The notes under the pieces were generated by a model that had not been told where the DNA came from, ran no database searches, and worked only from the letters and a program-made list of their open reading frames with translations. The position numbers and the translations under genes were made by a program. Below are positions 1 through 64,000 of a stretch of 64,000 nt of DNA, piece by piece. Numbering within the stretch: the stretch's first letter is position 1; every line of letters starts with the position of its first letter. The DNA is from Nocardia pseudovaccinii NBRC 100343 (GTDB lineage Bacteria > Actinomycetota > Actinomycetes > Mycobacteriales > Mycobacteriaceae). Location: the NCBI RefSeq assembly GCF_001613225.1, contig NZ_BDBY01000017.1:1-64000 (forward strand), written 5' to 3'.

Positions 1-1023
1 GGTATCGGCGGTCTTATCGGTCGGCACCACCGGGATCGTGTCGTAATCACAGGTCGGACGCGGCCACGGATCGACCATTGTGTTGAAGGCGTTGTCGTGT
101 GCCGGAATTCCGATGGCTTCCGAACCCGCGCGCAGCGCCGGGAACAGCGCCTCGATGGCCGGTTGGCGCAACTTGGCGGCCTTGGTGATGGCGACGAAGT
201 TGGTGATCAGATTGGTCATCGGGTCCTGCGTGTCGTGCACGATGCCGCCGAGTGTGGCCAATTGGCCGGGCCCGAGTTCGAGGAATTTGCGCACTTCCTG
301 ATCGGCCGCGGTCAACTGTTGGAACAGTGTGCTCGAGCCGGTGGTCAGCGTGGTCAGATCGGGTTGGGCGTGCGTGGTGGTTTCTGCGATCACCTGCAGG
401 TTATCGATGAGTCGCTGGGTTTGCGGGAGCAGATCATTCAGTCCGGACATGGCCCGGCTGATTCCGGCGACCATATTGCGCAACCGATCCGGACCACCGG
501 CCAGGGCCTTGTCGAGTTCATCGATGATCACATTGAGTCGGGCCGGATTCATCCCGCCGATCAGCCCGCTCATATTCGTGAGCACGGACTGCACCGTCAC
601 CGGTGTGCTCGTGGCCGACCGATCGACGATCGAGCCGTCGGACAGATACGGTCCGCTGTCGGAGTCGGGGCGGAAGTCGAGGTACTGCTCCCCCGCCGCC
701 GAGAGCCTGCCGACGGCGACGGTGCCGCCCACCGGAATCTTTGCGGTGTCATTGATTTCGGCGATGGCGGCGACACCGTCACCGGATACCCGAACGTCGA
801 GTACCTTGCCGACCCGGCTGCCGCGGAAGGTGACGTCATTGTTCGGCGCGAGTCCGCCCGAACTCTTCAGCTCGACCCGGACCCGGTAGGTGCTCGGCAG
901 CGGATTGATCCGCAGCACGGCCGCACCGAGATAGGACATGCCGAGAATCAACACGACGATCAGCCCGATATTCGCCACCGCGATCCGATGCCGAACCAGC
1001 CAGTGCCACAGCGGAATATTCAT
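1..1023 (-). CDS. mceF: MceF-type Mce protein, 3' end outside window
   Basis: This is the sixth Mce gene of the operon, so it should encode the last subunit of the cell-envelope MCE hexamer that carries lipids to the YrbE permease. The start is the ATG at 1023, which shares ATGA with the mceE stop. The visible protein (341 codons, no stop before the window edge) starts with a short basic stretch (MNIPLWHWLVRHRIAVANIG) and one membrane anchor (about residues 12-36). The MCE domain follows, entered through a PLPSTYRVRVEL stretch and an NNDVT motif. The last visible part is a Pro-rich tail containing a Cys (PRPTCDYDT). No lipobox is present, in contrast to the two genes before it. The assignment rests on gene order and the MCE domain; the substrate is unknown. 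Confidence 0.9.
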   Translation of the reverse strand, partial: MNIPLWHWLVRHRIAVANIGLIVVLILGMSYLGAAVLRINPLPSTYRVRVELKSSGGLAPNNDVTFRGSRVGKVLDVRVSGDGVAAIAEINDTAKIPVGGTVAVGRLSAAGEQYLDFRPDSDSGPYLSDGSIVDRSATSTPVTVQSVLTNMSGLIGGMNPARLNVIIDELDKALAGGPDRLRNMVAGISRAMSGLNDLLPQTQRLIDNLQVIAETTTHAQPDLTTLTTGSSTLFQQLTAADQEVRKFLELGPGQLATLGGIVHDTQDPMTNLITNFVAITKAAKLRQPAIEALFPALRAGSEAIGIPAHDNAFNTMVDPWPRPTCDYDTIPVVPTDKTADT

Positions 1024-2099
1024 CGCCCACCGCCCTGCAACCGCCCGATGACCTTCTGGATCACCTCGGCCAGACTGCCGATGAATGCGGGTACATCGCC
1101 GATTTCCGGCCAGCGGCTACCGTTCGGATCGGTGAGCGCACCGATATCGAGATAAGAAACCGTGGCGGCGACCGCAAGCACCGGTCCGTCATAACTGGCC
1201 ATGACATTGGGATAGATGGCGTGCAGCCCGTCCAGCGTCCCCGCCAAATTGTCACCCATCCGGGTGAAGCCGGACATCAGCCGCTGAATACTGTCGAACA
1301 GGCTCAGGAACTCCGGGCCGGTGGTGTCGGTGAAATCACCGAGCGCGGACATGGTGACCGAGACCTTGGCGACGAGTTCGGCGATACTCCTGTTGTTTTC
1401 GGCGACCAGTCCGATCAACGGCGGGAAGGTATCCGCAGCCGCACCCAATTCCGCCTTGCGCCTGGCCAATTCGCCGGTGAGCACATTCAGTCCGGAGAGC
1501 ACACTGTCGACGTCGGCGGTGCGTGCGTTGAGTGCCGCGAGCACATCGGTCATCTCGGTGATCAGATGTGACAGCTGCGGTGCCCGACCGGCGAACATCG
1601 AATTCATCTCGGTGGTTATCCGGGCCACCTGATTGAGCCCACCGCCGTTGAGCAGCATGGAGATCGACATCATCAACTGTTCGACCGACGCGCCGGTGCC
1701 GGTATGGTCGGGCGCGATCGTGTCACCGGGACGCAGCATTTCGGCGCTCTCTTGCTTGGCGGGCAGCGTCATGGCGACGAACATGTCACCGAGCGGAGTA
1801 GCCTGGCGCAGTTCGGCGGTGGTGCCGCGGGGCAGCTGAATATCCTGCCGGATCCGCATTTCCACATCGGCGAGAAAGTTCGTGGTGCTGATCTTGGAGA
1901 CCATGCCGATTTCGGTGCCGCCGATCGTCACGTGTGCATTCGCGGGCAGATTGAGTGCGTCCTTGAAAACGGCATGCAACTCATAACCCGGCCCGCCGAT
2001 GCCCGGCTTGGGCAGCGGCACATTGTCGACCGTCACGGCACACCCCGCCGAGGCGACAACAACCATCGCCGCGACGAAAGCCGAGCGCGCCGCCCTCAT
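1020..2099 (-). CDS. mceE: MceE-type Mce lipoprotein
   Basis: The 359-residue protein has a lipoprotein signal with the lipobox ASAGC near residue 19, so it should be lipid-anchored on the outer face of the membrane. An MCE domain follows (about residues 35-120; FKDALNLPANAHVTIGG is typical of this position), then a long helical region and a Gly-Arg-rich end. MceE is the usual lipoprotein of mce operons (the LprK class in mycobacteria). The start ATG at 2099 overlaps the mceD stop as ATGA, and its own stop overlaps the mceF start in the same way. This supports strict translational coupling and equal subunit dosage. The family assignment is firm; the cargo is not known. Confidence 0.92.
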   Translation of the reverse strand: MRAARSAFVAAMVVVASAGCAVTVDNVPLPKPGIGGPGYELHAVFKDALNLPANAHVTIGGTEIGMVSKISTTNFLADVEMRIRQDIQLPRGTTAELRQATPLGDMFVAMTLPAKQESAEMLRPGDTIAPDHTGTGASVEQLMMSISMLLNGGGLNQVARITTEMNSMFAGRAPQLSHLITEMTDVLAALNARTADVDSVLSGLNVLTGELARRKAELGAAADTFPPLIGLVAENNRSIAELVAKVSVTMSALGDFTDTTGPEFLSLFDSIQRLMSGFTRMGDNLAGTLDGLHAIYPNVMASYDGPVLAVAATVSYLDIGALTDPNGSRWPEIGDVPAFIGSLAEVIQKVIGRLQGGGR

Positions 2100-3196
2100 T
2101 TGGTGATCCCGAGGAGTGCGGCGGTCAATCCGAAGTCGGGGCCGAAGTCCTGGATCTTCCCGGTCCGGCAGCCGTCGAGACGCAGCTGGATACGCTCGCA
2201 GAACAGCGAAAGCGCCGCACCGTCCAGCACCGCTTTGTCCAGCAGACCGTGCAGGCGCAGTGCCCGGTTCTCACGGCTCACGGCATTCGAGAAGTTCTCG
2301 AAGAACAGCGGTGTCACATCGGTGATTTCGGTGAGCCCGCGGGCATTGGCCCGCATCTGCGCGGTCAATGTCGTGAATCGGGTGAGCGCACCGAGTAGTT
2401 GTTCGCGATTCTGGCCGACCACGGTCGAGGTATTGGTGACGAAGTCGTTGAGCTGGGTGATCACCGCCTGCAAACCCGGCGCCTGCTCCCCCATCAGTTG
2501 CACGAGTTCGGTGAGCCGCCCGCTGAAATCCCTTACCGTCTGGTCGTTCTGGGCGATGATCTCGGTGATTTCATTGAGTTTGACGATGGTACTGGAGATC
2601 TGATCGCCATTGGCGAGGGTGACCTCGAATGCCGACGACAGATCGTCCAGCGTTTCACGCAGCTTGTCGCCATTGCCGTTCAGCAGCGGGAACAGCACGC
2701 GGCTCGCCATCGGGCCGGTTTCGTTGTCGCCCTTCAAGGCCGCGCCGAGTTGATCGAAGGTTTCCAGAATGCGGTCGAGTTCGACCGGGGTACGAGTCCG
2801 GGCGAGCGGGATGTGCTGACCGTCGGTCAGCACCGGACCGTTGCCTTCGTAGGCCGGGGCGAGTTCCACATGCCGATTGGTGATCAGCTGTGGTGAGACC
2901 AGCGCCGCCATGGCGTCGGCCGGAATGCGCACGCCCTTATCGATGGACATCGTGACTTCGACATAACTGCCCTTGGGGGTCACGGTATCGACCCGGCCGA
3001 CCGGAACACCGAGCACCGCAACGTCATTGCCCGCATATAGACCGGCGACATTCTCGAAGTCGGCACTGATCTGCAGATGTTCACCGAGATACTGATCGGG
3101 CAGTGCGGTGAGGCTGTCGGGTAGCAGCGAACAACCGGTCGCCACCGTTGCGGCGAGGCCGAGCACCGTCGATTTCAGCAAGGTACCGATCTTCAT
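2096..3196 (-). CDS. mceD: MceD-type Mce protein with a lipobox
   Basis: The 366-residue Mce family protein has an MCE domain at about residues 40-120 (DVAVLGVPVGRVDTV) and a long helical region behind it. The N terminus MKIGTLLKS leads into a hydrophobic stretch that ends in VATGC, which reads as a lipobox. It would then be a second lipid-anchored subunit, whereas most mce operons keep that feature for mceE. The chosen start is the ATG at 3196, which overlaps the mceC stop by one base (TGATG). A longer frame from 3262 would place the signal sequence internally and was rejected. The gene ends in ATGA overlap with mceE. Confidence 0.9.
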   Translation of the reverse strand: MKIGTLLKSTVLGLAATVATGCSLLPDSLTALPDQYLGEHLQISADFENVAGLYAGNDVAVLGVPVGRVDTVTPKGSYVEVTMSIDKGVRIPADAMAALVSPQLITNRHVELAPAYEGNGPVLTDGQHIPLARTRTPVELDRILETFDQLGAALKGDNETGPMASRVLFPLLNGNGDKLRETLDDLSSAFEVTLANGDQISSTIVKLNEITEIIAQNDQTVRDFSGRLTELVQLMGEQAPGLQAVITQLNDFVTNTSTVVGQNREQLLGALTRFTTLTAQMRANARGLTEITDVTPLFFENFSNAVSRENRALRLHGLLDKAVLDGAALSLFCERIQLRLDGCRTGKIQDFGPDFGLTAALLGITK

Positions 3197-4200
3197 CAAT
3201 TGCACCCCTGTACGGCTTGGGCGAAGCACAGCCAGTTGTCCGGGAATACCCATGGCGCCCACACATCGCCGTACGGGCCGTTGCCGAGGGCATTGTTGAA
3301 CTGCCGCAATGCGACCGGCATGATCTCGTAGAGCGAATCGAGGTTGTCCCGGTTCTTTTCCAGGCCCTCGGACATGGTGTTCAGATTCTGGATGAGGGGA
3401 CCGAGTTGGTCCTGGTTCTCCAAGCCCATGTCCTGCAGCAGCCGCGACAGGCTCGCGACATTGTCGAGCAATTGTTTCAGCAGGTTCTGCCGCAGTGCGA
3501 CGGCATTGCCGATGGCCTCGCCGCGGGTCAGTAGCAGCAGCACGCTATTGCGGTTGTCGGAGGCCAGCTCGGCCACCTGATCCATGCTCTTCAGCAGTGT
3601 GTCCACCTCGTCGCGGCGATCATTGATCACCTTGGCCAGCGCGCCGATGCTGTTCAGCGCCTCGACGGTGAGCTGCGGCGAGTCACCCATCTGCTGGCTG
3701 AGCACATCCAGTGACTGCCGCAGTTTCGCCGGGTCCAGGCGTTCGATCCGCTCGAAGGACGATTTGTAGTTCGGATCCCGGATGACCTTGCCGAGGTTGT
3801 AGGGCACCGAAGTCTGCTTCAGTGGAATCCGGTTGTCCGGCAGTCCTTTTCCATTACCCGGCACCAACTCGACGTGCAGCTTGCCGAGGATGGTCGTCAT
3901 CTTGATGGCGGCCGAGGCGTCCGGACCGAGTCGAAGATCCTTGCGCACCTTCAGATCCACGACGACCTTCGCGCCGTCGAGTCGCACGGCACTCACCGAA
4001 CCGACCTCGATGCCGGAGACATCCACGGATGCTCCCGATCGCAGACCCGCCGCTTGCGCGAATTCGGCATGAATCGTCTTGTCGCCGAGATGCGCCTGCG
4101 ATAACGCACTCGAGCCGACCAACAGCACGACGACCGAACCGGCCGCGAGCAGTCCCAGCCACAACAAGCGATTGCGTATCCGACCCAGTAGTGCCGTCAT
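3196..4200 (-). CDS. mceC: MceC-type Mce protein
   Basis: The 334-residue protein has one N-terminal membrane anchor (about residues 12-32) and then an MCE domain containing GASVDVSGIEVGSV and the conserved KLHVELVPG end. A long alpha-helical domain rich in Leu, Asn and Asp would form part of the helical needle of the Mce hexamer. It ends with a Trp-rich segment and a Cys-containing C terminus (WLCFAQAVQGCN). The start ATG at 4200 overlaps the mceB stop as ATGA. A start at 4269 would add a Gly/Ala tail unlike Mce N termini and was rejected. It is the third of six consecutive Mce genes. Confidence 0.92.
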   Translation of the reverse strand: MTALLGRIRNRLLWLGLLAAGSVVVLLVGSSALSQAHLGDKTIHAEFAQAAGLRSGASVDVSGIEVGSVSAVRLDGAKVVVDLKVRKDLRLGPDASAAIKMTTILGKLHVELVPGNGKGLPDNRIPLKQTSVPYNLGKVIRDPNYKSSFERIERLDPAKLRQSLDVLSQQMGDSPQLTVEALNSIGALAKVINDRRDEVDTLLKSMDQVAELASDNRNSVLLLLTRGEAIGNAVALRQNLLKQLLDNVASLSRLLQDMGLENQDQLGPLIQNLNTMSEGLEKNRDNLDSLYEIMPVALRQFNNALGNGPYGDVWAPWVFPDNWLCFAQAVQGCN

Positions 4201-5219
4201 CGGCAGACCTCCGAATGGGAATTGCCGCCCACCTGCGAGAACAGCCCCGGTGGCAGCAGCACGCCCCATAGCGAGACGTCCAGCGAGCAGATATAGGCGT
4301 TGGCGTACGCGCCGTAGCTGGTGAACCGGGCGAGACCATTGAGAATGGTCGGCAGCTCTACCGCCGCCTGATCCAACGACGCACCATTGAGAATCAGCAG
4401 GGCGACGCCGCTGGTCGCATCGTTCTGTGCCCGAGCCAGATTCGGCTTCACCTGACCGATCAGCGCCGCCAGCGAATCGGTGGATTTCGCCACCGTATCG
4501 ACTGACGACTTCAGCGATTCGCCCTGCGCGTAGAGCGATTCCACCAGCGAACGCGCCTGCGTGATCAGGGTTTCCAATTCACCGCTGCGATTGGCCAGGC
4601 CCGCGATCACACTGCTGAGATTGCCGATGACATCGCCGAGAATCTTGTCGCGCTGACCGAAGGTGCCCGCGAGTTCGGCAGCCTGGGTGATCAGCGCACT
4701 GAGCGATACATTGTTGCCTTGCAGGGCCTGGATCAGGGTCTCCGACAGCGAATTGACCTGGTCCGGTTGCAGCACACTGAACAGCGGTTCGAAACCCGAC
4801 AGCAACGATGACACATCGAACGACGGTTCGGTGCGCTCGACGGGAATCGCGGATCCGGCGGTCAGCGCCGTGCCCTCGTCCTTGCCCGGAACCAGCGCGA
4901 TATAGCGCTGGCCGATCAGATTCTGGTACCGCACCAGGGCTTTCGTCGTCGTTGTCAGCCGCTGATCGTGCTGGATACGGAAGTCCACGCGCGCCTTGTA
5001 GTCGCCGTCGAAATCGATGGCGTCGACCCGCCCGACCCGCACACCCGCCATCCGGATGTCATCGCCGATGCGCAGTCCGAGCACGTCGGTGAAAGTGGCC
5101 GAGTACGAATCGGTATCGCCGCTCACCGAACGTTGCAGCGTCGACCAGATCGTGTACGTCAACAGCACCGCGACCACGGCGAACAGACTGAATCCGGCCA
5201 GTGCTTTCCCTGATTTCAT
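4197..5219 (-). CDS. mceB: MceB-type Mce protein
   Basis: The 340-residue Mce subunit has an N-terminal anchor (residues about 7-25, LAGFSLFAVVAVLLTYTIW), then the MCE domain with IRMAGVRVGRVDAI and IGQRYIALVPG, both typical of MceB. A helical region rich in Leu and Ser follows, and the protein ends with SHSEVCR. The ATG at 5219 lies four bases behind the mceA stop. A purine-rich site (GAAGGGCGGTGA) sits just upstream and covers the mceA stop, so I prefer it over an ATG at 5237 that would overlap mceA by 14 bases. Confidence 0.92.
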   Translation of the reverse strand: MKSGKALAGFSLFAVVAVLLTYTIWSTLQRSVSGDTDSYSATFTDVLGLRIGDDIRMAGVRVGRVDAIDFDGDYKARVDFRIQHDQRLTTTTKALVRYQNLIGQRYIALVPGKDEGTALTAGSAIPVERTEPSFDVSSLLSGFEPLFSVLQPDQVNSLSETLIQALQGNNVSLSALITQAAELAGTFGQRDKILGDVIGNLSSVIAGLANRSGELETLITQARSLVESLYAQGESLKSSVDTVAKSTDSLAALIGQVKPNLARAQNDATSGVALLILNGASLDQAAVELPTILNGLARFTSYGAYANAYICSLDVSLWGVLLPPGLFSQVGGNSHSEVCR

Positions 5220-5223
5220 GTAT

Positions 5224-6621
5224 TCACCGCCCTTCATCCGGTGCGGTGTCGTACACGGTTACCGAACCACCGGCCAGTACCGGAGCCAAGAGCAGGTATT
5301 GCGCGGTGGTCGGCCGACCGCCGACTATCGCCGCCGCGGCATCGAGTCCGCGCAGATTCGAATTCGGCTGGACGGGTCGATCCGTCGCAGCGGCAGGCGC
5401 GGTGATGCCCGGAATCGTGTGCAGCCCCGGAATACTCGGCAGTCCGGGGATACTCGGTAGCCCCTGTGCCGGAGCAATGGGCGCCGGTCCCGCGGCTGCC
5501 AACCGCTGCGGCATCAGCTGCGGCGGAAACTCCTGCGGCGGTGCGACATCCGGTACCGTACTGCCTCCACACCGCGGACCGGCCATGGTGCCGTAGTGCG
5601 GACAGTCCTTGGCCGTGTACTGCTGGAAGGGCGTGAAGCTGACATCCATCTTCCACACCATCTGTCGGCTCGGTCCGAACCCGAAGGTCGTGCGCACTCG
5701 TTGCAGCGCGGCATTGAAATTGGCGGCGGTATCCGGGATGGCCTGAGGATCCCTGGCCAGACCGCCGAACAGGCCGTCGAGTCCGACGACCAAGTCCTTC
5801 CCGGCGTCCGGATTACGTGCGAAAAGCGCATTGACCGAATCGACCGCGCCGCTGGCATTGGTCAGCAGCGCGACGAGGTTGTCACGCCGCTCGGTGAGCG
5901 TGCGTGCGGTGGTCACCGAATCCGACAGCACACCGACCAACTCCGGCGCCGAAACGCTCAGCGCCGTCACGGCCCGGCCGAGGTTGCCGAGCAGATCGCC
6001 GATGCCGGGAGTCGCGTGCACCTGGGTGAGCCAGGTATCGAGGCGTTCGATGGTGGAACCCGGCACCCGCGCGGCGGGATCGAGTGCGTCGGCGAGTGTC
6101 GCGAGCACCCGGCCCAGCTTCTCCGGCTGGATATGATCGAGCACATCGCGCAGCACACTGAGCGTGGTCTGCAGCTGCACGGTGCCTTCGCTGGTGTCCT
6201 CGGAAATCCGGGCCCCCGCGCGCAGGGTTTCGGTGGCGTGCCCGTTGTCGACGAGTTCGATGGCGGTCACGCCGAAGATATTGTTGGGGATCACCCGGGC
6301 CGTGACATTCGCCGGAATAAAGCCCGCCACAGCCGGTTTCAGATCCAGGGCCGCATCCTGACGTTCACCCTCGGCGACGACATCGACACCGGCCACGGTA
6401 CCGACGACCATGCCACGGAACTTCACATCGGCATGGGTCGGCAACCCGTCACCGGTACTGGTGAGCACCGCGACAACCGAGACCTTGTCCTGGAAATAGC
6501 CGGTATAGCGCAGGCCGAGCAGGTACAGCAGCAATGCGGCGGCCGTGGTCATGGCTATTCCAGCGAGCGTGAGTTGACGTGCGGTGGGTCCGCGCCCACT
6601 TGGATCGAGCAGCATCGCCAC
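5224..6621 (-). CDS. mceA: MceA-type Mce protein
   Basis: The 465-residue protein is the first and longest Mce subunit, which fits MceA. It has an N-terminal anchor (about residues 17-37), an MCE domain with HADVKFRGMVVGTVAGV, and a helical core with repeated Leu/Asp segments. The C-terminal extension contains two Cys (KDCPHY and PRCGG) and is rich in Pro, including a short tandem repeat (PSIPGLPSIPGLHTIPGI). Such Pro-rich tails are common in MceA and probably reach out into the wall. The gene may start at GTG 6621, directly after the yrbEB stop, or two codons later at ATG 6615; the difference is trivial. It follows the two permease genes, as in known mce operons. Confidence 0.92.
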   Translation of the reverse strand: MAMLLDPSGRGPTARQLTLAGIAMTTAAALLLYLLGLRYTGYFQDKVSVVAVLTSTGDGLPTHADVKFRGMVVGTVAGVDVVAEGERQDAALDLKPAVAGFIPANVTARVIPNNIFGVTAIELVDNGHATETLRAGARISEDTSEGTVQLQTTLSVLRDVLDHIQPEKLGRVLATLADALDPAARVPGSTIERLDTWLTQVHATPGIGDLLGNLGRAVTALSVSAPELVGVLSDSVTTARTLTERRDNLVALLTNASGAVDSVNALFARNPDAGKDLVVGLDGLFGGLARDPQAIPDTAANFNAALQRVRTTFGFGPSRQMVWKMDVSFTPFQQYTAKDCPHYGTMAGPRCGGSTVPDVAPPQEFPPQLMPQRLAAAGPAPIAPAQGLPSIPGLPSIPGLHTIPGITAPAAATDRPVQPNSNLRGLDAAAAIVGGRPTTAQYLLLAPVLAGGSVTVYDTAPDEGR

Positions 6622-7485
6622 CTACCCCGAAATCCGGAATCCGGGGTCGATGCCCCAGATTGCAAGGGTCAGAAACAGATTCACGAACACCATGACGACG
6701 ATCACCATCTTGATCGCGCGCCCGGCCGCGTGGCCGACGCCTTCCGGGCCACCGGTGGCGATATAGCCGTAGTAGCACTGGATGAAGGTCGAAATGAGCA
6801 CGAACACCACGACCTTGACGACCGAGAACAAGACATCGATACCGTTGAGGAACTGGAAGAAGTAATGGTCGTAGGTCCCGGCGGAGGTGCCGCCGAGGAA
6901 CAGCACGGACAGCTTCGTCATCAGATAGGCAACGGCGAGACCGACGCTGTAGAGCGGGACGATGGTCAGTGTCGCGGCGATCATCCGCGTGGTCACCAGA
7001 TACGGAAGTGGCCTGATGGCAATGGATTCCAGCGCATCGATCTCCTCGGAGATCCGCATCGCACCCAATTGCGCGGTGAATCGGCAGCCCGCCTGGATGG
7101 CGAAGGCCAAAGTCGCCAGGATCGGGCCGATCTCGCGCGTCGTCGCGAAACCGGAGATCGCGCCGGTCAACGGATTCATGGTGAGCAGATTCAGTGCGGT
7201 GTAGGACTCCATGCCGACAGTGATCCCGCCGAATCCGCACAGGATGATGACCACACCGACCGTGCCGCCGCCGACAATGAGCGAACCATTGCCCCAGCCC
7301 ACATCGGCGGTCAGCCGCAGCACTTCCTTGCGATAGTGCCTGAGCACGAACGGAATTGCCGCCACCGCTCGGCAGAAGGTGATCCCCTGGTGGCCGAGCC
7401 GTCGGTTGGCCTGAACCGGCACGATGGCGACCGCGCCGACCGCGCGAAACGGCTTCAGCGCGGGCGGGGTGTATCGGGTGCCCAT
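6622..7485 (-). CDS. yrbEB: YrbEB, MlaE-type permease subunit of the Mce system
   Basis: The 287-residue integral membrane protein belongs to the YrbE/MlaE permease family. It has about five to six hydrophobic segments and the conserved cytoplasmic loop EEIDALESIAIRPLPYLVTTR. That EExDAL(x)xMGI-like element is the coupling helix that contacts the ATPase (MceG/MlaF type) in this family. With YrbEA it forms the inner-membrane channel that takes lipid from the Mce proteins. The start ATG at 7485 lies one base after the yrbEA stop. The ATPase is not in this window, which is usual because mceG is normally encoded elsewhere. Confidence 0.94.
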   Translation of the reverse strand: MGTRYTPPALKPFRAVGAVAIVPVQANRRLGHQGITFCRAVAAIPFVLRHYRKEVLRLTADVGWGNGSLIVGGGTVGVVIILCGFGGITVGMESYTALNLLTMNPLTGAISGFATTREIGPILATLAFAIQAGCRFTAQLGAMRISEEIDALESIAIRPLPYLVTTRMIAATLTIVPLYSVGLAVAYLMTKLSVLFLGGTSAGTYDHYFFQFLNGIDVLFSVVKVVVFVLISTFIQCYYGYIATGGPEGVGHAAGRAIKMVIVVMVFVNLFLTLAIWGIDPGFRISG

Positions 7486-7486
7486 C

Positions 7487-8347
7487 TCAGATCACCTTCG
7501 CCGGGAAGAGCGTGTTGTAGATCTGGGTGATGATGATGTTCGTCGCGAACAGCATCAGCGCCGAATTGACCACCGCGGCGTTCACCGAGTTGGCGACCCC
7601 ACCTGGACCGCCCTTGGTGTGCAGTCCGATATCGCAGGCGATGATCGCGGTCAGCGCACCGAAGATGGCCGCCTTGACCAGGGCGACCACCAGATCGTTC
7701 GCCACCGCGAAGGAGGCGAAAGTGCTGATGAACGAGCCTGCCGTGCCGCCCTGGGCGTACACGTTGAACATATAGCCGGTGGCGAAGCCGACGAAAACCA
7801 CGAATCCGCACAGCAAAATGCTGACCAGGATCGCGGCCAGCAGTCGCGGCGCGACCAGTCGGCGCACCGGATCGACGCCCATCACCATCATCGCGTCGAT
7901 CTCCTCGCGAATGGTGCGGGAGCCGAGATCTGCGCAGATGGCCGAACCGACCGCGCCCGCGATCATCAGCGAAGTGACCAGCGGCGCACCCTGCCGAATA
8001 ATGCCGAGACCGCTGACCGCGCCGATAAATGTCGTCGCACCAACCTGATTCACCAGCGCGCCGACCTGGATCGACACGACAACGGCCACCGGGATCGCGA
8101 CGAATACGGTGGGTGCGGCGGAAACGCTTGCCATGAACGCGCACTGCTTGATGAACTCGTGGAATGAGAAGCGGCGCACGAACATCGCGCGCAGCATCTC
8201 GATGAAGGCATCGCGCATCAGCCGTACCTGGCGACCCAAGGTCTCCAGCGACCGCTGTGGATGCCGTTGCCACAGGCCTTTCAAAACCTCGACGGCCCGC
8301 TCCAGATCTGTTGGCTCAGTCGGCCGTTCGGTGAGTCGAGTGCTCAT
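7487..8347 (-). CDS. yrbEA: YrbEA, MlaE-type permease subunit of the Mce system
   Basis: The 286-residue membrane protein is the partner of YrbEB. A charged amphipathic N-terminal region (residues 1-60) is followed by about five hydrophobic segments and the coupling loop REEIDAMMVMGVDPVRRLVAPR, which identifies the family. The C terminus has the GPGGVANSVNAAVV stretch common to YrbEA. The start is the ATG at 8347, which overlaps the stop of the small upstream membrane gene as ATGA. A frame extending to 8518 would read low-complexity Arg/His sequence and was rejected. Confidence 0.94.
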   Translation of the reverse strand: MSTRLTERPTEPTDLERAVEVLKGLWQRHPQRSLETLGRQVRLMRDAFIEMLRAMFVRRFSFHEFIKQCAFMASVSAAPTVFVAIPVAVVVSIQVGALVNQVGATTFIGAVSGLGIIRQGAPLVTSLMIAGAVGSAICADLGSRTIREEIDAMMVMGVDPVRRLVAPRLLAAILVSILLCGFVVFVGFATGYMFNVYAQGGTAGSFISTFASFAVANDLVVALVKAAIFGALTAIIACDIGLHTKGGPGGVANSVNAAVVNSALMLFATNIIITQIYNTLFPAKVI

Positions 8348-8532
8348 GCCGACTCGCTGAGTTGATGCTGCAGCAGGACGAGCAGATAGCCGATCACGGC
8401 GATACCGGCGACGCCGGTGCTGAGCACGGCGAGCCAGAGCCCGAACCGCAGCACCGGATTGACTTTCATACGCCCCCCGAGGATCTTGACGCCGATCACC
8501 AAGATGTCGATGAGCCAAACCAAGATCATCAT
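8344..8532 (-). CDS. Small two-helix membrane protein in mce operon leader
   Basis: The predicted product has 62 residues and is almost wholly membrane-embedded: one hydrophobic segment at about 2-18 (MILVWLIDILVIGVKIL) and a second at about 31-54, joined by a short basic loop (GGRMKVNP). I do not recognise the family. The start overlaps the stop of the preceding small gene (TGATG) and its stop overlaps yrbEA (ATGA), so it is embedded in the coupled mce reading unit. This overlap at both ends is the main evidence that it is a real gene. A role as an accessory or assembly subunit of the YrbE permease is inference only. Confidence 0.75.
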   Translation of the reverse strand: MMILVWLIDILVIGVKILGGRMKVNPVLRFGLWLAVLSTGVAGIAVIGYLLVLLQHQLSESA

Positions 8533-8756
8533 CAGGTCATGCACACATTCGAGAAGGTGAGCACCGGCCAGCACACGATCGAGCCGAGGAAGGATATGAC
8601 CACGTCGATGCCGTGCATGCGGTGCAGATGGCTGGTGTGGGTCAGCGTCCAGATGAGGCCGACGAGCCCGTATGGAATGGCGAGAATGATGATGGTGCCG
8701 AGGAATTCGGAGACCTTCATCTCGTAGCTGAATATTCGATCCAGCTTCTTGAGCAT
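8532..8756 (-). CDS. Small two-helix membrane protein, first gene of the mce operon
   Basis: The 74-residue protein has two likely membrane segments (about 19-38 and 50-68) separated by a His-rich loop (THTSHLHRMHG). The start ATG at 8756 has a good ribosome site, GGGGAAAGGA, about nine bases upstream. A longer frame to 8846 has no support and reads Arg/Pro-rich sequence. I do not recognise the family. It is the first gene of the mce unit, overlaps the next small gene by one base and follows a roughly 400-base region without a clear minus-strand gene that should hold the operon promoter. The His cluster could bind a metal, but nothing shows this directly. Confidence 0.75.
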   Translation of the reverse strand: MLKKLDRIFSYEMKVSEFLGTIIILAIPYGLVGLIWTLTHTSHLHRMHGIDVVISFLGSIVCWPVLTFSNVCMT

Positions 8757-9153
8757 GCGCCTGTGTCCTTTCCCCCGCCGCCTCAGCGGCACAGCCGGAC
8801 ACACGCCGGGGCGAGGTATCGCTGCGGCGCGAGTGCGGCCGATCACGCTGCGATCGGTCGGGTATAGGTGCGTATGTTACGCATGATTCCTTCAGTTGCG
8901 GAAGAACTTGAGAACACTTAGTTCAGCAAATCTCGCCAGAGAACCCTGTACAGCCAGCTAAACTCGGTCCACATGAAGGAGAATCATCAGTAACATACTG
9001 GATCCCAGACCGCCTCGGGCCGGTTCGACGCAGGAGCGTTCGATGACGAGCAACGCGGATTTCCGCGGCAATCCAGCCCACCACGGTGACAGCGACGGAC
9101 CGATGGCCGATCTGCGCCGCCGCATCCACATGTGGAAGAACCCGATCCGAGCG
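8757..9153. other. Upstream region of mce operon
   Basis: About 400 bases lie between the mce operon and the epimerase gene. I see two inverted repeats: 8839-8857 (CCGATC, 7-base spacer, GATCGG) and a tighter palindrome at 8869-8883. The only coding candidate is a short plus-strand frame beginning at 9043. No recognisable RNA gene is visible. The mce promoter should lie here, reading to the left, but I cannot place -35/-10 boxes with confidence. Confidence 0.5.
8869..8883. promoter_or_regulatory. Palindrome upstream of the mce operon, candidate operator
   Basis: The sequence reads TGCGTA-TGT-TACGCA, a perfect inverted repeat with six-base arms. It lies about 115 bases upstream of the first mce gene. 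Its size and symmetry suit a dimeric repressor such as a TetR-family protein; mce3 of mycobacteria is controlled by one (Mce3R). No regulator gene is adjacent here, so the link is inferred. Confidence 0.4.
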
Positions 9154-9213
9154 CTAGCCCGAGTAGGCTTGCCACATCTGGTCGACGATCGCTTCGATGC
9201 CGGAACACTTTGA
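9043..9213 (+). CDS. Possible small protein of 56 residues
   Basis: A plus-strand frame starts at ATG 9043 behind a good ribosome site (CAGGAG, six bases upstream) and ends at TGA 9213. Its last 60 bases overlap the 3' end of the convergent epimerase gene. The product is polar and basic, with a middle segment RRRIHMWKNPIRALARVG that could form an amphipathic helix. I do not recognise it. Codon use is acceptable but not decisive; it could be a gene remnant or chance. Confidence 0.3.
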   Translation: MTSNADFRGNPAHHGDSDGPMADLRRRIHMWKNPIRALARVGLPHLVDDRFDAGTL

Positions 9214-10047
9214 CATCCAACACAATTGGTCCATCGCCTTGGCCGGATCGGCGACCAGCGAACTCGGCTCAGGCACCGCTGGGCGGTGGATGAGTGCCAC
9301 GCGTCGTCCCGATACCTTCTCCACAGCGGCAACCACCTGGCGGACACTCGTGCCCCGTCCGCTGCCGATGACGTACCGCTCGGTCACGCCCGGCGGCGGC
9401 AGGTGTTCGAGCCCGGCCACGAACGCATTCGCGGCATCGGTCACGTGCACATAGTCACGGACCGTCGTGCCGTCGCCGTTGATCGCCAACGGTTCATTCC
9501 GCGCCGCAGCGCTGAACACCCTCGGGATGAGCCGAGTGGGATCCGGATCGCGGCCCCCGGCCACATTCAACAGCCGAAGAACGACAGCGGCGCCATCGTG
9601 GGCTTCGACGGCCTTTTCAGCCGCCAGCTTGCTGCTCGCGTAGGGGTGCGGCGGGTCGTCGGGCAACTCCTCGGTGATCGGCCGACCGCCCACATCGCCG
9701 TAGATCGCACCGGTCGAGGCGAATACGAGCCGGGGCACCTCGGCGCTCGCCATGGCATCGAGCAGGGCGATGGTCCCGACGGTGTTGACCCCGAAGTACC
9801 GCAGGGGGTCGGTCATCGACTCCCGCACCCTGGTCAGCCCGGCCAGATGACACACCGCATCTACGCCGTCGACCGCACGTCGAAGTGCGGCAGGGTCGAG
9901 TAAGTCCGCAACTCGAATCTCGCTGGCATGCACGATGTTCGGTCGCTCCGCACGCACCATGGCGACAGCATCGTGCCCGGTCTCCCGCAGGGCCGAGACG
10001 ACAGCTGTGCCGAGGTAGCCCGCCGCTCCCGTGACAAGTACGCGCAT
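9154..10047 (-). CDS. NAD-dependent epimerase/dehydratase (extended SDR)
   Basis: The 297-residue protein has the extended short-chain dehydrogenase fold of GalE-like enzymes. The N-terminal dinucleotide site reads TGAAGYLG (residues 6-13). The catalytic residues are visible as Ser111/Thr112 in FASTGAIYG and Tyr136/Lys140 in YASSK. A DYVHVTDAANAF segment later in the protein is typical of the NDP-sugar epimerase branch. It probably epimerizes or dehydrates a nucleotide sugar in the cytosol, but the substrate cannot be read. It starts 29 bases behind the FAD oxidoreductase stop, so the two are probably co-transcribed. Confidence 0.88.
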   Translation of the reverse strand: MRVLVTGAAGYLGTAVVSALRETGHDAVAMVRAERPNIVHASEIRVADLLDPAALRRAVDGVDAVCHLAGLTRVRESMTDPLRYFGVNTVGTIALLDAMASAEVPRLVFASTGAIYGDVGGRPITEELPDDPPHPYASSKLAAEKAVEAHDGAAVVLRLLNVAGGRDPDPTRLIPRVFSAAARNEPLAINGDGTTVRDYVHVTDAANAFVAGLEHLPPPGVTERYVIGSGRGTSVRQVVAAVEKVSGRRVALIHRPAVPEPSSLVADPAKAMDQLCWMSKCSGIEAIVDQMWQAYSG

Positions 10048-10076
10048 GGCGCGAGCCTATGGAAGGCTCTGGTGGG

Positions 10077-11846
10077 CTACCGGATCGGGTAGCGACGGTC
10101 GATGATGTCGAACATATTAGGTTGGCCCGCTCGGTAGAGTTCGCGGTCGACGAGCTCGAGCGGTTCCCAGAGCGGCATTGTGAAGCGCGGGGTGATGGTG
10201 GCCGGTCCGGCTGGCGAGCCGGAGGCGTGCAGGATGGCATTGGCGGCGAGGCGGCCGCCTTCGTTCGCGCCCTCCATACAGGCGACGTTCATGCCGGTCT
10301 TGATCCAGTCGCCCGCGAGGAAGAGGTTATCGATCGCGGTGGCGGCGTCGGGGCGGTCGAACCAGGAGCCCGGGTTCTGGATGAAAATGGCGTCGTCGTA
10401 GGCGATTCCGGGTGTACCGGCGTCGGTGAGGGCCGGGTCGATCATCCAGGAGTGCAACATTTCGTCGGCGAGCTGGATTTCGCCGTCGTCATTGACGTGC
10501 GCCTTGATCTGCGCCCAGGTTTCGCGGGCGATCTCCTCGGGCGTGCACTGCTTGGCGGTCTTGCGGTTGAAGGTACCCGGCTCCTCCCATTCGGAAATGA
10601 TGGCGGACAACACATCCTGGACACTGCCGTCGCCGTAGGTAGTCACTGGCCGTCGCCAGAACTGGGCCTCGCTGATCGAGGTCAAACCCCATGGCGCGTC
10701 GTTGTAGCCGACGTGGCCATTGGCCAGGTCGACGCGTTTGCGAAGGAAGAATTGGATACCGACCATCCAGGCGGCCTGCAGGTTCCGAATGCGCTCGAGA
10801 TTCGGATCGGCCGCCACCATATCGTCGGTAATTACGTCGGGGAACTTGTCGAGCGGGATTGCGGAGAGGTAATAGTCGGCCTCCACCCGATGACGCGCGC
10901 CGCCCTGGTCGGTCACGGTGGCGGAGGTGAGGTGCGCGCCATCGCTGTCGAACCCCGAAAGGCGCTGGCCGAGTTCGAAAGTAACGCCGATCGAGCGCAG
11001 ATAGTCGATCCACGGATTGATCCACGCCTCGCTGGTCGGGCCGTTGAGCACGCGGTCGTTGCCCTTGCCGTCGCTGTCGTTGTTCAGGTTCAACACCGAC
11101 CACACGTACTCCTCGCCGACCAGCCCGATCGAATGTGCGCTGCAGTTACGGGATTTGGTGGCGACGAGCTCGCGGATGAAGCCGTCGCCGAGGAAACGGT
11201 TGTATTCCGGGGACGAGTTGTCCAGGCGCGCGAAATCGGTCCAGGTCATCCGCTCCCACTGCCCCAATTTGCGTTCGGTGCTGCTGGAGACGTAGACGGC
11301 TAGGCGCTCCGCGGCGAAAACCGCTTCGTGCAGCGGCAGTCGGAACAGCGATTCGAAGACCGAAGCGACGGAGTCGATGAATCCCTTGGGCGTCATCGGG
11401 AATTGCGAGAACGGCAGCGGGAACGGCAGCGGGACGGTGAGATTGCGCCGGTCCATGCTCGCGATCATGGCCGCATTGAGTCGGACGAGGTTGTCCCACA
11501 CGCCGTTCGCATTGCCGGGGACGGGGATTCGACGCAGCGTATCGGGCAGATTGTGATAGAAGCCGAAGAAGCTGCGGAATCCGTGTTCGCCGGGTAGGTC
11601 GTCGGCGTAGATGCTGCGGGTCTTGCCGCCGAAAGCGCCGAGCTTCTCGTACACCGTGACCGAGAAACCGCGTTCGGCTAGTTCGTGTGCGGCGGTCAGA
11701 CCCGCCGGACCCGCACCGAAGATCGCCACGGACCGGCCCGGCTGGGCGCTCGCCCGGCCGGTGGGCGCCAATGTCATGGCGGCGGCGACACCACCGGCCA
11801 TAGCGGCGTTCCTCATGAATGTTCGTCGCGACTGCTTGGTCCGCAT
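10077..11846 (-). CDS. Tat-exported FAD-dependent oxidoreductase (phytoene-desaturase/amine-oxidase type)
   Basis: The 589-residue flavoprotein opens with a twin-arginine signal (SRRTFM at residues 6-11, hydrophobic core, ASA|QP cleavage near 34). The FAD-binding site follows at once (GAGPAG, 44-49) and then a VTVYEKLGAFGGKT segment. The C-terminal end has the second FAD-contact region LFLAGDWIKTGMN...MEGANEGG, as in phytoene desaturase, HpnE and amine oxidase relatives. The start ATG 11846 has GGGAG seven bases upstream; starts up to 11915 would bury the Tat motif. Export of a folded flavoenzyme is expected from the signal. The substrate could be a polyprenoid or an amine. It heads a pair with the epimerase. 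Confidence 0.85.
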   Translation of the reverse strand: MRTKQSRRTFMRNAAMAGGVAAAMTLAPTGRASAQPGRSVAIFGAGPAGLTAAHELAERGFSVTVYEKLGAFGGKTRSIYADDLPGEHGFRSFFGFYHNLPDTLRRIPVPGNANGVWDNLVRLNAAMIASMDRRNLTVPLPFPLPFSQFPMTPKGFIDSVASVFESLFRLPLHEAVFAAERLAVYVSSSTERKLGQWERMTWTDFARLDNSSPEYNRFLGDGFIRELVATKSRNCSAHSIGLVGEEYVWSVLNLNNDSDGKGNDRVLNGPTSEAWINPWIDYLRSIGVTFELGQRLSGFDSDGAHLTSATVTDQGGARHRVEADYYLSAIPLDKFPDVITDDMVAADPNLERIRNLQAAWMVGIQFFLRKRVDLANGHVGYNDAPWGLTSISEAQFWRRPVTTYGDGSVQDVLSAIISEWEEPGTFNRKTAKQCTPEEIARETWAQIKAHVNDDGEIQLADEMLHSWMIDPALTDAGTPGIAYDDAIFIQNPGSWFDRPDAATAIDNLFLAGDWIKTGMNVACMEGANEGGRLAANAILHASGSPAGPATITPRFTMPLWEPLELVDRELYRAGQPNMFDIIDRRYPIR

Positions 11847-11902
11847 GCTGAATCTCCCGACCATCCGGCCTGCCACGTCCATGTGAGCCGCGCACAGGCG
11901 CC

Positions 11903-11914
11903 TGCGATGTCGCA
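11903..11914. promoter_or_regulatory. Short palindrome upstream of the FAD oxidoreductase
   Basis: TGCGA-TG-TCGCA is a perfect 12-base inverted repeat about 57 bases before the start codon of the Tat-exported oxidoreductase. It could be an operator, but such short repeats occur by chance in GC-rich DNA. Confidence 0.25.
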
Positions 11915-12048
11915 AGATGTTACTGACTATTCTTCGGCCATGAGGCAGTTTCGGCGATGTATCCGTCGAGCGAAATCGAGGTCAACTATTCCAAGATCAC
12001 TCATTCAGGGCATCCATCACACTGCCACGATGTTGCTAATAATTCTTT

Positions 12049-13167
12049 TCAAGGACAGAGAGCGTGCGAGAGTATGGTCGTCAGATCGGGCATGGCTTTC
12101 GGCGACTTGGTGTAGGCGTAGGTCACCGCCCGACCATCCGGTGTCGCGCCGGAGACCGTGAGGAATCCGTAGATTCCTCCGGTGTGCCCGACATACTCTG
12201 CGCCACAGGGCAGGTGAGTGGAGCCGATGCCGAGTCCGTAGTTCATATCCGCCTGTCCCATCGGCACGCCGGTCCGCATCTCCCGCAGTTCGGCGGCCGG
12301 GACGACCTGTCCGGCCAGCAGCGCTTGATAGAAGCGATTCAGATCGTCGCCGGTGGAGACCATTCCGCCCGCACCCCACGGCACCGAAGGTTCGATGCGT
12401 GACACATCGGTCAGCACACCATCGATATCGGCGTACCCCTTGGGATGCGGCCCCCGGATATCGAGCTCGCCCGGCGCGGGCAAGTAGGTGTCTTCGAGCC
12501 CCAACGGCTCGAGGATCCGCCGATTCAACTCGTCGACATACGCCGCACCCGTAACCCGTTCGACCAGCACATCCGCCACGATGTAATTTGAATTGCTGTA
12601 CTCGAACCGCGCACCGGGCGCGAAATCCGCTGGCCTGCTGAGGATTATCGCGATCTGCTCGGTGGGTGTCATGATCCGTCCCGCCAGCGCCGCCGCATAC
12701 TCGTCGACGCGCGGGTCTTCGGTGAGTTCCGGCAAACCGCTTTGGTGCCGCAGGATCTGGCGCACGGTGATCGCCCGCCCATCGATACCCTCGCCCCGCA
12801 ACAGCCCCGGCAGATAGTTGTCCACCGGATCATCGAGCCGAATCTTGCCCTCCGCCACCAACTGCAACACCACCGCGCTGGTGAACGTCTTGCTGATACT
12901 GCCGATCCGCACCCGCTGTGGCGGCACGACCGGAATCGGCGCACGAGCACCGATATCGGCGACTCCACTCGTGAGTGTGACCGTCTTCCCGTTCTCGGTC
13001 AACGTCGCGATCATCCCGGTGACACCACCCTCGACCGCCCGATCGATATCCTCCTGAACCACCCGAATCCGGCCCTCCGAAACCCCCACCGGCGCAGCGG
13101 GATCCTCGGCACATCCCGAAAGCAGAGCAACCACACCAACAGCAATACCTACCGTCACAAGGCGCAT
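12049..13167 (-). CDS. Lipoprotein serine hydrolase, class C beta-lactamase/DD-peptidase family
   Basis: The 372-residue protein carries a lipoprotein signal (LLSGC, Cys19) and the full active-site set of the serine beta-lactamase-like fold: SxxK at Ser90-Lys93 (SISK), YSN at Tyr190-Asn192, and HTG at 328-330 in place of KTG. It should sit on the outer face of the membrane and act on peptidoglycan peptides, D-amino-acid esters or similar esters. Many members are DD-carboxypeptidases or esterases rather than true beta-lactamases, so resistance should not be assumed. It is transcribed alone; about 200 bases separate it from the oxidoreductase gene. Confidence 0.9.
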   Translation of the reverse strand: MRLVTVGIAVGVVALLSGCAEDPAAPVGVSEGRIRVVQEDIDRAVEGGVTGMIATLTENGKTVTLTSGVADIGARAPIPVVPPQRVRIGSISKTFTSAVVLQLVAEGKIRLDDPVDNYLPGLLRGEGIDGRAITVRQILRHQSGLPELTEDPRVDEYAAALAGRIMTPTEQIAIILSRPADFAPGARFEYSNSNYIVADVLVERVTGAAYVDELNRRILEPLGLEDTYLPAPGELDIRGPHPKGYADIDGVLTDVSRIEPSVPWGAGGMVSTGDDLNRFYQALLAGQVVPAAELREMRTGVPMGQADMNYGLGIGSTHLPCGAEYVGHTGGIYGFLTVSGATPDGRAVTYAYTKSPKAMPDLTTILSHALCP

Positions 13168-13210
13168 GCCTCGACGCTAGGAATTTTCCTCGCCCCACAC
13201 ATCGGGGTCG

Positions 13211-13233
13211 CTCCCTGAGATCTCCCCAGGGAG
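13211..13233. promoter_or_regulatory. Inverted repeat upstream of serine hydrolase
   Basis: CTCCCTG and CAGGGAG face each other across nine bases, about 45 bases before the serine hydrolase start. It could be an operator or a leader hairpin for that gene, or part of the end of the DUF397 transcript read from the right. Confidence 0.3.
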
Positions 13234-13332
13234 GCCCCCTAGTACCACCGGGTGATCGTCTGCCGCCCAGATATGAATCGAGCCGGATCCGAAGGGCAGA
13301 CCGGATTCGTCAGCACCGTGCGGCGGAACGCA

Positions 13333-13539
13333 CTATTGCTGCTCGAACTCACGATCCGCCACGCTAGCGGTGAACGCCGCCCATTCACCTGAAGTGAAGA
13401 CTAGGGCCGGGCCGGTGGGATTCTTGGAATCGCGGACGCCGACCATGCCACCGTCGAGGAATGCGGCCTCGACACACTGACCATTCGACGCGCTGTAGCT
13501 GCTCTTGAACCAGCCTGCTCCCGACAGGTCAACGGTCAC
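13333..13539 (-). CDS. DUF397 domain protein
   Basis: The 68-residue protein has the hallmarks of DUF397: the opening WFKSSYSASNGQCVEAAF, then VGVRDSKNPTGPALVFT and a final EWAAF. These small proteins are nearly always encoded next to an Scr1-type helix-turn-helix regulator in actinomycetes, as here. In Streptomyces such pairs have been likened to toxin-antitoxin or regulator-partner pairs and can affect development and antibiotic production. The start is GTG 13539, which overlaps the 3' end of the regulator by 11 bases, so the two are translationally coupled. Confidence 0.92.
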   Translation of the reverse strand: MTVDLSGAGWFKSSYSASNGQCVEAAFLDGGMVGVRDSKNPTGPALVFTSGEWAAFTASVADREFEQQ

Positions 13540-14425
13540 CGTACTTCTCCTTCGCTACCTGGCGTAGCAGGTCTCGCGTGCTTTTCTCGTCCAGCGCTAT
13601 CCGCCGGATAGTGTCAGCCATTTCAGTGTATCGCTCTACCAGCTCGGGCTTCTCGAGGTAAAGGTCGCTACTCATACCGCCGTCGAGGTACACCACTGGC
13701 GGTTCGATTGCCTTGCCCTTGCTGTCGACGCCGAAGTCCAGAATCGCGAACGAGCTGTGCAAGATCCCGCGCGTGAACCCCACTGAGTAGGGATGTATTC
13801 GAAGGCTGACATTGTCCAGCTTGCTGACCTCGGCGAGTTGGCGAAGCTGCGCCGCCATCACCCTCGGGCCTCCGACAACCCGATGCAAAGCGGATTCATC
13901 GAGAAGTATCTCCAGCGCCAAAGGCCTGGTTTTCCGGGTGACAACCACCTGGCGACGCAACCGCACTTCGACTCTGCGCTCAACCTCATCGCGGGTTCCG
14001 TCGTACAGGAACGCACCGATCAGCGCACGGGCGTAATCAGCGGTCTGCAGTAGCCCCGGGACCTGCACTTCATAGGACGTGAGGCGACGCGCCGACCGTT
14101 CCAAACCGACATACATGTTGAACGCGTCGGAAAACAGTCCGCCGAGAGACGTAATTCCGTCCTCATCTTTCGCGGCAGCGGCACGGGAGGCCAGATCCAC
14201 GGCCTGCTTCGTCTCGCCGTCGTCCACCTCATACAACGAGCACAGCTCGCGCACATCCTGTCGGCGAGGGTTGACGGTGCGGCCGGTTTCCAGTCGCTGT
14301 AAACCGTTGTAGCTGAGCTGGACTGCCTTGGCGGCGTCCTGGATTGCGAAGCCCCGCCCCTCGCGCTTCTCGCGGAGGAAACGGCCAAGCTGTCGACGCA
14401 GCAGCGTCGGTGACTCCTCAGGCAT
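13529..14425 (-). CDS. Scr1-family helix-turn-helix regulator (HTH_31/DUF5753)
   Basis: The 298-residue regulator has an N-terminal XRE-type helix-turn-helix (about residues 8-65; IQDAAKAVQLSYNGLQRLETGR) and a C-terminal DUF5753 domain with its usual VPGLLQTADYARAL and LDESALHR segments. The family binds DNA upstream of its own operon and is partnered by DUF397 proteins. The start ATG 14425 has GGGAG seven bases upstream; a frame to 14470 has no such site. Divergent small genes start about 235 bases away, so both sets may be controlled from one intergenic region. Confidence 0.9.
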   Translation of the reverse strand: MPEESPTLLRRQLGRFLREKREGRGFAIQDAAKAVQLSYNGLQRLETGRTVNPRRQDVRELCSLYEVDDGETKQAVDLASRAAAAKDEDGITSLGGLFSDAFNMYVGLERSARRLTSYEVQVPGLLQTADYARALIGAFLYDGTRDEVERRVEVRLRRQVVVTRKTRPLALEILLDESALHRVVGGPRVMAAQLRQLAEVSKLDNVSLRIHPYSVGFTRGILHSSFAILDFGVDSKGKAIEPPVVYLDGGMSSDLYLEKPELVERYTEMADTIRRIALDEKSTRDLLRQVAKEKYGDR

Positions 14426-14660
14426 GTCATTGCTCCCCACAGTGAATGCTGTTTCGCTCGAATTCCGCACACCGTTCTACAGCACATTCGCACAGCGTCT
14501 CGGTGCTTTCGGCGAGTTCATCTGAACATTCGGATTTCACTCGCGCGGTCGTCGGCCCGGTGGTGTTCTGAACTTGCGCGCGGAGAGAGTCTTCCCAGAT
14601 CAGGAGTTGTTTTCGGGGACCGGGCGCACATACATCCGTCGAGGTTCGGGAGGTCGGCAG

Positions 14661-14858
14661 GTGCCGAAAAGAAAGCTGCCACAGCGAGATCCGTTCGTCG
14701 GTCCACCAGCCATCTACTGCGGCCCGCCAGCCGATGTGGTCGAGCGGGTCGCGGACGCGGTTCGTGAGTGGGCGGATCAGTCCGTAGACACCGAGTCGTC
14801 CCTGTGCCGGGGTGTCGAGTCCCCCGGCACCGGGCGCACGAACGGCGAGGTTTCATGA
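14661..14858 (+). CDS. Small unknown protein, divergent from the Scr1-type regulator
   Basis: The 65-residue product starts at GTG 14661, which has a near-perfect ribosome site (GGAGG, seven bases upstream). An upstream TTG at 14574 in the same frame has none. The N terminus is basic (PKRKLPQRDPF); the middle (PPADVVERVADAVREWADQ) should form an amphipathic helix. I do not recognise the family. The stop overlaps the next start as ATGA, so it belongs to a coupled unit of small genes. Confidence 0.6.
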   Translation: MPKRKLPQRDPFVGPPAIYCGPPADVVERVADAVREWADQSVDTESSLCRGVESPGTGRTNGEVS

Positions 14859-15169
14859 TGCGTCGAGATGCCTTGCGCACCACGCGAACCCAGGATGGCA
14901 GCAAGGTCGCGGTGTGGCAGCTGATCGGAAGTTCCGCGCGCATCCTGCGCCTGCAACTCCCCGGTCGATCATTCACCGCCTACCGACTCCCGTCGCGCAC
15001 AATGCTTCCCGGAGCCCAACCCGGCACGATCATGTTCGACGCGAACCCGGACTTGGCCGACGCCCGCGAGCTACTTCCCCGGCACGAGGACCTGTGGGAC
15101 ATCCTGCGCGATGACTACTGGGCCGCCCTCCTCAGCGCAGCCGATCATCCAGACCCGTTGGAGCCGTGA
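14855..15169 (+). CDS. Small unknown protein, second gene of the divergent unit
   Basis: The 104-residue product starts at ATG 14855, coupled to the preceding stop (ATGA); a second ATG follows directly at 14858. It has a beta-rich N-terminal half (SKVAVWQLIGSSARILRLQL) and an acidic C-terminal half with many Asp and Trp residues (HEDLWDILRDDYWAALL). I cannot assign a family. Its stop overlaps a following GTG (GTGA), so a third reading frame continues the unit. Confidence 0.6.
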   Translation: MMRRDALRTTRTQDGSKVAVWQLIGSSARILRLQLPGRSFTAYRLPSRTMLPGAQPGTIMFDANPDLADARELLPRHEDLWDILRDDYWAALLSAADHPDPLEP

Positions 15170-15408
15170 CTCATATGTCTCGACTGCCGCGAAACGAAAT
15201 CTGGCCGTCCGTCAGTGCGCTGCTCGTCGCCTTCCACCAAGACACTTGGCGCAAGCTCGAACTCGCCCCGTCGGACAGCCGCCCGCTGTGTGAACTCGCG
15301 GACGGTTCACTGTGTGAGGTCGGCGAAGACGGATGGCTCGAGGCTCCGGACAGCCGCTACGATTCAATGCTTGCGTTGGAGCACACTCCAACTTCTAGAG
15401 TTCGGGGC
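15166..15408 (+). other. Open frame coupled to the small-gene unit and running into the next gene
   Basis: From GTG 15166, which overlaps the preceding stop as GTGA, an 81-codon frame with good coding character runs without a stop into the carboxymuconolactone decarboxylase-like gene. It encodes a segment with WPSVSALLVAFHQDTWRKLE and CELADGSLCEVGEDGWLE. Codon quality drops after about 15360. It may be a third small gene that lost its stop and became an N-terminal extension of the decarboxylase-like protein, or the extension may never be translated as a fusion. I do not recognise the sequence. Confidence 0.45.
15375..15392. promoter_or_regulatory. Perfect inverted repeat before the decarboxylase-like gene
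   Basis: GTTGGAG-CACA-CTCCAAC has seven-base arms and a four-base centre. It ends 16 bases before the preferred ATG at 15409. It could be an operator for a separate promoter, or a hairpin that masks the start in mRNA coming from the upstream unit. Confidence 0.4.
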
Positions 15409-16215
15409 ATGACCAACGCACAGGCCTCTACCAGCAATGATCGTTTCGAGCGCGGACTGGAGCTGCTTCGGCAGGTCGGCGGGCAGGAGCGGCCCGCGGT
15501 CCTGGACAGTCTCGCCGATATCGCACCGGACCTGGGTCGGCTGACCGTCGAATTCGGATATGGCGACATTCTCTCCCGGCCGGGGTTGACGTTGCGGCAG
15601 CGGCAGTTGGCGACGGTGTCGGCGCTTGCCGCGATGGGAAATGCCGCGCCGCAGCTGCGTTTCCATATCGACGGGGCACTGAATGTGGGGTGCACGCGGG
15701 AGGAAATCGTGGAGACGCTGATCCATGTCAGCGTATATGCGGGGTTCCCTGCCGCGCTGAACGGACTGAGTGCGGCGCGCGAAGTGTTCGACGCCCGTAC
15801 CGATCTCCCCGCACCGGCCGAACCGGCACCGGCACCGACCGGTGACCGGTTCGAGCGTGGGAGCGCCAAGCTCGCCGAGATCGACGGGCACGCAGGCGAA
15901 CAGGTCATCGCCTCGCTGCGCGACATCGCACCGGATCTGGGGCGCTACATCATCGAGTACAGCTTCGGCGATATCTACTCGCGTCCGGGGCTGGACCTGA
16001 AGACCCGTGAGATGGTCACCGTCGCCATGTGCACCGCGCTCGGCACGGTGGCGCCGCAACTGGGCGTGCACATCCACGGCCTGCTGAACGTCGGTGGCAC
16101 CCAGAGCGAGGTCGTCGAAATCATCACGCAGATGGCGGGTTACGCCGGATTTCCGGCCGCGCTCAACGGAATCACAGTGGCACGCGCGGTTTTCGCGGAG
16201 CGCTCGGGCAACTGA
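15409..16215 (+). CDS. Carboxymuconolactone decarboxylase-like protein with two tandem domains
   Basis: From ATG 15409 the product has 268 residues and two tandem CMD domains, the usual size for this family. Domain 1 (about residues 10-125) contains LADIAPDLGRLTVEFGYGD and LNVGCTREEIVETLIHVSVY. Domain 2 (about 140-268) repeats the plan with LRDIAPDLGRYIIEYSFGD and LNVGGTQSEVVEI. No CxxC pair is present, so an AhpD-type peroxidase role is unlikely. Lactone or beta-keto acid chemistry is possible, but no aromatic catabolism genes lie nearby. The same frame is open back to 15166, so a 349-residue form cannot be excluded. Confidence 0.8.
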   Translation: MTNAQASTSNDRFERGLELLRQVGGQERPAVLDSLADIAPDLGRLTVEFGYGDILSRPGLTLRQRQLATVSALAAMGNAAPQLRFHIDGALNVGCTREEIVETLIHVSVYAGFPAALNGLSAAREVFDARTDLPAPAEPAPAPTGDRFERGSAKLAEIDGHAGEQVIASLRDIAPDLGRYIIEYSFGDIYSRPGLDLKTREMVTVAMCTALGTVAPQLGVHIHGLLNVGGTQSEVVEIITQMAGYAGFPAALNGITVARAVFAERSGN

Positions 16216-16799
16216 CGCGCAGGTAACGCCCGATCGATTCGCCTTGGCACCACAGCGATAACGGTTGCCCCCAAGGCCTTTTCGGCCCATCCCGGTGCGG
16301 CACTCTCTGCGGATGAGCGCCGCACCGGAACCCCCATCAGGGCCGCGGGTTACCTCTCGGCAGTGCGCCGGTAGCAGTGCGCGGAGGCGGCCAGATATTG
16401 GCGGCAGCGGGCGCCGTGTCCAGCGTGAACGGAGAGGATGAAACGCGCCCGGTCATCACTGAGACCAACCGGCTCTTGATTGCAATCGCGGCTCTGTACC
16501 AGCCACAATTCCCGGATATCCGAATGCAAAACGTCCATTGTTCACCTCCGCCGAAGAGATAAAGTGCACCCGGCACCGGCAGCGCCACCGGAACCCGCCG
16601 TCGACGCTGTGGATCGGAACAGTGTCGGGACCGTGCGTCGGGTTCCGGAGAGCCGGCACCCCCGAAAGGGTTTGGGGTACAAACCCGGTGCCGGGTACCG
16701 CTTCAGCGTGCACGTTGCGATTCGGTGGATAACAGAGCCGAATGCGATAAATGCGAGTAATTTCCGATTGAATCAGCCTGGTACGAGGGAGCGGGACCT
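16216..16799. other. Intergenic region of about 580 bases
   Basis: I find no convincing gene here; short open frames on both strands lack ribosome sites and conserved motifs. The main structure is a long hairpin at 16653-16694. The ribosome site of the next gene (GAGGGAG) lies at its right end. Confidence 0.5.
16653..16694 (+). promoter_or_regulatory. Strong bulged hairpin upstream of the HTH/TPR regulator
   Basis: CCGGCACC (16653-16660) pairs perfectly with GGTGCCGG (16687-16694), and inside it GGGTTT (16668-16673) pairs with AAACCC (16681-16686) around a seven-base loop. Seven bases (16661-16667) bulge on one side only. It lies about 105 bases before the regulator start and has no U-run, so a leader structure or protein site is more likely than an intrinsic terminator. 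Confidence 0.45.
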
Positions 16800-18140
16800 A
16801 TGGTTGAGGTCGACTGGACCGGCGAAGACGTACTCGCTCTTCGCGTGGCGATGAAGCGAAGTCGCTATGAGTTCGCGCGCCTGGTGGGCGTCACCCCGCG
16901 CACCGTGATCTTGTGGGAGAACGGCCGGACAACCCGGATGCATGCCGCAAGCAGGCGATTGCTCGATCGAGTGCTCTCGGAGGCCGATTCGGTCGTCGCC
17001 GCGCGATTCGAGCGCGCGATCGCGGGCCCGACGGCGACCCGCGATACCGAAGACACGAGCGCGGCGCTCGATCGGATACAGCTCGGTAGGGACATCGGGC
17101 TCGACAAGGAAGTCGAGGATGACGACGTGAGAAGGCGATTGCTGTTGGCCTGCATCGGCGCGGGCCTGGCCGGTCAGGCGGCCGATATGGTCGCGAGCGA
17201 ACCGGAGAAGATGCTCGCCACCCTGGACGCGGGCTCGATGAGCGAACGGCGACTCGGCCTGCTCGAGCAATCCGTCGAGGCCCTTGGCGCCCGCGTCGTG
17301 CAGGTGCCGCCGCACGAGTTGCTGCAGGCCACGCTCGACCAATTCCGTGCGGTCCGCGGCTGTCTCGCGGAGCGGCAGGCGACCCATCATCAAATCCGAC
17401 TGGTCCGTACGGCCGGGCGTCTGGCGAATGTCGTCGGCGAAATTCTGTTCAATAAGGGCCATTTCGGCCAGGCCCGATTGTGGTACACCACCGCAATTCA
17501 CGCCGCCCAGGACATCGGAGATCGCTATTCCGAGGACATCGCACTGGCTGGATTGTCGTACTTACCAACCTATAGCGATAATCCGAAGGAAGTTTTGAAC
17601 CTACTCGGCCCGCGCCTCGAAGAAAATCCGGGCAACGGTCCGGCGGCGGCGTGGTTGTGGGGAATGGCGGCCCGCGCGCACGCCAGCCTCGGTAATTCCG
17701 ACGGCTTCGCCCGCTGCATCGCGAGGTCCGAGCAGGCGCTGGAAAATGTTCCCGCGGACCAACTCTCGATCGGCATCTTTTCCTTCCGCCCGGAGAAGCT
17801 CGCCTTCTATCAGGCCATCGGCTACTCCCGATTGGGCCGCGCCGAGCAGACCGCCCTGGCATCCGAGCGAGCTATCGGGCTCTACGACCCGAGCGAGACC
17901 ATGGAACCGGCACTGGTCCGGTTCGAACACGCCACCGCGCTGCTCGCCTCGGGCGAGGTTGACGAGGCGTGCGCGGTGGCGACCCGCGCGATCACCAATG
18001 GCCACACCTACGTCGGACTCACCGTCACCAAGCGCGCGAAACAATTCGATACCGCGCTGTCGGGGTTCCAGGGACGTGCGGTCGCCGATTGGCGCGAGCA
18101 GGCTCGGATGATCGTCAACACTCCGCGCACCCGGGCATGA
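16800..18140 (+). CDS. XRE-type regulator with a TPR-like C-terminal domain
   Basis: The 446-residue protein has an N-terminal helix-turn-helix (about residues 10-45; RYEFARLVGVTPRTVILWENGR) and then a long all-helical region with repeated Ala/Leu patterns like tetratricopeptide repeats (for example FNKGHFGQARLWYTTAIHAA and GRAEQTALASERAIGLY). Such proteins are common actinobacterial regulators, but their ligands are mostly unknown. The start ATG 16800 has GGGAG about eight bases upstream. It converges on mbtH across a hairpin, so it is not in the NRPS operon. It is one of two regulators that flank the NRPS genes, but no direct link is shown. Confidence 0.85.
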   Translation: MVEVDWTGEDVLALRVAMKRSRYEFARLVGVTPRTVILWENGRTTRMHAASRRLLDRVLSEADSVVAARFERAIAGPTATRDTEDTSAALDRIQLGRDIGLDKEVEDDDVRRRLLLACIGAGLAGQAADMVASEPEKMLATLDAGSMSERRLGLLEQSVEALGARVVQVPPHELLQATLDQFRAVRGCLAERQATHHQIRLVRTAGRLANVVGEILFNKGHFGQARLWYTTAIHAAQDIGDRYSEDIALAGLSYLPTYSDNPKEVLNLLGPRLEENPGNGPAAAWLWGMAARAHASLGNSDGFARCIARSEQALENVPADQLSIGIFSFRPEKLAFYQAIGYSRLGRAEQTALASERAIGLYDPSETMEPALVRFEHATALLASGEVDEACAVATRAITNGHTYVGLTVTKRAKQFDTALSGFQGRAVADWREQARMIVNTPRTRA

Positions 18141-18143
18141 GGG

Positions 18144-18194
18144 GGTAGGGCGCACCGGTCGGCAGGGGGGATGTACGAACCGGCGCACCCTACC
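18144..18194. terminator. Hairpin between convergent regulator and mbtH
   Basis: The arms 18144-18159 (GGTAGGGCGCACCGGT) and 18179-18194 pair at 14 of 16 positions around a 19-base loop. The hairpin begins just after the regulator stop and ends just before the mbtH stop, so it can end transcripts from both sides. No U-run follows on either strand, which is common in high-GC actinomycetes. Confidence 0.65.
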
Positions 18195-18197
18195 TAT

Positions 18198-18416
18198 TCA
18201 GTTGGCGTCAGGTTGCATCGCGGTGATGAGTGAATTGGGACGCATATCCAGCCAGTGGGATTCGACGTACTTCAGGCAGGAGCGACGCGCGGCCGCGCCG
18301 TAGGCGATGGTCCAGCCGCCGGGAACGGCGGCGAAGATCGGCCACAGGGAGTGCTGGCCCTCGGCATTGGTCAGGACGTAGAACTGGGCGTCATCGTCGT
18401 CGAACGGGTTGATCAT
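18198..18416 (-). CDS. mbtH: MbtH-like protein
   Basis: The 72-residue protein carries the MbtH signature almost complete: NAEGQHSLWP, VPGGWTIAYG, then CL near the middle and SHWLDMRPNSL at the end, with the conserved Trp residues present. MbtH proteins bind NRPS adenylation domains and are often needed for their folding and activity. The gene starts 26 bases behind the NRPS stop with a good ribosome site (GGAAGG, eight bases upstream), so it is the last gene of the NRPS operon. A longer frame to 18578 lies inside the NRPS thioesterase and was rejected. Confidence 0.96.
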   Translation of the reverse strand: MINPFDDDDAQFYVLTNAEGQHSLWPIFAAVPGGWTIAYGAAARRSCLKYVESHWLDMRPNSLITAMQPDAN

Positions 18417-18442
18417 CTGGTCGGCCTTCCTGGTGGGAGAGT

Positions 18443-21400
18443 TCAGGCCCGGTCGGCGTGTGCCAAGACATTCGTCAGGACGTGGCCGATGCGGGCGAGG
18501 GCGGATTCGGAGGTCATGCGCCAGTGCGTGGCCTGGACGGCATGGTTGTGCACGGTGCCGTCGACCGCGTCGGACCACCCGGCCGCGCCGGTGGCCCCGG
18601 TGGGGTCGTCGAGTGCGGCGGTGAAGTAGACGAGATTGCCCTTGTAGGGCCGTGGCCGGTAGCGAGTGATGAGTTCCAGTGAGTGCGTGCCCGCGTCGAG
18701 GAGTCGGCCGAGCCGGTCGAATCCGAAGGATGCGAACGGTTCCGGAAGTTCGGCGATGCGCCGGGCGAGCCGAGTGCGATCGAGTTCGGTATCGGTGTCG
18801 TCGGCCTGTTCGCCGAGCAGCCCGCCTAGCAGATCGGCCACCGGCACCGTCGCCGTCTCGTCCACCGTGATGTGCAGCGGGCTGTCCATCATGGCCAGCA
18901 ATGCGACATGTTGGCCCTGGTCCTGTAATTGATTCGCGACGGCGTGTGCGAGTACGCCGCCGAGCGACCAGCCGAGCAGGTGGTAGGGGCCCTCGGGCTG
19001 TACCGCGCGGATTTCCCGGACGTAGTGTCCGGCCCAGTTCTCGATGGAATCCGGCAGCGGTGCCGCGGAATTCAGTACCGGGGACTGGATGCCGTAGATG
19101 CCGCGTTCCGCGTCGATATGTGCGGCCAGACCCGCGAACGACCAGGCGACGCCGCCGACCGGGTGGATGCAGAACAGCGGTTCACGAGAGCCTCCGGGGC
19201 GCAACGGTAGTAGGACATCGAAGGCCGCTTGCGCGTCGACGCGGCCGCGGCCGCAGCGGTGCAGTTCCAGTTGTGTGATCAGGGCCGCGGGTGTCGGCGC
19301 GGCGAACAGCCATACCACCGGGATCTGTTCGGCGAGTGCGGTACTCAGCTGGGCTGCGAGTCGGGTGGCCAATAGTGAATTACCGCCACATTCGAAGAAG
19401 TTGTCGTCCATGCCGATTCGCTCGACCTCCAGCGACTCGGCGAAAACTGTGCAGACCAGCAGCTCCAACTCCGTTTCCGGAGCGCGGAATTCTCGGGTGC
19501 CCGACTCGGGCTCTGGCAGTGCGCTCCGGTCGACTTTGCCATTGGCGTTGAGCGGCAGGGCATCCAGTTGGATCAGCACCGCCGGAACCATGTAGCTCGG
19601 CAGGGTATCGGTCAGTGCGGATTTCAGCGCGTTCGGACCGATCGGTTCGGTGGCGGTGAAATACCCGACCAGCAGGTCACCGTGATGTGCGATGACAACG
19701 GCCTCGGCGACCGCCGGACGTCCGCGCAGCGCGTGCTCGATTTCGGCGAGTTCGATGCGGTAGCCGCGCACCTTCACCTGGAAGTCACGGCGCTCCACGT
19801 ATTCGAGGTTGCCGTCCGCACCCCAGCGGACCATATCCCCGGTTCGATACATCCGGGTGCCGGGTGCGCCGAACGGGTTGGCCACGAACCGTTCCGCACT
19901 CAGGTCGGGCTTTCCGTGATAGCCGCGGGCCAGCTGCGCGCCGCCCAGGTACAGCTCACCGGTCACACCCGTCGGCACCGGATGCAGCCGGTCGTCGAGT
20001 ACGTAGACCTGGTTTCCGGATTCGGGTGTGCCGATGGGGACGACCGTCTGGCGGATACCGCCGTCGGTGCGGAACCGCGTCACCGAGACCGCCGCCTCGG
20101 TGGGGCCGTATAGGTTATCGATCCTGGCAGTGGTACATGCGCCGATCCGGTCGACGGTCGCGGCGGGCAGTGCCTCGCCGATGACGAGCAGTCGCCGCAG
20201 CGACCTCGGCAGTCGCTGGTCGCCGCTGGCCTCGGCCAGCATGGCCAGCAGCGCTGGCACCAGCGTCACCGTGGTGACCGAGGCGCGCCGGATCAGATCC
20301 AGCACGCTCGCCGGATCGCGCTGTGCGCCTTGTGGTGCCAGTACCACTCGGGCCCCGGCGCGCAAGGCCCACCAGAATTCCCAGATTGAGAGATCGAAGG
20401 CGGCCGAGGTCATCAGCAGCGTGGCGTCGTCGGCTTCGAGCGCGTATTCCGTTTGCAGCCAGTCCAATTGGTGTGCAACCGCCGCGTGCGGGACTGCGAC
20501 GCCCTTCGGGGTTCCGGTCGATCCCGAGGTGAAGATGACATAGGCGGTGTGTGCGGGAGTCAGCGTGGACGGCCGCTCCTCAGCACGAATCGGACTGCTG
20601 TCGAGGACACCGGCGGCAACCGAGATATCCAGCACCACATCGTGATCCGCCACCGACGCGGGCAGCATCGGCCGCTCGGCCGAGGTCAGCACCAGTGCCG
20701 GGTTCGCGGCGGCGAGTACGCTCGTGGTCCGGTCGAGCGGATGGGCCGGATCGAGCGGGACATACGCGCCGCCCGCGGTCACCACCGCGTACATTGCGAC
20801 CAGCAGGTCGACACTGCGCGGAATGGCCAGGGCCACCAGCGATTCCGGGCCGATGCCGCGGCCGATCAGCGCGCGGGCGAGCCGGTTCACCCGCGAGGAG
20901 AACTGGCCGTAGGTGACCGTTACGGCGTCATCGACAATCGCTACCGCATCGGGCGTCTCGGCGACCTGCGCCTCGAAGGCCGCGATGAGGGTAGTGGGCG
21001 TGAATTCGTGTTCGGTCCGATTCCAGGACACCAGCATCCGGTCGCGTTCGGCGGTGTCCAGTAGCGCCAGATCTCCGACCGGCAGCCGCGGTTCGGCACA
21101 GATGGCGGCCAGCAGGCGTTGCAGTCGTCCGGCGAGACCGGCGACCGTGGCTTCATCGAACAGTGCGGTGGCATAGGTGATCGATGCGGCCATGCCTGCC
21201 GCATTTCCATCCGGGCCGTAGCGGTCGGTGACGACCAGGTGCAGGTCGAATTGCGATACCTCGGAGTCGAAATCGACCGCGGTGGCGGTCGATCCGTCCA
21301 GTGCGAATTCCGCCTCGGCCTGGTTGTGGAAGGAGAAGCCGACCTGGAACAGCGGATGCCGTGCGGTCGAGCGCTCCGGATTCAGCACCTCGACCAGCCG

Positions 21401-24400
21401 CTCGAACGGTACGTCGGCATTGGCGAAGGCGGCGACATCCGCGGCGCGCACCCGATCCAGGAGTTCGGTGAAACCGGTAGCCCCGTCCACCTGGGTACGG
21501 AGCACGAGCGTATTGACGAACATGCCGACCACATCGTCGAGTTCGGCCGCACCACGGCCCGCGACGGGAGTACCGACGGCGATATCGGCGCTGCCGGACA
21601 GGCGGGCCAGCAGTACCGCGAAGGCGGCGTGCAGGACCATGAACAGTGTCGCCCCGGTGTTCCGGCCCAAATCCGCCAATCGCGCCTGCATATCGGCGTC
21701 GATGGTGAAGTCGACATGCCGACCGCGGGTGGAGACGATGGCGGGTCGGCGGCGGTCGGTGGGAAGCGTGAGTTGTGCGGGCAGTCCGGTGAGGGTTGCG
21801 GTCCAGAACCCGTGTTGCTGAGAGATCAGCGAATCCGGATCGTCCTCGCTGCCGAGCAGATCCCGTTGCCAGCGGCTGAAATCCGCGTATTGCACCGGCA
21901 GCGGGGTCCACTCCGGCGCAATGCCGTGCCTACGTGCGGCATAGGCGGTCATCACGTCACGTGCCAGCGGTACCAATGACGAGCCGTCCGCGGCGATATG
22001 GTGCACGACCACTACCAGCACATGCTCACCGAAGTCGGCGGGACCGGCCACCGGACGGAACAGCCTGGCGCGCAATGGAACCGAGTCGGTGACGTCGAAT
22101 CCGCCACCGACGAAGTCGGCGACCGCGGAGCTCAGATCGTCGACGGGCACCGGAATCGAGGCCAGCACCGGCACTCCCGCGTCGGCCATCGGCAGAACAA
22201 CCTGTACCGGTCCGCATTCGCGCTGCGGGTAGACGGTGCGCAGCACTTCGTGGCGTTCGACCACGTCGCTGATGGCCGCATTGAGTGCCGCGATATCGAG
22301 ATCACCGGTCAGTCGTACTGCCAGTGGGATGTTGTAGGCGGTGGACTGGCGGTCGAGGCGGTTGAGGAACCACATGCGCTGCTGTGCCAGCGAAAGCGGG
22401 ATCGGATCGGTGTCGGCGCGCCGGGTCAGTGCCGGACGTGCATGCGCCGCAGTGGTGTCGAGAGCGGCGGCCAAGGCCGATACGGTCGGGTTCTCGAAGA
22501 CAAGTCGCACGCCGATCGAGGTCTCCGATCGAGCGCTCAGCCGTGCGGCCAATTGTGTTGCGGTCAGGGAGTTTCCGCCGACGGCGAAGAAGTCGTCGTC
22601 GAGACCGACCGCTGCCAGGCCGAGCACCTCGGCGAAGACCTCCGCCACGATCCGCTCGGCGGCCGTCTCCGGTGCGCGGAAGGTCGCGGTACGGAACTCG
22701 GGTGCGGGCAGTGCCTTGCGGTCCAGCTTGCCGACCGGGGTCAGCGGGATCTCGTCGAGGAGCATGATGGCGGCGGGCACCATATAGGCGGCCAGTGAGC
22801 GCGCGGCGAAAGCGGTGAGCTCGGCGGTGTCGATCGATCGGTCAGCTACCACATACGCGACCAGCGAAACCGAACCCGCGGCATCGGTGTGCCCGATCGT
22901 CACCGCGAATTCGACGCTCTCATGGGCCGAGAGCACCGCGTCGATTTCACCGAGTTCGATGCGCTGACCGCGCACCTTCACCTGATGGTCGGCACGTCCG
23001 ACGTACTGGATCGCGCCGGATGCGGTCCAGCGCACCAGATCACCGGTCCGGTACAGCCGCCCGCCCGCTGGACCGTAGGGATCGGCGATAAAGCGATCCG
23101 CCGTGAGTCCCGGCCGCGCGTGATATCCGCGAGCCAGACCCGGCCCGCGCAAGTACAGTTCGCCGGTCACCCCATCCGGGACGGGTTGCAATCGAGTATC
23201 GAGCACCATCGCGGACATGCCGTGAACGGTGGTGCCCAAATCGAATTCGCCGGGCCGCAGCGGCGCGCTGATATGGGTGATGATCGTGGTCTCGGTCGGG
23301 CCGTAGGTGTTGTGGAACGCACGCCCGGTTCCCCAGCGCCGCACCACATCCGGGCCGTACGACTCACCTCCGACGGTCAGGTGGGTGAGTTCGGGGAGTT
23401 CGTCGGGATCCAGTGTTTGCAGCACGGCCGGGGTGATGAAGGCGTGGGTCACCCGTTGATCCCGAATGAGCGCGGTCAATTCCGCGCCGCCGTAGACACC
23501 GGCCGGGGCGATCACCAGTGCGGCACCTGCGGGCAGGGCCAGCAAGAGTTCGAGCATGGAGGCGTCGAAGCTGGGCGATGCCACGTGCAGGACGCGCGAT
23601 GTCGCGGTGACCTGGTAGCGATCCCGCTGTGCGCGCGCCACTCCCGCGAGGCCGCCGTGGGTGGCGATTACGCCCTTCGGGGTGCCGGTCGAACCCGAGG
23701 TGTAGATCATCCACGCGGGATTGGCCACGCGGACCGGACGTGTCAGCTCATCGGGCGCAATGGGTGCCGCGCTCGAATGCCGCATGCGGGCCGCCGTGGC
23801 CGGTGCGTCGAGCACCAGCCATTCGGCGGCGTCGGGCAGCGTCTGGCGGCACGTAGTGAGCGTAAGGCCCACGGCGGCACCGGAATCCGACAGCATGTAT
23901 GCGATTCGATCTGCCGGGTATGTCGGGTCGACGGGGACGAAGGCCGCACCGGTCTTGGCCACCGCCCAGATCGCGAGCATGGATTCGGCGGAGCGCGGTA
24001 TGGCCACGGCGACGAAGTCCTCGGCGCCGATGCCGTGGCCGATCAGCATTCTGGCCAGCCGGGACGAGTGCTCGTCCAGTGCGCGGTAGGTCAGCGCACC
24101 GTCGTACGAAATCAGCGCCAGGGCATCGGGATTCATCGCCACGGCTGCGGCCATCAGTTCGGCGAGGGTATGCGTCGGCATCGGTTCATCGCCCCGCCTG
24201 GCCAGCAGTTCGGTCCGTTCGGCCGGAGTGAGCACATCGACGGCCCCGATCGGCGCGGACGGATCGGCGGTGAGTGCGCCGATTACCCGACCGAACCGTC
24301 GAAGCAGTCCGGTGGCGGTTGTCTCGTCGAAAAGGTCTGTCGCGTAGTCGAGTTCGATTGCCAGGTGACCTCCGATGTCGAGTTCTGCCGCGACGGTGAA

Positions 24401-27400
24401 CTGGAGATCGAAACGCGCCACCGGTTCATCGAATTCGACAGCCGTCAACTCCAGGCCCGGCAGCGTGAATTCCTCCGTGCCGGTATTCGGATAGCTCAGC
24501 GCCACGGTCAACAGCGGATGCTCGGACTGCGAGCGCTCGATGCCGAGTTCATCGACAACGCGCTCGAACGGCACGGTCGCATGGGCGAACGCGGCCAGAT
24601 CGTTTGTTCTGGTCTCGTCGAGCAGATCGGTGAACGAGCGGGCCGGGTTCGGATATGTGCGCAACACCAGGGTGTTCACGAACATGCCGACCAGGTCGTC
24701 CAGCGCCGCCGCGCCGCGGCCCGCGACCGGGGTGCCGATGGCGATATCGCCTGAGCCCGACAGCCGGGCCAGCAATACGGCAAGTGCGGCGTGTACCACC
24801 ATGAACGGTGTCGCGTTGTGACGCGCGGCAAGCTCGTAAATGCGGGCGCCGACCCCACCGCCGATGCGCGCGCGCACCGTGCCGCCACGCTTGGACGCGA
24901 CAGCTGGGCGTGGCCGATCGGTGGGCAGAGCCAGTTCTTCCGGCAGATCCCGCAGCGCTTCGGTCCAGTAGGTGAGTTGTTCGGCCGCAACCGAATCCAG
25001 CTCGGCCGTCTGCCAGAGCGCGTAATCGGCGTACTGTGCGGCGAGCTCCGGCCACACCGGGGTCCCCCCGACTACTCGGGACAGATAGGCCGACAACAGG
25101 TCTCGCAGCAGTGGCCCCATCGAATAACCGTCGGCCGCGATGTGGTGCAGCACGGCGACGAGCACATGGCTGGTCGCGTGCTCCCGCAGCAGTATCGCGC
25201 GCACCGGCACCTCGGCGGTGATATCGAAGCCGGTGCCGAGGAAGTCGGCGATGCGCTCGTCCACCGAGCCGGGGGTCTCTACCACGAGGGATACCGGGGC
25301 CGGTTCGGCGGGCAGGATCACCTGGTGTCCGATGCCGTTCGCATCGGCCGGATATACCGTGCGCAGTGCCTCGTGACGGGCGATCACATCCGCGAACGCG
25401 GCACACAGCGCCGCCTCGTCCAACTCGCCTGCGATGCGCACCGCTACCGGGATATTGTGTGCGGCCGAGTCCGGGTCCAGCCGGTTGAGGAACCACATGC
25501 CGCGCTGTACCGGCGCGAGCGGAATGCGCTCGGGGCGTGGCCCGGAGATCAGTGGTACGACCCGGTCATGTGCGTGCGCGGCCAGGCGTGCCGCGAAAGC
25601 GTGCACTGTGGGCGCCTCGAACAGCAACCGCACGGGCACCCGACCGAGCCGCTCGCCGAGCCTGGCCAGGACTCGGGTGGCGATGAGTGAGTTGCCGCCG
25701 AGGTCGAAGAAGTTGTCGTCGGCACCGATCGGCGACCGCGCGAGTACGGCCTCGAATGCCTCTGCCACCAACCGCTCGGCCGGGGAGACCGGCGCACGGT
25801 AGGCGACGCTGTCGAATACCGGCTCCGGCAGCGCCTTTCGATCCAATTTGCCGGAAGCGTTGAGCGGGAAGGCAGCCAGCACGACGATCCCCGATGGGAC
25901 CATGTACGACGGAAGCGCATCCACCGCGGCCGCCAGAACCGCCGCGCGCACATCTTGTGCATCGCTCACCACATAGCCGACGAGCCGGTCCCCGACCACG
26001 CTGGCCGCGGCCTGCGACACACCGGGCACCGCCGCGAGTACCGCCTCTATCTCACCGAGCTCGATGCGCTGGCCGCGGAACTTCACTTGGAAGTCGGTGC
26101 GGCCCAGGTATACGAGTTCTGGAATGACGCCACTGGTGTCCCAGCGCACCAAGTCGCCGGTGCGGTACATGCGTTCGCCCACGGGTCCGAACGGGTTCGC
26201 TACGAATCGGTCCGCCGTCAGATCGGGCCTGCCGTGATAGCCGCGGGCAAGTTGAGTGCCCGCGAGATACAACTCCCCCGCGACCCCCGGCAAAGTCGGC
26301 CGTAGCCGGGAATCCAGCACGTACACCTGGCTGTTCCATTCCGGATTGCCGATCGGCATGACGGTGCGTTCGATTTCACCGGTGACATCGCGGTAGGTGA
26401 TGCTCACCGCGGCCTCGGTCGGGCCGTACAGGTTGTGCAGGCGCGCGGAACTCACCGCGCCGAAGGCACGGACGGTCTCGGCGGGCAGTGCTTCGCCGAT
26501 GACGAATACCGTGCGCAATGTGTCGAGGTCGGCGGAGGTTTCGACATGTCTGGCGAACTCGCTCAACATCGATGGCACGAAATCGGTGACGGTCACGCCG
26601 TATTCGGCAATTGCCCTCGCGAGGTACCGGGGATCGCGGTGGCCGTCCGGAGCGGCCAGCACCAGCGTCGCACCGATGCGCAGCGGCAGGAAGTAGCCCC
26701 ACAGCGAGACATCGAAGCTGGTCGCGGTCTTTTGCAGGTATACGTCTTCGGCGATCAGCTGGTACTCGGACTGCATCCACGTCATCTGGTTGACGATCGC
26801 GGCGTGGGAGACGCTGACGCCCTTGGGTTTTCCGGTCGAACCAGAGGTGAAAATCACGTAGGCCGGGTTCTGCGGGTGAATCGGCGCGGTCCGCTCGTTC
26901 ACCGCGATCGGGTCGTCGGCATAGTCAACCAGTGGAACGGTATCGACGCACACTGTCGCCCCGGCATATCCGAAGTCCTGACGATCACGCTCGGTGGTGA
27001 GCAGTGCGATAGGTGCGGCGTTGTCGATGATGTGAGCGATGCGCTGGGCGGGATGGTCCGGGTCGATCGGCACATAGGCGCCGCCCGCCTCGAGCACCGC
27101 GTACATGGCGACCACGAGATCGGTCGAACGCCGAATCGCCAATGCCACCAACGACTCCGGCCCGACACCGGTCGCGATCAGATATCGAGCCAGCTGGTTG
27201 GTCCTGCGGTCCAGTTCGCCGTAGGTCATGGCGGTTCCGTCGAAGACCAAGGCGATATCGTCCGGTGTCGCGGCGGCCTGTTGCTCGAATTCGTCGAGCA
27301 GCATTTCCGCGACGAACGCGGTGTGTGCGGAGTCGTTCCACGCGGTCACCACCCGTTCCAGCTCACCGGTCTCGAACAGATCGATATCGCCGACAACCTG

Positions 27401-30400
27401 TTCCGGATGGTCGATCACCGCGCCGAGCAGGCGAATAAAGCGTGCGCCGAACGTCGCGATGGTCGACTCGTCGAACAGGTCGGTGGCGTAGGTGAAGCGC
27501 AGCGCGTCATCGGCGACGGTCACTTGCAGATCGAATCGTGTCGTCTCGTAGTCGATCTCGTATTCGGCGACCACGATGCCCGCCAGTTCCACCGATACGG
27601 GAGCGAGATTCTGGAAGAACAGCGCGACCTGGAACAGCGGATGCCGTGCCTCGGAGCGCGGCGGATCCAGCACCTGCACCAGCCGCTCGAACGGCACATC
27701 GGCATTGGCGAAGGCATCCAGGTCACCGTCGCGGACCCGGCGCAGTACAGCGGCAAAGGAGTCCGTCCCCGCGACCTCGGTGCGCAGTACCAGTGTGTTG
27801 ACGAACATGCCGACGAGGTCGTCGAGGGCGGCGGCACCGCGACCCGCGATCGGTGCGCCGATGGCGATGTCATCGGTGCCGGACAGTCGCGCGAGCAAGG
27901 CGGCCAGCGCGGCATGGACGACCATGAACGGGCTGACGTCGTATCGGGCGGCGATGGCGGCTATGCCGTCGCGGATGGCGGCACCGAGCCCGATGGTGGT
28001 GCTCGCGGCGGCGTGGCTGGCAATGGCGGGACGTGGCCGATCCGAGGGCAGATCGAGCTGAGCGGGCAACCCGCCGAGCACGCGAGTCCAGTAGCGCAGT
28101 TGCTGTGCGGCCACCGATTCCGGATCGTCCTCGGCTCCGAGGATCTCACGTTGCCAGAGGGCGTAATCCGCGTACTGCACACACAGGTCTGTCCACGTCG
28201 GTGCGGTGCCGGTGGCCCGTGCGGCGTATGCGTTCGCGATATCGCGCGCCAGTGGAGCCATCGAGAAACCGTCCGCCGCAATGTGGTGCACCACGAGGAC
28301 GAGTAGGTGCTCGCGATCCGACAGGGCGGCCAGGCCGATGCGCACTGGTATTTCGGTAGTGACGTCGAAAGGTGTGGCAACCAGATCCACCAGTGCCGAC
28401 GAATCCAGCTCGAGAATTTCGGGCTTCGCGTCCAGAATCCGTTGGAAGCCGGTGCCATCGACGTCCGGATATACGGTGCGCAGGGTTTCATGGCGGGCGA
28501 CGACATCGGCCAGCGCGGCGGCGAGCGCATCGGTGTCGAGATCTCCGGTGAGCCGGATCGCGACGGGAATATTGTTCACCGTCTCGCCGGGATCGAAGCG
28601 GTTGAGGAACCAGATCCGTTGCTGTGCGGGGGAAAGCGGAATCAGGTCGGGGCGTCGGCGCGCGGTGAGCTCCAGACGACCGCCGGTACCGGTGAGCAGG
28701 GCGGCGCGGGCGGCTATTCCGGCAACGGTCGGTGCCTCGAACATCATCCGCACGGGGACTTCGGCATCCAGCGCGGCACCGATCCGGGCGGCCAGCTGAG
28801 TGGCGATCAGTGAATTGCCACCGAGTGCGAAGAAGTTGTCGTCGGCGCCGATTCCCTCGATGCCGAGCAGTTCGCCCATGATCTCGGCAACGGTCTGTTC
28901 GGTCTCGGTCGAGGGAGATCGGTAGGTGGCGGTCTCGAATACGGGAGCGGGCAGCGCGGCGCGATCGAGCTTGCCGGAGGTATTGAGCGGGAGAGCATCG
29001 AGCACCACGAAGGCCGACGGAACCATATAGGCGGGCAGTGCGGCGTCCAGTTCCGCGCGCACGTCGTCGATATCGACTGCGGGATCGGCCACCAGATAGG
29101 CGACCAACTGATCGCCTGGTCGCTCGTCGCTACGCACCACGACGACGGCCTGGTCGATGACATCCAGTGCGGTGAGCGCGGATTCGATCTCACCGAGCTC
29201 GATGCGCAACCCGCGCAGCTTCACTTGGAAGTCGGTGCGGCCCAGGTACTCCAGCTCACCGCTCGCGGTCCACCGGACGAGGTCACCGGTGCGATACATC
29301 CGCTCCCCCACACCGCCGAGGGGATTCGCGACGAAACGTTCAGCGGTCAGCTGCGGCCGACGTATGTAGCCGAGGGCCAACTGCTCACCCGCGAGGTACA
29401 ACTCACCGGGCACACCCACCGGCACCAGCCGCATCCGTGCATCCAGCACCAGCAATCGGGTGTTGAATACTGGCTTGCCGATCGGCACCGACTCCGCATC
29501 GACATCGGTCACCTCGTGGAAGGTGACATCGACCGCCGCCTCGGTCGGCCCGTACAGATTGTGCACGCGGGCACCGGTCAGCGCACGGGCCCGCTGCGCG
29601 GTCGGTGCGGGCAGGGCCTCACCTGAGGCGAACAGCGCTCGCAGCGTGACGCATTCGCGCGCCCGGGGTTCCGCTAGGAACACCGCGAGCATCGAAGGCA
29701 CGAAATGCGCGACGGTGATTCCTTCATCGGTGATCAACCGCGCCAGATAGGCCGGATCCCGGTGACCGTCCGGCCGCGCGAGCACCAATCGCGCTCCGAT
29801 CTGCAACGGCCAGAAGAACTCCCAGACCGAGACATCGAAAGTCGCCGGGGTCTTCTGTAATACCGCGTCGTCGATGTGGAGCCCATACTCGGACTGCATC
29901 CACACCAGGCGATTGACAATCGCGGCATGTGACACCGCGACGCCCTTGGGACGGCCGGTCGAACCAGAGGTGAAGATGACATACGCGGGGTGCTCCGGCA
30001 ACAGCACGCCGAGACGATCCTCTGTGGTCAACGGCGCGGGTGAATATCTCGTCAGCTCCAGACGATCGATCCGTACCTGGCGTGCCGTAACAGCTTCCAG
30101 ATCGGTGCCAGCGGTCAGCACCCACACCGGACGCGCTGTCTCGAGCACATAGGCGATCCGGTCGGCCGGATGGTCGGGGTCGAGCGGCAGGTACGCGCCA
30201 CCGGCGACAGTGACCGCGTACATGCCGACCACCAAGTCGAGCGAGCGCCGCATGCCGAGCGCGACAACCGAATCCGGGCCTACGCCATGCCCGACCAGCC
30301 ATCGCGCCAGGCGATGGACCCGGCCCGCGAACTCGGCATACGACAGCGTCGCGTACCGACTCGATGAGGGGTGGTGGTCGGGCGACGGGTGGGCCGGACT

Positions 30401-33400
30401 CCGCCCCTCGAACGTGACGGCGGTCGCGTCGGGTGTCCGCAGTACCTGTTCCTCGAACAGCGAAACCAGAGTCTGCGACCGGTTTACCGCGAACGACGTT
30501 TCGTTCCAACGATCGAGCAGGGACAGCTCGTTCCGGTCCAGCAGCTCGATATCGCCGACCCGTATGGCGGAATCGGCGACCACCGCCTCGAGCAGGCGCA
30601 CGAAGCGGGCCGCGAACGATTCGACTGTCGCCCGCTCGAACAGATCCGTCGCGTAGCGCATGGCGGCACGCAGCGCGCTGTCGCCCTCCGCGAGTTCGAG
30701 CGCGAGGTCGAACTGGGCGACCTGATTGTCGATGGGATACGCGGCGACCTCGAGCCCGGGTAGGCGCAGCACCGTATCGTCACGGTGCTCGAAGGTGAGC
30801 AATGTTTGCACGATCGGCGAATGCGCCTGCGAACGAACCGGATTCAGCTCGTCGACGAGTCGTTCGAACGGCAGGTCGGCATGTGCGAATGCTCGGATAT
30901 CGGTGGCACGCACCCCGGCGAGCAGTTCGGCGAAGGTTGCCCCGGCCGTGACCTCGGTGCGCAACACCAGCGTGTTGACGAACATGCCGACCAGATCGTC
31001 CAGCGCCGCCTCGGCCCGGCCCGCGACGGGAGTGCCGATGGCGATATCGTCCACGCGGGCCAGGCGGGCCAGCAGCGCCGCGTAGGCGGCGTGCACCACC
31101 ATGAACGACGACACCCCGTGTTTGCGGGCCAGATCCGCGATCGCGGCGGTCAGTTCCGAAGTGATGGCGAACTCGACCGCAGCGCCACGACCAGATGCCA
31201 CGGCGGGGCGCGGCCGATCGGCGGGCAGTTCGAGCACCGGGGCGAGTCCGTCGAGTTCGGTGCGCCAATGCGCGATCTGGCGGGCCAGTACGGACTCGGG
31301 ATCGTCGGCCGAGCCGAGCACGTCGTGCTGCCACAGTGTGAAGTCCGCGTACTGGACCGGCAGCGGCTGCCACTGCGGCGCAATACCTTCGCTGCGAGCG
31401 CTGTATGCCACCATCAGATCCCGCGCCAGCGGAGCCGTCGAGACACCGTCGGCCGCGATGTGGTGCACCACCACAACGAGCACATGATCGTCGGAAGCGA
31501 CCCGGAACAGCACGGCACGCACCGGTATCCGGGTGCGCAGATCGAAGCCGATCCCGGCGACGCCGACAACCGCCGCGGTCAGGTCGGATTCGGCGATATC
31601 GACCCGCTGCAGCTCCACGGTCGATTCGGTCACCAACTGTGCGGGACCGACGCTGTCGGCAGGGAATACGGTGCGCAGCGACTCGTGCCGAGTGACAACA
31701 TCACCCAACGCGGCACGCAGCGCTGCTTCGTCCAATGCACCGGTCAGGCGGATGGTGATCGGAATGTTGTAGACGGCCGATTCCGGATCGAGCCGGTTCA
31801 GCAGCCACATCCGAGTTTGGGCCAGCGACAATGGAATACGCTCCGGACGATCTCGCGTCACCAGCGCGGGCCGCACGACATCGGCGCGGGTCACCCGCGG
31901 AGCCAATTCGGCCACGGTCGGTGCTTCGAAGATCTCGCGCACGGTCAGCGCGCTACCGAACGCCGCGTTCGCTCGAGCCACGAGGCGCATGGCCAAAAGT
32001 GAATTGCCACCGCGCGCGAAGAAGTCGTCATCCGCGCCGATCCGCACGCCTGCGATCAGGTCGGCCATCAGTGCGGCGAGTACCGATTCGGTGCCCTCCC
32101 GCGGTGCACGGAATTCCGTTGCGGTACCAGCGACTTCGACCGCTGGCAGCGCCGCGCGGTCGAGTTTGCCAACCGTGGTGAGCGGCATCTCGTCGAGCAC
32201 AACCAACTGCGCGGGCACCATATATGCGGGCAGATACCCACGCACCTGCGCGAGTACCGCATCCGAGGACAGTTCCGCACCGCTGATGTAGCCGACCAGG
32301 CAGTCATAGCCCGAGGTGTCGCGCGTCGATATCACCGCGGCATTCGTCACGCCCGTCACCCCGGCCAGCGCCGATTCGATCTCTCCGAGTTCGATCCGCT
32401 GACCACGCAACTTGATCTGGAAATCATTGCGGCCCAGGTAGATCAGGTCGCCACCGCGGTTCCAGCGCACCAGATCGCCGGTGCGGTACATCAGCCTGCC
32501 AGGCACACCGAACGGATCGGCCACGAAGCGCTCGGCGGTCAGTCCGGCGCGTCCGTGGTATCCGCGGGCCAGTTGGTCGCCTGCGAGATACAGCTCGCCC
32601 GTGACACCGACCGGGACCGGGCGCAACCGTGCGTCCAGCACATAGGCGCGGGTGTTCCAGCACGGACGTCCGATGGCGACATCATGGCCGGAGTCGGCGT
32701 CGGTGAATTCGTGATAGATCGCCGAGATCGCCGCCTCGGTCGGGCCGTACGCGTTGTGCACCGCGCCGCCGACATGTTCGCGAATCGCGGCGAGCAGGTC
32801 CGGCGTGAGCGCCTCACCGCCGCAGTGCAGATGTCGAAAGGAGCGCAGCGCATCACCCATGCCCTCACCGATGAGCGCCGCGAGTACCGATGGCACGTAT
32901 TCGGCGATGGTGATGCCGTGTTCGCGCAGCAGTCCGGCGAAATACGCCAGGTCGAGGTGGCCGCTCGGACGGGCGATCACCAGCGGTGCACCGACCGCGA
33001 TCGGCAGGAAACACTCCCACACCGAGACATCGAAGGTGAGCGGGGCACGCTGCAGGATGCGGTCGGCGGCGGTGACGCCGTAGCGGAATTCGAGCCAGCG
33101 CAGCTGGTTCATGATGGCGCGGTGGGTGACCGCGACGCCCTTCGGACGGCCCGTCGAGCCGGAGGTGAACAGCACGTACGCCGTATTGTCGCGGCGCAGT
33201 GGCGCTCTGACGCTCGGCGCGGCGTCGAAGCCGCTGAGGTCGGTGAGATCGACGACACCGATGTCACCGAGGTCGGGCAGTTCCGCGCCGCCGACGGCCA
33301 ACACCAGAGCCGGTGCGGCACTGTCGATCACCTGCGCGATCCGTTCGGCCGGATGGGCCGGATCCACTGGCAGGTAGGCACCGCCCGCGCGCACGATCGC

Positions 33401-36400
33401 GAATATGGCCACGAGCATGTCGACAGATCGCAGCGCGGCGAGTCCGACGATCGTCTCCGGACCGACACCTGCCGAAATGAGCCAGCGCGCAAGGCGATTC
33501 ACCTGGGTTTCGAGTTCCGCGTAGGTCACCGACGTGTCCTCGAAGATCACCGCGACGGCATCGGGTGTCGCGGCCACACGGGCCGTCAGCAGATCGTCGA
33601 GGGTCTCGGAAGGCAGTAGCCGCGCGGTGGCATTGCGATCCGAGAGAAGCAGTCCGCGTTCTGCCACCGACATCAACTCGACATTGCCGACGAGGGTTCG
33701 CGCGTCACGCACCATGACGCGTACTACCCGCTCGAAACCCGCAAGGAACCCATCGGCGGTTGCCTTGTCGAAGAGGTCCAGCGCGTAGTGCAGATGCACA
33801 TCGATGCCGTCGGCCGCGCCGTCGGTGTCGTAGTGGTCGGTCAGCGTCCAATCCAGATCCAGCTGGATCGGTGCGGGTCCGATATCGAGCGCGGCAATAT
33901 TCAAACGGTGCAGCCGGAAGTCCGGCTTGGACTGGTTCTGCAATGTCATCGCCACCTGATACAGCGGCGCATGTGCCTGCGAGCGAACGGGATTCACTAC
34001 ATCGACGAGCTGTTCGAAGGGCACGACGGCGTGATCGAAGGCCGCCAGATCCGCTGTGCGGACGGTCGCCAAGAGCTCACCGAGCGTTGCGTCGGCGCGC
34101 ACCTCGGTACGCAGCACCAACGTATTGACGAACATGCCGACGAGCTCGTCCAGGGCTTCGTCACCGCGTCCGGCGACCGGCGTACCGATGACGATGTCGT
34201 CGGCAGCGCTCAGGCGGCTCAGTAGTACCGCGAGCGCGGCGTGCAGCACCATGAACGGGGTGACCCGATGGGCGGCCGCCACATCCTGTATGCCCTGGTG
34301 CAATACCCGATCGAGACGGCCGGTGATGGCACCGCCGCGGTTCGAGGCGACCGCAGGGCGCGGCCGGTCCGTGGGCAACGTCGAAACCTCGGGAACGCCC
34401 GCGAGCCGACCGGTCCAGTACCGCAGCTGATGGGCCAGCGGCGAACCCTTGTCATCGGCCCGGCCCAGCGCATCGCGCTGCCAGATCGCGAAGTCCGCGT
34501 ACTGCACGGCGAGCGGACTCCAGGACGGTGCGACGTCCGCGCAGCGAGCCACATAGGCGGTCGCCAGATCCCTGGTCAGCGGCGCGAAAGACCATCCGTC
34601 GGCGGCGATGTGATGCACGACGAACAGCAGTACGTACACCTGCTGGCGGGACCTGCTGGCACCGTCGTCGATTCGGAGTAGCCGGACGCGCAACGGAACT
34701 TCGGTTGTGACATCGAATCCGGTCTCGGCAGCGGTGGCGACGAGTTCGGGTAGCTCGGATGTCGACACCGCACGAGCGACGAGTTCCACCAGCTTGGTCC
34801 CGGCGGGCAGCACCACCTGCGTCGCGGCGCCGTCGTGTTCGGGATAGATGGTGCGCAGTGTCTCGTGCTTGGCGATGACATCGGCAATCGCGCGTTCCAG
34901 TGCGGGCACATTCAGCACACCGGTGAGGCGCAGCGCGAAGGGGATGCTGTATCCGCCACTCGCGGAGTCGAATCGGTTCAGGAACCACATGCGCTGCTGG
35001 GCAATCGACAGCGGAATCGGCTCATGGCGATCCTGAACCGTCAACGGCGGCAGGGCCGGAGGTGGCGCCTGCTGCTCGACCGTGACCCGCCGCGCCAGCT
35101 CGCGCACTGTCGAGGCGTCGAAGATGGTGCGCACGGGTACATCCGCGCCGGTCGCCCTGGTCAGCCGGGCCGCGAGTTGCGTGGCGATGAGCGAATTGCC
35201 GCCGAGGGCGAAAAAGTCGTCATCCGCGCCGACCAGGTCGATACTGAGCAGCGCGCTGAATGTCTCGGCGACAAGGGTTTCCGCGAGATCGCTCGGCGCG
35301 CGGAATTCGGCAGCCGCAAAAGCCGGTGCGGGCAATGCCTTTCGGTCCAGCTTGCCGGAGGTCGTGATCGGGAATTCATCCAAGACGACAAAGGCCGACG
35401 GAACCATGTAGGCGGGCAGCCGCCGCGCGACTTCGGCTCGAACGCTATCGATATCGAGTTCACTACCCGCCACCAGGTACGCGACCAGCTGGTCGCCGTG
35501 GTCGTCGCGAACCACGACGACTGCCTGCGCGATTCCGGCAACCGACAGCAACGCCGACTCGATCTCACCGAGTTCGATCCGCAGGCCGCGGACCTTCACC
35601 TGGAAGTCGGTGCGGCCGAGGAATTCCAGCACACCCCGCTGATCGGCCGCACGCCAGACCACCAGATCGCCGGTGCGATACATCCGCGCACCGGCCGGAC
35701 CGAACGGATCGGCCACGAACCGCTCACCGGTCAGATCGGCCCGGCCGAGATAGCCGCGGGCCAGCTGAGCTCCGGCCAGATACAGCTCCCCGGGTACACC
35801 GACAGGCACCCGACGCAACCGCGCATCGAGCACATACACACGGGTATTCCAGATCGGCCCGCCCATCGGCAGCGGACCGCTATCAGCAGCGGTCACCTCG
35901 TATGCGCTGACCTCGACCGCCGTCTCGGTGGGCCCGTACATGTTGTGCACCCGCGCGCCGGTAACCGCGCGTGCCCGCTGCGCGATGGTGGCGGGCAGCG
36001 CCTCGCCCGAGCAGAACACGTGCCGCAGTGTGGGCACATCGATATCGTCCGCGACGAAGACAGCGAGCATGGACGGTACGAAATGCGCGACCGTAATCGA
36101 CTCGCGCCGAATCAGCTCCGCCAGATACCCCGGATCCTGATGACCATTCGGACGAGCCACCACCAGCCGGGCGCCGACCTGCAGCGGCCAGAAGAACTCC
36201 GGCACCGAAACATCGAAGGTCACCGGCGTCTTCTGCAGCAGCGCATCGGTGCCATCGAGCGCGACATGCGTCGACTGCATCCACAGCAGCCGGTTCACGA
36301 TGCCGCGGTGGGTCATCACGACACCCTTGGGCCGCCCGGTCGAGCCCGAGGTGAAGATGACATAGGCGGTATTGGCGGCCCGCAGCGGCGCGCACCGATC

Positions 36401-39400
36401 CACATCGGTAACCGGCGCGGCCGAATACTTGGAAAGGTCGAGTCGATCGATACGGACCTGCGTGGCAGCGATATCCAGATCCATGCCCGAGGTCAGCACA
36501 CAGAGTGGAGCGGCGGTATCGAGGATGTGGCCGGTGCGTTCGGCCGGATGGTCCGGATCCAGCGGTACATAGCCGCCGCCCGCCACGGTGATGGCATACA
36601 TGCTCACCACGAGATCGATCGAGCGACGCATGCCCAGTGCGACAAGCGAATCCGGACCGACGCCCTGCGCTGTGAGCCAGCGTGCCAGCCGGTTCACCCG
36701 TCCGGCGAATTCGGCATAGGACAGGGTTGTCCCCTCGAAGGTGAGCGCGGGTGCTCCTGGAGTGCGCACCACCTGCTCGGTGAATAACGAAGCGAGCGTC
36801 CGGGTTTCGTCGACGACGTGCGTAGTGTCGTTCCAGCGATCCAATATCGACCGCTCGTCGGGAGCCAACAGCTCGATCTCGCCGATCCGGGTCTGCGGCA
36901 TATCCGCCACGGTCGCGAGCAACCGCCGAAAGCGACGGACGAACGCGGCGACGGTCGCCGCATCGAACAGATCGGTGGCATAGCGCAGGCTGCCACTGAG
37001 CCCGTGATCACCGGCGCGCTCGTTCACCACCAGGTGCAGATCGAATTTCGCGGTGGGATCCGGCGATTCGAGCGGTTCTACGGTAAGCCACGGGACTTCG
37101 AGCGCCCGACTGCCCGCGACGACGCGCGGTGCCGTACCGAAGCTGAACAGCACCTGGAACAGCGGGTGCGCTCCTGTGCTCCGGTCCGCGCCCATGGCAT
37201 CGACCAGCCGCTCGAACGGCAGATCGGCATTCGCGAAGGCAGCGAGGTCGGCATCGCGCACACCCGCAAGGAGTTCGGTGAAGGTGGCTGCCGCATCGAC
37301 CGGGGTGCGCAGTACCAAGGTGTTCACGAACATGCCGATGAGCGCGTCGAGTTGGCGTTCGCCGCGACCGCTGACAGGCGAGCCGATCACCACGTCATCG
37401 GTGCCGCTCGATCTCGCAATCGTCGCCGCGAAGGCCGCGTGCACCACCATGAACAGCGTCGCACCGCTGCGATGTGCGAGTACGCGCAGGGCGGCGGCCA
37501 ACTCGGGTGCTATCTCGAAGTCCACTGCGGCACCGCGATTCGATGGCAGCGCCGAGCGGGGCCGGTCGGTCGGCAGCGCGAGTTGGGTCGGCATGCCGTC
37601 GAGGGCGGCGCGCCAGAATCGCAACTGCTGGTATGCCGGATCGCCCGGTCGGTCCTCGGAACCGAGCAACTCGCGATGCCAGAGGCTGTAATCCGCGTAC
37701 TGCACCGGCAGCTCGCGCCCATCCGGCCTCCGGCTGGGCCCGCCCGTCGCCCGACCACCACCCCCCACGGAATCGCCGCGCGATGCAGTACCTAATCTGG
37801 CCAGGTAGGCGTGCACCAGATCGGTGACCAGCGGTGTCATCGAAAGTGCGTCGGCCGCGATGTGATGAACGACGAAGACCAGCACGTATTCGTCGCCAGA
37901 AATACCGCGCCGGTCGTCCACCCGATCGACGATCAATAGCGCGACGCGCGACGGCAGTTCGGTGGTCACATCGAACCCGGCCGTCGTGATCGCGGTAATG
38001 GCGGCCGTCAGATCGACCCGTTCGACAGGTACCGGATTGAGAGTCAAGCCGATACCGGCCGGTGTCAGAATCGACTGGTACGGACCGGATTCGCTGTCCG
38101 GGTAGATGGTGCGCAGGGATTCGTGCCTGGACAGCACATCGAGCACCGCACGCTCCAGCGCGGTGACATCGAGTCTGCCGGTGAGCCGGAGCACGACCGG
38201 CAGGTTGTACACGCTGGCGGCGCCGTCCTGGGTTTCGATCCGGTTGAGGAACCACAGCCGCTGCTGCGCGGGCGAAAGCGGAATCCGTGCCGGACGCTCG
38301 CGGCGCACCAGCGGCCGTGCGGCCGCACCGGCTCTGCCGAGCTCGTCGACGGCGGCCGCGAATCCCTCGACTGTCGAGGCGTCGAAAAGAGCGCGCACCG
38401 GAATGCGCGTGCCGATGGCCTCCCCCGCCCGCGCGGTGACCTGGGTGGCATCTAGCGAACTGCCGCCGAGCGCGAAGAAATCGTCATCGAGACCGACTCG
38501 TTCCACCCGCAGCACCTCGGCGAATACCGCGGCGACCAGCCGCTGTGCCGCATTGGTCGGCGCTCGGAAGCTCTGTTGCCGCAGCACCGGCACCGGCAGC
38601 GCCTTGCGGTCCAGCTTGCCGCTGCTGTTGAGCGGGAATTCGGACAGCTCGACCAGCGCGGTCGGCACCATATATCCAGGAAGACGCCGGGCCAGCCCGG
38701 CCTTGACGGCCTCGAGATCCAAAACACCGCCCGGCGTGCGAATCACGTACCCCGCGAGATAGTCGCCATCGATCAGCCGTACCGCGGCCTGACTCACCTC
38801 CGGCGCCACGAGTAGTGCCGTCTCGATCTCGGCGAGCTCGATGCGCTGACCGCGGAACTTCACCTGGAAGTCCATCCGGCCGAGGTAGACGAGTTCCCCA
38901 TCGGCGCTCCAGCGCACCAGATCCCCGGTGCGATACATTCGCGCACCCGCTCGGCCGAAAGGGTTGGCCACGAAGCGGTCCGCGGTCAGATCGACCCGGC
39001 CGTGATAGCCGCGGGCCAGCTGGTCACCGGCCAGATACAGTTCGCCGGGTACCCCGATCGGTACCGGATGCAGTCGCGCATCCAGCACGTACACCTGGGA
39101 ATTCCACTCCGGCTCGCCGATCGGCACCAGCTCGTCGTCGACCGTGACCTCGCGATAGGTAATGGACACGGCCGCCTCGGTCGGGCCGTACAGATTGTGC
39201 AGCGCGGCATCGCTCACCGCGTGGAAGGCCGCGACGGTCTCCGGCGGCAAAGCCTCGCCGATGACGAAAACATCGCGCAGCGAATCGAGTTCGCTCGCTT
39301 GGGCATGGGCGGCGAAAACCGCGAGCATCGATGGCACGAAGTCGGTCAGTGTGACGCCGTAGCGGGCAATGGTTTCCGCGAGGTAGCGCGGATCGCGGTG

Positions 39401-42400
39401 GCCGTCGGGCGTGGCGAGTAGCAGGGTCGCGCCCGCGCGCAGCGGCAGGAAGTATCCCCACAGCGAAACGTCGAAGGTGGTCGCGGTCTTCTGCAGATAG
39501 ACATCGCCGACGCGCGGCCGATATTCGGCGTGCATCCAGGCGAGTTGGTTGGCGATGGCGCGGTGCTCGACCGATACGCCCTTCGGTCGGCCCGTCGAGC
39601 CGGAGGTGAAGATTACATAGGCGGGGTGCTCGGGCCGCAGCACCGCGCGGCGCTCGCGATCGGCGATGTTCGCCGCCGAGTACTCCGAAAGGTCCAGTTC
39701 GTCGATATGGTGCAGGTGCACGCTCGGCGGCACGGTCACGGGGAGGGTGAAGCCGGTACCGCGCATGGTGAGTACCGAATGCGGCCGCGCGGTATCGAGG
39801 ATGTGCCAAACGCGTTCGGCCGGATGTCCGGGATCCACCGGCACATAGGCGCCACCGGCGCGCAGCACCGCATACATCGCGACGACCAGCTCGATCGAGC
39901 GCGGCATCGCGAGCACCACCAGTGATTCCGGGCCGACGCCGGTGCTGATCAGCATGCGCGCGAGGCGATTGGCCCGCTCGGACAGTTCGGTGTAGGTCAG
40001 TTCGGCGGTATCGGACACCAGGGCAACGGCCTTCGGCGTGCGACGAACCTGGCTGTCGAACCCTTCGTGCAGAAATTGATCGGCGACCCGGTGCCCGCTG
40101 GCATTCCAGCTCGCGGTGACGTAATCGAGTTCACCCGCGTCGAGAAGTTCGATATCGCCGACCGTGACATCCGGATCGGCGGCCGCCGCGCGCAGCAGCC
40201 GGAGAAATTTGATACCGAACTCGCGCACGGTCGCGGCGTCGAACAGGTCGGTGGCATAGGTGAATTCGGCGCGGTAACCCGTCGCGGTATCGGAAAGGGT
40301 CAGCTGCAGATCGAATTTGGCGAAGCCGGGATCGAAATCGACCAGCTCCGCGTCCAGGCCGGGCATAGTCAATGCGATCGGGCCGATGTTCTGCATGAAC
40401 AGCGCGACCTGGAACAGCGGATGCCTGCCCTGGGAGCGCGCCGGGTTCACCACTTCGACCAGACGCTCGAAGGGAATATCACTGTGCGCGAAGGCATTCA
40501 GATCGCGCTCGCGCGCTTGGGCGACCAGGTCGGCGAAGCTCAGCTCGCTCCGGACCTCGGTACGCAGCACGAGGGTATTGACGAACATGCCGACGAGGTC
40601 GTCCAGTGCGCGATCACCGCGTCCCGCGACCGGAGTGCCGATGGCGATATCGGCGGTGCCGGACAGTCGCGCGAGCAGGACCGCGAGTGCCGCATGGACC
40701 ACCATGAAGGGCGTGGCTCGACCGCGGGCGGCGATCCGGTCGATCGCATGGCGTAGCTCCGCGTCGATGGCGAACTCATGGGTCGCCCCGCGGTAGGACG
40801 CGACGGCGGGGCGGGGCCGATCGGCGGGCAGATCCAGCTGTGCGGGCAGGTCGGCCAATTCGGCGGCCCAGAATCCGAGTTGGCGTGCGGCCACCGATTC
40901 CGGATCGTGCTCGCTGCCGAGCACATCCCGCTGCCACAGCGCGTAGTCCGCGTACTGCACGGGCAGCGGCGCCCAGCCCGGTCGACGTCCGGCACGACGG
41001 GCCGTATAGGCGGTGACGAGATCGCGCATCAGCGGTCCCATCGAGACACCGTCGGCCGCGATGTGATGCACCACCAGGACCAAAGTGTGATCCTCGGGTC
41101 CGCTGCGCAGCAACCGCACCCGGACCGGAATTTCCTCGGTGACATCGAATCCCTGTACCGTGCTGGCCAATACCGCGGCGGCGAGTTCGACCTCGGGAAT
41201 ATCGCTCGGGGAAAGGTCGAACGCGGCGTGCATCGGCCGCACCACCTGAGCCGGACCATCGGCGGTCTGCGGATAGACGGTGCGCAGGATCTCGTGCCTG
41301 GCAACGAGGTCGGTGATGGCCGCCGACAGGGCGGTGAGCTCGAGTGCACCGCGTAGCCGCAGTGCGACCGGAATATTGTCCACCGCCGCGGTATCGAAGA
41401 CGTAGGCGGATTCGGTGTGCGTGCCGAACCGGTTGAGAAACCACATGCGCCGCTGCGCCGGGGACAGTGGAATGTGCCGCGGCCGCGCGGCCGCTGTGAT
41501 CGCCGGTCGTGCGGCCCCGGTCCGTGCCAGCCCGGCCAGCGCCGCTACCGTCGGGCGGTCGAAAAAATCGCGGACATCGACGGTGATGCCGAGTGCGGCC
41601 CCGATTCGGGCAATAGCGCGGGTGGCGATGAGCGAGTTGCCGCCGAGCGCGAAGAAGTCGTCGTCCGCGCCGACCCGTTCCGCCTCCAGCAGCTGGCCGA
41701 AGATCTCGGCGACGGCCACCTCTGCCTCGGTCGATGGTTCCCGGTATGCCGCCGATCCGAATACCGGTTCCGGCAGTGCGCGCCGATCGAGCTTGCCATT
41801 GGCATTGACCGGCATTTCGCCGAGGACAACCACCAGCGACGGCACCATGTAGTCCGGTAGGTCCCGGCGCGTCGATTCCAGTACCGCGGCCGGATCGACG
41901 ATGACGCCACCGTCGGCCACCACGTAGCCGACCAGATGATCGCTGCCCGCATGCCGATGCAGCAGCACCGCGGCCTGCGCGACCTGTTCATTGCGCAGCA
42001 ACGCCGCCTCGACCTCGCCGAGTTCGATCCGCAGCCCGCGCAGTTTGACCTGGAAGTCGATGCGGCCCAGATATTCCAGTTCGTCCGGGCCGCCGCAGCC
42101 ATCGGTGCGCCAGCGGACCAGGTCGCCGGTGCGGTACATCCGATCACCAGGCGCACCTTCCGGATTGGCCACGAACCGGTCGGCCGTCAGTCCGGGACGG
42201 GCCACATACCCGCGGGCCAGCTGCACACCGGCGAGATACAGCTCACCGACGACGCCACTGGCGACCGGCCGCAGATTGTCGTCCAGCACCAGCAATTCGG
42301 TGTCGTCGGCGGGCGCGCCGATGGGCACGGTCGTGCTGTCGGCGGCGGTGACCTCGTGCGCGGTGACATCGACGGCGGCCTCGGTGGGACCGTACAGGTT

Positions 42401-43695
42401 GTGCAGTGTCGCGCCGCTGATATCGCGGAAGGTGGCCGCGGTGGCGGCCGGTAGCGCCTCGCCGGAGGCGAATACCAGGCGCAGGGTCCGCGCCGCACTT
42501 TCGATCCGCGGTTCGGCCACGAATACCGCGAGCATGGAAGGTACGAAATGCGCGACGGTGACGCCGCGTTCGGCGATCGTGCGCGCCAGATATGCCGGAT
42601 CGCGATGACCATCCGGCGCCGCGATCACCAGTCGCGCACCGACCTGCAACGGCCAGAAGAATTCCCATACCGAGACGTCGAAGGTGAACGGCGTCTTCTG
42701 CAGCACCACATCGTCGCCGCGTAGTCGATACAGCCGCTGTCGCCACCGCAGGTTGGCCAGAATCGAACGGTGCGATACCGCGACACCTTTCGGACGTCCC
42801 GTCGATCCCGAGGTGAAGATGACGTAGGCCGTATTGTCCGCAGACGGTCGCGGGCGGTCATCGATCGACACCGCTGCCTCGACGGTGTCGAATTCGTCGA
42901 TCCGCAGTACCGGGATACCCGCTCCGAGCTCGGGCTGGTCTTGGGTCGTGGTGAGTACCAGGACCGGTGCGGCGACCTCGAGCACGTAGCCGATGCGTTC
43001 GGCCGGATGCTCCGGATCGATCGGCACATACGCTCCGCCCGCCTTCAGGATCGCGTACATGCCGACCAGCAGGTCGAACGAGCGTCGGACGGCAAGCCCC
43101 ACCAGGCTGTCCGGGCCGACACCGAGGTCGATCAACCGCAGCGCGAGGGCGTTCACTCGGCCGTCGAACTCCGCATAAGTCAGCGTCGCGTAGCGACTCG
43201 ATGAGGGGTGGTGGTCGGGCGACGGGTGGGCCGATGTCGCGCCCGCGTACTCCAGGGCGACCGCGTCCGGTGTCCGGCGCACCTGTGCCTCGAATTCGCT
43301 GACCAGGGTCTCGATCGGCGCGAATATCGACGGCAGCACGTGCGCCGCCGCCGTCAGGGCGTCATCGAGCAGTCGCTCCAGCACGGTGCCGAGTGCGCCG
43401 TCCCCGGACTCCAGCAGGGCGGGCAGCTGGCTGGAGACTACGACCGATACCAGTGCGTCGGCACCGAGACCGCCACCCATCGCCTCGTCCAGCACCATGA
43501 TCTCGGTGGCCAGCAGACCGTAGGTGATGCTGGTCCCGTCGTGCCGCAGGGCGACCCGCTCCGGATCCAATTCGGCGACCTTGTCGATCAGGATGGGGAG
43601 ATCGTCGAGTCCGTACGCCCGGCGCAGTGCCGAATGATCGTATGCGGCAATACGATTGCCGAGTTTGCTGGATGCGACCGATTCTGCCTGGGACA

Positions 43696-43696
<1 letters not shown>
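18443..43696 (-). CDS. NRPS, second protein of the assembly line (A6-T6, modules 7-13, thioesterase)
   Basis: The 8,417-residue synthetase begins with a degenerate A-domain-like fragment (about residues 1-125). Then come A6-T6, seven complete C-A-T modules (7-13) and a thioesterase. Every T domain has the GGxSL phosphopantetheine site, and every A domain has the terminal GKxDR Lys. No epimerization, methylation, ketosynthase or reductase domain is present. By-eye pocket readings give Ser for modules 6 and 10; the others are unassigned. The start ATG 43696 overlaps the first NRPS stop by one base (TGATG), so the two proteins are made together and act in order. Unusual points are short in-frame DNA insertions, a HisHis motif ending in DA in C8, and Pro at pocket position 239 in A8. 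Confidence 0.97.
18446..19260 (-). other. NRPS terminal type I thioesterase domain
   Basis: The last 265 or so residues form an alpha/beta-hydrolase thioesterase with the nucleophile elbow GWSLGG (about 18957-18975), an Asp in LAMMDSPL (about 18880-18905) and a likely catalytic His in VQATHWRM (about 18516-18546). It should release the 13-residue peptide by hydrolysis or cyclization; the sequence does not say which. The five hydroxy residues offer several points for ester closure. Confidence 0.88.
19265..22420 (-). other. NRPS module 13: C, A (unassigned), T
   Basis: C13 spans about 22410-21020, A13 20990-19530 and T13 19490-19270. The pocket reads DLWTLILVSK, close to module 5. The T site reads ECGGNSL. 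It hands the finished chain to the thioesterase. Confidence 0.78.
22420..25540 (-). other. NRPS module 12: C, A (unassigned), T
   Basis: C12 spans about 25530-24200, A12 24170-22720 and T12 22670-22460. The pocket reads DALFTGTIIK. Like A4 this domain is of a separate lineage (FDASMLELLLALPAG; ITHISAP), so it was probably acquired independently of its neighbours. A non-polar substrate is likely; its identity is not known. Confidence 0.78.
25540..28660 (-). other. NRPS module 11: C, A (unassigned, Asp278), T
   Basis: C11 spans about 28650-27320, A11 27305-25845 and T11 25790-25590. The pocket reads DVWDFILVSK, identical to module 7, with the same FDVSLWGYFLPLR stretch and VKFRGQRIEL loop. Confidence 0.78.
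28660..31855 (-). other. NRPS module 10: C, A (Ser), T
   Basis: C10 spans about 31845-30470, A10 30462-28965 and T10 28920-28710. The pocket reads DVWHFSLVDK (Ser). A10 carries the same 17-residue insertion as A6, encoded by 30344-30395. Confidence 0.83.
30344..30395 (+). repeat. Dispersed in-frame element, copy B
   Basis: This 52-base segment in the A10 coding region matches copy A at 51 of 52 positions, at the same place in the A domain (before the YAEFxGRV helix), and adds 17 codons. Confidence 0.75.
31855..35035 (-). other. NRPS module 9: C, A (unassigned, Glu278), T
   Basis: C9 spans about 35022-33640, A9 33600-32155 and T9 32095-31880. The pocket reads DVWEHGAISK; Glu278 suggests a basic substrate such as Orn, Dab or Lys. 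The T site reads ARGGNSL. Confidence 0.78.
35035..38300 (-). other. NRPS module 8: C (unusual His motif), A (unassigned), T
   Basis: C8 spans about 38290-36840, A8 36795-35345 and T8 35295-35085. C8 has HHIAADA instead of HHxxxDG and a Gly/Arg-rich insertion (GGGGRATGGPSRR) encoded by the inverted copy of the dispersed element. The A8 pocket reads DVPHFSMVEK: a Ser-like pocket with Trp239 changed to Pro and two more changes. Confidence 0.78.
37736..37776 (-). repeat. Dispersed in-frame element, inverted copy D in C8
   Basis: The reverse complement of this segment matches copy A at about 35 of 40 positions, including GGGGTGGTGGTCGGGCGACG. It lies in a C domain, not an A domain, in the opposite orientation, and is read in a different frame as a Gly/Arg-rich loop just before the LPVQYADY motif. 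Confidence 0.65.
38300..41490 (-). other. NRPS module 7: C, A (unassigned, Asp278), T
   Basis: C7 spans about 41478-40085, A7 40075-38605 and T7 38560-38345. The pocket reads DVWDFILVSK, the same as module 11. The acidic residue at 278 suggests an amino-bearing side chain, by analogy with ornithine codes. FDVSLWGYF replaces FDVSVWEFF. Confidence 0.78.
41490..43696 (-). other. NRPS degenerate A-like head, then A6 (Ser) and T6
   Basis: The first 125 residues (43696-43320) again resemble a broken A-domain N terminus (LPILIDKVAELDPERVALRHD, ITYGLLATEI). A true A domain follows (43310-41790; pocket DVWHFSLVDK, Ser) and then T6 (41740-41540). A6 carries the 17-residue insertion encoded by the dispersed element at 43181-43232. 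Confidence 0.82.
43181..43232 (+). repeat. Dispersed in-frame element, copy A
   Basis: This 52-base segment in the A6 coding region differs from the copy at 30344 at a single base. Read in the NRPS frame it encodes PSPDHHPSSSRYAT, a Pro/His/Ser-rich surface loop that most A domains of these proteins lack. It contains GTCGGGCGAC, a small inverted repeat. Confidence 0.75.
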
Positions 43697-61359
<17,663 letters not shown>

Positions 61360-61371
61360 CAGAGCCTCCTT

Positions 61372-61673
61372 GTTCGGCGTAAAAAAGCACGCCGAACGCA
61401 TTCAGGCAGCACGAATAAGCCGCTGCGGCAACACTGTTCAGCGTTGACACATGGCTTCGACGCCACCACAAGAAGATTCGGCGAATGCGCGGGGCATGAC
61501 GACACCCGCGCGGGATCGAAACAGATTGCGCCCCGCGTGCGCCTAGCTCTCGAGCACTCCTCCAACGTCGCTGCCGCGGTGCGGGCGCCGCGGCGGTGTC
61601 AGCTACATCACACGGATGTGATCCGCATTGCGAACACTAGGCGCTTCGTTAATAAAAAGGAACTTTTTGCACT
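61372..61673. other. NRPS operon upstream region
   Basis: About 300 bases lie between the terminator of the GAF regulator and the NRPS ribosome site. No gene is seen. The left part is GC-rich; the right end (61650-61683) is a markedly AT-rich patch. A palindrome lies at 61607-61622. The operon promoter must be here; I cannot name its boxes with confidence. Confidence 0.5.
61607..61622. promoter_or_regulatory. Palindrome upstream of NRPS operon, candidate operator
   Basis: ATCACA-CGGA-TGTGAT is a perfect inverted repeat about 250 bases upstream of the NRPS start, between the AT-rich patch and the coding region. It resembles binding sites of dimeric regulators (the half-sites are like an inside-out CRP site). 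Either neighbouring regulator or an unlinked one could bind here. Confidence 0.45.
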
Positions 61674-61716
61674 AAAAAAAGTTGGTCGGCCGTCCAGCGT
61701 GCTCAGCTGGGCCGAC
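61674..61716 (-). terminator. Intrinsic terminator of the GAF regulator gene
   Basis: On the minus strand an 11-pair stem (61716-61685; GTCGGC and CCAGC arms with a 3-base bulge and 7-base loop) is followed closely by a run of seven T (61680-61674). This is a classic Rho-independent terminator, about 75 bases behind the regulator stop, and separates that gene from the NRPS operon. Confidence 0.75.
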
Positions 61717-61736
61717 ACAGCTGGGCAAAGCTGTGT
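61715..61736 (-). other. Second hairpin adjoining the terminator
   Basis: ACACAGCT and AGCTGTGT pair perfectly around a six-base loop directly upstream (in the minus direction) of the terminator stem and overlap it by two bases. The two structures could exclude each other, as in an attenuator, or simply stack. Confidence 0.45.
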
Positions 61737-61790
61737 TCGCGACCACAATTCGATCGCGGATGTGAGCCACAGCACTTTCGGATGTGCAGA

Positions 61791-63146
61791 CTATGAGCGG
61801 GAACGTTGCATCCGCGTTGCATCTGCGCCGAGGCGCCGATCGAGTACCCGAATTTTGGCCTCGATCTGCGCATACAGCGGTGAATCGCGATCTATGGTCG
61901 CCCGGTACGCGACCCAGGCCGCGGCATCGTCGCGCCCTTCCGCACATGCGGTCCACCGACGCAGCACCGCGGCGTCACCGGAACCGAGCACCGCGGCGCG
62001 CAGCCGGACCCGAAGTTCATCGCGGATATCGATAATTCCCGGCGCGGTCGAGCGCGGCAGAACCGGACCCGCGTACAGGCGTAATGCGGTATCGACATCA
62101 CCGGAATCGAGCGCGGCCCGCAGCGCCTCGATATCGGTTGCGATATGCACCCGCAACCGATAAGGGCGCGAACCGAATACGTTCGGGCCGACCACCGCGC
62201 GCAATCGCGACATGGCGGCGCGGATGGTGCCGTTGTCCAGATCCGTGTCGTCGAGCAGCAATGCGAGATGATCCGCGCCCAGCCCCTCCGGATGTTCGGC
62301 GAGCAGCAGCAGAATCTCGGCGTGCCGCTGCGACAACGGAACTCGATCACCCGCGACGGTCAGCAGCGGCTGTCCGAGCCCGAGCACATCCAGACCCAAT
62401 CGCGCCGCCGCGATTTCACCGGTCGAACTCGCCGCCCCGCGCTGACCCGCACGCATCGCGGTCAGCAGCAGATCCATTTCGGCCGCGGTCGAGGTCGCCT
62501 TCACCAAGGCCAGAATCTCCGGCTTCGCCACCCGCACGCCCCCGGCGATCATCAGCACCCCGACCAGCCTGCCGTCGGGATCGTGCACCGGCGCCGCGGC
62601 ACCGGTGATCTGATGCATCCGATGCAGAAAGTGTTCGGGCCCATGGATCCACGCGGCCCGCCCGGTGCGCACCACCAGGCCGACGGCATTCGTGCCGATG
62701 CGGCGTTCGCTGAGATCATCGCCTGCGCGCAGACCGATTTCGGCGGCGGCATCGATCTGATCGGGATTGCCGTGCACCCACAGCACCCGGCCGAACTGAT
62801 CGGCGACCGCGACGATCAAACCCGTTCTGGCCGTGTCCTGTACGAGCAATTTGTCGATCAACGGCATCAATGCGGCAATCGGATGCGCGTCGCGGTAGCG
62901 CTGCAGATCCGCGCCGCGCAGACCGCGCCCGTCGAGCGTATCCATCGGGTCGACGCCGCCGCGAACACTGCGCAACCAGGATTCGAGCACGACGGGACGC
63001 AACAGACCGGCAAGCTGCGACAGCTGCTCGCCACCCGCGCTAAGATATCCGTGTGCTTGTGCGGCATAGGCTTCCAGTGCGCCGAGCTGAGTGCCGGGTT
63101 CGACGCTGTGCCGTGGGGGCCGCCCACCTGCAAGATTGCTGACCAT
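61791..63146 (-). CDS. GAF-domain transcriptional regulator with winged-helix/BTAD-like C-terminal half
   Basis: The 451-residue protein has an N-terminal region like AcoR-type activators (LRPVVLESWLRSVRGGVDP), a GAF-type sensor (about residues 110-235; VADQFGRVLWVHGN, RIGTNAVGLVVRTGRAAWIHG) and a C-terminal winged-helix segment (about 300-370; LSQRHAEILLLLAEHPEG, GTIRAAMSRLRAVVG), then a helical tail. There is no sigma-54 AAA domain. Such proteins often control alcohol/aldehyde oxidation genes in mycolata, which fits the GMC oxidoreductase 88 bases upstream. The start ATG 63146 has a purine-rich site (GGAAAGAAAGG) upstream. It is separated from the NRPS genes by a terminator. Confidence 0.85.
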   Translation of the reverse strand: MVSNLAGGRPPRHSVEPGTQLGALEAYAAQAHGYLSAGGEQLSQLAGLLRPVVLESWLRSVRGGVDPMDTLDGRGLRGADLQRYRDAHPIAALMPLIDKLLVQDTARTGLIVAVADQFGRVLWVHGNPDQIDAAAEIGLRAGDDLSERRIGTNAVGLVVRTGRAAWIHGPEHFLHRMHQITGAAAPVHDPDGRLVGVLMIAGGVRVAKPEILALVKATSTAAEMDLLLTAMRAGQRGAASSTGEIAAARLGLDVLGLGQPLLTVAGDRVPLSQRHAEILLLLAEHPEGLGADHLALLLDDTDLDNGTIRAAMSRLRAVVGPNVFGSRPYRLRVHIATDIEALRAALDSGDVDTALRLYAGPVLPRSTAPGIIDIRDELRVRLRAAVLGSGDAAVLRRWTACAEGRDDAAAWVAYRATIDRDSPLYAQIEAKIRVLDRRLGADATRMQRSRS

Positions 63147-63234
63147 TTGCCTTTCTTTCCGCCCCAAACTGTACCGGCGCGCATAACTCGGACAGGGGCG
63201 GTTGCCTTCGTTTGTCCGCCAGGTCACACCACAT

Positions 63235-64000
63235 TCAGACCTCGCGCAAATGTGACCTACCCATCTTCCAGACCCCCTGGGTGAGGTACTCGGCGACGCG
63301 TTCGGCGATCAGTACCGTCGTCGCCTGCGGACCGCGACTCAGCGGCACCGGAACAACGGAAAGATCCACCACGGATAAACCGGTCGTGCCGTGCACTCGG
63401 CACTGCTCATCGACCACCGCGCGCTCATCGTCCGCACCGCCCATTCGGCAGGTGCCCGACAGATGTTGCGAAGTAGCCAGATTCGCGTGCAGCCATGCGT
63501 CATCCGGTATCGATTCCGGCGGGCGCACCATCGGTATCGCATGCAATATCTCGCGCGCCGCGGTAACCGCCTCCCGTAACCGAATCCGATCCGCCGACTC
63601 CGATAAGTAGCGGTAATCGATGTGCGGCGGCACGGTCGGATCGGCGGAACGGAGCCGGAGCACGCCTTCGGAATGCGGACGCATGAGCGCCACACCCAAA
63701 CGTTGGGTATACGGGGTAAACGTTACGGCGTACGGACGGATTTCGACATCGTCGAGTTCCAGCACATATTCCAGCGGGATGCCTTCGACAGTCGCGTGCG
63801 ACGGATCGAAGCGGTAGTCGATGCCGATCTCGGGGTGATCGCTGAACCCGGCACCGACGGGCGCGGGATGCACCACCGGAATATCGAGCGCCCGAAGTCG
63901 TTCCGGATCGCCGACACCCGAGCGCAACAGCAGCGCGGCGGATTCGATTGCGCCCGCGCACAACACGATGCGATCCGCGTCGAGTGCGCCCGGCTTGCCC
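63235..64000 (-). CDS. GMC-family oxidoreductase, N-terminal part outside window
   Basis: The last 255 codons of a glucose-methanol-choline oxidoreductase are visible. The frame enters with DADRIVLCAGAIESAALLL, the standard GMC segment before the substrate domain. It ends with HLSGTCRMGG and VVDLSVVPVPLSRGPQATTV, which holds the catalytic His region and the FAD-contact segment. Similar C termini occur in MftG, the GMC enzyme tied to mycofactocin electron transfer in mycolata; that is possible here but the FAD-binding half and the rest of any mft cluster are not visible. The downstream GAF regulator is 88 bases away on the same strand. Confidence 0.85.
   Translation of the reverse strand, partial: GKPGALDADRIVLCAGAIESAALLLRSGVGDPERLRALDIPVVHPAPVGAGFSDHPEIGIDYRFDPSHATVEGIPLEYVLELDDVEIRPYAVTFTPYTQRLGVALMRPHSEGVLRLRSADPTVPPHIDYRYLSESADRIRLREAVTAAREILHAIPMVRPPESIPDDAWLHANLATSQHLSGTCRMGGADDERAVVDEQCRVHGTTGLSVVDLSVVPVPLSRGPQATTVLIAERVAEYLTQGVWKMGRSHLREV

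What the first reader, a model, noticed from the sequence alone, without database searches (positions are those of the whole stretch)
18198..61359. Thirteen-module NRPS operon for a Ser-rich acyl peptide I cannot match to a known product
Seen: 13 C, 13 A, 13 T domains, one thioesterase and mbtH in three coupled or near-touching genes. By-eye pocket codes give Ser-x-Ser-Thr-x-Ser-x-x-x-Ser-x-x-x. Known: DVWHFSLVDK and DFWNIGMVHK are published Ser and Thr codes. Inferred: the product is an N-acylated 13-mer carrying five hydroxy residues. I recall no described Nocardia peptide (peptidolipins, nocobactins) of this length and pattern.
Basis: partly seen in the sequence, partly recalled or inferred. 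Interest (0 to 1): 0.75.

Follow-up and report, generated by a model that had tools for sequence, protein, structure and literature searches.

The report
Nocardia lipopeptide synthetase with unusual subunit junction
A giant two-protein Nocardia enzyme that should make a serine-rich fatty peptide belongs to an assembly line first noted in 2014 whose product is still unknown, and its two halves meet through a matched pair of truncated enzyme fragments that may be an undescribed way of plugging such machines together.

Summary
NRPS A (43696-61401, -) and NRPS B (18443-43696, -) carry 13 C, 13 A and 13 T domains plus one thioesterase, with mbtH 26 bases downstream. Pocket codes give Ser-x-Ser-Thr-x-Ser-x-x-x-Ser-x-x-x. 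The first C domain is closest to an acyl-CoA starter C domain, so an N-acyl 13-mer is the best reading. As a family it is not new: Komaki et al. 2014 (PMC4035055) described a two-gene 'Ser-rich 13 aa' NRPS (#36) in four Nocardia species, role unknown. In 13 Nocardia loci read (own included, chosen by a starter-C match) the regulator and mycofactocin neighbours are the same; seven of 13 keep all 13 codes within four letters.

What looks undescribed is the joint. NRPS A ends in C plus a ~95-residue degenerate piece of an A domain (T); NRPS B starts with a sister piece (H) before a Ser-loading A. C-T|H-A recurs in 15 of 16 junctions fetched from other genera. T and H persist in 14 opened Nocardia genomes where the subunits are unlinked (1.4-1.8 Mb apart in three). 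I read T/H as a docking pair (inferred, about 0.6). Against: five genomes keep H though NRPS A has decayed.

The parts
43696..61401 (-). NRPS A, 5,901 aa: starter C, five A-T, four elongating C plus terminal C6, then tail fragment T; no TE
   Evidence: ends in TGATG overlap with NRPS B
60022..61314 (-). C1, starter condensation domain (approximate limits)
   Evidence: best PDB matches are RzmA starter C (7c1k, 6.6e-67), ObiF1, CDA C1, EntF (RzmA named as starter C)
58222..60022 (-). A1-T1, code DVWHFSLVDK (Ser) (limits approximate)
55012..58194 (-). module 2 C-A-T, code DVWSFALVHK (unassigned) (limits approximate)
   Evidence: C2 closest to DhbF and PCP-C didomain structures
51832..54984 (-). 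module 3 C-A-T, code DVWHFSLVDK (Ser) (limits approximate)
48652..51804 (-). module 4 C-A-T, code DFWNIGMVHK (Thr) (limits approximate)
45472..48624 (-). module 5 C-A-T, code DLWHLILVSK (unassigned) (limits approximate)
44092..45414 (-). C6, terminal condensation domain of NRPS A (its A partner is on NRPS B)
43699..44082 (-). T: tail fragment, degenerate N-terminal piece of an A domain (core about 43732-44010); proposed C-terminal docking half
18443..43696 (-). NRPS B, 8,417 aa: H, then A6-T6, seven C-A-T modules, thioesterase
43319..43696 (-). H: head fragment, sister of T; proposed N-terminal docking half
41537..43309 (-). A6-T6, code DVWHFSLVDK (Ser), the A half of the split module (limits approximate)
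   Evidence: Ser-type code at 15 of 15 junction A domains read in other genera
38357..41509 (-). module 7 C-A-T, code DVWDFILVSK (unassigned) (limits approximate)
35087..38299 (-). module 8 C-A-T, code DVPHFSMVEK (Ser-like) (limits approximate)
31937..35059 (-). module 9 C-A-T, code DVWEHGAISK (unassigned), T motif FARGGNS (limits approximate)
28727..31909 (-). module 10 C-A-T, code DVWHFSLVDK (Ser) (limits approximate)
25607..28699 (-). module 11 C-A-T, code DVWDFILVSK (same as module 7) (limits approximate)
22487..25579 (-). module 12 C-A-T, code DALFTGTIIK (unassigned) (limits approximate)
19337..22444 (-). module 13 C-A-T, code DLWTLILVSK (like module 5) (limits approximate)
18503..19180 (-). 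type I thioesterase, chain release
   Evidence: Pfam PF00975, 1.9e-29
18198..18416 (-). mbtH, A-domain helper
61791..63227 (-). GAF-domain regulator just upstream; found in 13 of 13 Nocardia loci searched (own included; the others 81-98% identical); regulator of either the NRPS or the mycofactocin genes

Best explanation
This is the Nocardia two-subunit, 13-module lipopeptide synthetase (Komaki line #36 family). Shown: domain content, order, codes, and conservation at the same chromosomal place. Inferred: a fatty acyl-CoA is condensed by starter C1 onto Ser; the chain grows to N-acyl-Ser-x-Ser-Thr-x on NRPS A, is handed at C6 to a Ser loaded on NRPS B (A6-T6), is extended to 13 residues with L residues (no E domain seen; dual C/E not excluded), and is released by the TE as an acid or as a lactone through one of the hydroxy residues. 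Because module 6 is cut between C and A, the two proteins must be held together there. The best candidate is the pair of sister fragments T (end of A) and H (start of B), each a degenerate copy of the first ~95 residues of an A domain that ends before the ATP loop (motif A3), acting as a C-terminal/N-terminal docking pair. Docking itself is inferred, not shown.
For: Synthetase. Family in print. Same locus: MftF and the GAF regulator in 13 of 13, MftG in 10 of 13, MbtH in 10 of 13 loci searched, own included. T and H: related to each other (33% identity over 90 columns, hhalign 99%, 3e-18) more closely than T to A domains (17%, 95.5%, 1e-8); H is 29% identical to T and 13-28% to A starts; no Pfam match even at E 10. 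T at the end of NRPS A in 13 of 13 and H at the start of B in 11 of 13 Nocardia loci; in the other two B is elsewhere and has H. In 16 junctions from eight other genera, chosen for a strong T hit, C-T ends a frame in 16 and H-A opens the next in 15 (seven genera), the A always Ser-type (15 of 15). 94 of 101 matching genus genomes have exactly two hits, T and H in those placed. 14 of 17 genomes with a diverged H set apart from NRPS A were opened: B is unlinked (1.36, 1.82 and 1.49 Mb in three, other contigs in eleven, with NRPS A followed by a different gene in all 14), yet T and H are kept, with median dN/dS 0.21 (T) and 0.25 (H) against 0.21 (C6) and 0.165 (A6) in 12 genomes. T rows (29; support 97/67) and H rows (40; 96/95) each group in the tree; the A after H is one clade across genera (32 rows, 100/99).
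Against: No binding, no mutant, no product was measured, and no complex could be predicted. Five genomes (G121, G001, G090, G011, G010) keep a well-scoring H although NRPS A beside it has decayed and no T is found, so H is not kept only for T, or the loss is recent. T-like pieces also lie inside four single-chain 11.3-kaa NRPSs between C and A, where no docking is needed. In the unlinked clade a decayed A-A gene beside NRPS A also shows dN/dS 0.24 (nine genomes), so constraint alone is not decisive. One of 16 other-genus junctions has T but no H in the fetched stretch (L146). Fold support for H is weak (pLDDT 71.7; Foldseek best E 0.29; VIA Z 4.6). Eight modules (seven distinct codes) have no assignment; six of those codes were searched and are not in the paper library. 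No acyl-activating enzyme was seen among the 19 neighbours scanned with Pfam.
Confidence: 0.7

Rival explanations
1. T and H are inert scars of the event that split an ancestral synthetase between C6 and A6; the subunits meet through C6/A6 surfaces alone.
For: Both are degenerate A pieces; T-like pieces occur inside single chains; H outlives T in five genomes.
Against: Both ends kept in seven of the eight other genera looked at and in Nocardia genomes with dN/dS near that of the catalytic C6; T and H each form one group; kept when genes are unlinked.
Confidence: 0.3
2. In the genomes with unlinked subunits (not the window), NRPS B is a paralogue that serves another starter subunit, so the unlinked state says nothing about T/H.
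For: B there has seven modules and other codes (six read), and a decayed A-A gene stands beside NRPS A.
Against: Only two hits, T and H, per such genome at 1e-6; no other frame with a C, A, T or H match on either strand in the 31-kb stretches around B, which reach 5.5-6.7 kb upstream of it, in the six read; B's first A domain is sister to the linked Nocardia B.
Confidence: 0.25
3. The window cluster is a siderophore synthetase rather than a lipopeptide synthetase (unassigned codes being hydroxamate-type residues, aryl starter).
For: Ser-rich peptides occur among siderophores (recalled); C1 also resembles EntF (4.7e-43).
Against: C1 is closer to an acyl starter C domain; no N-monooxygenase, aryl-acid ligase or iron-uptake family among the 19 neighbours scanned.
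Confidence: 0.1

Closest known systems
Komaki 2014 NRPS line #36 (nfa50630-50620 homologs; PMC4035055)
   Same: Two-gene NRPS, 13 residues, Ser-rich, in Nocardia; N. farcinica (L038) and N. otitidiscaviarum (L050) carry a relative of the first subunit; G046, whose single 6,194,645-bp contig fits N. cyriacigeorgica GUH-2 as I recall its size, has the same 13 codes but for two letters
   Different: Gene names of the paper could not be matched base by base here; T/H is not mentioned in the parts read
Maennle 2020 GCF 6 (PMC7413640)
   Same: Conserved large Nocardia NRPS of 7-13 modules, product unknown
   Different: Described with an invariant nitropropane dioxygenase, metallopeptidase, esterase, epimerase, enoyl-CoA dehydratase neighbourhood; the window has mycofactocin genes on one side and, farther off, mce genes on the other
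Rhodococcus putative lipopeptide NRPSs, e.g. NRPS-2 (PMC5550956)
   Same: C-starter domains, Ser/Thr-rich predictions, conserved in most rhodococci, product unknown; paired adjacent hits in a Rhodococcus and a Rhodococcoides genome fit T and H (not opened)
   Different: Identity of NRPS-2 with the T/H-bearing loci was not tested
NRPS docking domains: COM, PAX, beta-hairpin (review PMC9113145, passages read)
   Same: Paired elements at the C end of one subunit and the N end of the next
   Different: Those described in the passages are short (helix, helix-hand, helix bundle, hairpin), at E/C or PCP/C junctions for COM and PAX; T/H are ~95-residue A-derived pieces at a C|A junction inside a module
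A-like remnant near the TE of glycopeptide NRPSs (PMC8949500, passage read)
   Same: Precedent for a degenerate A piece kept in an NRPS
   Different: Not at a subunit junction and not paired

Membership tests
Komaki #36 Ser-rich 13-module NRPS | Two NRPS genes with 13 modules in Nocardia | tested here: met
   9 of 13 loci read are linked 13-module pairs
Komaki #36 Ser-rich 13-module NRPS | Many Ser-type A domains | tested here: met
   four Ser codes plus one Ser-like and one Thr
Komaki #36 Ser-rich 13-module NRPS | Orthology to nfa50630-50620 themselves | tested here: inconclusive
   N. farcinica first-subunit relative at 70% (L038), but the named strain's genes were not at hand
Komaki #36 Ser-rich 13-module NRPS | Lies near the #35 12-module NRPS | tested here: inconclusive
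   in G046 a 14,582-aa single-frame NRPS has its starter about 92 kb away, its modules not counted; in the window genome the contig ends at 76,406
Maennle GCF 6 | Invariant neighbours (nitropropane dioxygenase, metallopeptidase, esterase, epimerase, enoyl-CoA dehydratase) | tested here: not met
   of 19 neighbours scanned one is an NAD epimerase 8 kb past mbtH and three are serine hydrolases (beta-lactamase-type, lipase, alpha/beta); no nitropropane dioxygenase, metallopeptidase or enoyl-CoA hydratase family among them
N-acyl (lipo)peptide synthetase | Starter C domain | tested here: met
N-acyl (lipo)peptide synthetase | Acyl chain on the product | not testable with these tools
   needs chemistry
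Known NRPS docking-domain classes (COM, PAX, beta-hairpin) | Their sequence or fold in T or H | tested here: inconclusive
   no Pfam family at E 10; fold hits for H are starts of A-type enzymes, weak; T not searched alone
NRPS docking domain (function) | Specific binding between subunits | not testable with these tools
   genomic pattern only

The most novel reading that the evidence does not exclude
T and H are an undescribed class of NRPS docking domain, made from a duplicated and degenerate adenylation fragment, which joins the C and A halves of one split Ser module across the family (Nocardia, Rhodococcus and relatives) and lets two giant subunits find each other even when their genes lie more than a megabase apart.
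Probability: 0.55. Interest if true: 0.65.

Novelty: new variant of a known kind. Interest (0 to 1): 0.48.

Why it matters
The Ser-rich acyl peptide is made by a widely kept NRPS of Nocardia, yet its product is unknown, so the conserved codes give chemists a defined target. If T/H dock, they offer a new, larger connector placed between C and A, and genomes with unlinked subunits provide a ready natural test.

Tried and rejected
Substrates of the eight non-Ser/Thr modules: six of their seven distinct codes were searched in the paper library, none found (on one paper also empty); I leave them unassigned. GCF 6 of Maennle 2020 was considered and set aside on neighbourhood. Import of NRPS B from another genus in the unlinked clade: suggested by the short T/H tree, rejected by the 550-residue A-domain tree, where those B subunits are sister to the linked Nocardia ones. 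The conserved C-terminal 'DSEG' of NRPS A as a docking peptide: rejected, since in the window its codons hold the ribosome-binding site (GGAAGGA) of NRPS B. The first dN/dS script failed on an empty row after printing T alone; the rerun used the 12 of 14 genomes with all four regions (G065 and G097 dropped; nine genomes for the decayed gene). The one-hit genomes G019 and G067 (weak hits) and the set-apart genomes G107, G134, G033 were not opened. The VIA second look at the C6-T model filled with C domains and did not test T; T was not searched by itself. C-domain subtypes (LCL/DCL/dual) were not resolved. H-versus-A profile scores were cut from the output.

Literature limits: ten searches of open-licence papers, mostly seen as listings of the best 10-20; 'not in print' means not met there. 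Papers: PMC4035055 abstract and section 9 parts 1-2 of 3; PMC7413640, PMC12153302, PMC5550956, PMC9113145, PMC8949500, PMC10212144 passages only; PMC12283262 searched for codes, no hit.

Full report
What is there. The window is from a 9.9-Mb genome of a Nocardia (starter region 95% identical to N. vinacea, 90% to N. anaemiae). Two giant genes on the minus strand, 43696-61401 and 18443-43696, overlap by one base, and mbtH follows 26 bases later. NRPS A has six C, five A and five T domains; NRPS B has seven C, eight A, eight T and a thioesterase (Pfam lists one more C stretch in NRPS B than the motif count, which I take for a split match, and one T fewer at its strict threshold).

Starter and order. 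The first C domain matches the starter C domain of rhizomide synthetase best, then ObiF1, CDA C1 and EntF (RzmA is named as a starter C, with C8-CoA in some entries); an inner C (module 2) matches DhbF and PCP-C didomain structures. No E domain was seen. Predicted product: acyl-Ser-x-Ser-Thr-x-Ser-x-(Ser-like)-x-Ser-x-x-x. Modules 7 and 11 share a code, and 5 and 13 nearly so. That DVWHFSLVDK means Ser and DFWNIGMVHK means Thr is established knowledge, recalled, not a call.

Family. In 13 Nocardia loci fetched (own included, chosen by a starter-C match), module 1 has the Ser code in 13 of 13, and nine of 13 are linked 13-module pairs; seven of these nine (own included) keep all 13 codes with 0 to 4 letters changed. 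Others differ: G104 by 36 letters in eight modules (with Thr and Ser exchanged at 3 and 4), G053 by 16 letters in six modules; G116 has at least 16 modules, G080 has 11, and in G020 and G112 the second subunit is elsewhere. Neighbours are shared: MftF and a GAF regulator in 13 of 13, MftG in 10 of 13, MbtH in 10 of 13, and mce permeases in 5 of 13 within the fetched 60 kb. NCBIfam names MftF, MftC, MftB and MftR2 above their cut-offs, and MftG, scanned only in part, below it. Komaki 2014 describes line #36 as two genes for Ser-rich 13-residue peptides in four Nocardia species with roles to be investigated. I conclude the window holds a member of that family; the paper's own genes were not compared base by base.

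The junction. Past C6, NRPS A runs on for about 100 residues that look like the start of an A domain and then stops (T); NRPS B opens with a similar piece (H) before its real A6. T and H resemble each other (33%, hhalign 99%, 3e-18) more than T resembles A domains (17%, 1e-8), and match no Pfam family at E up to 10. In the alignments they end before the ATP loop (A3). Predicted structures give an alpha-beta-beta-alpha start and a long last helix for both (C6-T mean pLDDT 88, H 71.7); the H core falls on the start of A domains, but weakly (E 0.29, Z 4.6).

Spread. H-type hits occur in 101 of 148 genomes of the genus at 1e-6; 94 of the 101 have exactly two hits, which are T and H wherever I placed them, and seven have one. 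T-type hits occur in 176 of 251 genomes of the family (25 of 31 genera) at 1e-5, but weak ones are ordinary A domains. I fetched 16 split junctions from eight other genera, chosen for a strong T hit: 16 have C-T at the end of a frame and 15, from seven genera, have H-A at the start of the next; the A is Ser-type in 15 of 15. Four single-chain 11.3-kaa NRPSs have a T-like piece between C and A, in modules with DQKN/DMKN-type codes and, once, a Thr code. In an order-wide sample 3 of 150 genomes matched, all in the same family. T rows (29; 97/67) and H rows (40; 96/95) each group together in a tree of 87 rows, with the warning that 108 columns are few. The A domains behind H form one clade of 32 rows (100/99). 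So the split was probably made early in the family and kept.

A natural test. In 17 of the listed genomes a diverged H (E 1e-18 to 1e-23) lies apart from NRPS A. I opened 14: NRPS A ends in T and is followed by a decayed A-A gene and not by NRPS B, while NRPS B with H lies apart (G020 1.36 Mb, G074 1.82 Mb, G057 1.49 Mb; other contigs in eleven). In the six B genes read in full, B has seven modules and ends in a TE, and no other frame in the 31-kb stretch, on either strand, matches C, A, T or H. T and H are both kept, dN/dS 0.21 and 0.25 in 12 genomes. This is what docking predicts. Against it, five of the seven one-hit genomes were opened and keep H although NRPS A has decayed to a 305-554-aa frame without T, and the decayed gene beside NRPS A has a similar dN/dS (0.24, nine genomes). 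I therefore give docking about 0.6.

Verdict. The paired A-derived junction pieces were not met in ten searches of the open library (of these 43, 48, 50 and 90 bear on docking), and are the part worth following.

Noticed in passing
L003:2379-4157 (window contig beyond 64000): One 592-aa frame matches both mycofactocin MftB (81-163) and MftC (193-529), an apparent mftB-mftC fusion.
   Followed up: no
G020, G112, G074, G057, G095, G034 and eight more genomes (loci L172-L203 and L091-L093, L109-L111): A Nocardia clade has the second subunit at an unlinked place, with seven modules and other codes in the six read, and a decayed A-A gene beside NRPS A.
   Followed up: partly
L208-L212 (G121, G001, G090, G011, G010): NRPS A has decayed to a 305-554-aa frame while NRPS B keeps a good H.
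   Followed up: partly
listing, e.g. G046:C1:5337396-5338757, G073:C34, G115:C1: A second Nocardia NRPS group encoded as single open frames, many of about 12,000-17,000 aa, whose starter C is about 50% identical; perhaps Komaki line #35.
   Followed up: no
L148-L151: Single-chain 11.3-kaa NRPSs carry a T-like A fragment between C and A, before A domains with DQKN/DMKN-type pocket codes and once a Thr code.
   Followed up: partly
window 35087-38299: Module 8 has proline at pocket position 239 in an otherwise Ser-like code (DVPHFSMVEK); exact in six of the 13 loci, with one or two letters changed in G060 and G053, and at module 9 in G116.
   Followed up: no
window 1020-8518: An mce operon (two YrbE/MlaE permeases and several Mce proteins) lies downstream; its permeases are found at the same side in five of 13 loci within the fetched stretch.
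   Followed up: no
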